From assembly GCF_032854445.1 (NCBI RefSeq), contig NC_088298.1:7675504-7739503 (forward strand): DNA of 64,000 nucleotides, given 5' to 3'. Source of the stretch: Liolophura sinensis (lineage: Eukaryota > Mollusca > Polyplacophora > Chitonida > Chitonidae). Positions 1 through 64,000 of the stretch are shown piece by piece. Each line of letters starts with the position of its first letter. Position 1 is the first letter of the stretch. The translations under genes were made by a program, and so were the position numbers. A model generated the notes under the pieces. That model worked only from the letters and a program-made list of their open reading frames with translations, was not told the origin of the DNA and ran no database searches.

Positions 1-469
1 TTCCCGAAATTGGTCTTGCGATTAATGAACGTAGAGGCCCATTGCGATACATATATTTAGCGATATGCTAGTGCTTGGTAAAAAAAAAGAAAAAAGAACA
101 CCCCTCACCCCCACCCCCACTCCAATAAAAAACAAAAACAAACAAACAAATAAAAAACAAAAACAAAACACACAAATCAGAAAGAGTTAATAAACTTTGA
201 AACATCTTTGCCAAAGACGAGGAAGTTGCTGATGATTTCGTGATGTTGGGAATCCTGTTCAATAGTATATATGATGATTAATAGCTGTTCATTGTTGCCT
301 TTCTTGTAGATGTGAGATACTACACTCAAAATAATAAACTGTTTAATTTTAACAGAAAGTCTGTTATCTGAATGACGCTAGAATGTATTCTGTTATTATA
401 ACATAAATATGTGTCAGAATGAACATAACATCCTGTCAATCTAGCACAGTCAATGTTTTTCTTGATTTA

Positions 470-648
470 TTTTATTTATTTGATTGGTGTTTTACACCGT
501 ATTCAAGAATATTTCACTTATATGACGGCGGAAAGCATTATGGTGGGAGGAACCGGGCAGAATCCGGGGGATACTCACGACCATCCACAGATTGCTGGCA
601 GACCATCCCACGTACTTCCAGTGAGGAAGGCAGCATGAGCCGGACTTC
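470..648 (-). mobile_element. SINE-A copy, antisense, 5'-truncated
   Basis: It starts with the reversed A/T-rich tail (TTTATTTATTTGATTGG), then GTTTTACACCGTATTCAAG, a CGGCGG core and ATGGTGGGAGG, ending in GCATGAGCCGGACTT. This is the body of the family whose complete copy lies at 45268-45520, without the tRNA-like head. Confidence 0.8.
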
Positions 649-660
649 ATCTTTTATGTG

Positions 661-750
661 GAACTCTCCCACCATAATGCTGGCCGCCGTCGTATAAGTC
701 AAATATTCTTGTGTACGGCGTAAAACACCAATCAAATAAATAAATAAATT
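661..750 (+). mobile_element. SINE-A 3' part, sense, inverted relative to its neighbour
   Basis: It reads CTCCCACCATAATGCTGGCC, CGTCGTATAAGTCAAATATTC and ends ATCAAATAAATAAATAAA. It is the reverse complement of the first 90 bases of the neighbour at 470-648, so the pair could form a long hairpin with a loop of about 90 bases. Confidence 0.8.
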
Positions 751-894
751 TATGTTGAACTAATAGAATAGGTGCGTTATGTTTAATACAACAATCTACT
801 GGAATAACAGAATACATTTTAGCATCACTCAAACAACAGACTTTCTTTTAAATTTAATAGATAATTTTTTTGAGTGTACGTTTAATATTTTCAG

Positions 895-1051
895 AAGTGG
901 CCATAATGAGGATATACCACTAAAAGTGCTAGCCAGTGAAAGTAATGACCAAATGCCTGACCAGAGGTTACGGGGCTTACCCTATGAAACCGATGGACGA
1001 CCGAATGCGAGGCCGGACCATTGTGAACGCCGGTATTCATATAATAATGAG
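895..1051 (+). CDS. Gene A, third-last exon: cytoplasmic tail of a membrane mucin-like protein (partial gene)
   Basis: An open exon of 157 nt lies between a polypyrimidine/CAG acceptor (ending 894) and a GTAAAG donor at 1052. It enters one base before a codon boundary and leaves in phase 0. It encodes about 52 hydrophilic residues that begin near SGHNEDIPL and end in YSYNNE. Length and both phases match gene B exon 7 at 56239-56392, which also ends in a Tyr/Asn-rich stretch. The upstream exons of this gene lie outside the window. The end of a MITE (876) is only 18 bp from the acceptor. Function is unknown; the role as an intracellular tail is inferred from the gene B paralogue. Confidence 0.6.
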
Positions 1052-2177
1052 GTAAAGACGCACTTTCATAAACTGAAAAGATTCTTAACAAGAAGCATGG
1101 TATAGTTCTGTTCTACAGTAAGCAGTAGGGCAAGTGGTTAATTTCCCAACAAATGATCTGATGTTTGTAAACTGCATTTAGAGCAACCTATGAATGTTTT
1201 AGATTCCTTTTGATCTTGCTAACTGGCGAAGTAAGTCTAATTCGACATGAACTGGGAGATGAGCACGCCAGTTGAATGTCCAAATCTGTATCCGCATGTA
1301 TAATATGGTTGAGTGGTTGAAAGGTGACAGGAGCTTTTTATTACCTACCCCATGGACCTTGAACATTGGACATGAAATTGTTTAAATGCAGTAGATATTA
1401 AATCTTTATATTTGAAGATCTGGTTAACACGTCTGACTAATGTACAATTTACTCCATATTAATGACTCGTTGTTCCGTATGATTTAGTCTTGTGTGTTGT
1501 ACACCTACATAAGCATGGTCCCTTGGCATTGCTTTCGTGATTGCATGCTTATGAGGAAAACATGTCATTATCCTGCTTAAGCCATGATGGTAAATTAACA
1601 ATATGCTGTATTTCACTGGTTTCGTGTGACACTGTCGTGTCTGCTCTAGTTTTAGTGTCAATGCTGTAAGTTGCATCATTGTCCACTAATCGCATCTGAG
1701 GTACAATCATGTTTTATTATATTCTAGCATGGTAAACGGTTTGAATATTGATTTCACTCAGTCATGTAGAACATACCCTGGATCTTTCCTACATCATTGA
1801 AAACTGTTAATTACTTCTCTTTACAGGATTCCGTCCTATTTTCGTACTTTGTATACTTTCTGAATTCTTTGGTAGTTTGTGCTAAAGGTCGTTTTGGGAA
1901 TTTGTCTTGGATCATTGACCCGTAACGTCCATCTTTGTTGACGAATGTCTGTTTCGACGCATATTTTCAGTACAAAAGAAATAAATAAGCAAAAAGGAGA
2001 ACATATTTACATAGTCAAAATGAATTTCTGCGGAATTACTTTGCTTATTATGGTAAGCTGTTCAGTCCATCAGCATTCATTGCAAGTTGCAGGATGTCAC
2101 CTCTGCAGACGTTTTGCGGAGAGTACGCGTTGTGATTGCTCTATCACTCTTACAGAGATGGTAATATAAACAAGCAT

Positions 2178-2397
2178 GGGTTTATTTATTTGTTTGGTGT
2201 TTTACGTCGTACTCAAGAATATTTCATTTATATGATGGCGGCCAGGTTAATGGTGGGAGGAAACCGGGCAGGACACAGCTGACTATCCACAGGTTGCTGC
2301 CAGACCTTCCCACGTTCGGGCGGAGAGGAAGCCAGCATGAGTTGGACTTGAACTCACATTGACCGCATTAATGTAAGGCTCCTGGGTCATTGCGAAC
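2178..2397 (-). mobile_element. SINE-A copy, antisense, near full length
   Basis: It has the reversed tail, GGTGTTTTACGTCGTACTC, ATGGTGGGAGGAAACCGGGC and CCAGCATGAGTTGGACTTGA, then CTCCTGGGTCATTGCG, which is the reversed tRNA-like head region. It lies in the intron between gene A exons. Confidence 0.82.
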
Positions 2398-2408
2398 AAA
2401 TATGGACG

Positions 2409-2790
2409 TGAGTGAGTGAGTGCTTAGAGTTTCGCGTCGTACTCAACAATTTTTCAGTTATATGACGAGGAAGGAGTCCTTAGAGTACATGGATGTGTAC
2501 ATGTATGTGCCTCCTTGTTGTAGGACGGATTTCCACCACTCTTTTATCTAGTGCTGCTTCAATGAGACGACTTACCGAAGGCAAGTCAGTCGCCCCGACC
2601 GCGCCATTATAATGATACAGGTCAACCAGTCGTTGCACCATCCCGTTAATGCTGAAGGACAGGCCAGGAAGCTACTCTTTGAAGGTCTTATGTGTGACCC
2701 GACCAATGATTGACGCTGGATCTACCGCTCCATGAAGCAAACGCTTTAATAACTGAGCCATCGGGGCCGGTAGCATGGACGTGGATGCTC
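2409..2790 (-). mobile_element. SINE-D copy (second SINE family), antisense
   Basis: It begins with a GTGAGTGAGTGAG tract and GTCGTACTCAACAATTTTTC (reversed 3' end), runs through ACGGATTTCCACCACTC, and ends in a tRNA-like head. On the reverse strand this gives CCCCGATGGCTCAGTTATT (A-box like) and a B-box-like GGTAGATCCAGCG. A partial sense copy is at 22028-22130. Sequence related to the gene A intron repeats follows at 2815-2880. Confidence 0.65.
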
Positions 2791-3084
2791 TAACTGTGTG
2801 CTTTGTCTCTGTGCTTGAGTCGACTGCCGTCGCTGCTTTGGTTGCGCTCTCCATACTGTAGTTTGCTATATTCTGGTATACAGAATTTTTTATGTCGCTG
2901 AATTTAATCTTGTTGTTCACGGCACAAGATGTAGCGTTTCTCGGTTGTCAGGTGTTTTCTTGGAGGATTGAAAACATCATTATTTTTGTAATAGTTGAAT
3001 ATTTTGAAACCTGCATAGATGGTTGGTAACATCGCTTTCTTTTGATTTAATTATCAAGAAATTGTTCTTTACCTCTATCTTCAG

Positions 3085-3231
3085 GGATACTTCCACGAAA
3101 ATTCACCCTCTGGGAGACAGAGAGTTAACTCGGAGATTTACGTACCTAGTGCACATGAGCCTCAGCATTACGAGGGCGTGGACGAGAAAACTCTGGCGCA
3201 TAATTTACTATCGATACAACCAGTGGGAAGG
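3085..3231 (+). CDS. Gene A, second-last exon: conserved cytoplasmic tail
   Basis: This exon has 49 codons, phase 0 at both ends, an acceptor TATCTTCAG and a donor GTATGT at 3232. The peptide runs from GYFHENSPS to LLSIQPVGR. It aligns with gene B exon 8 (57915-58055, 47 codons) through an acidic stretch followed by L-x-x-N-L-x-x-[IL]-Q-P-[IV]-G-[KR] directly before the donor. Matching exon length, phase and end motif make this a paralogous exon. It holds several Tyr residues (IYVP, HYEG) that could be phosphorylation sites; that is inference. Confidence 0.68.
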
Positions 3232-3421
3232 GTATGTTGAGATCGCCAATCCTTTGTAATTTCAAGGGTCGCTTGAATAAGTAATAAAGAATACGAAGAG
3301 AGTTTCTTTATTGACTGCAATATTTTTCGGGTATAGAAAGAAGACCCCAGGGCGCGAGTTCATTTCAGAGCGGGGTCAAATGACAAACTCAAATTGTGTA
3401 CCAGTTAAATTATGTTTTCAG

Positions 3422-3454
3422 TTCACCATAGAGAGACCTAAGCTGAGACTTTAA
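3422..3454 (+). CDS. Gene A, last exon with stop codon
   Basis: After the acceptor TATGTTTTCAG, ten codons read FTIERPKLRL and end at TAA (3452-3454). The matching last exon of gene B (59156-59194) reads CIIERPKFSFQI and stop. The shared IERPK core directly after the QP[IV]G exon supports both short exons, which would be too small to believe alone. Total tail of gene A in the window is about 110 residues. Confidence 0.6.
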   Translation, partial: FTIERPKLRL

Positions 3455-3624
3455 AAGACGACTGACCAATCGCCGTAAGTTGGACATTGTGCAAGGAGTA
3501 AGTAACCTACCTAAGTGAAAGATTCACGAATACATAGAATTCACAAACCTTACGTTGCTTAGCACCCTATTCTACTGAAAATAGCGCGAGGTAACTTATT
3601 GATGAACAAGTCTCATTAAGTGCT

Positions 3625-3850
3625 GGGCCTCCGTGGCTCAGTAGGTTAGCGTGCTAGCGCAGCGTAATGATGTAAGTCAAGTCAATGAGTTTAGGTCCAG
3701 CTCATGCTGAATTCCTTTCCGGCTGTAAGTGGGAAGGTCTTCTGCAACCTTTGGATGGGCGTGTTTCCTCCTGGCTCTGCTCTGTTTTCTCCCACCATAA
3801 TGCAACTGCCGTCGAACAAAAGAAATATTCTGGAGTTGCTACCAATCAAA
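3625..3850 (+). mobile_element. SINE-A copy, sense, with tRNA-like head
   Basis: It starts GGGCCTCCGTGGCTCAGT, which contains the A-box-like TGGCTCAGTAGG, then AGCGTGCTAGCGCAGCG. The B-box region is worn (GTTTAGGTCCAGC). The body holds CTCATGCTG, TCTCCCACCATAATGC and GAAATATTC. It is 170 bp downstream of the gene A stop codon, so it may lie in the 3' UTR or just beyond. Confidence 0.78.
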
Positions 3851-3854
3851 GAAA

Positions 3855-4550
3855 TCAAACACAAGAAATATTTCCGGTCATTCCCAATTGTTGCTGATGT
3901 TACACAGACAGGAACCCATCACGCCACAGAGAGGGGATATACGGTCACAAATGAGGCTGTGCTAAAACCTTTGACAGCAAACTTAGCTCAGCCATTCTTG
4001 TGGCTGGGCCAGTCTCGTTCAACGTAGCATCATAAATACATCAATAGGACAAGACCGAAGAATTTTGGTTTAAACGTCCAGTTTACCGAATTAGATGAAA
4101 TGAAATTGTCCCTGATTACTTAGAATGTAGCTCAAATTATTGCCTTTTTTATAATACGAGTCTACTTGTAGAGTCTATCTGTGTAGAGTTAAAATCATTC
4201 TGTGATTTTGAAAAAGTTATAGAGCGAAGCGCATTATTATTTTTAGGAACTTTATTATCGTGTTTGAACGGTAAGACGTGCACAGATGCACGTGGCGTCA
4301 CAATGATATTTTGTGAAAGGTTATTGTGTCTACTATCCTAAAATCATGGTCAGATTCGTTGATCACTTTTTTTGCCATCAATCTCCGGTATAGCCTCTTC
4401 GCTCTTTCAGCGAAGGACATTTATACGTAAGCTAACGAAGAGGCTGTTTTTGATGTCAGATCAGTGATACCTATTAAAAACCGTTATACATCATTAAGCG
4501 TGCCAGTTCTTTTCTGTAAGATTGTCTTGATACATCTGGAAGAGTGGGAA
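3855..4550. other. No gene recognised; repeat-poor spacer
   Basis: Only short open frames with frequent stops and no domain-like peptide are seen. TCAGCGAAGGACATTTATACG flanked by two copies of a GAAGAGGCT / AGCCTCTTC pair (about 4394-4450) is a small inverted repeat of unknown origin. Confidence 0.4.
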
Positions 4551-4554
4551 CTGG

Positions 4555-4815
4555 GCACTCAAAAAATTAATCTGTTGATTTTAACAGAAAGTTTGTTATC
4601 TGAGTGTTGCTAGCGTGTATTCTGTTATTCTGTTATTATAACGCAATATTGTGTCTTTAACATAATGTCCTGTTAGTTCAATAGAATCTTTATGTTGAAT
4701 TAATAGAATACGCATGTTATATTTGACAGAATAATCTGTTGGAATAGCAGAATACATTCTAGCATCAATCAAAAAACAAAATTTCTGTTAAACTTAAGAG
4801 ATTCAGTTTTTGATG
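4555..4815. mobile_element. MITE-like foldback element 1, copy 2, without insert
   Basis: It opens GGGCACTCAAAAAATTAATC and closes near TTCAGTTTTTGATG. The arms are reverse complements (GTTATCTGAGTGTTGCTAGC against GCTAGAATGTA-type sequence on the right arm). Compared with the copy at 323-876 it lacks the roughly 290-bp SINE pair, so it serves as the uninserted form. The ends are more worn and no TA duplication is clear. Confidence 0.6.
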
Positions 4816-4879
4816 TCGCGGCTGGCTGATTTATCTGGCCGTTTATCTTTCAGTCGCTAGATTACTCTGGCTTGAATCA

Positions 4880-4985
4880 TTATGCTGTAGTGTTTTGCTT
4901 TGTATTTGGGCATATGCCAGGATTCTGCTAGACTCAGTGGACTAGAACAGATCTTTGTACATTTTCATGTTTATTAAATGTAATA
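4880..4985 (+). repeat. Partial copy of dispersed repeat R1
   Basis: ATTATGCTGTAGTGTTTTG, CCAGGATTCTGCTAGACTCA and GTGGACTAGAACAG resemble the same order of blocks at 54210-54300 and 23290-23395. Confidence 0.4.
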
Positions 4986-4989
4986 ACTA

Positions 4990-6170
4990 GTCAACATTTT
5001 GAGTAATGTTTAAATTGTTTTTCTTTCTTTTGTTTCAGAGTTTGACATTTTGACAGATTGGCAGTGTCAGATATTCTAGTAACCTTTCCCACTAGTACAT
5101 TGTCAAGCGCGTACCTTACCAACTGCAACAACTGACATATGTATATTTTATATACTGAACTATTTTATATGATCAAGCTGCAAGCCATAAATATGCGAAA
5201 CATATTTTCTGTGATCCTTGAAACAGAACACTCAGTGTTATTAGAACCGAATGTTCATAGACTCATGTCCAATCATAAATCCAGATGTATACGTATTCCT
5301 CATGTAGGTAATTATTTATTTTATTTTATAAGGAACTAGTATAAGATTAACCTTATAAGACACAGAATTAAGTAAGTTTATGAAGGTGCTGAATTTTTTT
5401 TTTATGAATGTATATATTTTTTGGCATTTTGATATAACCATTATTGGCTTTATCAGTGTCGCTTTAATTTTGTATTCGCGCCTTTTATTACGTTTTTCTT
5501 GGTCTGTGTCAATTATGACTTCCGCTCTATGTTTGTCTGCTTTATTTAATATGTGGTCATAAAACAAGAAATACTGACAGAGATGAATTGAACAATAACA
5601 AAACCTTTATTGGAGGACAACTTTATTGTCACCGTAGTCCATGTTCGGTAAAAAAAAGCAGTTATATATTTCGGATGGCTCGTTGAATGTCTGGTCCAAT
5701 ATATTCATTAACTGTCAGTATTATGTGTTCATGGTTAGGCATTGATCCATTCCTATCAGAAAAATATATTAGGCTACGACAGTGTATATGGATGTTTTGC
5801 TCATTTACGAGGGAAATAGATGGAAATTTTATGTAAATGGACAGTGGATGGGCCACGTAGCCAAGTGTAAACGAATACCATTATAAGAAAGGCCTTAATA
5901 ATAACGTTTGTTTCAATTTTCAGCTGTCATTTATAGAAGTATATTTTTATGAGAATTCCTCATAAAAGTATTAATATTTGTTGAACACGTATACGTCGTT
6001 GAATGTAAATTATATGTAATAAAATACATCGACAATTTGTACAAAAGTGTGTATAAGTTGAATGAGTTGTAAAGTTTAAGAAAAAGAAGCGTGAATTTCA
6101 TGCTATGCGATATGAAAAAACTATGTTTTGATATTTTGTTCTGACCGTAAGACCTTTGCTTCACTCTGTG
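4990..6170. other. No gene recognised; A/T-rich spacer
   Basis: Several frames of 60-80 codons are open on both strands, but they have A/T-driven composition, no splice-site context and no recognisable motif. I see no repeat with a second copy in the window. Confidence 0.4.
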
Positions 6171-6175
6171 TTTGC

Positions 6176-6228
6176 AATGGCCGAGTGGTTGCGTGCTAGA
6201 GCAGCAGAATGACTCAGTAGCCTCTCCA
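6176..6228 (+). mobile_element. SINE-A head fragment, split by SINE-B
   Basis: ATGGCCGAGTGGTTGCGTGC, TAGAGCAGCAGAATGACTC and AGTAGCCTCTCCATCGC follow the SINE-A tRNA-like head. The body resumes only at 6546, after a SINE-B element. Confidence 0.6.
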
Positions 6229-6235
6229 TCGCTTG

Positions 6236-6540
6236 GGTGATCTCATGGTTAGAGCGTCCACCTCAAAGTTGGGATACCTAGGATCAAAACCGGTTGGAGA
6301 CTTTAAAAATTAGTACTTGCTGCTGCCTCCCTTGTCGTTCAGCACAGAGGGTTTAGCGCATGGAACCATGAGCATGGCTAGTTGCCCCGGGGTCAGTATA
6401 ATGTGACTAGGCGGTGTGTCATGTTTGGTGTCTTCGGCATGATACTTCCGTGGCGGCAACAATCTTGGCACAATAAAACACAGTATATGTACACACACCT
6501 AAGGACTCTTCTTGGTCATATAAAAATTGTCAAAGACGTA
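6236..6540 (+). mobile_element. SINE-B copy (third tRNA-headed SINE family)
   Basis: The head GTGATCTCATGGTTAGAGCG has an A-box form and GGATCAAAACC a B-box form, at the usual spacing. The body holds GTCAGTATAATGTGACTAGG, GTGTCTTCGGC and TATGTACACACACCT, and the 3' end is ATATAAAAATTGTCAAAGACG. A related copy lies at 17100-17380. Confidence 0.7.
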
Positions 6541-6545
6541 AAAAC

Positions 6546-6655
6546 CCAAGCTGGTTTCCTTGAGTTCCGCTTTGTTCCTTCTCACCATAATATTGGCCGC
6601 CGTCGAATAAGTAAAATATTTTTAAATGCAACGTAAAACACTAATCAAATAAATA
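6546..6655 (+). mobile_element. SINE-A 3' part continuing after nested SINE-B
   Basis: CTTCTCACCATAATATTGGC, GCCGTCGAATAAGTAAAATA and a terminal ATCAAATAAATAAACAAA belong to the SINE-A body and tail. Confidence 0.72.
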
Positions 6656-6659
6656 AACA

Positions 6660-7340
6660 AATTGTATTCTATCCTGTGGATGGCTGTGGAGGAACCTTGA
6701 TTCCTGACTTTTTTCCTTTTATTGCAAATCCAGCCACTGCGAAAATTAAACTCTTTTCAGCTTTATTGGCTGAAACATTTAATATACCGTATATGTGAAG
6801 AAATTCAACAGTACACCACTTTTAACTTTGGACCTATCATACATGAACCGGCATTCAGTTGATACTCGGCTATTTACCAGTTAAAAGGTGTCTTGTACAA
6901 TAGAGATTAGTGATATAAATTTGACTCTGATCAGGTACGCCGGTCATTGTCATACAGGGATGCTTACACACTTAGGAAAAGGACAATGTGCACAAAATGT
7001 GCTTCGGTGGAGTCCTAAATCCAATCCAATTTTATGGTACAGTTTAAGTGACTGAAAATGCTCACCTCTAGGCATGTATGTTCTTTACCGGTACATCCGA
7101 AAGTCCCTTTTTATATTACACCAGAAGTTTTTTTTTTTTGAACTCCTTAGATGCATACACCAAATTGGCATTTTTATGGGTAAAAAATAGTTCATTCTTT
7201 GCAATGAAGTAATCGGTAACTTTATGTTATTTTAATGCAAACGAAGGGACTGTTTAGTACAGGCTTCCTGTAGATTTTGCTTCACTGAATGAGAAACGCC
7301 CCCCTGCATGCAATGCTTTTCATTTACCTTGTATGTAACA
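6660..7340. other. No gene recognised
   Basis: There is no open frame with coding character and no repeated block. A T-run of 9 lies near 7131. Confidence 0.4.
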
Positions 7341-7344
7341 GAAT

Positions 7345-7535
7345 TTATTTATTTATTTGATTGGTGTTTTACGCCGTACTCAAGAATATTTCACTTATAT
7401 ACGACGGCGGCCACCATTATAGTGGGAGGAAATCTGGCAGAGCCCGGGGGAAACCCACAATCATCCGCAGGTTGCTGGCAGACATTTCCACTTAAAACCG
7501 GAGAGAAAGCCTGCATGAACTTTGAATCCTGTAAA
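7345..7535 (-). mobile_element. SINE-A, first unit of a head-to-tail triplet
   Basis: Reversed tail TTTATTTATTTATTTGATTG, TTTTACGCCGTACTCAAGAA, the CGGCGGCC core and ACCGGAGAGAAAGCCTGCAT. It stops after TTTGAATCCTGTAAAAAATTG, the same break as in the next unit. Confidence 0.8.
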
Positions 7536-7546
7536 AAATTGTTGAA

Positions 7547-7740
7547 TTATTTATTTATTTATTTGGTTAGTATTTTACTCAGTAATCAAGAATGTTTAAC
7601 TAATACAACGGCGGCCAGCAATATGATGGAAGGAAACCGGACGTGGCCCGGAAGAAACCCACGACCGTCCGCATGTTGCTGGAAGACATTCCCACGTACA
7701 ACCGGAGAGGATGCCAGCACGAGATTTGAATCATTTAAAA
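7547..7740 (-). mobile_element. SINE-A, second unit of triplet
   Basis: Same order of blocks as the first unit, more diverged (TTGGTTAGTATTTTACTCAG), and ends TTTGAATCATTTAAAAAAATC, corresponding to the break in unit one. Confidence 0.72.
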
Positions 7741-7752
7741 AAATCGTTGAAT

Positions 7753-7800
7753 GTTTTATTTATTTATTTGATAGGTGTTTTATGCCGTACTCAATATTTC
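7753..7800 (-). mobile_element. SINE-A, third unit of triplet, 3' end only
   Basis: ATTTATTTATTTGATAGGTG and TTTTATGCCGTACTCAATAT are the reversed SINE-A 3' end; homology ends after about 48 bases. Confidence 0.7.
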
Positions 7801-7804
7801 GTTT

Positions 7805-8510
7805 AATAACTGGGCACAGCCCGTGAAAAAACAACAACAAAACTGGACGAATCGATTAAAGCCAGAAACTAATACAGAAAACGATACGATGCATGCATTT
7901 AAAGATTTTAAGGTACATGATGAATACTCATTTCAAGGCGTCGCTTGTCACGAACCACTTGATGTGTTTCTTACAGTACTTGGTCTATACATTAAGATTC
8001 ATTAAAGAAGATCAAGGTCAACACGAACGCTCCTTTGAACATAGATAATTTCACCACATACCATGCACTTCTAGCAAGTTCGTGCAAGCCGTGAACATCA
8101 CGTCCATTTGTAATACCCATCCCGTTAGACAGGCGTTGTTCAGATGCCGTGAATGTGTACATGCAAACGGGTGACGGCTTGTTATGGTGAACTATCTTCT
8201 GGACCACCACTTTTGTCACGTTTTGTTCAACGAGTTGCAAAGACTGGATCGGAACTCTTAAATACCGTCACCCTTGCTATCTTTACTTTTAGTGACAAGA
8301 ACATAACTTAACGTAAGTCAAATTGTATTAGTGCCTTGTAAAATCTTTTGTAAAATCTCACCCCCAGAGTCATTAGGGCGTGTCAAGGAAACGAAAAAAG
8401 AAAAGGTATGTCCTTTACTATACATGTAATAGTTTACACATTTTCTAAATTTACCTGTAACGAAACGTTACAAACAACTATGTGTAAATATTTTCCACCT
8501 GTTGCAAATT
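7805..8510. other. No gene recognised
   Basis: Open frames at 7775-8005 and 7992-8240 (opposite strands) lack domain signatures and splice context. The stretch ends at the 45-bp satellite. Confidence 0.35.
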
Positions 8511-8514
8511 TACA

Positions 8515-10800
8515 CATCCACAGTGACGTGCATCAATGATACACAAATTGTGTCCTTCATACACATCTCACTGAGAATGTGATACACAAAATGTGTGGCA
8601 CTGATACACATCTCATTGTCATCGTGTGACACAATTTGTGTAGCACTGATACACATTTCATTGTGAACGTGATACACAAAATGTGTAGCACTAACACACA
8701 TCTCTTGTGAACGTTATACAAAAATTGTGTGGCACTAATACACATCTCATTGTCATTGTGTTACACAACTTGTGTGTCATTAATACACATCTCATTGTCA
8801 ATGTGTTACACAAATTGTGTGGCACTTATACACATTTCATAGTGAAGATAATACACAAAATGGGTGGCACTAATACACATCTCATTGTCATCTTGTTACA
8901 CAAATTGTGTCCTTTATACACATCTCATTGAGAATGTGATACACAAAATGTGTGGCACTGATACACATCTCATTGTCATCGTGTGACACAATTTGTGTAG
9001 CACTGATACACATTTCATCGTGAACGTGATACACAAAATGTGTAGCACTAACACACATCTCTTGTGAACGTGATACAAAAATTGGGTGGCACTAATACAC
9101 ATCTCATTGTTAACGTGATATTCAAATTGTGTGTCATTAATACACATCTCATTGTCAATGTGTTACACAAATTGTGTGGCACTTATACACATTTCATAGT
9201 GAAGATAATACACAAATGGGTGGCACTAATACACATCTCATTGTCATCTTGTCACACAAATTGTGTGGTATTGATATACATCTCACTGTGACTGTGACAC
9301 ACAAATTGCGTGGCACTGATACACATCTCATTGTTAACGTGATAGAAAAATTGTGTGTCATTTATACACATCTGACTGTCATCGTGTTATACAAACGGTC
9401 TGTCAATTATATACTTCTTATCATTATCGTGTTACGCACATTGTGTATCACTGATACACATCTCATTGTTAACGTGATAGACAAATTGTATGTCATTTAT
9501 ACACATCTGACTGTCATTGTGTTATACAAACGGTCTGTCATTTATATACATCTTATTATTATCATGTTACACACATTGTGTGTCACTGATACACATCTCA
9601 TTGTCAACATGTTACACAAATTTTGTGGCATTGATACACATCTCATTGTCAACATGTTACACAAATTTTGTGGCATTGATACACATCTCATTGTCATCGT
9701 GTTACACAAATTGTGTGCTATTAATACATATCTCACTGTGAAGGTAATACATAAATTCCGTGGCACTGATTCACATCTTATTGTCATCGTGTTATGCAAA
9801 TTGTGTAGCACTAATACACATCTCATTGTCATTGTGTTACACAACTTGTGTGTCATTGATACACATCTCACTGTGAACGTGATACACAAATTATGTGGCA
9901 CTAATAACACATCTCATTGTTAACATGATACACAAATTGTGTGTGATTGAAACACATCTGATTGTCATCGTGTTACACCAAATGTGTATCATTTATATAC
10001 ATCTTATTATTATCGTGTTTCTCAAATTGTCTGTCACTGATACACATCTCATTGTCATCGTGTTACACAAATTGCATGGCACTGATACACATCTTATTGT
10101 TATCGTGTGACACGAATTGTGTGTGATTAATACACATCTCATTGTCATCGTGTTACGCAAATTGTGTGGCAGTAAAACACATCTGTTTGTGAATGTGATA
10201 CACAAATTTTGTGGGATTGATACACAATTAATTTTTATCGTGTGACACAATTTGTGTAGCACTGATACACATTTCATTGTGGACGTGATACAGAAAATGT
10301 GTAGCCGTAACACACATCTCCTTGTGAACATGATACACAGATTGTGTCGCACTGATACAGATCTCATTTTCATCGTGTTACGCAAATTGTGTGGCACTGA
10401 TACACACCTTATTGTGAACGTGATACCCAAATTGTGTGGCATTGATACACATTTCATTGTGAACGTGATACACAAATTGTGTGACACTCATACACATTTT
10501 ATTGTGAATGTGATACACAAAATGTGTGGCACTAATACACATCTCACTGTTAACGTGATACTCAAATTGTGTGTCATTGATACACATCGCATTGTCATCG
10601 TGTTATCCAAATTGTGTAGCATTGTATACATATCTCATTGTGAACGTGATACACAAATTGTGTGGCACTGATACACATCTCATTGTTATCGTGTTGCACT
10701 ATTCGTGTAACATTTATACACATCTCATTGAACGTGATACACAGATTGTTTGGTACTGATGCACATCTCAAATTACACAATATATGTGCACTGCTGGTAC
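8515..10800. repeat. 45-bp satellite array, about 50 units
   Basis: The unit is 45 bp (for example three consecutive units between 9590 and 9725). Each contains ACACAAATTGTGT, a 13-base palindrome around a central A, and TACACATCTCATTGT. Units differ by 10-25 percent. Two blocks starting near 8573 and 8930 are nearly the same over several units, a higher-order repeat of about 357 bp. Because 45 is 15 codons, long frames stay open on both strands with 15-residue periodicity (for example 9174-9923 + and 9993-10487 -). I treat these frames as by-products of the period. Confidence 0.95.
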
Positions 10801-10814
10801 ACAAGTTGTGTAGA

Positions 10815-11280
10815 CCTGCGTGCAGTTTTGCCACAGTATTATGGATCACTCATGGACAGTAGTGTTTAGAGAGTGGTAAGTAACAAATGATATGGAATCC
10901 TGTTCTGGAGATTCGGAAAACGACACAACTGTATGAAACAAAATGTCATAGACTCTAAACTTCCAAGTAAAAGTTTTGCACTTGGTTTTACAATTTAGAA
11001 TTTTAAAAAAATCAATTAAAAGGATTTCATTGGATATTCTTAACAAAGTAATTTGTGAACTTAAAAACTTTTAATATAGATTTAAATCATCCCATAATTC
11101 ACGCCATTCATCAAAGAAAATCCAGCGTAATTATTCTTTGTTGTCGTCTGTGAATATGTTAATAACTGCTTAAAACAAACAAAATAACCTAGTGATATAT
11201 TATCTTGAACCCCGAAAGTGACGTTATATTCACTTTGTAACCAGTTAAAGTATATATTATTCTATGAATGTGAACTTACC
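10815..11280. other. No gene recognised
   Basis: Unique A/T-rich sequence follows the satellite. No repeat or coding signal is seen. Confidence 0.4.
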
Positions 11281-11289
11281 AAGAAATTA

Positions 11290-11480
11290 CAGAAAACCGC
11301 CATACCGGGCACTTGTCTATCCTCAAATTGGCACGTATGTCGAAATATAAGATGCGGAGGTGATTGCCAGAACAATACCAGAGGTCCGTGGTTTACCGTA
11401 GGGCACTACGGTTTCCCTTACTCATGAAAATGGCGATTATCGTGTAAGAGAAAAACTTCAATCAAATAAATAAATATTTA
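11290..11480 (+). mobile_element. Old, diverged SINE-A copy, sense
   Basis: CATACCGGGCACTTGTC, GGTCCGTGGTTTACCGTAGG and TTATCGTGTAAGAGAAAAAC are worn body blocks; the 3' end CAATCAAATAAATAAATA is clear. Confidence 0.55.
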
Positions 11481-11489
11481 AATGACGCA

Positions 11490-12025
11490 CTACTTCGCAG
11501 TAAGTTGTAGGAAATAGGTCCCGTGATTGTGGACTTCCAACGATTCTTCATGGTCATATACGAATGTCAGATGTGAAGCTTTGATTCAACAAAGATTTAT
11601 TTTCATATGGAAGATTTGTAAAAAAAATTGCATCTGGAATGGAACACGTTTTCCTTCTCTATAGAAATCAACCAAAACGCAAGAGAAAGTTGTTTATGAA
11701 TTGGCCAGTCCGATAAGTTTTAAGACTGATGATTTAGCTCTAAGTTGATCCTATATTAACACGAAGGGGAAAGTGAATATTTTAAGTCATGCTTAAATTC
11801 CAAGTTCAAAATGAAAAGGTTCTTCGGCCTCAAAGAACAACTCCCGTCTGCACATCGATGTCTAGGTGAACTGAAAAAGCTACCCTTTATTTCTTAAATC
11901 TTGGATATTTCGCTTCTTTGACACTTTTGTGGGTTTATGCTATTGAACTGAGAAAGCCCCCACACAGAAGTGACAAAATTCTGGGTGGAAACCTGTAGTG
12001 GATGCATTGAGCCTGTTTGAAAAAT
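11490..12025. other. No gene recognised
   Basis: Unique sequence without long open frames or repeat copies. Confidence 0.35.
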
Positions 12026-12032
12026 CCTGGGA

Positions 12033-12268
12033 CAGGTTGTTCAAAATTGGTTCAAGACTTAAACCAGATATACCTTTAAGCCAAGCCTTTAATTTTGTAC
12101 TTAGCCTAAAAAAGTGTGTAACGTTATATTAAATATGAACTGAAACTGCTGCTGTTATACTTTCCCTCTGGAGACTTCCATTGGCTGCCGAGTTTGGCTA
12201 AAAATTTAAATATGAAATATGACATAATACCAGAGTTAGCTAATACACTTTCGAAAAGCTGTGCCCTG
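12033..12268. mobile_element. MITE-like element 2, copy 1
   Basis: Starts CAGGTTGTTCAAAATTGG and ends GAAAAGCTGTGCCCTG; the ends are imperfect inverted repeats. Shared internal blocks with the copies at 18467 and 20445 are TTAAGCCAAGCC, TGTACTTAG, CTGCTGTTATACTTT and TTGGCTGC, in the same order. About 240 bp and non-coding. Confidence 0.65.
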
Positions 12269-12319
12269 TGCTGAAATATTGTTAAAAGCATTACCATAAA
12301 ATCGGCCACGGAAACTGTG

Positions 12320-13440
12320 AGTGCGATATCTTTATCGGTTTAAAGGACCTGATACGGTAAGGCGGGGAATCGGCCCCAGTGGGAGAAACTGTGCACCACA
12401 AGTCGCAAAACTGAATTTAGCTACTGACGCACTAGTAAGTCTACTTCTTTTTTCCGTTCTGTTTACTTTTCTTTTCCTGTTTCATGACAAGCATTTGACT
12501 TGTAAAGCTCCAAACACGACCTGAGGCGATGTATAGGTCGTAAATCGAAAAATTGTATCCGGCTCCAGTCACACTGAAATATCTTTCTCTTGCATTAGAC
12601 ACTGTAGAATTGTGACAGTCACTTCACCACAAATGTAACTTTGTGAAAAAATTGTTGAGCACGCAGTTATGCACCAGTCAATTCAATAAATATGTAACAA
12701 ATGCAATTTCAGCCTTGTACTTCCTCTACGCATAATATGCTAATGTTAATAGAACAGCCCCGTTTTAGATGTACTCACCCAAGGGCAAATGCACTAAATT
12801 AGCTTGGACAGTATCAGAAAACGCAAGTGCCGGGAAACGGCGGTCGTCTCTTGCGTATAATGCAACCACTGGCTGATTAACTCGGGGCCCGTCTTAGTTA
12901 TGTCATGGCCCGAGATAATCATCTAGTGACAATGTTTTATACATGAGTGTTTCAACAAAAGCGCGAAGCAAAACGTAATTCGATTGGTTTATTATGTCGG
13001 GGTCCGAGATCTTTATGTGGGAATGGTTTTTCCAATGGGTTTTATTCCCTGTTTTCCCAGTGTGAATTTTTCTCTTTTTTTGGAGGGGGGAAGTTGGGGG
13101 GGGGGGGAGGGCTGCTTAAATGAAAAGGAAAACTCCCACTGCAATAGCAGAAAAAATGAAAAACACACAGTTAAAAAAAGGTCATATCCCTTTTACGGCT
13201 CCTTAAAAATACACATATAAAGGTTTCAGTCAAGATAGTTTTTCTGGTTGACGTTGATCTTCATACTGTAAATTAAAAACACAATGCCTCGTTTGAAAGA
13301 ATTGGCATTTCTGATCGAGAGTGGCGGGGTATTACTAGGTAACCATTTCTCTTATGGTCATATAACTTTTATAAAAGTGCTTCGAGAAAGATTTATACTT
13401 CTGGATATTTACAGAATTGTGCTGGATCTTTGAGATTTGC
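12320..13440. other. No gene recognised; includes a G-run
   Basis: No domain-like frame is seen. A run of about 13 G lies near 13097-13109, next to GGAGGGGGGAAG, and may form a G-rich structure. Confidence 0.35.
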
Positions 13441-13474
13441 ACTTTCTTATCGTACCTCTCTGTGGCCGATTCTC

Positions 13475-13696
13475 CGACACACTTATACCACGGCGGCCAG
13501 CATTGTGGTGGAAGGAAACCGGGCAAAGCAAGGGGAAAGCCATGACCATCCGCAGGTTGTGGCAGACCTTCCCATGTACAGCGGGAGAGGAAGCAAGCAT
13601 GAACTGGACTTAACTCACAGAGGCCTTATTCCTGAAAGACTCCTGGGTCATTGCCCGGCGCAGGCGTGCTAACCACCTCTGCCACGGAGACCCCTC
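13475..13696 (-). mobile_element. SINE-A copy, antisense, head retained
   Basis: Core ACGGCGGCCAGCATTGTGG, then GCATGAACTGGACTTAACTC (B-box side), CTCCTGGGTCATTGCCC and GTGCTAACCACCTCTGCC, and ends GGAGACCCC. The 3' tail is missing. Confidence 0.78.
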
Positions 13697-13971
13697 GAAC
13701 ATTTTAGGTCAGCTATGCCCAGCGGTTTTAAAAACATTATACTTTATGAAAAATTAACGATCGAATGTATCGTACTTATACCACACATTTCTCTGTCTCC
13801 GATCGATAAGGTCAAAGCGTTCTTTTTGGTATCGGTTCGTTCTTTCTCTCAGAAGATAACCTTTTGTTAATATGCAAACATTCAGTCAGTTTAAGTTTTC
13901 TATTCTCGACTTTTGACAAGGTTATCTCGAGGGCGTTGCACACACATATATATATCTGCAAAATCCTGGTA

Positions 13972-14240
13972 TGTGGGGCATAGCTCTGTGGTAGAAGTGC
14001 ACGACTCCCAAACGCTAAACCACCGGGTGTGGGTTCAATTACAGCCTTGGACATGGACTTTAGACCCACCAGCTTTCATTGTCTGCTGGCGTCTTAGTGG
14101 CGACAGGTCGACGGCCATTTGCACACAACCTTACGTTGGTTGGAGCCCATTTGCCCTTAGGGTGTGCAAGCGTACGCCACGCATGGAAAGGGTTTACATG
14201 AACGTAGGCCTAAATATTAACTTCAGGTTTAAGTCTATGT
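13972..14240 (+). mobile_element. SINE-C copy (fourth tRNA-headed family)
   Basis: GGGGCATAGCTCTGTGGTAG fits a tRNA 5' end and A-box; GGGTGTGGGTTCAATTACAG carries a B-box 55 bases later. The body has CATTGTCTGCTGGCGTCTTA, TTGCCCTTAGGGTGTGCAAG and TTTACATGAACGTAGGCC. No second copy is in the window. Confidence 0.6.
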
Positions 14241-14324
14241 ACAATACAAGTCTTGGCTAATTATCTAGTTTCAAAGAATATGTCATCCAGACTGGAAAAA
14301 TATTACAAATATGCCTTGTTTGGG

Positions 14325-14655
14325 GTGTACGGATGTAATACATCAACCAATGGCGACACAGAACTCAAGTCTGGTGATGCAAGTAGTGCAGGAGAAATAT
14401 CACAAGTCGTCTGTGCATGATGTGTATGTAACTATTACATCCACCAATGGCTACACAGGATTCAAGTATGGGGCAACTAGTGTGGGGAAAACCTTACCAG
14501 TCGTCTTTACATGATGTGTACGGATCTATTACACCAACCAGTGACAACACAAGAGTCAAGTCTGGTGTTGCAACTCGTGCGGAGAAAATCTTACATGCCG
14601 TCTTTGCATGATGTGTACGGATCTATTACATCAACCAATGACTACACAGAATTCG
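14325..14655. repeat. About 96-bp tandem array, 3.4 units
   Basis: GTGTACGGAT starts units at 14325, 14422, 14516 and 14613 (steps 97, 94 and 97). Shared blocks are TACATCAACCAATGG, TCAAGTCTGG, GTGCGGAGAAAAT and TTGCATGATG. Confidence 0.9.
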
Positions 14656-14706
14656 CTACTCAGTGATTAAAAACCTACCCGAGCAGTGTCCCTGTACATT
14701 GTTAAA

Positions 14707-15010
14707 AGTGATTGCATGTTAAATGTGATGATAACACAACATTGTCAGTAATTCTAGAGCAGTGACGTTTAATAAGTTACAATTAATATCACTGCACATT
14801 TTTTTTACCTAATTCTGCTTAAGCCATTGTGCTAGGGAGCGTGTAATTTGCTACTATCCATACATTTACATGAATAGTTAGAATAAAACCCTAATTGAGG
14901 TAAGTTGACAAGAGGCCGGCTTTTATCGGTTACGTGTGACCATTAATCATCTATCACACTGTCGTCGCTGCTCTGGTTTATCTCTCTATGCTGTACGCCT
15001 GGATTCTTTC
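14707..15010 (+). repeat. Dispersed repeat R1, long copy
   Basis: Shares with 54185-54535 the ordered blocks TGATTGCATGTTAAATGTGA, CAGTGACGTTTAATAA, TAATTCTGCTTAAGCCAT, CATTTACATGAATAGTTAG, GACAAGAGGC and TTACGTGTGACCATT, then CACACTGTCGTCG. The end of the unit resembles the start of the other copy, as in a tandemly built element. Class unknown. Confidence 0.6.
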
Positions 15011-15019
15011 TGTAATACT

Positions 15020-15660
15020 GTGTGGGTAAAAATGGAGATAGCCTTGTCATGGAGGAAAGCTATTGTTATTTCTGTGGCCAAGCCTGGTAAAGGCCCGTCG
15101 CTCCCTGCATCATATCGGTATATTTGCTTTAAAATCAAATCTGTGAAAGATCATAGAAAAATTGATCAGTGCTGCCCTTTTGTTGGATAAAAATAAGACA
15201 TGTTCTCTCCAGAGGAAAAGTGGATTTCTTACCAAAGAAGTATGGTAGATCATGCGGCCACCATCACGAATACACTACTAAATAAGGTAGTACACCTAGT
15301 AAGCCTATAGTATGGTGTGTAGAGGTGCTCTGGATTGAAAATACACATGATTCGGGTTGAGGGAAGAATTTTTTATCTAGCCGCTCCACCCAAGTTTGAA
15401 AGACCTGTCATGATGAAAAATGTGACCTCACAGGGAAGTGTTTTATTCCCAAACCAGTTCAAAATAACAATTAATGATCTTCTATCTGATTCTTAATCTT
15501 AAGTTAGGCTGCTCGTTGTTCGCAGATGATAAGGCCATAGGCTACAATTGCAAGAATTTATAGGTTACTTAGAAGTATGTACAGCAGAGCCTGAACGATA
15601 TTGTTCATCGGAGTAAGATGTGGGGTTTTAAGTGCTCCGCTGTTAAATCAGAAGTTGTAA
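15020..15660 (+). pseudogene. Non-LTR retrotransposon reverse transcriptase relic
   Basis: Fragments in changing frames keep the order of RT motifs: WRKAIVISVAKPGKGPSLPA with ASYRYI (15046-15125), SGFLTK (about 15222), MVDHAATITNTLLNK (15241-15285), QGSVL with FKITINDLLSD (about 15440-15490) and the catalytic-site form LFADDKAIG (about 15521-15547). Stops and frameshifts make it non-functional. The first motif resembles the right-hand element (AWGKAIVVPVPKPGK), so both may belong to one lineage. Confidence 0.75.
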
Positions 15661-15716
15661 TTTCCACTAGAAGGCAGACACAGTCTCCTACAGTAATGTT
15701 TCTTCATGAATAAATT

Positions 15717-15780
15717 TTTAATTAATTTATTTATTCATTTGATTTGGGATTTGCGCCGTGTTCAAGACCAGATTCTGCCT
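15717..15780 (-). mobile_element. SINE-A 3' end, antisense, short
   Basis: AATTTATTTATTCATTTGAT, TTGGGATTTGCGCCGTGTTC and AAGACC match the reversed SINE-A 3' end. Confidence 0.55.
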
Positions 15781-15984
15781 TAAAACCGGTAACGGATCCT
15801 GACTAAGGTTTTTAAGCTTTAGCCAATTTTATTATTAAATGTCGTAGATTTTAACATGTCATTCCTTCTTGGTTTTATCTGCATGTTGTTGTTGTCTACA
15901 TGATGTTCTAACCACCATTATGTTCTTCGCTAAATGGTTTCCTTACCTGCATGCTGGTGTTGGCTGCATGATGTTTCTAGCTGC

Positions 15985-16450
15985 TTGGTGTTTTTATCTG
16001 TTTGATATTTCTATTAATGTTTTTATCCGTTTGATGCTTCTATCTACTTGATGTTTTTATCTATTTGATGTTTCTATCTACTTGATGATTTTATCCGTTT
16101 GATGCTTCTATCTACTTGATGTTTTTATCTGCTTAATGTTTCTATCTACTTGATGTTTTTATCTATTTGATGTTTCTATCTACTTGATGTTTTTATCTGT
16201 TTGATGTTTCTATCTACTTGATGTTTTTATCTGCTTGATGTTTCTAGCTGCTTGATGTTTTTATCTGTTTTATGTTTCTATCTACTTGGTGTTTTTATCT
16301 GTTTTATGTTTCTATCTACTTGATGTTTTTATCTGCTTAATGCTTCTATCTACTTGCTGTTTTTATCTGTTTGATGTTTCTGTCTAGTTGGTGTTTTTAT
16401 CTGTTTTATGTTTCTATCTACTTGATGTTTTTATTTGTTTGCTATTTTAG
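15985..16450. repeat. 17/34-bp tandem array
   Basis: Units of 17 bp alternate GATGTTTTTATCTGTTT and GATGTTTCTATCTACTT, giving a 34-bp dimer repeated about 13 times with T/C and C/G changes. Confidence 0.9.
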
Positions 16451-16734
16451 CTTTGTGCATGGTATTCCTGTCTATGTGATTGTGTGACAGCATATATAAT
16501 TTTTTGGAGCATGTATATCAGAAGTGTGTCACCTTATATTTTTTCTAAATTTAATGCACATTTAGTTTACGCGCACATCATTGGCTAGAATGGAGACGTT
16601 TTTAAAAAGCAATCATTTTTCTCATCACCCTGTAATACACGAGTATTAGGTTACCAGTTTGCCCACAAAACCTCATCATAAAGACAGGAACGAACAATAG
16701 CTTGGACCCGATTTACTTGTTGAGACGGGAAGGG

Positions 16735-16955
16735 TTTCGAATTACGGCGCCTGACCTAGGAGCCTCTCACCAACGCGGACGTTGTGAGTTCAGCTCTAGC
16801 TCATGATGGTTTCCTCACTGGCCATACGGGGGAAGGTTTGATAGCGGGTTTCCTCCCACCATTATCCTGAAATATATCCTGAAATCCATTATATCGATTA
16901 AGTGAAATATTCTTGAGAAAAGCCGTAAAAAACAATCGAATAAATAAATAAATAT
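16735..16955 (+). mobile_element. SINE-A copy, sense
   Basis: Head remains GAGCCTCTCACCAACGCGG, then TGAGTTCAGCTCTAGCTCAT, TTTCCTCCCACCATTATCC, TAAGTGAAATATTCTTGAG and tail AATCGAATAAATAAATAAAT. An internal short duplication (ATATATCCTGAAATCC) replaces the CGCCGTCG core. Confidence 0.75.
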
Positions 16956-17099
16956 ATTGCAAATGCCCTTTTCGATACAAGCATTGACCACACCCATTTC
17001 AAATGCTCTCTGGGTTAACGCTACTGAATCATCGTGTTATGCTTCCCCAGAAAATTTAAACCGATCATATGTTCCAACAGTACACCAACTACATATATA

Positions 17100-17380
17100 A
17101 ACGCTAACACGGGTCGGGTCACACCAAAGATTTTAAAAATGGTACTAGTTGCTGCCTCGCTTAGCGTTCAGCACTCATGGGTTAGAGCAAGGAAACAGGA
17201 CTTGTTGATCCAGTGTCAGTATAATGTGACTAGGTGAGGTGTCATGTCTGGTGTCTTCGGCTTGATGCTTCAGTCGGGGCAGCAATTTGGCGACTCGCCC
17301 TGCCACAAGAAGATGCATTATATGTACACACACAATAACTCTTCGTCGTCACATGATTGAAAAATTGTTGTACCACATAA
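17100..17380 (+). mobile_element. SINE-B copy, sense, joined to a 30-bp array
   Basis: CGGGTCGGGTCACACCAAAG, GTCAGTATAATGTGACTAGG, GTGTCTTCGGCTTGATGC, TATGTACACACACAATAAC and ATTGAAAAATTGTTG follow the SINE-B at 6236-6540. The 3' end runs straight into the 30-bp array. Confidence 0.7.
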
Positions 17381-17383
17381 ACA

Positions 17384-17527
17384 CCATCCCATATTAGACC
17401 TACTGGATAAATGCAATCCCATATTAGACGTACCGGATAAAGACAATCCCATATTAGACGTACCGGATAAATGCAATCGCATATTAGACGTACCGGATAA
17501 ATGCAATCCCATAGTAGACGTACCGGA
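17384..17527. repeat. 30-bp tandem array, about 5 units
   Basis: The unit contains ATAAATGCAATCCCATATTA and GACGTACCGG. Five units differ by a few substitutions (CGCATATT, CCATAGTA). Confidence 0.92.
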
Positions 17528-17694
17528 AGATATTAAAACAACATATTTCTTTCCAGGTACGCTATATTTCATTCAGTTTGTAGAATTCAACAAATCGACC
17601 CTATTTGGACCTATATGAAATAACGTTGGAGTCAAAATTCGTTTTCTGTTAAAAAGTGAGATTTTGGGCCTATCTACTGAATACACACTTGAAA

Positions 17695-17892
17695 GGGGGC
17701 GTCCGTACTGACCCAGGAGCCTGTCACCAATGCGGTCGATGTCATGTTGGCTTCCTTTCCGGAGGTAAGCGCGAAGATGAGCTTCTCTCGGGTTCTGCAT
17801 ACATTTCCTCCTTTCATAACGCTGGCAACCGTAGTATAAGTGAAATATTTCTCAGTGCAACGTAAACACAAATCAAATAAATGAATAAAAAA
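17695..17892 (+). mobile_element. SINE-A copy, sense
   Basis: GACCCAGGAGCCTGTCACC, TGCGGTCGATGTCATGTTGG, TTTCCTCCTTTCATAACGC, GTATAAGTGAAATATTTC and tail AAATCAAATAAATGAATAAA. Confidence 0.78.
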
Positions 17893-17894
17893 CC

Positions 17895-18455
17895 ACCTTT
17901 GATAGGGTTGTTAACAACCTATCGGAATGACATGGTGTCAGTCTACTCCATCTAATCTTTCTTAGAAGTATTTGTTTGCACTAAAAAATTAAATGTGTTT
18001 GTGCTTAAGTGAATCGGCTACAAAAACAGCACGCATGTTTCAGTTTCCAGGCGCCGGTGTACAGCGGGCAAATCACACAGCTCTGGCATGCTGCGCTGAG
18101 TTCCATGGGAGAACAGACGCTTGTTTGTCATGTTTAACCGTGCCAGTCCATTATAAAATCATCATTTCGATGTCATACTGATTATGGCATAGTTTGCTGT
18201 AATTTTCCCATGTTACAGGTATACCTGTCAAGTGTATATATTTTTTTCTCAGGTTGCTGTATCCCCCTTCCTCTTTACCTCTGCCCCCTGTATAAACCCA
18301 CGCACCCACCCCACCCCATAGCTAACGCTATTATGTGTCAATACAAACTTGCTAACCGTCTGTTCCGAAACTATTTAACTTCTGTTTACATTGTAGCATC
18401 AATCTGAAAGATCTAGACTACTGAGTCACATCACCCATGATTTATTATGTGTATA
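17895..18455. other. No gene recognised
   Basis: No coding signal. A C-rich stretch lies at 18256-18320. No repeats are shared with the rest of the window. Confidence 0.35.
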
Positions 18456-18466
18456 TATACAGGACC

Positions 18467-18703
18467 CAGGTGTTCAAAACTGTTTGAAGACTTAACCACA
18501 AATTAAACTCTAAGCCAAGTCTTCAATGTTGTACTTAATCCACAAATAATTGCATAACTGTGTATTAAATATGCACTAAATCTGCTGCTGTTATATTTGG
18601 ACTTTGGACAACTGTATTAGCTGCTGAATTTGGCTTTAATCCTAAATACGAAATATGACTTAATGCCACCATTAGTTAATACACTTTTGAACAACTATGC
18701 CCA
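18467..18703. mobile_element. MITE-like element 2, copy 2
   Basis: Begins CAGGTGTTCAAAACTGTTTG and ends ACAACTATGCCCAGG, again an imperfect inverted pair. Internal blocks TAAGCCAAGTC, TGTACTTAATC, CTGCTGCTGTTATA and TTGGACAACTGTATTAGC match copies 1 and 3. Confidence 0.65.
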
Positions 18704-18744
18704 GGTGTTTACAAGCTTTTGCTTGTGATTAATAATCATTATGG

Positions 18745-18976
18745 GGTCTTCCTAGGCGATCACAATAATTCTGGGGTCTCCCATCAATGCGATTCCTGGG
18801 AGTTCAAGTCCAGCTCATGCTGACCTCCTTTACGTGGTAAGGCCTGACAGCAACTGCAGATGATCGTGGGTTTTCCCCAGGCTCTGCCCTATTCCTCCCA
18901 CCATATCCTAAAACATACTGAAAGGTTAAAGAATTACAGCGTAAGGAAAATATTAACTGCGTAAAACAAATAAATG
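18745..18976 (+). mobile_element. SINE-A copy, sense
   Basis: GGGAGTTCAAGTCCAGCTCA (B-box region), GATCGTGGGTTTTCCCCAGG, ATTCCTCCCACCATATCC and GCGTAAAACAAATAAATGC. Confidence 0.75.
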
Positions 18977-18984
18977 CAATCACT

Positions 18985-19640
18985 CTCGTGTTGTAACCAT
19001 TCCTCACAGATTTTTAAGTACGACGTGACGTCCTCAAAGTGGGCGGAGTCCACGATAAACTTTGCTCCACTCCAAAGGGGCCGACTTCAAACTACATCTG
19101 AGCCTAAGAGAAGAAGGATTGGACGGGAAGAGCTAAGGGCAACTCTGATCTAATACTCGTCATTTTCTTAACCTCGTGGTAACTGAGGGTGTGTTTTAAA
19201 CAGGTAAATGTGTAATGTCATCAGTACCTTATAATTGCTCCGCTTATTTTGTAATCAGATTTTTGGCTGAAGCCAAAATATTATCATTGTCACTTGGATT
19301 AAAAAAGGACAATTTACATCCCATTTGTGATGCCGGGTATGTTTCTGTCTTAATTGAAGTAATGGTCTGTGTGGTATAGCGTAAATACGCCATTCTGGAG
19401 AATTTTTGGCAAAAAGTCGATCAGCTCAAATCCAATCGAATTACTGTTGTCAGTTTAGAGTAGCCCGACTAATTCCCTTTCACAAAATACCAGGCTCGTC
19501 TGTGTATGTGTTACCGTTAAAAACACTAAAGTTCATAAAATATATAATGCGACCCGTTTTATGACTTGTTTATAGCCCAGGTAACACTATAAATATAGCA
19601 CAGGTACGAAGAAAATGAGCTAGTCTTGGTAATTAAAGAA
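18985..19640. other. No gene recognised
   Basis: Unique sequence without motif-bearing frames. Confidence 0.35.
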
Positions 19641-19648
19641 AATTTGAT

Positions 19649-19857
19649 TAGATTACCAAATCTGCATTCTTTTACCTATGTTTTTTAATTTCATTTTTGT
19701 CTTGTCAAAGAAGATTTTTTTATATAATTCATTGCTTCACCTGTTTTGTCATTAGATTACCAAATCTGCATTCTTTTACCAAAGTCGTTTAATTTCATTT
19801 TTGTCTTGTCAAAGAATATTTTTTATATAATTCATTGTTTCACCAGTTTTGTCAGTG
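19649..19857. repeat. 104-bp tandem duplication
   Basis: TTAGATTACCAAATCTGCAT begins both units (about 19648 and 19752). They share TTTCATTTTTGTCTTGTC, ATATAATTCATTG and GTTTTGTCA, with few changes. Confidence 0.9.
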
Positions 19858-20444
19858 TGTTGTTTATTTTAGATAAAATAAATTATCAGACTGCTCTCTC
19901 TGGCATATTCTCCTATCTGTATATGGTATTCAAAATATCATCGGCAGGCATTAGTTTTGAACTTCTGCACATTTTGTTTATTGTAGGACCTCCAGGATGT
20001 TTCTCCTATGAGGATAATGCGAACCCTGTCCTATTTTCAGGTTCTTGTGTCTTGAGTCTTCTTGAGAAAGGTAAACTTAAATGTTTTTTAAAGAAGTTTG
20101 GAATTCTTTGTCACGCTTGCTCAGCTAGGTAAAATATTACCACAGCCACAAGTTCCGTATTTCATTGTGGAAATAAAATCTCACATCATTCTTACATGCT
20201 TTCAGACACATTCCTACATATTTTAGGTCGTGTTCCTATTTTGAGGGGTTTCACCCTGTCAGAAGGCCCTGGTCACTGCGATAAGAATAACTTTGTTTGA
20301 CCAAAGAAATAAACTCTGCAAAAAAAAAAAATTGGTCGAAAGGTGTACAACAAGCAGCCAAAAGCATTGGGGTAAAAAATCCTTGGTCAAAGAAAAACAG
20401 GCAGGCCAGTGGAAAAGAATATGGTCAGCGGTTAATATTTAGTC

Positions 20445-20682
20445 CCCAGGGTCCCATAGTTCACAACTGTTTTAAGACCAAATACCAGATTTAACTTTCA
20501 GGCCAAGCCTACAACTTTGTGTTTAGCCCAAATATAATTATGTAACAGCATATTAAAAATAAACTAAATCTGCTATTGTTATACTTTGGCTTTGGACAAC
20601 TGCATTGGCTGCTAAGTTTACCTAAAATCTTAAATATAAAATAATCACTAGTACTAATACGCCATCGAACAAGTGAGCCCTG
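20445..20682. mobile_element. MITE-like element 2, copy 3
   Basis: CCCAGGGTCCCATAGTTCAC at the left and GAACAAGTGAGCCCTG at the right; internal blocks GGCCAAGCC, TTGTGTTTAGCCC, TGCTATTGTTATACTTTGG and TTGGACAACTGCATTGGC as in the other two copies. Confidence 0.65.
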
Positions 20683-20689
20683 CACATTT

Positions 20690-21400
20690 TATTTATACAG
20701 AAAACCTTGGTCAGCACTCTTATTGTTCACACAATAATAGAGTCTAAATTAAAAAATAGAATCACAACTTTGTAGTCACATAGGCAAAGTTGTCCATATA
20801 CTTCGAATAGAAAATGGAACTACATTTGGAGCCACATATTGTTTTGGTTGGACAATTACACATAAAAAAGCATCATTCACTTATTAAAAAGAGGCTTTGA
20901 TGGCTTGACATGTAGGACTAAACATGATCCAGTGAAGACATTACAAATACCATTACAAGTGAAATTCTACAAAATATGTAACAGTATTGAAGGATCAACG
21001 TGTATGGATGCTAGTCATTCAGCACATATACCTTTATTATCATCTGTGGTCACATTTTGGTGATTTCAGTTTGAGACCACTTAACTGCCATGCAAATATA
21101 CACATGTAGGATTACTCTTGGTGTCGCATTTGCAGGGGTTAATAATGTGAGAGCAAATCAGCAGTGTCAAAAAGGTAAACGCGAGTCAGTTGCTCTCTCT
21201 GAGCCAATAAATGGCTGGTTGTAGCCCACGTGACACTATAAGCTCTGTTTTGTTTGGTTAACTGTTACTGGGTGTTATAGTAAACTATTATGGCTTTGGA
21301 GTCTTTTCATTTACCTGTCATGCTAATATATACTGAACAAAAAACAAAACAAAACCAAAACTTCAAATTATTTGGAGATATGTTTTGGAGATATGGATTA
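20690..21400. other. No gene recognised
   Basis: Unique sequence. A run AACAAAAAACAAAACAAAAC occurs near 21337. Confidence 0.35.
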
Positions 21401-21424
21401 TACTGAAAATCGGTAGCACAAAGT

Positions 21425-21970
21425 ATTTAATATGGGCGAATCCCATAAAAGCCAGGTCAACTTAGACGCACCCGACCCATTTTAACTGTGGTGAACCAAG
21501 TGGGATGAATGCTGCACGTGATTTTGTGAAACGCTATCCTGCACTTCTACGAGGTCACGTTACCACAATTTCATGTGGCTGAGCACCAAGACGTGTGCAG
21601 AATTTGACAGTGATAAGAAAAAACACGCTAACAATCCTTGAGAAATAAACAGGTCTCATACCACGCCTTACAAATGTTGAACATGAACGTGCAGTTGATA
21701 TGATCCTGTGGTTGGCCAGTCTACTGTGGCTGTTGCACGTGCCATGAGATGCAGTAGACAGACAGTTCACGATCTGAGGACACGTGTGCATCAAACGGGT
21801 ACGACATGGACGGCCCCATATAATGACACATGCCCAGGACAATCAAATTTGGCCACGTCATTTACGTATTCGCTTTGCGACCGCAATGTCAACCAGTAAC
21901 GTACTGTTTAGGGGTCGCGTAACTGCCTAGACCTTGCCAAACATGCGAAACTGCCCATCTTTGTGCCCGA
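21425..21970 (+). pseudogene. Tc1-type transposase relic (N-terminal HTH part)
   Basis: After frame changes the + strand reads ERAVDMI (about 21680), then VGQSTVAVARAMRCSRQTVH followed by DLRTRVHQTGT (21711-21800), the helix-turn-helix of Tc1-like transposases. The next frame gives RHGRP and QIWPRHLRIRFATAMSTSN (about 21806-21898), fitting the GRPR linker and the RHIRLxHLRxRFxTATST block of that family. The DDE catalytic part is not seen. The copy is truncated and frameshifted. Confidence 0.72.
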
Positions 21971-22027
21971 CGTCCTTACGTTGGGCCGAGAATGACACGT
22001 AACCATAATAAACTTATACCCTGGGCA

Positions 22028-22215
22028 CAATTTCAGCTGGTCCGTTTTGGGAGCTGTAGATCCAGGGTCAATCCTGCATCGAGTCACACCTAAGACTTTG
22101 AAAGAAAAAGTTGTAACTTCCTGCCTTGCTGCTGTGAAAAATTCGGGTAGAAAAATTAAAAAGGGAATCAAACTATTTTCCTGGATAGTGTTTAATGGTC
22201 TTTCATCTGATAAAT
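22028..22215 (+). mobile_element. SINE-D partial copy, sense
   Basis: GGAGCTGTAGATCCAGGGTC, AATCCTGCATCGAGTCACAC, CTAAGACTTTGAAAG and AACTTCCTGCCT are the reverse complement of blocks at 2640-2765. Confidence 0.6.
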
Positions 22216-22224
22216 ACATTCTTT

Positions 22225-23265
22225 GATTGTTTTCTTTGCCTTAATGTCTAATCCTGTGTTAGTGTACGCACATTACTTCAACAAACCAGATTTATCCAAC
22301 AGCAACACACTTTGCTCTAAAGGGGTATGTTTGAAACATAAAGTAGCACTTTTGAAATTTATTTATTTGCTCATTATAGGTGTTTTCTATGCTGTCTTCG
22401 ATCGTTGATGAGTCCTTTAAGATAGTGCCTGTCGGTACGCATAGACGTCTAAGCTGTCAATTTAAGGTAGATTTCCCCATGCATGGTCACTGGTAACTCC
22501 ACTCGAGCATATATCTATCCGAATTTGGAAAATCTCCAACAACAAATGCCATGTTTGAATATATATTGCTCACAGCGCGCGAAACCATAGAAGGGCACCG
22601 GGGTAAACAACGAAATAAGTGTAAGGACGGCTGTGGGCTGGGATGCGGGGAGTCCGTCATCTTTACCCCCCAAGACATACCACTCCCAGCGATATGGACT
22701 GGGACAAATCAACAACTTCACAGCTGCTAACTGCATTACGGAATATTGAGAGCACAGTCATGCCAATTCATGAAAACATTCAGCTGGAATAATACAGAAA
22801 TAAAACACATAATGAAAATTCATAACAGGGAACACAAAGATGTAAAACAAATGAGCAAATGAATATGTTAGAGAGCATGGAAACAGAGAAGATGAGAATG
22901 TGAGAAATTAGGACTTGGTAACACCTTAAAACAGATTCAAGTGCTGACATTCCTAACCGGCTACGTGTCTCTCGTCCCGTCGTAGCCAAATTTTTCTGTA
23001 GACAGTAAACATCCAGGGTTATCATGACAGCCAATGAGGCCACCTGAAGGTTAAAAGCCTTTCGTAACGGAGAATCTAGCGCAACAGGCCATAAGAGAGG
23101 GAAAAGCGACTTTAGCTTGTCATGACAAATGACCAGTTGTATGTGGATTGCAAATTTACAAGCGGAATTTCTAACTTTCTGGACTAAAGACTTTGCGCAG
23201 CTTTGATATAGAGCTTCCTTGGTGACAATTCCGTTTTCCGTGTGAATGTATTAACGATGCTATGA
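22225..23265. other. No gene recognised
   Basis: Several 60-90 codon frames exist on both strands without family resemblance, and no repeat copies are seen. Confidence 0.35.
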
Positions 23266-23267
23266 CA

Positions 23268-23400
23268 CATGACCTTGAGTAGTGACTTTGCGATTCTGCT
23301 GGTGGACTAAGCATCCATGAGGTCTAGTCACTTTGCATTGTTTTCATGTTATTATCGACTAAATGTGATAACGGCTTGTGTAACTGTACTTATTAAACAT
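23268..23400 (+). repeat. Partial copy of dispersed repeat R1
   Basis: GATTCTGCTGGTGGACTAAG, CATCCATGAGGTCTAG, CACTTTGCATTGTTTTCATG match the left half of the copy at 54185-54535. Confidence 0.5.
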
Positions 23401-23689
23401 GTATTTCATCCTTATGTACAGTAAATAGTATTATGCAAAGACTATATATGCCAAAATGTGACCCCAAATACCCACCATACGAAAATTATTTTCAAGTAAA
23501 TTTTTCCCTTTGAAGAAAAATCGAAAAAATATTGAAGATCACATTCACAACTAACTTTTCGTACTATTTCATCTGAATTTATGTAATTTTTATGTATTCT
23601 TCACCTTTAGGTTCCCCAAATTATTCATCTCTTAGATTTTTTTCAAAGTTAGTGTGCTTTTGTACATAAAATACTAGTAGCTCATAATA

Positions 23690-26340
23690 ATAAAAGTAAC
23701 CTCGTTAAATGTTAAAGGGAACAGGGATAGAATTGTTACATGATATGAACTATTGTTGCGTTTAAAAAGTCAAACGAGTGATATAATCCTCATTCAAGAG
23801 CCATGTAGTTTCGAGAAAGACAAAAAAGGTTTGGACAAATGAATGGGGAAACTGAACTGAATTTAACCATGAAGACAACGCGTCCAGGAGCATTGCGAGT
23901 TTACTTAGAGGACATGTAAAAATATGGAAGTCAAAAAATATTAGTTTCAGACGTGTTTATTCCTGGAGGTAGAATTTAAATGTCATTATTTAACCATGTT
24001 AAATCTCCATTCACTTTTTGATTCTGGAGACGGTGAAAAATATTTACATGCTCTACCAAGTTTATTACTTCATGAATTTAACTGTACTAACGGAGTATTG
24101 GGTGGTGACTTTAATACAGTCATTAACCTAACGTTAGACAGGAATAGTTTTTTTTTGTTTCAATCAGAAGACTAGCATTTATATCGAACCACACTTTCGC
24201 TCTCACCCTCCAGCAGCATTTTTATATACTTGTTTGTTCTTTAAATACATTATAGCTGCTACTCCATTTGTTTTTAATTAACCTTCCGTCACCGTTTTTT
24301 GGCCTTATATTCCTCCATTTGAAATTTTTCAACTATTTTTTAAAGTAGTGTTTCCAGACGTAATGGTCTTTTTGTTTGTTTTTTGTCTAAAAAATCTACC
24401 TATTTGCTAATATAAACAGACTATTTATTATTGTTTTTTGTTTAACTCTAGTGTTGTCATTTTTGCACATAAAGTTGCACTCCTGCTTTAACCATCCTTC
24501 AAATAAGAAAAGTTTATTGTGTAGTCCAACTGGAACTAGCCTGACTACACATAGTCCTGATGGACACGTTCAATTTAAGTCCCATGATCGGCAAAGATTC
24601 TACACAGTCAACTCTATATATGATTTATTTGACAGCATCGATGGCGATGTTGTCATAAATTGTTTGAGGGCCATTGGCCTATATCATAAAATATAAATTT
24701 TAACTGTCTTAAATATTTATAGATAAAAAAGTTTGGTTCATATAAATTTCTAGATATACTACTTTTTAAATATGTTGGTTTTCGAGTTTTAACTGTTTTG
24801 GTTTTTCTCTTATCTGATTTTAAACATTTCGTTTTATTTTATTTTTATTATTGTATTTGTTATTATTATTTCATTTTGTTTTATTTTTGATGTTCTCACT
24901 ATCATTTCGAAAACCTTAACCGTCTCGTGTTTTCACCATGTTCTCGCCACGATATTGCCGAAATATTGCCAATGTGGCGTTAAGCCATAATCATTCATTC
25001 ATTCATTCAATTTAAGTCATGTGTGGCGAAAACAAATCGTCACACATCGGCTTTCACCAGGTCCAGAAATAATGATACAGAGCGTTCACTTGGCTTCTAG
25101 TTACAACCTCGAGGTCCTTATTGACATCTGAGCTGAATATTCCACGTTGTCATCCGAACGTTCGGGAATTCAGTAAAAGATAAGTTTTTCTGCCAGCAAG
25201 GAACTAATTTGTTCAGTTCCAAAATAGCTGAGTCTAAGAATGAAAATCCCAAACATGTATGGGAAATTTCAGAAAATACATTTAATCGTTAAACTCTCCC
25301 AGGATATTAATATTTTGAATATTGTTATGTATATATACATGTATAAATTTTGAAAGATGTCTGCTTATAGAAATCTGACCACTCGTGATAGAAAACTCCA
25401 CGATTTCGTAATGGAAGATCCTTTATATAATCTGACGACTGACAAGAATGGCTTTTGTACGAATACAAGATTCAAGAATTCAAGATCTAAAGTTAAGTTT
25501 TCATAACAGAGACAAAAGTCAACGAAGTGTTTTTTACATTTAAAAACAAGACTCGATCAAACAAAAATCATTTTAACAAAACTTGTTTATGCCAACCAAA
25601 AAGCATCAAAAAGTGCGGTGAAACTATAGGTGAAAACAAGAACATATTTCAGTTTTACTCAAACGTTTCATTTTTTTTATCAGTGATAAAGTGATTGAGT
25701 CCGCGGCGTCGTAAGATGCTGAATGAACTTTATTGATCTCTCATATTACATGCAGATGAAAACTTAAATTGTGTTGTGAAAATCTAAAGTATATGTTTGA
25801 ATTTTGTGTGGCTATTTGTGGATATAATCTTATCAACATTTTGAAGTAATGTTAAACCATTAATTTTCAAATCATTCGGATATTCGCTCCATACTGGAAA
25901 CTAGGACTCCAGGAAAGACGGGTGTAATAACTTCAGCTGAAAAACAAAAGAGAGAACAAAAGCTCCTGGAAAACTTCCGCCCAATCACACTGTTGAATTA
26001 AGATTCTAATTTTGCTTTTCAAAACTACTAACTAACCTAAAAAAAATGGTACTTACCAATATAACTAAAAATCACAAATTGGACGTGTACTTCGTCGAAA
26101 CATTGTGGGGTGCATACGTTTTTTTCTCTAGATTTAATAGTTAACTATGTTGGTGATGGTTTATTGCTTTTTCTTGACATTGAGAAGGCTTTCCATTCTA
26201 TTGAATATGCGTATTGGCTCAAAACGTTTCTATGTTGTCAAGTTGGAAATAACATCTGGCTGAAATGATTTTATACCGAAACGTTCAGCCGCGCCTTAAA
26301 CGGTTGTAGATTTTCCCGAATTCCTAGGCAGTAAAACGGG
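23690..26340 (+). pseudogene. Decayed L1/Tx1-like LINE (endonuclease plus reverse transcriptase)
   Basis: The N-terminal endonuclease reads SLNVKGNRDRIVT (about 23702-23740) and TSDIILIQEPCSFEKDKK (about 23775-23830; the glutamate after IQ is the catalytic-site form), then WTNEWGN in the next frame. LLHEFNCTNGVLGGDFNT (about 24068-24120) keeps the GGDFN motif. ENFRPITLLN (about 25970-26000) and LLFLDIEKAFHSIEYAYW (about 26166-26220) are RT finger and motif A sequences. Many stops, frameshifts and a probable internal insertion make it dead. Clade placement is tentative. Confidence 0.72.
24925..25012 (+). mobile_element. Short SINE-like 3' end with ATTC tail (inside the LINE relic)
   Basis: GTTCTCGCCACGATATTGCC, GAAATATTGCCAATGTGGCG and TTAAGCCATAATC end in CATTCATTCATTCATTC. 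The unique 3' end plus simple tail has retroposon form; its head is not recognisable. Confidence 0.5.
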
Positions 26341-26344
26341 GGTG

Positions 26345-27990
26345 ATGCACCTCTTAGTAATAAGGCAACAACTCTTAATGTCTGGCAACAACATGCCGAT
26401 GGTCGTTGATAAATATAAGCTATCTAAGTCGCTCCGACAGTTCCATCTCTTGTCACCGTATGTTTTTGTCGGACAGTTTATGTGACTATGTGACAGTTAT
26501 CTAAGTCACTATGACCTTTCAATCTCTTTGTTTGTCCCATGTTTTTGTAGGACAGTTACCATTTCATTTAATTGACGTCTGTCGCGTGTTTCTCATGAAT
26601 AAAAAGTTAAGTTTGTCTCAGTTGCTCAGTGTAATCTAATCGTCACTGTAGAGATCACATCCACATTTAATTTGGTCTTTTAACGTTGTACAACTTCTGA
26701 CCTTTCTTAGTCTGTAGTTTGACGATTGACTGAAAGTATAAACAAATGTTATCTCACCTTTGGGAGTGTGCAAAAGGATATAGCAAGTACTACAGGCATA
26801 ATTTCGTCATATGTCAAAGGAGACTTTTAACAAGCTGCAGTTAAGGGTTTAATTATTTGACCATTACTGTCACATCCTACATTTGTATACCACTCGTTAA
26901 CATGAAGAGGCGCTCCAAGTTGATTATGGCAAAGACCCTTGCCAAAACAACTTAAAACACAGCTTTGCCGATCATTTTTGACCAAATAATACATAAATGT
27001 AAGACAGGTGCGATCATCAGTTTTCAATGACGCAAATATCACGAAATTAAAAGATGGCAGATCTGAAATATCCAGAAAATGTAAACGCTGAAAACAGTAA
27101 TACTGTTACCCGGAATGTTCAGTTAATTTTTGACATTAGAACACCAGAAAGGGTATTCCCTAATAAGGGTAATACTCTTAGTATTAACACATACACATCA
27201 TTGCTTGAACAGCCCCTAGCCATAAAGCTTACCTTTTTTATAAGATGATCTGGTATATTTGGCATAGTTACGTAACATACTTTATAACGGTGCAATTTAG
27301 TTTCATTTAACACACGACTGAGGCAGTGTCACCCATGAAATGTCTCTATAAAATACGGTTATTTTCCATATAAATTAGTTCCAGCCAGTACGGATGTGAA
27401 TGGCAGCATATATGACGATTATGAAAATGGGCTATGCCTAGAAATCTAAATTTCTAGGCATAACACTGGTTCTGCACACTGAAACACGTGATGTCAGTCG
27501 GTTCCATACCCAATGGCATTCCTTCTCGTAAGAAAGTTGAACGGCTCGTAGAAGTCTTTCGAGGGCTTTTGTCTGCTCTGCAGGGCAAATACATATTCTT
27601 CAATAGCAAGTGAAGGTAAGCAACATGCTTTGTGACAAAGACGTCATGGTATGCCACGTAAGAAAATTACTATAATCAGAGGTTATAATCTGTAATGATC
27701 ATGCAACTCTGTCATCTCGTGTTTTCGTAAAGTAATGCGCTTTCATCACCAATACCACATCAAGACAACCAATGCGGGACATTTGTTCATGTAAACCAAT
27801 ATGCTGTCAGGAGTTTTGAAAAAAAAACCGTGACCGCATAGATAGGCATATACTTTGTGACATTTTCCAACGCTACCAGCCGAAGCAGGCCAAACCACTT
27901 ACATGAAAACATGCTTTTTTCTTCGGCTGTGAATTCACAGGAAAATGTCATCCAACATTTCCTGTCCATTTTCTGCAAGGTCAAGACAAC
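26345..27990. other. Upstream region of gene B; no other gene recognised
   Basis: No repeated element or convincing frame is seen. TATAAAATACGG at about 27344-27355 has TATA-box form, but it is 640 bp from the chosen ATG, so it would imply a long leader or a 5' intron. No other promoter signal is identifiable. Confidence 0.3.
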
Positions 27991-27991
27991 A

Positions 27992-30900
27992 ATGAGGCGA
28001 CCCGTCTTGTACATCCTGATACTTGTGGCGGCCGCCACCACCACCAGCAGCAGCAGCGCGACGACGGCTACCACCAGCAGAAGCAGCAGCCCGACGACAG
28101 CCACAGCTACCAGCAGCAGCAGAACGAAGAGAGACACAACTACCAGCAGCAGCAATCCGGCGGCGGCCACAACTACCAGCATAAGCAGCTCGGCGGCGGT
28201 CAAGGTATCCTCCAGCAGAAGCAGCTCGACGACGACGACAACTACCAGCAGCACCAGCCCAACGACTGCCACAACAATCAGCAGCAGCAGCCCAACGACG
28301 GCCACCACCACCAGCAGGAGCAGTCTGACGACGATTACATTTACCACCAACAGCAGCCCGGCGGCGCCAACAAGTACCCCCAATAGCGGCCCGACGGCGG
28401 TCAAGGTATCATCCAACAGAGGCAGCTCGACGACGGCGGCCACAACAACCAGCAGCAGCAGTCCGGCAGCCGCCAAGGTGTCCTCCAGGAGAAGCACCCC
28501 GACTACGGCCACCACCAACAGCAGCAGCAGCCCGACGACGTCCACAACCAGCACCAGCCGCCCTGCGACGGCCACCAGCAGCAGCAGCAGCAGCCTGATT
28601 GACCAGGGCAACAAGCACCACCGCTGGCACCAAGGTGTCGTCTAGAAGCAGCAGCCCGAGGACGGTCACCATCACTACCAGCAGCAACGGCACGACGACG
28701 GCCCCCACCAGCAACATCAGCCCAACAACACCCACCACCACTAACAGCACCAGCCCGACGGCTGCCAGAACTACTGCCAGTAGCAGCAGGCCGACGACGG
28801 CCACCACCACCACCACCACCAGTGCCAGCACAACGACGGCCACCACCACCAGCAGCACCAGTCCGACGACGGCTACCACCGCTACCAGCACCAGCCCGAC
28901 GGCCGCCAGAACTGCTACCGGCAGGAGCAGCCCGACAACAGTCACCACCCCAAGCAGCAGCAAGCCAACGACGGCAACAATTAGCACTAGCAGCAGTCCT
29001 GTGGGCGCCAAAGTGTCTTTCAGAAGCAGCAGCCCGACCACGGCAACATCTACCAGCAGAAGCAGCTTGACCACTGCCTCAATTGCCAGCAGCACCAATT
29101 TGTCCTCCAGAAGCAGCAGCGCGACTACGTCCAGCAGCAGCAGCCCGATTACAGCCACCACCTCAACCAGTAGCAGCTCGACGACGTCAACAACCAGCAC
29201 CAGCAGCCCGTCGACGGCCACCAGCAGCAGCAGCAACAGCCCGACCACGGCAACAACAACCACCACCAGCAGCAGCTCGACGACGGCAACAACCACTAGC
29301 ATGAGCAGCAGCAGCCCGACGACGGCAACAACCACCAGCAGGAGCAGCCCAACGACAGCCACAACTACCATCAGAATCAGCCCGACGACAGCCACAACTA
29401 CCAGCAGCAGCAGCCCGACGACAGCCACAACTACCAGCAGCAGCAGTCCGGTGGGTGCCAAGGTATCCTCCAAAAGCAATAGCTTTACCACAGCCACCAC
29501 CACCAGCAGCAGCAGCAGGGCGACCACGGCATCAACCACCACCACCAGCAGCAGCCGAAGGACGGTCACAACTACCAGCAGTACCAGTCCGCCGACGGCC
29601 ACAACTACCAGCAGCAGCAGTCAGGCGGGCGCCAAGGTTTCGTCCAAAAGCAACAGCCGAACAACAGCCACAACTACCAGCAGCACCAGCCCGAGGAAAG
29701 CCACAACTACCAGCTGCACCAGTCCGACGACGGCCACAACTACCAGCACCACCAGCCAGAAGACAGCCACAAATACCAGCAGCAGCAGTCCGGTGGGCGC
29801 CAAGGTGTCCTTCAGAAGCAGCAGCCCGGCCATGGCAACATCTACCAGCAGCAGCAGCTTAACGACTGCCACAATTGCCAGCAGCACCAGCCCGAAGACA
29901 GCCACTACTATCAACAGCACTAGCCCGACGACAGCCACAACTACCGTCAGCAGCAGTCCGCCGGCCGCCAATTTGTCCTCCAGAAGCAGCAGCGCGACTA
30001 CGTCCAGCAGCAGCAGCCCGATTACAGCCACCACCTCAACCAGTAGCAGCCTGACGACGTCAACAACCAGCACCAGCAGCCCGTCGACGGCCACCACCAG
30101 CAGCAGCACCAGCCCGAACACGGGAACAAGGACCACCACCAGCAACAGCTCGACGACGGCAAAAACCACTAGCATGAGCAGCAGCAGCCCGACGACGGCA
30201 ACAACCACCAGCAGGAGCAGCCCAACGACAGCCACAACTACCATCAGCATCAGCCCGACGACAGCCACAACTACCAACAGGAGCAGCCCGACGACAGCCA
30301 CAACTACCAGCAGCAGCAGTCCGGTGGGTGCCAAGGTGTCCTCCAAAAGCAACAGCCCGAATTCGACGACCACCACCAGGAGCAGCAGCCCGACAAGGGC
30401 AAAAAGCACCACCACCAGCAGCAGAACTACGACAACAGGAACCACTAGCAGCAGCCGTCCGACGACAGCCACTTCCACCACCAGAAGCAGCAGCCCGACA
30501 ATGGCCACAACTACCACCAGCACCAGTTCAACGATGGCCACAACTACCAGAAGCACAAGCCAGAAGACAGCCAAGGTGTCCTCCAGGAGCAGCAGCCTGA
30601 CTACGGCCACCACCGCCAGCAGCGGCAGCTTTACCACTGCAACAAGCACCACCAATAGCAGCAGCCCGACGACGTCCACAACCAGCAGCAGCAACCCGAC
30701 GACGGCAACAGCCAGCAGCAGCAGCAGCCGAACAACAGCCACAATTACCAGTAGCACCAGCCCGACGACGGCCACCACCACCAGCAACAGGAGGCCGACG
30801 ACGGCCACAACTACCAGCAGCACCAGCTCCACGAGGGCCGCAACCAGCAGGAATACCAGGGCTATGACGGCCACAACTACCAGCAGCACCAGGTCTTTCA

Positions 30901-33900
30901 CGGCCAGAGCTACCCGCATCACCGGCTGGACGAAGGCCACAACTACCAACAGCAGCAGCATCTCGACGACGGCCACAACCAGCAGCAGCACCAGGAATAC
31001 GACGGCCACAACTACCAGCAGCACCAGCCCGATAACTACAACTACTAAGGGCAGCAGTACCGCTGGCACCACGGTGTCGTCTAGAAGCAGCAGCCCGAGG
31101 ACGGCCACCGTCACTACCAGCAGCAACGGCACGACGACGGTCCCCACCAGCAACATCAGCCCGACAACACCGACCACCACTAACAGCACCAGCCCGACGG
31201 CTGCCAGAACTACTACCGCTAGCAGCAGGCCGACGACGGCCTCCACCACCACCACCACCACCAGTGCCAGCACGACGACGGCCACCACCGCTACCAGCAC
31301 CAGCCCGACGGCGGCCAGAACTACTACCGGCAAGAGCAGCCCGACGACAGTCACCACCCCCAGCAACAGCAGCCCAACGACGGCAACAATTAGCACTAGC
31401 AGCAGTCCGGTGGGCGCCAAAGTGTCTTTCAGAAGCAGCAGCCCGACCACGGCAACATCTACCAGCAGCAGCAACTTGACGACTGCCACAATTGCCAGCA
31501 GCACCAGCCCGAAGACAGCCACTACTATCAACAGCACTAGCCCGACGACAGCCACAACTACCGTCAGCAGCAGTCCGCCGGTCGCCAATTTGTCCTCCAG
31601 AAGCAGCAGCGCGACTACGTCCAGCAGCAGCAGCCCGATTACAGCCACCACCTCAACCAGTAGCAGCCCGAAAACGTCAACAACTAGCACCAGCAGCCCG
31701 ACGACCACCACCAGCAGCAGCACCAGCCCGACCACGGCAACAACAACCACCACCAGCAGCAGCTCGACGACGGCAACAACCACTAGCATGAGCAGCAGCA
31801 GCCCGACGACGGCAACAACCACCAGCGGGAGCAGCCCAACGACAGCCACAACTACCATCAGAATCAGGTCGACCACAGCCACAACTACCAACAGGAGCAG
31901 CCCGACGACAGCCACAACTACCAGCAGCAGCAGTCCGGTGGGTGCCAAGGTGTCCTCCAAAAGCAATAGCTTTACCACAGCCACCACCACCAGCAGCAGC
32001 AGCAGGGCGACCACGGCATCAACCACCACCACCAGCAGCAGCCGAAGGACGGTCACAACTACCAGCAGTACCAGTCCGCCGACGGCCACAACTACCAGCA
32101 GCAGCAGTCAGGCGGGCGCCAAGGTTTCGTCCAAAAGCAACAGCCGAACAACAGCCACAACTACCAGCAGCACCAGCCCGAGGAAAGCCACAACTACCAG
32201 CAGCACCAGTCCGACGACGGCCACAACTACCAGCACCACCAGCCAGAAGACAGCCACAAATACCAGCAGCAGCAGTCCGGTGGGCGCCAAGGTGTCCTTC
32301 AGAAGCAGCAGCCCAGCCACGGCAACATCTACCAGCAGCAGCAGCTTGACGACTGCCTCAATTGCCAGCAGCACCAGCCCGAAGACAGTCACTACTATCA
32401 ACAGCACTAGCCCGACGACAGTCACAACTACCGTCAGCAGCAGTCCGCCGGTCGCCAATTTGTCCTCCAGAAGCAGCAGCGCGACTACGTCCAGCAGCAG
32501 CAGCCCGATTACAGCCACCACCTCAACCGGTAGCAGCCTGACGACGTCAACAACCAGCACCAGCAGCCCGTCGACGGCCACCACCAGCAGCAGCACCAGC
32601 CCGACCACGGCAACAAGGACCACCACCAGCAGCAGCTCGACGACGGCAAAAACCCGATTACAGCCACCACCTCAACCAGTAGCAGCCCGACGACGTCAAC
32701 AACCAGCACCAGCAGCCCGTCGACGGCCACCACCAGCAGCAGCAGCAGCCTGACCACGGCAACAAGGACCACCACCAGCAGCAGCTCGACGACGGCAAAA
32801 ACCACTAGCATGAGCAGCAGCAGCCCGACGACGGCAACAACCACCAGCGGGAGCAGCCCAACGACAGCCACAACCACCATCAGCTTCAGCCCGACGACAG
32901 CAACAACTACCAACAGGAGCAGCCCGACGACAGCCACAACTACCAGCAGCAGCAGTCCGGTGGGTGCCAAGGTGTCCTCCAAAAGCAATAGCTTTACCAC
33001 AGCCACCACCACCAGCAGCAGCAGCAAGGCGACCACGGCATCAACCACCACCACCAGCAGCAGCCGAAGGACGGTCACAACTACCAGCAGTACCAGTCCG
33101 CCGACGGCCACAACTACCAGCAGCAGCAGTCAGGCGAGCGCCAAGGTTTCGTCCAAAAGCAACAGCCGAACAACAGCCACAACTACCAGCAGCACCAGCC
33201 CGAGGAAAGCCACAACTACCAGCAGCACCAGTCCGACGACGGCCACAACTACCAGCACCACCAGCCAGAAGACAGCCACAAATACCAGCAGCAGCAGTCC
33301 GGTGGGCGCCAAGGTGTCCTTCACAAGCAGCAGCCCGGCCACGGCAACATCTACCAGCAGCAGCAGCTTGACGACTGCCTCAATTGCCAGCAGCACCAGC
33401 CCGAAGACAGTCACTACTATCAACAGCACTAGCCCGACGACAGTCACAACTACCGTCAGCAGCAGTCCGCCGGTCGCCAATTTGTCCTCCAGAAGCAGCA
33501 GCGCGACTACGTCCAGCAGCAGCAGCCCGATTACAGCCACCACCTCAACCAGTAGCAGCCCGACGACGTCAACAACCAGCACCAGCAGCCCGTCGACGGC
33601 CACCACCAGCAGCAGCACCAGCCCGACCACGGCAACAAGGACCACCACCAGCAGCAGCTCGACGACGGCAAAAACCACTAGCATGAGCAGCAGCAGCCCG
33701 ACGACAGCCACAACTACCAGCAGCAGCAGTCCGGTGGGTGCCAAGGTGTCCTCCAAAAGCAATAGCTTTACCACAGCCACCACCACCAGCAGCAGCAGCA
33801 AGGCGATCACGGCATCAACCACCACCAGCAGCAGCAGCCGAAGGACGGTCACAACTACCAGCAGTACCAGTCCGCCGACGGCCACAACTACCAGCAGCAG

Positions 33901-36900
33901 CAGTCAGGCGGGCGCCAATGTTTTGTACAAAAGCAACAGCCGAACAACAGCCACAACTACCAGCAGCACCAGCCCGAGGAAAGCCACAACTACCAGCAGC
34001 ACCAGTCCGACGACGGCCACAACTACCAGCACCACCAGCCAGAAAACGGCCACAACTACCAGCAGCACCAGTCCGACGACGGCCACAACTACCAGCACCA
34101 CCAGCCAGAAAACGGCCACAAATACCAGCAGCATCAGTCTGGTGGGCGCCAAGGTGTCCATCAGAAGCGACAGCCCGACTACGGCCACCACCACCAGGAG
34201 CAGCAGAATGACCAGGGCAACAAGCACCACCACCAGCCGCAGTCCGACGACAGCAGGAACCACTACCAGCAGCAGCAGCCGTTCGACGACGGCAACAACT
34301 ACTAGCAGCGGCAACAGCCCGACGACGGACATTTCCACCACTAGAGTCAGGAGCCCGTCAACAGCCACAACCACCACCAACAGTATCTACACGACGGCCA
34401 CAACTACCAGCAGCAGCAGTCCGGCGGTTGCCAAGGTGTCATCCAGAAGGAACAGCCTGAAGACGGCCTCAATTACCAGCAGCACCATCGCTACGACGGC
34501 CACAACTACCAGCAGCACCAGCACAACGACCGCCACCACCACCAGCAGCAGCAGCCCGACGACGGCCACAACCACCACCAGCAGCACCACTAGCAGCAGC
34601 AGCAGCCCAGTGGCGGCCAAAACTACTACCAGCAGCAGTCCTTCAGCGGCAACAACTACCAGCATAAGCAACTTGGCGGCTGTCAAGGTATCCTCCCGAA
34701 GAAGCGGCACGACGACTGCCACATCTACGAGCAGTAGAGGCCCGGCGACGGCCACAACCGCGAGCAGTAGCTGCCCGGCGACGGCTATGACTATCAGCAG
34801 CAGCAGACAGGCGGTGGCCAAGGTATCCTCCAGCAGCAGAAACCCGACGAGGGCCACCACCACCACCATAGAAACCAGCAGCAGCAGCCCGGCGGCCGTC
34901 ACCATTACCAGTATTAGGAACTCAACTGCGGCCAAGAGTTTGTTAAGCAGCAGCCCGATGACGGCAACAACTACCAACAGCACCATCGCTACGACGGCCA
35001 CAACCACCACCAGCAGCAACCCGACGACGGCCACAACCACCACCACCAACAGCAGCCCGTCGGCGACCACCAGCAGCAGCATCAGCCCTTCGGCGGCCAC
35101 AACTACCAGCTCGGCGGCTGTCAAGGTATCCTCCAGCAGGAGCAGCCTGATGACGGCGGCAAAAACTACCAGCAGCAGAGGCCCGACAACCGCTACAACT
35201 ACGATCAGCAGCGGCCCAGCGACGGCCATGACTACCAGCAGCAGCAGCCGGGCGGTGGCCAGGGCGTCCGCCAGCAGCGGCCCTACGAGGAGCACCACTA
35301 CAACCGCCACCACGAACAGCCCTGCGGCGGACACAACTATTAGTATCAGCAGCTCAACAGCGGCCAAGGTGTCCTTAAGCAACAGCCCGGGGACGGCCTC
35401 AACTACAAGCAACACCATGGCTACGACGGCTACAACTACCAGCACCACCAGCACAACAACTGCTACAACCACCAGCAGCAGCAACCCAAGGATGGCCATA
35501 GCCACCACCACCACCAGCAGCAGCAGCCCGGCGGCGGGGTCCACCACCAGCAGCAGCAGCCTTTCGGCGGCCACAACTACCAGCATAAGCAGCTCGGCGG
35601 CTGTCAAGGTATCCTCCAGCAGAAGCAGCTCGACGACGACGACAACTACCAGCAGCACCAGCCCAACGACTGCCACAACAGTCAGCAGCAGCAGCCCAAC
35701 GACGGCCACCACCGCCAGCAAGAGCAGCCTGACGACGGTCACATTTACCAGCAACAGCAGCCCGGCGGCACTAACAAGTACCACCAATAGAGGCCCGACG
35801 GCGAGCAAGGTATCATCCAACAGAGGCAGCTCGACGACGGCGGCCACAACAACCAGCAGCAGCAGTCTGGCAGGCGCCAAGGTGTCCTCCAGGAGAAACA
35901 CCCCGACTACGGCCACCACCACCAGCAGCAGCAGCCCTACCACTGCAACAACCACCAACAGCAGTAGCAGCCCGACGATGTCCACAACCAGCACCAGCAT
36001 CCCGTCGACGGCCACCAGCAGCAGCAGCGGCATCAACAGCAGCATGTTCACGGCAACAACAACCACCAGCAGCAGTAGCAGCAGAATGACCAGGGCAACA
36101 AGCACCACCAGCAGCAGCCGTCCGACGACAGCAGAAATCACTAGCAGCAGCAGCAGCCGTTCGACGACGGGAACAACTACTAGCAGCGGCAACAGCCCGA
36201 CGACGGACATTTCCACCACTAGAGGCAGGAGCCCGTCAACAGCCACAACCACCACCAGCAGCATCCATACGACGGCCACAACTACCAGCAGCAGTCCGGC
36301 GGCCGCCGAGGTGTCTTCCAGAAGCAGCAGCCCGACTACGGCCAGCAACAGCAGCAGGAGCAGCAGCAGCAGCAGCCCGATCACAGCCACCACCTCAGCC
36401 ATTAGCAGCCCGACGACGTCCACAACCACCAGCAGGAGCAGCCCAACGACAGCCACAACTACTGCCAGCACCAGCCCGACGACAGCCACAACTACCAACA
36501 GCAGCAGCCCGAGGGCCGTAAAATCTACCAGCAGCACCAGCTTGACGGCGGCAACAACTACCAGCAGCAGTAGTCCGGTGGGCGCCAAGGTGTCCTCCAA
36601 GAGCAGTAGATTTACCACAGCCACCAGCAGCAGCAGCAGCAGCAGCGCAACCACGGCATCAACCACCAGCAGCAGCAGCAGCCGGACGACGTTCACAACT
36701 ACCAGCAGCACCAATCCGACGACGGCCACAACTACCAGCACCACCAGCCAGAAAACGGCCACAAATACCAGCAGCAGTAGTCCGGTGGGCGCCAAGGTGT
36801 CCACCAGAAGCGACAGCCCGACTACGGCCACCACCACCAGGAGCAGCAGAATGACCAGGGCAACAAGCTCCACCACCAGCCGCCGTCCGACGACAGCAGG

Positions 36901-39542
36901 AACCACTACCAGCAGCAGCAGCCGTTCGACGATGGCAACAATTACTAGCAGCGGCAACAGCCCGACGACGGACATTTCCACCACTAGAGGCAGGAGCCCG
37001 TTACCAGCCACAGCCACCACCAGCAGCATCCATACGACGGCCACAACTACCAGCAGCAGCAGTCCGGCGGCCGCCAAGATGTCTTCCAGAAACAGCAGCC
37101 CGACTACGGCCAGCAACAGCAGCAGGAGCAGCAGCAGCAGCCCTATTACAGCCACCACCTCAACCAGTAGTAGCCCGACGACGTCAACAACCAGCACCAG
37201 CAGCCCGTCGACGGCCACCAGCAGCAGCAGCAGCAGTCCGACCACGGCAACAAGGACCACCATCAGCAGCAGCTCGACGACGGGAACAACCACTAGCATG
37301 AGCAACAGCAGCCCGACGACGGCAACAACCACCAGCAGGAGCAGCCCAACGACATCCACAACTACCAGCAGCACCAGCCCGACGACTGCCACAACTACCA
37401 ACAGGAGCAGCCCGAGGACCGTCACAACTACCAGCAGCACCAGCCTGACGACGGGAACAACTACCAACAGCAGCAGCCCGACAACAGCCACAACTACCAG
37501 CAGTAGCGGCCCAGCGACGGCCATGACTACCAGCAGCAGCAGCCAGGCGGTGGCCAGGGCGTCCGCCAGCAGCGGCCCTACGAGGAGCACCACTACAACC
37601 GCCAGCACGAACAGCCCTGCGGCGGACACAACTATTAGTATCAGCAGCTCAACAGCGGCCAATGTGTCCTTAGGCAACAGCCCGGGGACTACAAGCAACA
37701 CCATGGCTACGACGGCTACAACTACCAGCAACACCAGCACAACAACTGCTACAACCACCAGCAGCAGCAACCCAAGGATGGCCATAGCCACCACCACCAC
37801 CAGCAGCAGCAGCCCGGCGGCGGGGTCCACCACCAGCAGCAGCAGCCTTTCGGCGGCCACAACTACCAGCATAAGCAGCTCGGCGGCTGTCAAGGTATCC
37901 TCCAGCAGAAGCAGCTCGACGACGACGACAACTACCAGCAGCACCAGCCCAACGACTGCCACAACAGTCAGCAGCAGCAGCCCAACGACGGCCACCACCG
38001 CCAGCAAGAGCAGCCTGACGACGGTCACATTTACCAGCAACAGCAGCCCGGCGGCACTAACAAGTACCACCAATAGCGGCCCGACGGCGAGCAAGGTATC
38101 ATCCAACAGAGGCAGCTCGACGACGGCGGCCACAACAACCAGCAGCAGCAGTCTGGCAGGCGCCAAGGTGTCCTCCAGGAGAAACACCCCGACTACGGCC
38201 ACCACCACCAGCAGCAGCAGCCCTACCACTGCAACAACCACCAACAGCAGTAGCAGCCCGACGATGTCCACAACCAGCACCAGCATCCCGTCGACGGCCA
38301 CCAGCAGCAGCAGCATCAACAGCAGCATGTTCACGGCAACAACAACCACCAGCAGCAGTAGCAGCAGAATGACCAGGGCAACAAGCACCACCAGCAGCAG
38401 CCGTCCGACGACGGCAACAACCACCAGCAGGAGCAGCCCAACGACATCCACAACTACCAGCAGCACCAGCCCGACGACTGCCACAAGTACCAACAGGAGC
38501 AGCCCGAGGACCGTCACAACTACCAGCAGCACCAGCCTGACGACGGGAACAACTACCAACAGCAGCAGCCCGACAACAGCCACAACTACCAGCAGCAGCA
38601 GTCCGGTGGGCGCCAAGGTTTCCACCAGAAGCTACAGCCCGACTACGGCCACCACCACCAGGAGCAGTAAAATGACCAGGGCAACAAACACCACCACCAG
38701 CAGCAGTCCGACGACAGCAGTAACGACTACCAGCAGCAGCCGTTTGACGACGGAAACAACCAGTAGCAGTGGCAACAGCCCGACGACGGACATTTTCACC
38801 ACTAGAGGCGGGAGCCCGTCAACAGTCACAACCACCACCAGCAGCAGCAGTCCGGCGGCCGCCAAGGTGTCTTCCAGGAGCAGCAGCCCGACTACGGCCA
38901 GCAACAGCAGCAGGAGCAGCAGCAGCAGCCCGACTACAGCCACCACCTCAACCAACAGCAGGAGCGGCAGGAGCCCAAAGACAGCCACAACTACCAGCAG
39001 CACCAGCTCGATGACGGCCACAACTGCCAGCAGCAGCAGCATCTCGACGACCGCCACAACCAGCAGCAGCACCAGGCTTCCGACTGCCACAACTACCAGC
39101 AGCACCAGCCCGACGGCTGCGAGAACTACTACCGCCAGCACCAGCCCGACGACGGCCACCACCACCAGTTCCAGCACGACGACGGCCACCACCGCCACCA
39201 CCACCACCAGCCAGACGACGACCACCACCACCACTACCTCCAGCCCGACGGCGACCACAACTACTACCAGCAGCAGCAGCCGCACGACGGCGACCACCAC
39301 CAGCAGCAGCAGGCCGACAACGGCAGCCACCACCACCAGTAGCACCATCCCTACAACAGCCACAACTACCAGCAGCAGCAGTCCGGCGGCCGCCAAGGTG
39401 TCCTCCACGAGGAGCAGCCCGACGACGGCCAACACCACAAGCAGCAGGAGCCCGACCACGGCCACCACCACCAGCAGCAGCATCCCGACGACGGCTAAGG
39501 CGTTTACTAAATCTGAACAGGGCATCTACAATCCGGCGAAAG
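27992..39542 (+). CDS. Gene B exon 1: signal peptide and giant Ser/Thr mucin domain
   Basis: The ATG (context ACAACAATGAGG, A at -3) opens MRRPVLYILILVAAATTTSS, a short basic n-region and hydrophobic core typical of a signal peptide. Residues 44-47 are RTKR, a furin-type site. The rest is Ser, Thr and Ala with Pro and spaced Lys/Arg (units like SSPTTATTTSSS and VGAKVSSRSS), so dense O-glycosylation is expected; cysteine is almost absent. The exon ends at GCGAAAG before GTAAGAGC (39543), phase 1, after the less biased FTKSEQGIYNPAK. As written the frame changes near 28599 and 32653, so translation from this ATG would stop at 28645 (217 residues). The S/T frame resumes downstream and is back in the starting frame. 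Role as a gel-like or membrane-bound mucin is inferred from composition and exons 2-6. Confidence 0.78.
28590..28605 (+). other. Frame lesion 1 in exon 1: extra T
   Basis: The sequence reads CTGATTGACCAGGGCAACAA. Five other copies of this unit in the exon (about 34207, 36087, 36849, 38369 and 38669) read ATGACCAGGGCAACA without the extra T. The added base sends the reading frame to a TAG at 28643. It may be a real null mutation or a base-calling error. Confidence 0.85.
29455..33790 (+). repeat. Large internal repeat units of exon 1, four copies
   Basis: A block beginning GGTATCCTCCAAAAGCAATA / GGTGTCCTCCAAAAGCAATA recurs with starts near 29460, 31947, 32969 and 33743. The steps are 2487, 1022 and 774 bp. 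The first and last are multiples of three. The middle one becomes so (873) when the 149-bp duplication is subtracted. Blocks are nearly identical over more than 400 bp, which indicates recent unequal exchange. Confidence 0.8.
32504..32801 (+). repeat. 149-bp tandem duplication in exon 1 (frame lesion 2)
   Basis: CCCGATTACAGCCACCACCT occurs at 32504 and again at 32653, and the next 149 bases repeat with few differences, up to GACGGCAAAAACC. At the first end GGCAAAAACC joins CGATTACAG, where the other copies read GGCAAAAACCACTAGCATG. Since 149 is not a multiple of three, the frame moves by two. With the extra T at 28599 the total shift is three, so the final frame equals the starting frame. Confidence 0.85.
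35211..36130 (+). repeat. 0.9-kb duplicated block of exon 1, copy 1
   Basis: Begins GCGGCCCAGCGACGGCCATG and continues to GCAGCCGTCCGACGAC. It is nearly identical to 37506-38412. Its part from about 35566 to 36020 also matches 28150-28590 at the start of the exon. Confidence 0.85.
37506..38412 (+). repeat. 0.9-kb duplicated block of exon 1, copy 2
   Basis: Matches 35211-36130. It lacks 9 bases after GGGGACT (about 37690) and 3 bases near 38311, both whole codons, so the Ser/Thr frame is kept. Confidence 0.85.
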
Positions 39543-39694
39543 GTAAGAGCAATTTGAAAAACATTGTACTCTCATTGATGTTGACCAAAATTATGATCTA
39601 CAGGCTTCGTTTTGTACATGTGGCTAATTTTGACGTTCTACGCTAAACTGAGACTAAGCTGTGTCGACGGCACTGAATGCATATGACTTACATG

Positions 39695-39890
39695 ACCAGT
39701 GTACGACAGCACAGCACAATATCCCAGGAAACTCCCACCAATGCGGTCGCGGTGATTTAAAGTCCAGCGTATGCTGGCTTCCTCTCCGTGGGAATGTCTG
39801 TCAACAACCTGCAAATGGTCGTGGGATTCCTCCGGGTTCTGCCCGGTTTTCTCCCACCATAATGCTGGCCATTGTAGTGTAAGTGAAATT
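39695..39890 (+). mobile_element. SINE-A copy, sense, in gene B intron 1
   Basis: CCACCAATGCGGTCGCGG, GCTGGCTTCCTCTCCGTGG, GGTTTTCTCCCACCATAATG and TAGTGTAAGTGAAATTC; the tail is lost. Confidence 0.78.
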
Positions 39891-39894
39891 CATG

Positions 39895-40680
39895 GCCGGC
39901 TTATCATAGTATACTGACCTTAGAGTCTGTCCAATTTGTATGAATATACACCTATTTATTACTATTTTCAATATATATGAAAAACCTGGGGACTATGATG
40001 AATGCTGTAGTTTAGTGGCCTGTTAGTAGTTATTTTTTGTGTACTGAGCCATTTATATCTTGATAAAATCAGGCGACTGATAAAACGAAATTAGTCACAG
40101 AGCCAAGGTCATATGTAGCTCCCCAAAGACAATAAGCTTCAATCACATACTAGGTAAAAATAATTAACAAAGAAAGATTATAAAAAAAACACATACACAC
40201 ACGTACACACGCACACAAAATGGCAAAATGAAGGTAACAACACACCAAATAAAAGCGTTATTGATTAACACCTTTAAATTGCCCAAATGATTAACACTGA
40301 TGCTATTTTAATAACACGCTCATGTTGTTATGATAACGTTAGCGTTAAATGCTAAACAGATGAAATTGAAAATTCTATTACCCTTCGATTCCTTTTTATT
40401 ACATACAACGCACTGCTTGACGCTATGCCAAGTGCACATTATCTAAGCCGTTAGATACCCCCCATCACGAGACAGAAGCGTTTGACTTCTGGACGGGTCT
40501 ATTGTAGTTCTATGGGTGGATAGAGGTTGTCGTTTACATTGAATAAAGCAGACGACAAATATAAACAAAGAAACAAAGTGGCTATTTTTTCTGTTGGAGC
40601 GAACGTTTATTTTAAATAAGAAAGGTATCAGGTTACAGATAATTTAAAGCCCATAGGGACGTTTGAATGCTACACAAAAG
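39895..40680. other. Intron 1 spacer; small CA-rich tract
   Basis: ACACATACACACACGTACAC at about 40190-40216 is a short CA-type microsatellite. Nothing else is recognised. Confidence 0.4.
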
Positions 40681-40688
40681 AGATAATA

Positions 40689-41125
40689 ATGGTTTCGCGA
40701 AAATTCTTATTTTTTACATACAGACCTGATAATTCTTCCTCCGAGTCTTTCTTTCAGCGGCCTCTGCTAAACGCCCCAGTTGTCCACAAACCATGGTATG
40801 GCAATCAACCAATGGGTCTAAAAATATCGGATCCATGATGTCTGATATTTCCCACGACGCAAAACTTAGCCGCCGGTACACGAATCACTGCGTCCGGGCT
40901 ACGACAGCCACAGTTCTTGCTGATGCCGGGGTTTCTGTGATGGACGTTATGTCTGTGACAGGCCACGGCAGTGAATCCAGTGTAGGGTGTTATGTCACCA
41001 ATAGCAATACAATCCAAATGGCAAAAGTCCAGTTTTCAGTCACACCTCAAAGTTTTGGAGGAATGTTCAACAATGCAACAATAAATAACAGCAGAGTTCA
41101 CATCAACTTCATATCCTCTGGATAG
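40689..41125 (+). pseudogene. Crypton-type tyrosine recombinase, C-terminal catalytic part, frameshifted
   Basis: From 40689 one frame reads KFLFFTYRPDN, SESFFQRPLLNAPVVHKPWY and GNQPMGLK; after a run of five A (40820-40824) the next frame reads NIGSMMSDISHDAKLSRRYT, then NHCVRATTATVLADAG and VMSVTGHGSESSVGCY. N-H-x-x-R-A-T and G-H-x-S-E-S-S are the R and H-x-x-R/K type boxes of tyrosine recombinases of the Crypton/KIAA1958-like group. The second Arg of the usual HxxR is not obvious, and the catalytic Tyr may be the one in VGCYV. One missing base in the A-run explains the break. The upstream part of the enzyme is absent. Confidence 0.8.
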
Positions 41126-41129
41126 CAGA

Positions 41130-42340
41130 CTGGCTGCAGATGGTCCTTTTCAACTCCCAATCCTTGTTTGATGTTTATCTGAGTTAAACTGTTGAGTCGA
41201 TTTACTCATGTTTTCTCTCTGCGAACGCTATTGCCTGACTGCCGCCAATATATTGTCGTTGACCTAGATTTTCAAATTTGGTACATCATGTGACCTTTAT
41301 GTATGAGTGTGATGTGTATATTTTACGTAACTGGTACGGCGCACTGAGTGAAACATGTGCACGGGGCTGGTTTAATGTACATATAACTTTGCACAGACTG
41401 CGTCATTACAAATTTAAATTGTGGTAGCCATCCATTGTATTTCACAATACAATAAACGCAAATCATATTTATTTTCATGATACCTTCAACATATAAATTA
41501 TAATATATTTATTTGCTTACTTATAATAAGCATAAACCCATATCTGTCATGTTTTTATTGTTTTATTTATCAACATATGTTGAAAAATTAATATTGAATT
41601 GAAAATGTAAACTGAAGTGTTCCATTGTTTCAACATTCGTTACCCAGTGATTATGAATTTGATACAGAATACGACACGATCGCAAAGCATTTACACAAGT
41701 AAACCAAATAAAATTAAGTATCAAACTATTGTTAACCTAATTTTGTGTGTTTCAATTATTATTTTTTCTTACGTAATTCAGACTTTAATTACGTTTAAAC
41801 ACTTGAACTCCCCACTTTTGTTGTCGTTTTGATGATGCCAGAGGTTTCCAGCTCCTTTAGCTCTGTCAGACAGAGTTTGGGAAAACTTTTGACCTGCCCG
41901 AACGCTCGCTGCCAGCAACGAGCGACCTCCCCGGCTCACTGTCAGTGTTTGTCGCTGTTTGACACCGTGCCTGTCATACCAAAGCCCACCCTGATAACAG
42001 CGTCTTAGCTGAGAGAAGGACAATATGAAAGCAACCCTGCAGATGTTTTACTTTATAGTGCTATATTTTATAGTCGAAATTGTTTTCGAGAAACAAACGT
42101 ATTCTTTTCATTATTCCATTCTGGTCGTGAAGCACGTCCGTAATATTTAGCATCGCATTTTAACACCCGCTGTAAAACACATCATGGTTTCGTCCAGAAT
42201 TAGGTCACGCCCCTTTAGAACGTTCGGTTGGACGAAAACAACGTGTCAGGGAAAGTGGGGGCGTTTTTTGCTGTTAATCTATACCGCAATGGCGTTTTTG
42301 TTATAATTACGAATACATTTTGCTTCCACCAAGGTAATAG
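41130..42340. other. Intron 1 spacer; nothing recognised
   Basis: A/T-rich sequence, with no coding or repeat signal apart from short simple stretches. Confidence 0.35.
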
Positions 42341-42343
42341 AAT

Positions 42344-42522
42344 AGAAATAATGTTCGCGTAAGGGTAGTCTAACGGTAGTTTTACATCAAATCGATGTGG
42401 AAGAGTTTACAAATTTTGAGGTGTTCATCAGTAAAATGGTCTAATGGTTAAAAATATAAACTCTTCCACATCGATTTGATGTAATACTACCGTTAGACTA
42501 CCCTGACGCGAACATTATTTCT
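42344..42522. mobile_element. Foldback element 3 with 66-bp near-perfect arms
   Basis: The left arm 42344-42409 (AGAAATAATGTTCGCGTAAG... to GGAAGAGTTTA) is the reverse complement of 42457-42522 with two or three mismatches. The loop is 47 bases. The pairing may extend outward (GGTAATAG at the left, CCATTACC at the right). It fits a short foldback MITE or a strong hairpin; no second copy is in the window. Confidence 0.85.
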
Positions 42523-42524
42523 TA

Positions 42525-45262
42525 AATAGACCATTACCGCATTTATAATTTAATACATAGGCCTATAGTTCCCATGGTTATTATCTCTATATATGGAAAC
42601 TTTCTGTTAACAATGAAATCGTGTTTAAAGGATAACACTAAAACTTACAAAAAGCATACTGAAATATAACATATGAAGTGTGGCCGAATGCCACAATATG
42701 TGGGAACAAACAATATTAAAAAAGAATTTTGAAAAATTCATTGGTCAACAATTATACGAGATTTTTTTAAAGCGATAATTTAATAAAATATTTGCCATAA
42801 ACATGATCAACTCTAGCGTTAAACCTGACCATTAATCACTAATGTTTGTTCTGTCCGCCGTCATTGGAGCGCGTGATCACACATTTGAACGGTAATGATT
42901 TTAAATGAGTTGCGGCCGGCGTTTCAAGCTTGTGGAGTAAAAACCAAAGTTCTTGTGATACCGCAATTCCGAAGAAGTCAACAGTTTCCAGCCATCAAAA
43001 CACTCAGTCCAAATACTTGGTAAGTACGCATTGTTCAATCTGAGCTAGTTCAACATTCTCAAGGAGTGATAAAGACTAGGGTCACATTTACGTGTTGATT
43101 TCCACGTATCTTGTGACGCTTTTCCAAAGGTAACGTGCTTTCACTGATTTTTCATTGGTTAAAACTGAATGGCGTAAATAAAACGACTGCCGTTCTAGTT
43201 TGTTCACTGTCATATATCTGGTTTCTGCATTGTAGTATAAGAGCTTTACATAATTCTGAATGGATTCACTTTGTTTGTTGTGAAATGCTCTGGATCAGAA
43301 CTTCCATCAGACAGCATGTCGGGTTCCTGGAGGGTTCCTTATACCACTACACTACTCGAGCTGATGTGCCAGAACATTGTTTTTAGACGTCTTTAAGACA
43401 GGTAAGCATGATGAGGTTTGAAAGCGCATGTGCGTGTGTGACATGTATTTGTCACGTGGGCTACATCTAAAAATGGTTTCCTCCATATTTGGCCAGCGTC
43501 ATTCAGGGAAGCATGGATAAATTGTCGTAATTAGTGACGTAGAAAGTTACAAGTAAATATTACCCTGGTCTTTGCAACTGCCCAGTCTTGTAGATATGTT
43601 TCACAAGTTGTGTTACTAAATAAGAAGTAATTAACCTCAACTGGGCCATTGCAAAGGAATAAAGATGTTGTTGCTGTTGTCATGTTGTTATTCCGTTTTG
43701 CGTGCCACATTTCTAGGCCTTTATACACTGTAGGTCTATTAACAATTGATCATTAAATATCTAATACCAAATTATTGCAATACTTCATGAACATGGGCCT
43801 GTCTTACTAATGATTTATCTGCTGTGTTTACTCCTAGTCTCATCATGTGACCAATGATACTGCCTATGATTGGCTCACAACAGCTGTGACATCAATTCAG
43901 AATAATGAATATGAATTATTAATTCCAGTATGCTGACAGAAATACTCGCATACGTCATCATGATTGCTGCTTCATCTCTTGCCAGATATTATCCTAATGG
44001 ATTCAGAGGAAAATTTACATAAACAGTGTATCATCCACTTCTGGGTTACCCAGTGGTAGCCGCACACTTCTGGGTTGTATAATAATCTGCTTTAGTGGAT
44101 TCTATACTCGAATTCCTGCCGTAATTTTTGAGGCAAAAAATAAATTCCGTACGTACGTCGCAGTTAAAAAGAGGCGCGATAAGAACTAGCTTCTCATTAT
44201 GTTGGTTTCGAAAGAGCTAGCTAAGAATGGCGATGGCGGTCAACAACACTGCAAGTGCTCTGTCTTGGTAGCCTAGAAATAGCGTCTGGTTGTATTAAAA
44301 TAAACATTAAAACGTCCCTGTAAAAGAAATATGTTGTTTAGATTTGATGTCAGAACAGTTTTAAGTACATGTATCTAGGTCGTGTATTTCTGTTTTCAGC
44401 ACAAGAGCGGCTTGTTAGATGACTAGCGGTTATGCAGCCAACAGTACGTCATATCGACATTATTCTCAAACTTCATATCAATGTAGGTGGACTAAAAAAA
44501 ACAAATAAACCTCAAATTCAAATAAAAAAAGAGAGATTTCCCGACCAGCCCAAAGTTTACACCCAACAAATATAATCTTAATATTAGTACACATATCTGC
44601 ATGTACATAGTGATGGTAAGATTTCATTTACATACTGATGTTACAGCATCCTAGTTATGGCCAAATGACTTCACTAGAAGTCACCATCATTCATTTCACT
44701 TTAATACATGTCAAATTAAATTGAAATGTAAAAAATTAGTAAGTTTTGTCATCTTTTTTAATGAAAAGTAATTATGTTCGCAAATTCTCATCAATTTTGG
44801 GACACCTTCGCGTAGTGTTTTTTTTGCTGGTGATCATGTGAAAGAAGGAAAGGTCGTAGAAATGACCTCTTGCCCATCTTATTACAGGAACTTGTAGTCT
44901 CATCAGAAAGGATAGAAAAGTCACTATCCATGGTTGAACATTCATAGAAGGTTGTGTAATTACGCTAGGTTACAATACTAATCACTGTCTACATTTTGGA
45001 CTGGTAAAAAACATATTTGTCATCCAGCAGAAGAAATATTTTCAAGTGTGATTGGCACTAGTTGTTAATGTGTATGAACATGTTTTGCCTTATGCTGTGG
45101 AATATGGCGACACTCGTGCCATTGTGCCATATCAGAGTTTCTTTTGCAAACTACCATCGTCACTTCATCAATATGCTGGAAGAGACTGTATTCTGAACAA
45201 GTATGCATATTATCAGAAAGTAGGAACAAATTGTTCAGCAACAACAAATATAGACTTGTATT
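42525..45262. other. Intron 1 spacer; no certain gene
   Basis: Donor-like sites (CTTGGTAAGTACG at 43019 and ACAGGTAAGC at 43399) follow short open stretches, but I could not join them into a reading frame. ATGTCGGGTTCCTGGAGG at 43316 opens 26 codons only. Confidence 0.3.
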
Positions 45263-45267
45263 ATCTT

Positions 45268-45520
45268 CGGGTCTCCGTGGCGCAGTGGTTAGCGTGCTAG
45301 TGACTTAGGTGCCGCTCACCAGAGTGGTCATCTAGGGTTCAAACCCTGATCAGGCTGGCTTGATCTCTGGTCTAACGCGGGAAGGTCGGCCTGTAACCTG
45401 TAGATGGTCATGTGTTTCCTTCGCGATCTGTCTGGTTTCCTCCCACCATAATACTGGCCATCGTATAAGTGAAATATTTTCAATACGGCATAAAACGCCA
45501 GTCAAATAAAGAAATATACA
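45268..45520 (+). mobile_element. SINE-A, most complete copy, with both Pol III boxes
   Basis: GGGTCTCCGTGGCGCAGTGG gives a tRNA-like 5' end with an A-box (TGGCGCAGTGG), and AGGGTTCAAACCCTGATC a good B-box about 55 bases on. The body carries CGGGAAGGTC, TTTCCTCCCACCATAATAC, CGTATAAGTGAAATATTTTC and GGCATAAAACGCCAGTC, and ends AATAAAGAAATA. This copy sets the orientation used for all others. Confidence 0.9.
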
Positions 45521-45524
45521 TGTA

Positions 45525-46060
45525 TTACCCACTGCCTGATCGAGGGTTGATACAGGATTTGCTTCGTCATTCTCTCCCGCCTCTTTGTGAACATATTGTA
45601 TTTTGTGAAGCAGAACCTCATGTGCTACTGAAACAATCAAACCACAAAACACTTTCCATTTCCATCACACAATCAAATCAGAATGTTTACATTGCAACTG
45701 ATTATCTTCTCTTGGATTACTTAAACATTCTTTCACATGCTAAATACATATTTGTATTACTTTTGGAGGGGGGAGGGTGATGCGGAAAACCAGTTAGAGT
45801 CGAAAAGAACAATAGAAGACAGGAAACTATTCCAATTCTACTGAACTATCCTTGTTTTGCACATGGAAATTTTGTAAATGCATTTCCACCTTTTAGCTTT
45901 TTGTCTTTTTACAACTACAGGTTGCTTGGGCATGACGTGATAAAGCAATAAGCAGCCGTGTGAGGATAATATCTGGCTGGTATGATTCTCAGTCCAAGCA
46001 CTATGACAGCATTGGAACTACGTTGCTGTTTGATATGACAATGTGAGACAACAAATACAT
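45525..46060. other. Intron 1 spacer; nothing certain
   Basis: A frame at 45469-45780 is open but starts inside the SINE tail and has no family resemblance. Confidence 0.3.
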
Positions 46061-46338
46061 ACCAGGATGGAGTGGGTCACTAAACTTGTTGAAGGTAAGT
46101 ATGGATGTGAGTAAAACTACCTGTTTTATTTGTTTGGCTAAAATCCCATTGATTCCTGTTTACACCACATGACTTGTGTGTTGATTTAATATTAAATCAT
46201 AAAAATAAGATGCAATCAATTCTTGCGTGGAAGAATGACTCGAATCCTATGTTTGTACAGTATGCATCCTGCGTACATGTAGAGAGGTAAGTAGCTCTCC
46301 GACGAGCAAAGCTATTAAGTCGTGTGAACTTTTTTCAG

Positions 46339-46452
46339 GACAGTGGCACCATGAGGGAAATACTGCTTATTGAAAAGCTTGAGACACTCGTCATGAAGGA
46401 TCGTGGACAAGGGGAGAAAGTAAAGCCTGTTCTTCCATTACCCAGGCAAGTG
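46339..46452 (+). pseudogene. Possible coding remnant, unknown family
   Basis: After TTTTTTCAG the sequence GACAGTGGCACC opens a frame reading MREILLIEKLETLVMKDRGQ then GEKVKPVLPLPR, followed by GCAAGT, a GC-type donor. The 46066-46094 stretch MEWVTKLVE before GTAAGT could precede it, but joining them gives a stop after 20 codons. The function is not recognised. Confidence 0.25.
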
Positions 46453-46705
46453 CAATTTTCATATACACTCTTCTATTATTAAGTATTATTATTAATTGTT
46501 AACCTTTAAGTGGAGAGCAAGCAAAGTCCCATTGACTTTTGCTAAATGCTGACCTCGGTGTTTAAATAATACAACAACCGCATATGGATAATGGAGTGTG
46601 TCCAGATAGCATGCTTACTTTCAAATCTGACATACAAATGTGTATGGGGGAATAACTCTTTACATATAACTCGCACAATACAGTTTTTAATTCGATATTA
46701 AGGGG

Positions 46706-46887
46706 TGAAGTCCAGCTCATGCTGGCTTCCTCTCCGGCCGCACGTGGGAAGGTCTTCCAGCAACCTACGGATGGTCGTGGGTTTCCCCGGGCTGTGCCTG
46801 GTTTCCGCCCACCATAATGCTGGCCGCCGTCGTATAAGTGAAATATTCTTGAGTGTGGCGTAAAATACCAATCAAATAAATAAATAA
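46706..46887 (+). mobile_element. SINE-A, recent 5'-truncated insertion with target duplication
   Basis: The element from TGAAGTCCAGCTCATGCTGG to ATCAAATAAATAAATA is flanked by ATATTAAGGGG at 46695-46705 and again at 46888-46898, a perfect 11-bp target site duplication. The body is close to the family consensus. Confidence 0.92.
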
Positions 46888-47439
46888 ATATTAAGGGGAG
46901 GTATTGTGAGAGTGAAGAAAACTGGTGTCGATGACGGTGTCATGTTATTGCCTGGGTAAGCTTTTTGTTATTGTCAGAATGGCCAGGAAGGGTTTTATGT
47001 GTTTATGTGTTTATGTGTAAATTTGGTTATATTTACACAAATCTTAAATGATTCCTGAAACTGTTTTGAAAAAGTAGACTTCTTAAATTAGAGGTTTGAT
47101 TTGATTTTTATTTTAATGTCAATGATCTCACACGTTTGCCACTATTCCGCCGGTCTGTTTTTTATGAAAAAAAAATGGTAAGCATAGATTATTCCAGTAT
47201 GAAACGTCCACTGTTTTTCTCTCGGTTTTGCACATTAGCACAAATTATTTATCTGATGTTATTATGACAAAGTTCTTCCAGTCTCTAGGTGACATGAGAC
47301 GTGGGTTCAGTATCATTCTCAGACAGGGAATTTTCAAGATTTCCCTGCTCCATTATTCTAAGGGACTTTAAAAATTTGCTGGAAACCATATTCCTTCCAT
47401 CAAAATGAAAAGAAAAATTTGCCAATATAATTTGTCAAA

Positions 47440-47545
47440 GGTCGGTGGTTTACTCTGGTATCCTCCATCCATAATACTGTAGTTCCCATCGTGCAAGTGA
47501 GAACTTCTTGAGGGTGGTGTAAACCGACAATCAAATACTAAATCA
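47440..47545 (+). mobile_element. Old SINE-A 3' part, sense
   Basis: GGTATCCTCCATCCATAATA, CCATCGTGCAAGTGAGAAC, TTCTTGAGGGTGGTGTAAAC and GACAATCAAATACTAAATC are worn family blocks. Confidence 0.6.
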
Positions 47546-47802
47546 ATATAACGAAGTTATGCCTTGATTTTTGGTCCTCTATTGGTTGTCTCCTTGTATG
47601 AAATTGCTCAGCTTGGGATTTATTTTAGGATTTAAACAACTGAAAATGGACATTCATGGTGTCATGCAAGAGCGGATTTAACATTAAAGGCAGCTTGTAC
47701 TAAAACATAGAGGTGGAGGATCAGTGATTTTCCCGAAATGCAGCAAAGTGAATGTCTGACCATAAACGTGAGGCACTTATTTATAATTGTTTTATTCTGC
47801 AG

Positions 47803-48090
47803 ATTCAGCAGTTGGATGCAGTTTCGAAGAACCTTTACAGTGCACTCTTGACACCTCCATCTCTGTGAATTTTCCTGCCGTGATGACGCCTTTAAATGTT
47901 CCTCTGTTCTCGGTGATGGAGAATTCATCTTTGCAAACACGTCAAGTGTCTTTGACAGCCTCGTTCTACTCATTGCTGTGTACTATGTTTTCGATATGTC
48001 ATATCCAGAGATATATGCTACTTTTCTGGGTCTACTGCAGCATTGGGTGCTGGAAGACCCGTTACCGAAAGGAAATGCACCAGCTGGGTA
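47803..48090 (+). pseudogene. Possible coding remnant with a hydrophobic helix, frameshifted
   Basis: From the acceptor TTCTGCAG one frame reads IQQLDAVSKNLYSALLTPPS and stops at TGA (about 47866). The next frame continues CRDDAFKCSSVLGDGEFIFA, then SLVLLIAVYYVFDMSYPEIY and LGLLQHWVLEDPLPKGN to TAA at 48088. The last block, LLIxxYYVFxxxYP followed by LQHxxLED, resembles the C-termini of uncharacterised invertebrate proteins I have seen, but I cannot name the family. The frame break suggests a relic. Confidence 0.35.
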
Positions 48091-48290
48091 AAATTTTCTG
48101 TAATAGTTGATTTGAGCATCATGAGACACGCATTTAAAAGGCATTTTAAATGCTAACACGGTAAAAAAGTAGTTCTGTGACTTCATTTTTATTCCTTATT
48201 AGTTGTTTACACAGTGGATACTATCACATGACAAGCTAAATAAAATCACCTGAGTGTTTCATTCTCTAAAATATACAAATGAAGGTTCAG

Positions 48291-48419
48291 GGGCCCGTTT
48301 CACAAAGCGTAAGTCACGTTATGTGCACGTATTTTCCATCGCAACCAATATTGCAGTTATCGCGTCGCTATGGTAGTTACGTGAACGTAGCGATATGTGC
48401 GCTTTGCGAAACGGGGCCC
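48291..48419. mobile_element. Foldback element 4 (GGGCCCGTTTC ends)
   Basis: Left end GGGCCCGTTTCACAAAGCG and right end CGCTTTGCGAAACGGGGCCC are near-perfect inverted repeats. Inner segments also pair in part (GTTATGTGCACGT with ACGTGAACGTAGC). The length of 129 bp and lack of coding fit a small MITE. A target duplication is not certain. Confidence 0.8.
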
Positions 48420-48785
48420 AGGTTTTAGGGTAAACTTTGACGACAGATAATCTGGTTAAGTTTCAAACACGCAGTTGATGTTACATTTCCAAATTTAACA
48501 CAGAGATACGTTTGGCACTACATGTAAGTACTTATATAGAAAGATAGAATTGTATGGATGACTTGAATCAGTATTGCTGAATCAGAAACCTGCCTTGTTA
48601 AGCATCATTAATTTGCGTTCTGAATTCTGAATTTATATTCAGAATTATACAGGAGAATGTATTTGCAAATTTATAGAAAATGCTATTTTTTTTATTAAAT
48701 ATGAAAATTTAATGTATCATGTTTTAAAATGCAGGTCAGTTTCGTTGAACTATTGGTGAACTCAGTTGTCTGTCAAATATATGTG

Positions 48786-48787
<2 letters not shown>

Positions 48788-48869
<82 letters not shown>
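48788..48869. repeat. (AT)n microsatellite, about 40 repeats
   Basis: Uninterrupted alternating A and T. Confidence 0.98.
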
Positions 48870-48870
<1 letters not shown>

Positions 48871-48874
48871 CGCC

Positions 48875-49510
48875 ACGTTTTGGTGAAAACATAAGGCTGC
48901 TCCAAACAATGTGTTGACCAATGCCAGGTTGTGCTAAATCTGAATTTTGATCAGCAAGCAAACCCTTTGTTTTAATGTCAATGTTAATGTTCATGAAAAA
49001 CTTGTCGGTATATCTTTTACTGTGATTTAGTTGAAGGATGAATCATTTCTTGTTAAGTACCAGACTTACAGAATACTAAAGTGCCAGATAGATGTGTACA
49101 TTCGAGTTTTTAGTAACTTGGAATAAACATACATCAAATCGTTAATGTGTGTTTCTGCTTTTTGTAAAGTTCGTCAACAATGAAATGGTTTTGAAGTAAT
49201 GTTCACACTTGGTATCCTTGTGAAAGGCTGGGGAATGTGAAATCCATCACTGTATATTTGTATGTCATTAAAATACCATCATCAATTTTGCAGCGTTTGT
49301 TTCTAAACGCCTGTGCATCTAATAACATGTTTATACGTTGACTTTGTGGATGAATAACATGTTGAAGCGTTAACTAAGTGTTACACACAAGTCAGCGTGT
49401 GTTATCATTTAACACTTAAACATGTTGACACCTTTTAATTTCATGCGTTAGCAAATCAGTCTTGTTTAAATGCATTTAAGTTTTGATTCAGTGTTACAGA
49501 AACGTGTTAA
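48875..49510. other. Intron 1 spacer; nothing recognised
   Basis: No coding signal. GTTAATGTTAAC-type words recur (TTAACACTTAAACATGTTGAC), without clear unit structure. Confidence 0.3.
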
Positions 49511-49525
49511 TAATGGCGTTATTTT

Positions 49526-49711
49526 ATTTATCTATTTATTTATTTATTTGATGGATGTTTTACGCCGTATTCAAGAATATTTCACATATACGAGGGCGGC
49601 CAGCATTAAGGTTGGAGGACACAGAGCAGAGCCCGGAGGAAATCTATGACCATCCGCAAGTTACTGCCAGACCTTCCTACGTACGACCGGAGAGGAGGCC
49701 AGCATGATCTG
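49526..49711 (-). mobile_element. SINE-A copy, antisense, with probable target duplication
   Basis: Reversed tail TTTATCTATTTATTTATTTA, TTTTACGCCGTATTCAAGAA, GGCGGCCAGCATTAAGG and GAGGCCAGCATGATC. TGGCGTTATTTT on the left and TGGCTTTATTTT on the right are a candidate 12-bp target duplication with one mismatch. Confidence 0.82.
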
Positions 49712-50037
49712 GTGGCTTTATTTTGATAACACTTTATTTTTTGTGACAGCGGGTAATCCATCGTCTTTCGAATCGGCATTATACTTGCCTCAGTTTTTGT
49801 TTTTCCTGGATTATGTAAAAAATAACTAACATTTTAAATTTTGACTATGTGTCGGTAAAGTTGGAATTAAATCATCCCCAAAGAGACTGTGTGCTTAGTT
49901 TCAACGACAAATACTTAGTTGCATAGTTACATACTGACAGCATACAGGTTTTACCAGCTTGATTCCTATTGGGTTTGGTAATGTTCGTCAAAAAATGAAT
50001 GTGTGTTACCTTTGTGAATGTCCTTGTTATGAAACCT

Positions 50038-50212
50038 GCTTGACTGGTGCTAGTATGATGTGTCCTGCTTGATTGGTGCTAGTATGATGTGTGCTGCTTG
50101 AATGGTGCTAGTATGATGTGTCCTGCTTGATTGGTGCTAGTATGATGTGTGCTGCTTGAATGGTGCTAGTATGATGTGTCCTGCTTGATTGTTGATAGTA
50201 TGATGTGAGCTC
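50038..50212. repeat. 29-bp tandem array with alternating variants
   Basis: Six units of TGCTTGATTGGTGCTAGTAT + GATGTGTCC. Odd and even units alternate TCC/TGC and ATT/AAT, so the real unit is a 58-bp dimer. Confidence 0.93.
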
Positions 50213-50320
50213 ACTGCGAATGCCACTGAACAGGCAAACGATATGTTGCAGGCTACAAGAACAGTTAATTTTATCGCCGACCTTTCATCAATTTACTTTT
50301 TAAACTGTTGAATGTTTCAG

Positions 50321-50409
50321 TCGAATATGGTTTGAAGTTGACCATTTCCATCAACGTAGTATTCAACGTGAGCAAGAAAAAAGAGTATACCATGGATTTT
50401 GAGAACAAG
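50321..50409 (+). CDS. Gene B exon 2: start of SEA domain
   Basis: The acceptor is AATGTTTCAG and the donor GTAATG at 50410. Two bases finish the codon left by exon 1 (G + TC = Val), then 29 codons read EYGLKLTISINVVFNVSKKK and EYTMDFENK, phase 0 at the end. Alternating hydrophobic residues and the DFENK end fit the first strands and helix of SEA domains. N-V-S is a possible N-glycosylation site. Confidence 0.72.
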
Positions 50410-50833
50410 GTAATGTGCCGTTAGCCAGTTGTTATTATAACCCTAATAAATGACAACTGCGGCGAGTTAACAGACCCAATGTTTAGTTAATGTACAGGTC
50501 ATTAAATAACATGACATCAACGTCAGAACTACATTTCACTGAGCAATCCATGAGTCGGCATTCAAACGCTTGTCCAGAGCTTTGCTTACATAGCATCATT
50601 TGCGGATGGCAAATAAATGCTGTTAGCATTTTAATTTTGTGGTATGAAAATCTAATACATTGCATTAAGGATGCAGTTTGTCGTGAAACAGTCCGACACG
50701 CATTTGTAATTTATAATTGGACAGGCTTATCATAATTTCCGATCATATATACATGAATATCGTGTGTCAATATCCCTTTTATTGGTTGTTTTGGATGTTA
50801 TTGTATTTTGACATTAATTAATTGACCTTACGT

Positions 50834-51010
50834 TCAAGTCCGGCTCATGCTGGCTTCCTCTCCGGCCGTTGGTAGGAAAGTCCTTCAGTAACCTGCGGAT
50901 GGTCGTAGGTTTTTCCCGGCTCTGCCCGGATTCCTCCCACCATAATGCTGATCGCCGTCGTGAGTGAAATATTCTTGATTACGGCGTAAAACACCAATAA
51001 TATAAATAAA
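50834..51010 (+). mobile_element. SINE-A copy, sense, in gene B intron 2
   Basis: GTTCAAGTCCGGCTCATGCT, CTTCCTCTCCGGCCGTTGG, ATTCCTCCCACCATAATGC and ACGGCGTAAAACACCAATAA, tail TATAAATAAATAG. Confidence 0.85.
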
Positions 51011-51348
51011 TAGATTGATGTTAATTATGGGACGAGAGAAATTATTATCCACTTAAAATGCGTTACCACCCAGAATTTTCAAACGTCTAAATGCCATTTT
51101 TCTAAAAAAAACCCTTTCTAATTTAATAACAAACGAGATGACATAGTCATTTAAATTAAAATTTGAATAGTATTCTAGACTTGTGATGTCTAACAATTGT
51201 TGCTGTGGGACGTATAACTAATTACTGTGAAGCATTTACATGAACAGTCAGATTAATGATTACACTGTATCAGGTATTGTGGTATCACTCTTTAAGCTGT
51301 TGCCTTTTTAAAAATTAAATTATACTTAGCTCAAGGATTCTGTTTCAG

Positions 51349-51407
51349 CTGACCATCGCTTACCAGAACATCCCTGGGTTCATCAAAGTGACAATACTTC
51401 ATGTAAG
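51349..51407 (+). CDS. Gene B exon 3: SEA domain core before the cleavage site
   Basis: After CTGTTTCAG, 19 codons and two bases read LTIAYQNIPGFIKVTILHVR (the last codon is split with exon 4). The donor is GTAAGA at 51408. AYQNIPGF followed by a beta strand matches the SEA pattern ahead of the cleavage loop. Phase 0 in and phase 2 out join exactly with exons 2 and 4. Confidence 0.75.
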
Positions 51408-51424
51408 GTAAGATTTTATCTGAG

Positions 51425-51500
51425 ATGGCTCGCTGTCGTATAAGTGAAATATTATTGAGTAGGCCTACGGCGTAAAACAACAACCAAATAAGTAAATATC
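51425..51500 (+). mobile_element. SINE-A 3' end, sense
   Basis: GTCGTATAAGTGAAATATTA, TTGAGTAGGCCTACGGCG, TAAAACAACAACCAAATAAG. It begins only 17 bp after the exon 3 donor. Confidence 0.75.
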
Positions 51501-51734
51501 TGAAATCAGTAAATCCAAGTTTCTGCCAATCAAGGAATTCATTAGTCAAACAAATCCATGGTTCTACAAATCAACTGCCGCTCAGATGAGTCCAATCAGA
51601 TTCCATGCTGTTACTGTTTGTGCAGCCTGCGTAATGACATTTGACGTGGTCGTTTGCGCGATCTAACCTTCACTGTAGACAGCTTTTCTTCCACCAATAT
51701 AGTGTGCTTAACTGTGCGTCACAGGTGGGAAAGT

Positions 51735-51830
51735 ATTTATTTATTTATATATTTGATTGGTGTTGCACGCCGTACTCAAGAATATTTTACTTATACGACG
51801 ACGGCCAGCATTACTGTTGGAGGGAAGATG
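51735..51830 (-). mobile_element. SINE-A 3' part, antisense
   Basis: TTTATTTATTTATATATTTG, GTGTTGCACGCCGTACTCAA, TTATACGACGACGGCCAGC and TTACTGTTGGAGGG. Confidence 0.78.
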
Positions 51831-51994
51831 GGAAAGGTACGTCTGTCAGTAATAAATCTGACAGCCATGCTAGAAGTGAATTTTTTTTACCCCAACAATA
51901 AGCAAGAATGAAATAAACTTAGATCTGGAAGCAACGCTATTGAAGAGGTTGCCTGTAGGAGAAACATGAATGCTAAACTTCAGCTCAATTACAT

Positions 51995-52250
51995 CAAGTG
52001 CTGAAATCGTCAATTTGGTAATTTGCGATAATTAATATGCACACAGAACATCAGCGATGCAACATTCCCCTTGTGTCAGTGTGCTTTATATGATTGAAAA
52101 TACTGTACATTTTGTTTAACTGTGATTCTAATACACAATACGCTAAGTCCGGAATTTGGTAATTTACGGTATTTAATATGCACACACCGTATCAACGATG
52201 GAATGTCCCTCTCGTGTTATTTGTGCTCTGCACGTGTGCAAACCCTGAGC
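51995..52250. repeat. Direct duplication of about 90 bp, step about 150 bp
   Basis: AATTTGGTAATTTGCGATAA, TTAATATGCACACAGAACAT, CAGCGATGCAACATTCCC recur as AATTTGGTAATTTACGGTAT, TTAATATGCACACACCGTAT, CAACGATGGAATGTCCC. Confidence 0.8.
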
Positions 52251-53309
52251 TATATACCGGCTATACGTTTTAAGGTATGACTCCAAACACTTTGTTTAAC
52301 ATTGCCTTCCCCGGTATTGAACGCCGGTGCCGACGCTCAGGGTACGACATAAGCTACGCCTGTAAAAAGCTAATAAATGATAAACTTTCAATATTAAATA
52401 CATACTATTACATAGTAATAATTACATAACCTTAACAACTGTATGGCAGTTGTTAGCCAGAGTTATTAGGAAACAGTTGTTTATGCATTTCAAAGGGCAG
52501 GATGAGTCTTTAGATTTGTTGAGCGGAGTCGTGTGGAAACAATAGTGTATTTTTACTGAGGTCGGGCTGAGACGTTTGGGGACCGCTGTAGATGCTTATG
52601 AGCCTGTGCAATGGGGTTCACTAACCTTCTACAAAGGAAACAAATCTTGTAACTGATAAAACAACAGTGCCCTCTGTCTATTTGAATAACAATGACAGCT
52701 TTGATTATTCATGATTACTGGTGTTGGTATTGAAATCAGAGGAATTGTTTTAGAGGACCCCCACTGATCGAGTCGAGAAAGATATAAAATGTTTCCTATT
52801 GTCGGAGCGAGTCGCTTTGAAACAATTGTACATTCTCTCTTGTCTAAGAAATGAGAAGTTTATGAAAATTGATCCAGTGCAGAACCGTTGATAGTCTTGT
52901 ACTGGATGTCACTATCTCGTAGTTTAAGAAGTAACAGGTTCAAATCCAGCTCAAGACCTTTTTCTGTAAGATTGAAACTGTGTAGCGGTAACGGCATTTT
53001 CTTAAATCCTAAGTCTCTGATCTACATATATAACATTAAGAATACTGTATGGAAACTTTTGGCAGTGGTGGATGACGGAAAGCATCCAAATGCTTACTAG
53101 CCAAGTTGACACATGAAGATTTGCATTTTGAAAAGGTATACCTGGCTATCCACCATATGAACTAGTCCTCTCTAAAGCGTAAAACGTCTGTCAATGACTT
53201 GTTAATGAAATAAGTACATAATTTTGCACAGAACTTGTTTAATGACATCAATCGTCTGTACACAGTGATATTTTTATTTATTTAAAATGTTTACGAAATC
53301 ACTATACAG

Positions 53310-53500
53310 ACCAGGAAGTGTGATGTGTGATCACGAGGTCAAATTCGACGCCATCAAAGTTCAGAAAGATGGGAACATGGTTGACGTCACCCACATCATC
53401 GAGGATGAGGTGCTGGAGAAAGGATTACCGTATCTCAGGAATGTTACCATTGCTAATGGCACTGTGAATGAAAAAAAGTTCAAGAAATCATTAAAGAGAG
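53310..53500 (+). CDS. Gene B exon 4: SEA domain with PGSV self-cleavage motif
   Basis: The acceptor is ACTATACAG and the donor GTAAAT at 53501. One base completes the Arg of exon 3, then the sequence reads PGSVMCDHEVKFDAIKVQKD, a long acidic helix (HIIEDEVLEKGLPYL) and NVTIANGTVNEKKFKKSLKR. G-S-V after two strands is the SEA autoproteolysis site, where the chain breaks between G and S and the halves stay bound. NVT and NGT are possible N-glycosylation sites. SEA length over exons 2-4 is about 110 residues, as usual. Phase 2 in, phase 1 out. Confidence 0.82.
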
Positions 53501-53624
53501 GTAAATGGGTGAGATAGTGCAAAACAACAGTAACATGTTATCTTGGCGTGTCCCTGTCGCTCACATCTTGATGTAATTAGGCACTAATGGGGAATATTCT
53601 TGTTAAAGATTCAGTTAATCACGG

Positions 53625-53878
53625 GTCCTCCGTGGTGGGTAGCGTGCAAACGCGGCGCAACGACCCAGGAGCCTATCACCAATTTGGTCCCTGTGAGTTC
53701 AAGTCCAGCTCATGCTGGTTTCCCCTTCAGGCCTACGTGTCAAGGTCTGTCAGCAACCTTCGGATGGTCGTGGGTTTTCCCCGGGCTCTGCCCGGTTTCC
53801 TCCCACCATCATGCTGGCTACCGTCGTATAAGTGAAATATTTTCGAGTATGGCGTATAACTCAAATAAATAAATAAAA
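53625..53878 (+). mobile_element. SINE-A copy, sense, near full length, in gene B intron 4
   Basis: GGGTCCTCCGTGGTGGGTAG (head), CGACCCAGGAGCCTATCACC, GTGAGTTCAAGTCCAGCTCA (B-box), GGTTTCCTCCCACCATCATG, TAAGTGAAATATTTTCGAG, tail CTCAAATAAATAAATAAAA. Confidence 0.88.
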
Positions 53879-53964
53879 CGAAAAAAGTGGTTCATTTCAA
53901 TAACTATTGGCTTAATTCGCAAATCAAACAAATTCAATTAATTAAATTTTAAAAATAATTTCAG

Positions 53965-54151
53965 CTAGGAGACATGCTATTCTCCACACGTGTAGTGTAG
54001 TGACACTTGACTGCGCTCCTGGTTTCAACTGCAACTCGTCAGACAGTGCAAAACCTGTCTGTCTGTCAGACTGTGAGACGGAAACCGGCCGTGAGAAATG
54101 CGGAAGTCATGGCACATGCACTCTGAGGAGTAACGGGAATATGACATGCGT
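53965..54151 (+). CDS. Gene B exon 5: Cys-rich segment and first part of EGF domain
   Basis: After AATAATTTCAG two bases complete an Ala codon. The peptide starts RRHAILHTCSVVTLDC and ends CGSHGTCTLRSNGNMTC with GT of the next codon; the donor is GTAAGT at 54152. EGF cysteines 1-4 lie here with spacings of 8, 5 and 9; the four preceding cysteines may pair among themselves. NSS and NMT are possible N-glycosylation sites. Phase 1 in, phase 2 out. Confidence 0.82.
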
Positions 54152-54184
54152 GTAAGTAGCTCGAGGGTCTCAATCACACTGTTC

Positions 54185-54535
54185 TTGTTGCTGATTTTAT
54201 TCCCTATGCTGTACGTCTTTAACTATATTGTATCCATGCATAAACCAGGATTCTGCTTGTGGACTAAGCATCTCTGGGACCTTGTCCCTTTGCATGGTTT
54301 TAATGTGATTGTATGTCAAATGTGAATTCTAGACCAGTGACGTCTAATAAATTAACATCACTGCATTTTTTAACCTAATTCTGCTAAAGCCATGGTGCAA
54401 GAGGGCATGTAAATTGCTATTATTTATGCATTTACATGAACAGTTAGAAGAAACCCCTGACTGAGGTAAACTGACAAGAGGCTGTATTTCACCAGTTACG
54501 TGTGACCATTTGACAACTATCACACTGTCGTCGAT
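54185..54535 (+). repeat. Dispersed repeat R1, full-length-like copy in gene B intron 5
   Basis: It begins CACACTGTTCTTGTTGCTG and ends TATCACACTGTCGTCG. The block order equals 14707-15010 plus the left part seen at 23268-23400. It starts about 30 bp past the exon 5 donor. Confidence 0.62.
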
Positions 54536-54673
54536 ATTTGCGATTTGTAGTACCAACTTTTAACATACAATCGAGTCGAACCTTCAGAACATTTGAATCG
54601 TTTCGGTTTTTATCGCATTCAACAAGTTGTGAGCGAGTCGAAAGAAATAGAGAAAGGTCATATATAGAGAAAT

Positions 54674-54678
<5 letters not shown>

Positions 54679-54706
<28 letters not shown>
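54679..54706. repeat. Short (TA)n microsatellite
   Basis: Fourteen TA repeats. Confidence 0.95.
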
Positions 54707-54708
<2 letters not shown>

Positions 54709-54825
54709 GATTTACACAATAACGAACGTAAATAAATCGCTCAGTGCATGTGTAATTTGCTAAAAAATCGAATTTGCATTACAATTTGAGATAATCGCAG
54801 TTATTTCCCTTTGTTTCCACATCAG

Positions 54826-55017
54826 TTGCACCGAGACTCCGAAGGAAATTTACAGTGGACACGACTGCAGTATTCGGGTGGAGAAATTCCGTTTAGAAAA
54901 GAATAAAATAATCGCCATTGGAGTCGGAGCTGGAGGAGGCGTTCTCCTCGTTTTCATAATTATCATCATTATCCTGATTCGCAAACTACGGAAGCCCAAG
55001 AACAGAAACAGATCCAA
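54826..55017 (+). CDS. Gene B exon 6: end of EGF, transmembrane helix, stop-transfer
   Basis: After CCACATCAG one base completes Val. CTETPKEIYSGHDC supplies EGF cysteines 5 and 6 (12 residues apart). A linker (SIRVEKFRLEKNK) leads to the helix IIAIGVGAGGGVLLVFIIII continuing IILI, then RKLRKPKNRNRSK, a positive inner flank. This predicts a type I membrane protein with the mucin outside. The donor is GTGAGT at 55018; phase 2 out. It is the clearest exon of the gene. Confidence 0.88.
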
Positions 55018-55102
55018 GTGAGTAGAGAAACTTTCGGTATGCATTGGCGGTAAAGATTCAAATTTAATTGAACATAGTTTTCTTAAAAAAACACAAGAAT
55101 TA

Positions 55103-55286
55103 CGCCACCAGTTTCCCAGCAAAACGTCACCAGTTTCCCTGCAAAACGTCACCAGTTTCCCAGCAAAACGTCACCAGTTTCCCAGCAAAACGTCACCAGT
55201 TTCCCTGCAAAACGTCACCAGTTTCCCAGCAAAACGTCACCAGTTTCCCAGCAAAACGTCACCAGTTTCCCTGCAAAACGTCACCT
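55103..55286. repeat. 22-bp tandem array in a 66-bp higher-order pattern
   Basis: Eight units of CGTCACCAGTTTCCCAGCAA + AA. Units with CAGCAAAA and CTGCAAAA follow the order CAG, CTG, CAG, CAG, CTG, CAG, CAG, CTG, a repeating triplet. It lies 85 bp past the exon 6 donor. Confidence 0.95.
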
Positions 55287-55350
55287 AGTTAGAAATGAAC
55301 AATAGACTACCGAGCTTTGACTCGAATTATTTTTGGCGGGATAGGTAATT

Positions 55351-55522
55351 CTTTATTTATTTATTTTATTCGTGTTTTACTCCGTACTCTGGAATATTTC
55401 ACTTATACGACGGCGGCCAGTGTTATGGTGGGAGGAAACCGGCCCGATCCCGAGGAAACCCACTATCATCGGCAGGTTATTGGCAGACTTTCCCACGTAT
55501 GGTCGGTGAGGAAACCAGCATG
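55351..55522 (-). mobile_element. SINE-A copy, antisense, in gene B intron 6
   Basis: TTTATTTATTTATTTTATTC, TTTACTCCGTACTCTGG, CGACGGCGGCCAGTGTTATG, GTGGGAGGAAACCGGCCC and GAGGAAACCAGCATG. Confidence 0.85.
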
Positions 55523-55696
55523 TAAACCATTGTCGGAAAATATGCATTAAACAGAGTGATGATTAAGAAATACAAAAAATACTTCAAAAATGAATTTTCC
55601 TCCATTTTTCTGGCATACTTTTTCTTCACGTTCATTGAAACCATACCCTTCTTTTTACAGTACCTTTCTGTAGCATTTACAGCTACCATTTCATCT

Positions 55697-55699
<3 letters not shown>

Positions 55700-55790
<91 letters not shown>
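55700..55790. repeat. (TA)n microsatellite, about 45 repeats
   Basis: Uninterrupted alternating T and A. Confidence 0.98.
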
Positions 55791-55792
<2 letters not shown>

Positions 55793-56238
55793 ACCCTCAA
55801 GGAATTATGGGACACCTCGTGTGTCAAATTTCAATGTTTTCCGATGATATATTGAGCTATCACCCATATTATTATTGGGTTCTGAATTTAAGCGGTTTAT
55901 TATTGTTACATTGGATGTTATGCATGGTTTAGCGATTGTTGATCACATATATGCCAGTAATTTATTCACATTCAAATAATGCATAAAGACTCGCGACAAT
56001 ATTGTGTTGTAGGCGTATAATCTCATCGCCGTTTGCTTATCGAAGCGTCTGTGGCCAGATTTGTACACGATTACCAGATTTGTACATGTATTTCCCCTCA
56101 CTTCAGAAGCTCTTATGTTTTACCAAATCTAGCGGGATTTTCTTGCAAAGTCTTGTGTAGACGAACTGGTTTCATGGCTAATCATTTGGTCCGGTTTTAT
56201 GTTGTTTAAATTTCAACGGTTCAATGTATTTTTTTAAG

Positions 56239-56392
56239 GCGTAGAGGATTTGAGGAGGTGGGAAACTTCTCGTCAAGGGAGTTAACCAGCATCCGAGTAT
56301 CAGACCTGGAGTTACGGGACTCAGAGCAGAAGGACACAAACCCTGACAGGACGGCTATCAATGGGAGATATAATGCTGCATGTACTAATAAG
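56239..56392 (+). CDS. Gene B exon 7: cytoplasmic tail, membrane-proximal
   Basis: After TTTTTTTAAG one base completes Lys, then 51 codons from RRGFEEVGNFSSRELTSIRV to GRYNAACTNK, phase 0 at the GTGGGA donor (56393). The segment is highly charged (DLELRDSEQKD) with no fold that I recognise. Its size and phases match gene A 895-1051. GRYN is a possible Tyr phosphorylation site by inference only. Confidence 0.74.
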
Positions 56393-56753
56393 GTGGGAAA
56401 CAGGGGAGCTTAGGGTTTGATCTTTTTTATGGTTAATATTACAAAGAGTCCTACTGTATCATGTGGTTTGTGAAAAGGGCTATCTTTATTCACATTAATT
56501 TACCCATCATTTATGTCACCATTTCTCAGAGGCACAAATGGCACGTGTTTCCTTTAGAAAATTGTCAGTTTCACACTTATTAAGTTCTTCAAATGTATCC
56601 GTCGTTTGTGTACTTTAGACAATGTTTTCTGAACCTTTTTCAGATGTCCATTATATATTAAATATGATCAATAGTATACAGTTGCCTAACATATTATTAC
56701 AGGTCACTTTGCAGGATGCAGTAGGACTTCTTTTTACCTTTAGCAATAAAAGA

Positions 56754-56850
56754 GTTCTGCGCATGATCAAAAGGCGCATGCTGTCTAACTGGAACCTATT
56801 TTCTTGCTTTGCAGTCTAACAAGGCAATGATTTAAGGACTGAAATTCATT
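56754..56850 (+). repeat. Intronic duplicated segment, copy 1
   Basis: TTCTGCGCATGATCAAAAGG, CGCATGCTGTCTAACTGGAA, CCTATTTTCTTGCTTTGCAG, TCTAACAAGGCAATGA; nearly repeated at 57296-57390, 542 bp on. Confidence 0.85.
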
Positions 56851-57295
56851 GAACATTCGTTTTGATGCTTGTCCCATCTTATTATTTGAAGAACTACTGT
56901 TTATATATGTATTAAAACATAAAAATTAATACCTAGCATAAAATTGGATGTTATCTTGTTATAATGTATTCACCATGCGGTAAGGGTTATCTGCCATTCA
57001 TTGTTCTTTTTGCTGACAGGGTCCTCTATTAGGGGCAGTTACTATGTTAAATTAAAACAAATCTTACTTTGAAAGCCAGAAATATATAAGGTGTTGTTAG
57101 AAAAGTATTTTAGCTCTAGATCGGGTAGTATTTTAAAGTACTAATTTGCGATTTACACAGTGTAAAGGGCTCTAGTTTCGAAGTTCACTATTTAATTTAT
57201 TAATTCATGTCTTCAAAATAAGAAATGACTTGCAAGAAAATGGTTTTTGAAGTAATTTTACAGCCTGGTTTCCGCCAAGTTTTAACTTCCTGTTA

Positions 57296-57390
57296 GTTCT
57301 GCACATGATCAGAAGGTGCATGCTGTCTAACTGGAGCCTATTTTCTTGCTTCACAGTCTAACAAGGCAATGACTAAAGGACCGAAATTGT
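57296..57390 (+). repeat. Intronic duplicated segment, copy 2
   Basis: TTCTGCACATGATCAGAAGG, TGCATGCTGTCTAACTGGAG and CAGTCTAACAAGGCAATGAC; about 90 percent alike to copy 1 by eye. Both hold a strong acceptor-like tract TTTTCTTGCTT[TC][GA]CAG, but a stop codon follows at once. Confidence 0.85.
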
Positions 57391-57914
57391 TTCAAAATAT
57401 ATGGGTTTGTACCCAAAAATTAGTAAAATCTTTAATGTGGTATGGGAATGCTAATTTGGGAACGGCTGTAAGTTCATGGGACTTACCTAAATTACAATTT
57501 GTTAAACAGCCCGACTCCAAACGAGAAAGAGCACAAATTGTAGATAGTAGATTGTTCTGCAGTAAAGAATCAGTATACAGTGTCAAACGTTCTAGAACAA
57601 AAAAGTTTATTTGAATTTTTGGCTTAAGACGTTTGATAAATATGGACCAATTTAACTAAATCTTAATGTGTGTTTCTTTAGTCTTCTGACATGTTCAGAC
57701 ACAAACGAGCAAGGAAGTGTCTATGGAATTGAAACAAACAAACAACAACAAAAAGATAAAATAAAACACGGTCCGCAAACTAAGCAATGCAGAGAACTCA
57801 GTCCTAGAAGTAAGCATATTAGTCTATAAACGTTTGAAGAAATGTACCTTACATATCGCCATCTTTGTTGATAACCGAATAAGATGATCATTCTATGGTT
57901 ATTTCTCTGTATAG

Positions 57915-58055
57915 CCTTATTCCGGTGAGTATGGTGCTACAGTAGACTCGAGATGGAATATGCACACTCCAAGTTCACACAGCTTCGCTGATGACCAAAG
58001 CCTGGACGAGGCAAGATTGGAACAGAACTTGCGCACGCTACAGCCAATAGGAAAG
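57915..58055 (+). CDS. Gene B exon 8: conserved cytoplasmic tail
   Basis: After CTGTATAG, 47 codons in phase 0 run from PYSGEYGATVDSRWN through FADDQSLDEARLEQN to LRTLQPIGK, with donor GTGGGT at 58056. The end motif L-x-x-N-L-x-x-L-Q-P-I-G-K is shared with gene A exon 3085-3231. Y-S-G-E-Y holds two Tyr in an acidic context. Confidence 0.78.
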
Positions 58056-58159
58056 GTGGGTCTAAGCTCGGTAATCTTCGAGTATCTCCGGGATTTGGGC
58101 CGTTTGCTTAAAATGCCGAGACATCCCAGTAACTTGCCAAAGTAATAAAATATGAACAT

Positions 58160-59150
58160 GAATGATTTGTAACACTAAGGCTGAGTCTTATTCCTACAGA
58201 ACATTTTGTTGGGTAAATTGCAACGGAATAATAGACAGTATAATACTTGTACTTTCACATTTGCTGCCGCGATGTTTTCTACCCTCTTTTGACGGAAACA
58301 ATGAATTTTTAATGAACCTGCGATAGTTTTCCCGATAAATTTTTAATGATTATTTGTTGGCCGTGTAATGGTTATATTTGACGGCTCCCCGAATGAAGCA
58401 CTATGGTCTCCTGCATAAAGGGGTGATAGTTCCCTGGTGAACCGTTAATGGTTCCTTGGTGAACATACGATGATTTCCCGATGCAATAGCGATCGGTTCC
58501 TTATATTATCCAGCGGGCAGAAACACACAACTCTTGCGTGTATGCAAAACAGCTTTGCCAGCGAATCTTCAGCAATCCCGTCACTTCATGGCTAAATGTT
58601 ATCGTCTTGAGACCTTGGACCCGTCTTAAAAGGGAAAAGCTCTGATATGTAATACAACGTTGTAACAAACTTAATTGAGCACCGCGTGAAATAGTTTGCG
58701 GTGCGACTCCTTGATTCTTTTATGCCATGGCAACCAGCGCCATGCTGTTAAAACTGCGTCAAAGACATTACATACATGTATAGTTTAGAAAACATTCTTA
58801 TGGAAAAGGACAGATAGCTTGAGGAGTATGAGCTTTCATTTGGCGTACGCGTTGCTAGGTGCATGGAGAGCCATGTTTCCATGTATTATATTCACTTATA
58901 ACTTTGTTAGATTGGTGATGCACGCGTTTCGAACACTGTGTCAGTTATCTCACGTCGGTTAGTTTTATTGGTGGGGAAATCTACCGCACCCAATCGAGCG
59001 CTTTATTAATCTTCCTACACTTTGGGCTGTAACAAAATCAGCATAAGCTGGATCCGCACCTGTGTCCTCATTGATGGAATATGTAGTATTTAAGCGATTT
59101 AATGATTTATTTCTTGTAAATTAGCTTCTTTTTTATGTTGTTTGTATTGT
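58160..59150. other. Gene B intron 8; nothing recognised
   Basis: No repeated element is seen. ATGGTTCCTTGGTGAAC-type words recur three times near 58430-58480, too loosely for a repeat call. Confidence 0.35.
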
Positions 59151-59155
59151 TTCAG

Positions 59156-59194
59156 TGCATCATAGAGAGGCCTAAATTCTCGTTTCAAATATAG
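59156..59194 (+). CDS. Gene B exon 9: last 12 residues and stop
   Basis: After TATTGTTTCAG twelve codons read CIIERPKFSFQI and end at TAG (59192-59194). Phase 0 fits exon 8. IERPK is shared with gene A at 3422-3454, and both lie straight after the QPxG exon. Confidence 0.62.
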   Translation, partial: CIIERPKFSFQI

Positions 59195-59199
59195 ACGAC

Positions 59200-60280
59200 C
59201 AGAAATCAACCGACACGGGACGACACCATGGCTTCATGCAGGTATTGCACTAGCCAATTGGCACATTCGATGAGTGCTGTTCAAAAATATTGTGATTCGA
59301 GATATGGTAATGGTAAAATCTAACCAGCCTTTATGAGAACCTTTCAGCTTTTTGGAAATAACTTGATCACCGGTTCACAAGAGACACGATTCAGATGTTG
59401 TTTTGTTTTTACATTTCCTTTAATATTGTTATGGTTACGGCACAACTTCTTGCAAAAAATTTATCAGTTCCTACGAGAACATTAGTGGGATACCTTGAAG
59501 GTTAATGATTTCAAATTTAATTTTTGGTTTTATTTATCTTTCGGAGTGTGTTCTGCCATATACGATTTGTCTATACACCGGCGGAAGCCTGATAGGTATG
59601 CGTATACTGGTCAGATTATATATTGTGTTCGGCCTTGAGCTTTTTATGATACATACCGTAGGTGTCACGGATATCACGTCAAACATTGATGATTGACATC
59701 CCCCGGTCCTGTAAGTCAGCCAAAAGGGATATCTCATCAAGTATGACGAAATTTATCTGTTTATGTTATAAGGGTAGCAACGTGATTTGTCCAACACACC
59801 CCTATGTTATGGTGGCTGATACGGACCTGATTCGGATGATTTGCGACTTTGGCGAACCAGGGCCTCCCGCGTTCTCCACGGGATGACGAAAGTCGCGGTC
59901 GGAAGTGGGCCATAATTTTATCAACTTTATGTCATATAAAACGGAAAGCGTTTCTATTGACTGGTGTTTAATAATGTACCCCAGAATATCACCCAAGGTG
60001 TTTTGTGTCCAGAAAATGTTGTCGTTTGCGCAAAATGTACATAAGGTATACTGTGTATAATATTGCCAGTACTTCTCAGACATCTGGAGTATTATTCAAA
60101 TAATTGTGTGCCAAATTCCTGGATCTTTTCCCTTTTCTTGCCAAAACCTAAATGCGCTGAACTGCTACCGGATTTATTTTGATATACCGGTGCATTTCTT
60201 ATAACGTCCCTTGAATAGCTGTCAGTGATTCGTTAGAATTGTTACTTTTGTTGAGTCTGCTTGATTTGTTGCAAATATTT
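59200..60280. other. Probable gene B 3' UTR or downstream region
   Basis: No coding signal is seen. Open frames at 59505-59696 (+) and 59534-59740 (-) cover each other and have no motif. Confidence 0.35.
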
Positions 60281-60282
60281 TA

Positions 60283-60385
60283 TTTTTTTTATTTGATTGG
60301 TGTTTTACGACATACTCAAGAATATTCCACTGATAGGACGGCTGTCCGCGGTGGGAGGAAGCCGGGCAAAGCTCGGGGAAAATGC
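60283..60385 (-). mobile_element. SINE-A 3' part, antisense
   Basis: TATTTGATTGGTGTTTTACG, ACATACTCAAGAATATTCC, GGTGGGAGGAAGCCGGGC and AAAGCTCGGGGAAAATG. Confidence 0.78.
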
Positions 60386-60763
60386 TGCAAATATATATCC
60401 ATCTGTTTGTGTGTATACTAAAATGAGCAGGCATCAATATAATCTTATATTCCAGTTTTGTATTAGGTATTGATCAAAATCCAGGTATCTGAAGCGTGAA
60501 TGATATTATCAGGACACATGTATATCGTACTGTGCATCGGTTGATAATTGTAACTTAACCCATACATTTCTCTGTACATCTTTAATAATTGAAGTGTGGT
60601 GAACAGATATACTATTCTGGACATTTTAGTGTGATATAATTTTATTATAGTGTGCTGTAATTTATTAATACTTATTGGCTGAAAATCTTTTCCAAAGTTT
60701 TCAAGTTTTATTTATAAATATAAAAATTGGTAATATTTGTCGTTCAAGCCGATTTTTTTCTGA

Positions 60764-60769
60764 AATAAA
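60764..60769 (+). terminator. Candidate polyadenylation signal for gene B
   Basis: AATAAA within CTGAAATAAATGTATG is followed 20-40 bases on by a T/GT-rich stretch (TTTTGCGTCTCTGTTTGTCA). It would give a 3' UTR of about 1.6 kb. Other signals cannot be ruled out. Confidence 0.35.
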
Positions 60770-60837
60770 TGTATGAGTATTTTGCGTCTCTGTTTGTCAT
60801 TCTTTTTCTTCATACCCACGAAGAAATTTATTTTATG

Positions 60838-60915
60838 TGTTGTACAACACGTTTAAGAATTTTTCACGTATTTGACGGGACCTGGGTTTTCAGGTGAAGA
60901 AAACCGGAATATCCG
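60838..60915 (-). mobile_element. Worn SINE-A piece, antisense
   Basis: GTTGTACAACACGTTTAAGA, ATTTTTCACGTATTTGACGG and GAAGAAAACCGGAATATCC follow the reversed family order, with many changes. Confidence 0.45.
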
Positions 60916-60944
60916 GACTATCTGACAAATAGATTTAGTTCTAG

Positions 60945-61015
60945 GGTTGGTGTTTTACGCCGTACTCAAGAATGTTTCACTCATACGCCGGTGGCCAACA
61001 TTATGGTGGAGCCCG
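60945..61015 (-). mobile_element. SINE-A 3' part, antisense
   Basis: GGTTGGTGTTTTACGCCGTA, CTCAAGAATGTTTCACTCAT, ACGCCGGTGGCCAACATTAT, GGTGGA. Confidence 0.75.
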
Positions 61016-61065
61016 TGTTATACTACACATATATATCTGTCTTTAAGTTAGACGTAAAAGATGTA

Positions 61066-61287
61066 ATTTATTTATTTATCTGATCAATGTTTAACGCCGT
61101 ACTCCCGAATATTTTACTTATATGATGGAAGGAAACCGGACAGAACTTGGAGGACCATCGGCAGGCTGCTATAAAAACCCTTCCCACGAAAGACCGGAGA
61201 GTAAGCCAGCGTGAGTTGGACTTGAACTCACAGCGACCGCATTGTTCCTGGGTCATTGTGCCGCACTGGCACGCTAATCAACTCGGC
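61066..61287 (-). mobile_element. SINE-A copy, antisense, near full length
   Basis: TTTATTTATTTATCTGATC, AACGCCGTACTCCCGAATAT, GTGAGTTGGACTTGAACTCA (reversed B-box), TCCTGGGTCATTGTGCCGC and CACGCTAATCAACTCGGCC (reversed head). Confidence 0.82.
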
Positions 61288-61599
61288 CTTAAGCCATATC
61301 ATTCAATCATTCCATATAACAAAAATCCACACCCTACAGAGTAAAACCGAACGACGATGTGATCATTTCCCTCATATTTTGAGAAACTCCATATTTCTGC
61401 TGGGTGAGTGAGTGAAATTATAAATTTGGCGTTTTCCAAGCCCTAAAAAGGGATGATGCACGCCACACTTAACTGCAAGAGTAAATCTATACTACATTAC
61501 TAGAGATAACACTCAAGTAAACGGGATGAGGGTTGGGGTGACTAAAAATCGCCTTGAGTTAACAATGAACTTCGCCACTTCATTGAAAACTTTAACTCT

Positions 61600-64000
61600 G
61601 TTTCGTGGAGGTCACAGAACTGCCTGTAATGTGTGCTGAAAAATACCATAATGTGATAGCTTTCCAAACATTTGAGTTCTGACTACATTATATCTGGGAC
61701 ATCTTAAAAGAAAATGTATTTCGGACTCATTTAATTCACAAAAATCACAACAGCCAGTTGGGTGACACTTTATCTTGAAAAGGCGTAAGTTAAGAGGTAA
61801 GACACCAGACATGAATCTGAAAAATAACACATCGTGTCGTCTTGGAGATAGGCTTACATAACCACTAGAAATAGAAGGTTGAAACTGAAAATAAAAACGA
61901 CCATTACTTGTTGTATCTTACTTATTCTGCCAAAGCCAGTAGAAGTGTGACTTAACTTAGCTGAACATCTCTCGACATGATAACGTGTAAAAGACAGATA
62001 TACTATTTAGCAGGAGCACTTGTTTTGTAGCCTTGTCCGCTTCTTCATTACCCAGTATTCCCACGTGGGCTGGTACCCATGCCAAACAACTATCTACCCC
62101 CTGAAAGTACAACGAGGTTATCAACCATAATAGCTCCAAAATTCCTAATTCTTAATTGCCTGCAATGCAGCAAGTAAAACAGAAAAAATCTCAGCCCTCA
62201 CTGGTCTATATTCCTCAAGCCAGCGTAAAGAACAGAGGATTGCTAATAACTCATATGTGAAGACCGACAATTTATCAGACACTCTAAGTGATTGGCATAA
62301 CATAATCCGGTACTGAAAACCTAATACCACACTTCCCCGTCTCTGGGCACTTTGATGCATCTGAAAAGTTTTAAAAAAGAACAGTTGTTAGACACATAGT
62401 TTTCAAAAGACAATCAGATAAGGTTAGGTTGGTCAGATTTGCGGGTATACTCACGTAACGCCATGCAAACGTTAGGTACATGGTGGAGCCAAGGGGGGTT
62501 CGGGAAAGCAGTAGCTCTTTCCAGCTTGGTCAGGTCAACACCCACGTCATCAAGGATTTCTCTTGATCGTACGCTAAAGTTTCCGGAGTGGCGTCCATTG
62601 TACAGGAAATCATAATAAGAAGGCTGTAACAATTGAGAAGCAGGATTATCTTAGGACGACCTAAGAACAAGAGTGTATTTTAATGTTCTGAGATTACGTC
62701 TAATCGACAAGGGGAGCTCACCGCAGGCCACTTGCAAACAACGTAACGAGGTCCCTTTAATTGCACCAGTACAAACAGATAACACTTGGTTCAGCTTACC
62801 TTTAACTGACTGGGCCGCTGAATCAAATACTTCGCAGCAATAATCCAGTCTTCACAGAATGAGAACCCTGTAAAACATCAATAAAGAGGTGATTATTGCC
62901 CCCCCCCCCCCCCAGCATGAAGTTCCAGAAATGGATCGCATTAAATTAATGGCTTTAGTACATTTAACAACTATCTGATCAATATGGTTAGACCAGGTCA
63001 GAGACTTATTTAACCACACTCCTAAGTACTTAAATGCAGGTGATATTTTTATTATCTTTACCCAACAAAAGTGGAGAGTCCAAAATTATGCGTTTACGAG
63101 TAAGTATCATACCTTCGGATTTAACAGGAGAAAATTTAAACCCCCACTCCCCCCCAGGAAAAAATAGAGTTTAGGCTCTTTTGGAGGTACTTATGAACCA
63201 ATTTAAAACTTTTGGACGATGGCCATATGGTTTTGTCATCTGCAAAAAAACCACATTTAGTTTTAGGATGAACAACACCAAGAAGATCGTTTATCATGAC
63301 ATTGAACAATAACGGTCAAATGACGCTTCCTTGAGGCGTACCATTCTCCGTAGTAATAAGGTCTGAAAAGTCTTTACCTACAAGAAACAGATATTTGTCT
63401 ATTACACAAAAAGTTTCTCACCCATGCCAACATCTTTCACCCCAAACCCATCTCTGCCATTTTCTTCAGCACCCCTCCTCTCCATACCGTATCATACGCC
63501 TTCTCGACATCTAAGAAAACCGCTAAAACATTTCCCTTATTTAACAAACCATTCTTAATATCAGATTCTAGCCTAACAACATGTTGTCTTGTCCGTCGGT
63601 TACGTCTATACCCACTCTGTAATGGGCAAAGAAGACGTTTACTTTTAAGATGCCACGTTAGGCGAGCATTGACCATGCGCTCCATCAATTTACATAAATT
63701 ACTGGTGAATGAGATGGGCCTATACGATAACGGATTAGAAGGAAGCTTTCCGGGCTTGGGAACAGGTACCACAATCGCTTTACCCCAGGCCAAAGGCATC
63801 GTCATGGAATTCGAAACAAGGTTAAAAAGAAGTAACAATATGTTTAAGAAAGAATCTGTCATATTACGCAACATACAATTATGGACGCCATCTTCTCCTG
63901 GCGTGCTGTTGTTACTCCTAGATATAGCCTGCTTGACTTCTGCCAAAGAAAAATCATTGTTTATTACCATATCGTCAAACATAATATTAGAAAAATCACA
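61600..64000 (-). pseudogene. Non-LTR retrotransposon: RT, RNase H and CCHC knuckle, inactivated, cut by window edge
   Basis: Read on the minus strand from 64000: an intact RT stretch (63982-63437) has LAWGKAIVVPVPKPGKLPSN, then LSYRPISFTSNLCKLMERMV, LQSGYRRNRRTRQHV and motif A VFLDVEKAYDTVW. Next come ENGTPQGSVI, an in-frame TGA where Ser is expected, PLLFNVMINDLLG, and FFADDKT (about 63245), the catalytic box. The RNase H region (62360-62040) has LSVFTYELLAILCSLRWLEE and AWVPAHVGILGNEEADKA; the usual second aspartate (S-D-S) reads S-V-L. A C-terminal C-x2-C-x9-H-x4-C knuckle (CDFCELNESEIHFLLRC) lies at 61612-61830. RT plus RNase H suggests an I- or Nimb-like clade. The 5' part lies beyond the window. 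Confidence 0.88.
62900..62914. repeat. C-run inside the retrotransposon
   Basis: About 14 consecutive C (G on the coding strand) at a position expected to code; it adds to the frame breaks. Confidence 0.9.

Follow-up and report, generated by a model that had tools for sequence, protein, structure and literature searches.

A probable nine-exon gene for a giant membrane mucin, one of a tandem family, in Liolophura sinensis

The window analysed here is a stretch of 64,000 nucleotides from Liolophura sinensis (NCBI RefSeq assembly GCF_032854445.1, contig NC_088298.1, positions 7,675,504 to 7,739,503 of the forward strand). Nine predicted exons lie between positions 27992 and 59194, and at the left edge of the window lie the three final exons of a putative tandem sibling gene, in the same order and with the same phases. 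A membrane-mucin architecture is the best reading of the locus and is partly supported; judged from the sequence, the gene is best described as a putative SEA/EGF-type membrane mucin within a tandem family. We put at about two in three the probability that these nine exons form one gene encoding a giant single-pass membrane mucin, and that it belongs to a tandem family of at least two members on the same strand. The features are as follows.

895..1051, + strand: sibling gene, exon 7-like, entering in phase 2 and leaving in phase 0 (assigned by position and phase; sequence similarity alone is weak)
3085..3231, + strand: sibling gene, exon 8-like (tblastn E 0.002; local score 61; 15/47 identical residues)
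3422..3454, + strand: sibling gene, last exon, FTIERPKLRL and stop (sequence comparison)
27992..28036, + strand: start codon and signal-sequence-like stretch MRRPVLYILILVAAA, a putative signal peptide (translation; hydropathy 2.68 over 12 residues)
27992..39542, + strand: exon 1, Ser/Thr-rich repeat exon, ending AAAG|gtaagagc in phase 1 (donor rank 9/3,660; 11-residue period; 65% S+T)
28595..28605, + strand: frame break 1, where the Ser/Thr frame shifts by one base at a repeat-block junction (translation, change of best-matching block)
32646..32655, + strand: frame break 2, where the Ser/Thr frame returns, at the edge of duplicated blocks 97-98% identical (frame and block comparison)
39543..50320, + strand: intron 1, 10,778 bp, containing an integrase-like fragment
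50321..50409, + strand: exon 2, SEA-like region, part 1
51349..51407, + strand: exon 3, SEA-like region, part 2
53310..53500, + strand: exon 4, SEA-like region, part 3, with the PGSV codons at 53311-53322
53965..54151, + strand: exon 5, cysteine-rich linker and start of the EGF-like module (from 54072)
54826..55017, + strand: exon 6, end of the EGF-like module (to 54868), membrane helix (54908-54979) and basic stop-transfer stretch
56239..56392, + strand: exon 7, cytoplasmic tail
57915..58055, + strand: exon 8, cytoplasmic tail, like sibling exon 3085-3231
59156..59194, + strand: exon 9, tail end IERPKFSFQI and stop, like sibling exon 3422-3454

All eight introns of the proposed gene have GT-AG ends, and their codon phases, read directly in the sequence, are 1, 0, 2, 1, 2, 2, 0 and 0, as the preliminary description had reported. 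When weight matrices were applied to the GTs and AGs of the window, the eight donors all fell within the top 2.2% of 3,660 GTs and the eight acceptors between the top 1.2% and the top 33.5% of 3,904 AGs, the weak ones being those of exon 2 (top 23%) and exon 5 (top 34%). Joined together, exons 2-9 make a single open frame of 349 residues containing PGSV, the six-cysteine EGF-like module, the membrane helix and the tail; the frame used has the final stop only, and the remaining two have 22 and 23 stops. Moving these exons along the window with their lengths and spacings kept produced no open joined frame at any of 4,805 placements, in a control that required no splice sites and in which the tested exons had been picked as open. 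No AATAAA was present in 59195-60600, downstream of exon 9. Scans of the 64-kb window with Rfam and for tRNAs gave 0 matches each, NCBIfam returned a single irrelevant match (E 0.13), and among viral contigs the 3 pattern matches to the tail included none that tblastn confirmed as a relative.

The sibling at the left edge of the window is newly found and gives independent support to exons 8 and 9. Exons 7-9 joined match it with a score reached by 0/3,000 shuffles (BLASTP pair E 1e-8), a result also obtained with exon 8 alone against 3085-3231 (0/3,000), followed by exon 9 against 3422-3454 (14/3,000); exon 7 against 895-1051 alone was not significant (361/3,000). Between the two copies of exon 8, identical bases number 22, 30 and 20 at codon positions 1, 2 and 3 (of 47). 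Upstream of the tail, the membrane helix that had been described is present, a single one near the C end (Kyte-Doolittle mean 3.08 over 19 residues), and the six cysteines of the EGF-like module were found in the joined exons with the spacing originally given (8, 5, 9, 1, 12). HMM searches had been proposed as a check on both the EGF and the SEA modules; for the former, EGF families did match, but below the Pfam cut-off (EGF_Teneurin E 0.03, EGF_2 E 0.34).

Exon 1 could begin further upstream than its ATG. Ahead of ATG 27992 its frame stays open as far back as 27840, the preceding stop being at 27839, and AGs resembling acceptors occur at 27939 and 27978, so that the ATG could lie within a longer exon. 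The RTKR motif is present as described, at residues 44-47. The preliminary description had also counted about 3,800 Ser/Thr-rich residues in one exon. Read in three pieces, the domain has 3,847 residues with 65% S+T and 5.8% P, and no stop interrupts its frame in 3,849 codons (the other frames have 55 and 69). As sequenced, the exon is not one open frame. Its size had been called unusual, a view that we reject, since the repeat domain of mucins usually sits in one large exon (as stated in the relevant part of PMC1552070), with MUC3A and MUC3B exons of 15,873 bp and 39,267 bp given in PMC9578598.

The repeat exon has expanded through internal duplications that kept the frame. The repeats have an 11-residue period (identity 0.413 vs 0.231 expected), and the Ser/Thr phase is kept in all 407 ungapped self-matches of at least 80% identity and at least 90 nt, which were substituted for a whole-exon gapped self-alignment that was useless, its alignments spanning all repeats. 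Of 100 gaps between repeat copies, 76 have a length divisible by three; among the other 24, 14 belong to groups that compensate locally, 9 fall at break 2 and one falls at break 1. Mismatches between copies number 1166, 3737 and 3641 at the three codon positions, and of the 1,207 codons that differ, 708 show changes other than synonymous ones or exchanges between Ser and Thr, suggesting that what is constrained is the frame and the Ser/Thr content, not the exact sequence. The locus is thereby an example of an 11-kb repeat exon kept in frame despite many internal duplications. The repeat string had no match in the literature searched.

Two breaks nevertheless interrupt this frame. From ATG 27992 the first stop comes at 28643 and 27 stops occur through 32531, so the single 11.5-kb reading frame initially proposed does not exist; the Ser/Thr frame is one base off between about 28,600 and about 32,653 and then returns. 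Because exon 1 shifts frame twice, no continuous coding frame runs from signal sequence to tail, and the sequence as given cannot encode the single protein of about 4,200 residues that had been predicted. Both breaks coincide with a switch of the best-matching block, that is, with junctions of repeat blocks of different ancestry. An intron bridging break 1 is unlikely, the best donor in 27992-28645 scoring 0.46 vs 3.2 to 6.5 for accepted donors; at break 2, donors scoring 4.72 exist for a possible bridging intron.

The breaks being present in the sequence, the gene might be broken in this individual or in the species, with a protein that stops after 217 residues, and real unequal exchange could also produce breaks at repeat-block junctions. 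We consider this unlikely: further stops would be expected in an old pseudogene, whereas the remainder of exon 1 and the joined tail are open, and the second break, opposite in sign to the first, brings back the frame that the donor requires. Such a pair is more likely to reflect assembly joins, or a recent allele arising by out-of-frame recombination, than old gene loss. Quite improbable, in our judgement, is a division of the locus into two genes, with the Ser/Thr exon ending alone as a secreted mucin-like chain (read-through stop 39644) and exons 2-9 forming a shorter SEA/EGF-like receptor whose start lies within the 10.8-kb gap. All that links exons 1 and 2 across that intron is a donor that scores strongly, an acceptor of middling rank and agreement in phase; the length of the gap, the rank of the exon 2 acceptor, and AATAAA at 40248 and 40542, past the mucin exon, would all suit a division. 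Against it, the mucin-exon donor is the ninth of 3,660 and its phase 1 suits exon 2, the repeat fades ahead of that donor into the non-repetitive AFTKSEQGIYNPAK, and among the minority of gap ORFs that were scanned the sole recognised domain is the integrase-like fragment.

Of the SEA domain with PGSV described initially, the PGSV is there, but similarity to known SEA domains is weak and Pfam SEA (PF01390) found nothing up to E 10, either with the tail or with exons 2-4 alone, nor at E up to 1 with exon 4 alone; PDB sequence matches included no SEA chain, and an AlphaFold model of exon 4 alone was uninformative (pLDDT 45.9, pTM 0.25). In direct comparison with the MUC1 SEA domain, the local score was reached by 9/5,000 shuffles and the global score by 0/2,000 (BLASTP pair E 5e-4, about 27% identity over 75 residues). 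The score against a profile of seven SEA domains was reached by two shuffles among the 3,939 scored and by none of the 351 ORFs of the window, that against six PDB-checked members by 10/3,903 shuffles, and that against MUC1 alone by 3/3,774 shuffles and 1/351 ORFs; with the seven-member profile, leave-one-out scores of known SEA domains were 30 to 112 bits vs 7 to 13 for our region. These comparisons weakly suggest that exons 2-4 may form an SEA domain. The missing Pfam match and weak profile score would also suit a mucin-like EGF receptor with no SEA and no self-cleavage, akin to HEG, which is likened here by description: as far as PMC1552070 describes it, HEG has mucin-like, EGF and membrane parts and lacks SEA. 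We regard this as rather unlikely, since MUC1 too has RPGSV at the corresponding position, and the alignment covers nearly the whole domain.

If the membrane-mucin reading holds, the signal sequence would take the chain into the ER, and the approximately 3,850 Ser/Thr-rich residues, with their 11-residue period, would, by their composition, be densely O-glycosylated and make an extended, stiff brush. The SEA-like region would fold and probably break between G and S of PGSV, which would leave two chains joined non-covalently and separable under force. The EGF-like module, the membrane helix and the cytoplasmic tail, the last common to the sibling, would serve as anchor.

Among known systems, MUC1 shares RPGSV and the aligned SEA-like stretch, but it has GSVVV (PMC9564314, in the part concerned) where PGSVMC occurs here, and no EGF module. 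The mucin1-like proteins of sea anemones, likened by description, are also non-vertebrate and share the signal, Ser/Thr-rich low-complexity regions, SEA and membrane helix, whereas the portion of PMC9080433 dealing with them describes no EGF. The vertebrate MUC3 cluster (MUC3A, MUC3B, MUC12 and MUC17), as partly set out in PMC9578598, has the same order of signal, huge one-exon Ser/Thr repeat, SEA-like region, EGF-like module, membrane helix and tail, likewise with a giant exon and with tandem genes on one chromosome. The EGF-like module resembles a stretch of human MUC17, with a score of 54 (reached by 11/4,000 free shuffles and 81/4,000 with cysteines fixed). Here, unlike in that cluster, the SEA-like region is missed by Pfam, the motif is PGSVMC, the signal sequence lies inside the repeat exon and proline is at 5.8%. 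A search of the literature on SEA domains and mucins under the spelling 'mollusc' found nothing.

We only tentatively propose, as a possibility less probable than not, that a non-vertebrate animal may possess giant SEA/EGF membrane mucins clustered in tandem with the layout of the MUC3 cluster, of a type that either predates vertebrates or arose twice, and whose SEA has diverged beyond family models. If true, a tandem-family SEA/EGF membrane mucin in an invertebrate would mean an earlier origin of the type or a case of convergence, and would be a caution that standard SEA models can overlook proteins of this sort. The tails also differ from the vertebrate cluster at their ends, which are of class I PDZ type there (in the pertinent part of PMC9578598) and FQI here and LRL in the sibling; both of the latter are hydrophobic-x-hydrophobic and could bind PDZ-type partners.

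The eight introns proposed for the candidate SEA/EGF-type membrane mucin gene (27992-59194, + strand) were all borne out in the sequence, each having GT-AG sites and the phase assigned to it in the preliminary description. The resulting nine exons are as follows:

27992-39542, + strand, exon 1 (Ser/Thr-rich mucin exon), ATG start to donor
50321-50409, + strand, exon 2, GT-AG junctions, phase match
51349-51407, + strand, exon 3, GT-AG junctions, phase match
53310-53500, + strand, exon 4, GT-AG junctions, phase match
53965-54151, + strand, exon 5, GT-AG junctions, phase match
54826-55017, + strand, exon 6, GT-AG junctions, phase match
56239-56392, + strand, exon 7, GT-AG junctions, phase match
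57915-58055, + strand, exon 8, GT-AG junctions, phase match
59156-59194, + strand, exon 9, acceptor, phase match, stop codon

Joined, exons 2-9 encode 349 residues with the terminal stop as the sole one, against 22 and 23 stops in the alternative frames. When their length pattern was slid along the window, an open joined frame arose in 0 of 4,805 placements, a modest test given that splice signals were not required and that these exons had been picked for openness. All eight donors fall within the top 2.2% of 3,660 GTs; the acceptors are uneven, those of exons 2 and 5 reaching only the top 23% and 34% of 3,904 AGs. A minisatellite (55102-55290, 8.5 copies of a 22-base unit) directly follows exon 6, and dinucleotide runs occur at 48789-48868, (AT)40, and 55701-55789, (TA)44.

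As to whether the mucin exon and exons 2-9 form one gene, the donor ending the former (39543) is ninth among 3,660 GTs and compatible in phase with exon 2. Counting against one gene are the AATAAA signals at 40248 and 40542, shortly past the mucin exon, and the finding of neither AATAAA nor ATTAAA at 59195-60600, past exon 9. Intron 1 also carries an integrase-like fragment (40733-41122, + strand; Pfam Phage_integrase E 5.4e-6, 26.7 bits vs a cut-off of 27.1), probably a mobile element.

The single continuous reading frame previously described for exon 1 is not present in the sequence as given. From the ATG at 27992 the first stop (TAG) comes at 28643, with 27 in total up to 32531, and the Ser/Thr reading shifts twice, moving to the next frame (open 28599-32751) near 28,595-28,605 (break 1) and back to the first (open 32534-39644) near 32,646-32,655 (break 2). 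Read in the three pieces thus delimited, the Ser/Thr frame has 0 stops in 3,849 codons and the other two frames have 55 and 69. Since openness guided the choice of pieces and the copies of a repeat share their history, no nominal probability should be attached to this contrast. Copy-to-copy comparison is better evidence: within exon 1 the Ser/Thr phase was kept across the three pieces in 407 of 407 ungapped matches, and 76 of 100 gaps between repeat copies were a multiple of three, the remaining 24 lying, by our own count, in compensated groups (14), at break 2 (9) and at break 1 (1). The frame was thus maintained through a long duplication history, with just two departures.

At break 1 the best-matching block elsewhere in exon 1 switches from offsets +8643/+9726 to +2439, and at break 2 from +1022 to +873, the latter also being the edge of blocks 97-98% alike (31699-32654 with 32721-33676, and 29144-30223 with 32653-33732). 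Mis-joined repeats or recent out-of-frame recombination best explain both breaks. Another pair of exon 1 blocks (35402-36041 and 37688-38327) is 99.06% alike, representing a recent duplication or an assembly duplicate.

The proposed length of about 3,800 Ser/Thr-rich residues in one exon held (3,847 residues), but only with the three-piece reading. This repeat domain is 65% Ser+Thr and 5.8% Pro, with 2 Cys and 55 N-glycosylation sequons, and has a predominant 11-residue period (identity 0.413 vs 0.231 expected). Mismatches between copies were rarest at codon position 1 (1166, 3737 and 3641 at positions 1, 2 and 3). Among 1,207 differing codons 339 were synonymous, 160 were Ser-Thr swaps and 708 were of other kinds, and therefore the exact repeat sequence is not conserved.

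Neither of the downstream domains named in the preliminary description was recovered by its family models: Pfam SEA went unmatched even with E allowed to reach 10, and the EGF_Teneurin and EGF_2 models (E 0.03 and 0.34, respectively) stayed under the Pfam cut-offs. No SEA chain occurred among the PDB sequence matches, and modelling exon 4 by itself with AlphaFold (pLDDT 45.9) gave nothing of value. The predicted region aligned with the MUC1 SEA domain over nearly its full length, with the common RPGSV in register (local score reached by 9 of 5,000 shuffles, global by 0 of 2,000; BLASTP pair E 5e-4, 75 residues, 27% identity). With a seven-SEA-domain profile the region scored 10.8 bits, a value attained by 2 of 3,939 scored shuffles and by 0 of 351 window ORFs; a six-member profile gave 7.8 bits (10 of 3,903; 0 of 351) and a MUC1-only profile 8.7 bits (3 of 3,774; 1 of 351). 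True SEA domains, each left out in turn, scored 30 to 112 bits vs 7 to 13 here, and the predicted region is best termed SEA-like. The EGF-like module aligned with a human MUC17 EGF stretch at a score reached by 11 of 4,000 free and 81 of 4,000 cysteine-fixed shuffles, a possible resemblance that we treat as a lead only.

Searching the window with the tail returned a second match at 3136-3255 (E 0.002), belonging to a sibling gene known here from its last three exons, the remainder lying left of the window. These share order, strand and phases with the main gene:

895-1051, + strand, exon 7-like
3085-3231, + strand, exon 8-like
3422-3454, + strand, last exon, ending FTIERPKLRL

Exon 8 scored above all 3,000 shuffles against its counterpart, the score of the last exon was reached by 14 of 3,000, and exon 7 alone was non-significant (361 of 3,000); for the joined exons 0 of 3,000 shuffles reached the score (BLASTP pair E 1e-8). 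The two exon 8 sequences share 15 of 47 residues, with base agreement of 22/47, 30/47 and 20/47 at codon positions 1, 2 and 3. Both predicted proteins have IERPK and a hydrophobic-x-hydrophobic C-terminal end. The tandem sibling independently supports exons 8 and 9 as real coding exons and places the locus within a gene family.

As far as the two sources describe them, the main gene would work like known mucins and the sea anemone proteins: the repeat domain lies within one large exon in all mucins described before the first paper (PMC1552070), and sea anemones have mucin1-like SEA proteins (PMC9080433). Since exon 1 lacks a single open frame and the SEA family model finds no match, two departures from what membership would require, we treat the main gene as no more than a probable, if divergent, new member of this mucin kind.

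Elsewhere, the window holds fragments of a LINE-type element, one of a reverse transcriptase (63440-64000, - strand; RVT_1 E 2.6e-14) and one zf-RVT-like (61615-61917, - strand; E 0.0014, under the cut-off). The window's interspersed repeats may resemble those of molluscs. At 8540-10770 a 45-base unit is repeated in tandem about 50 times (76% matches), giving rise to long chance ORFs on both strands, and a SINE-looking interspersed element recurs by eye in many copies and both orientations (for example 480-740, 39720-39900, 50835-51010 and 53640-53860).
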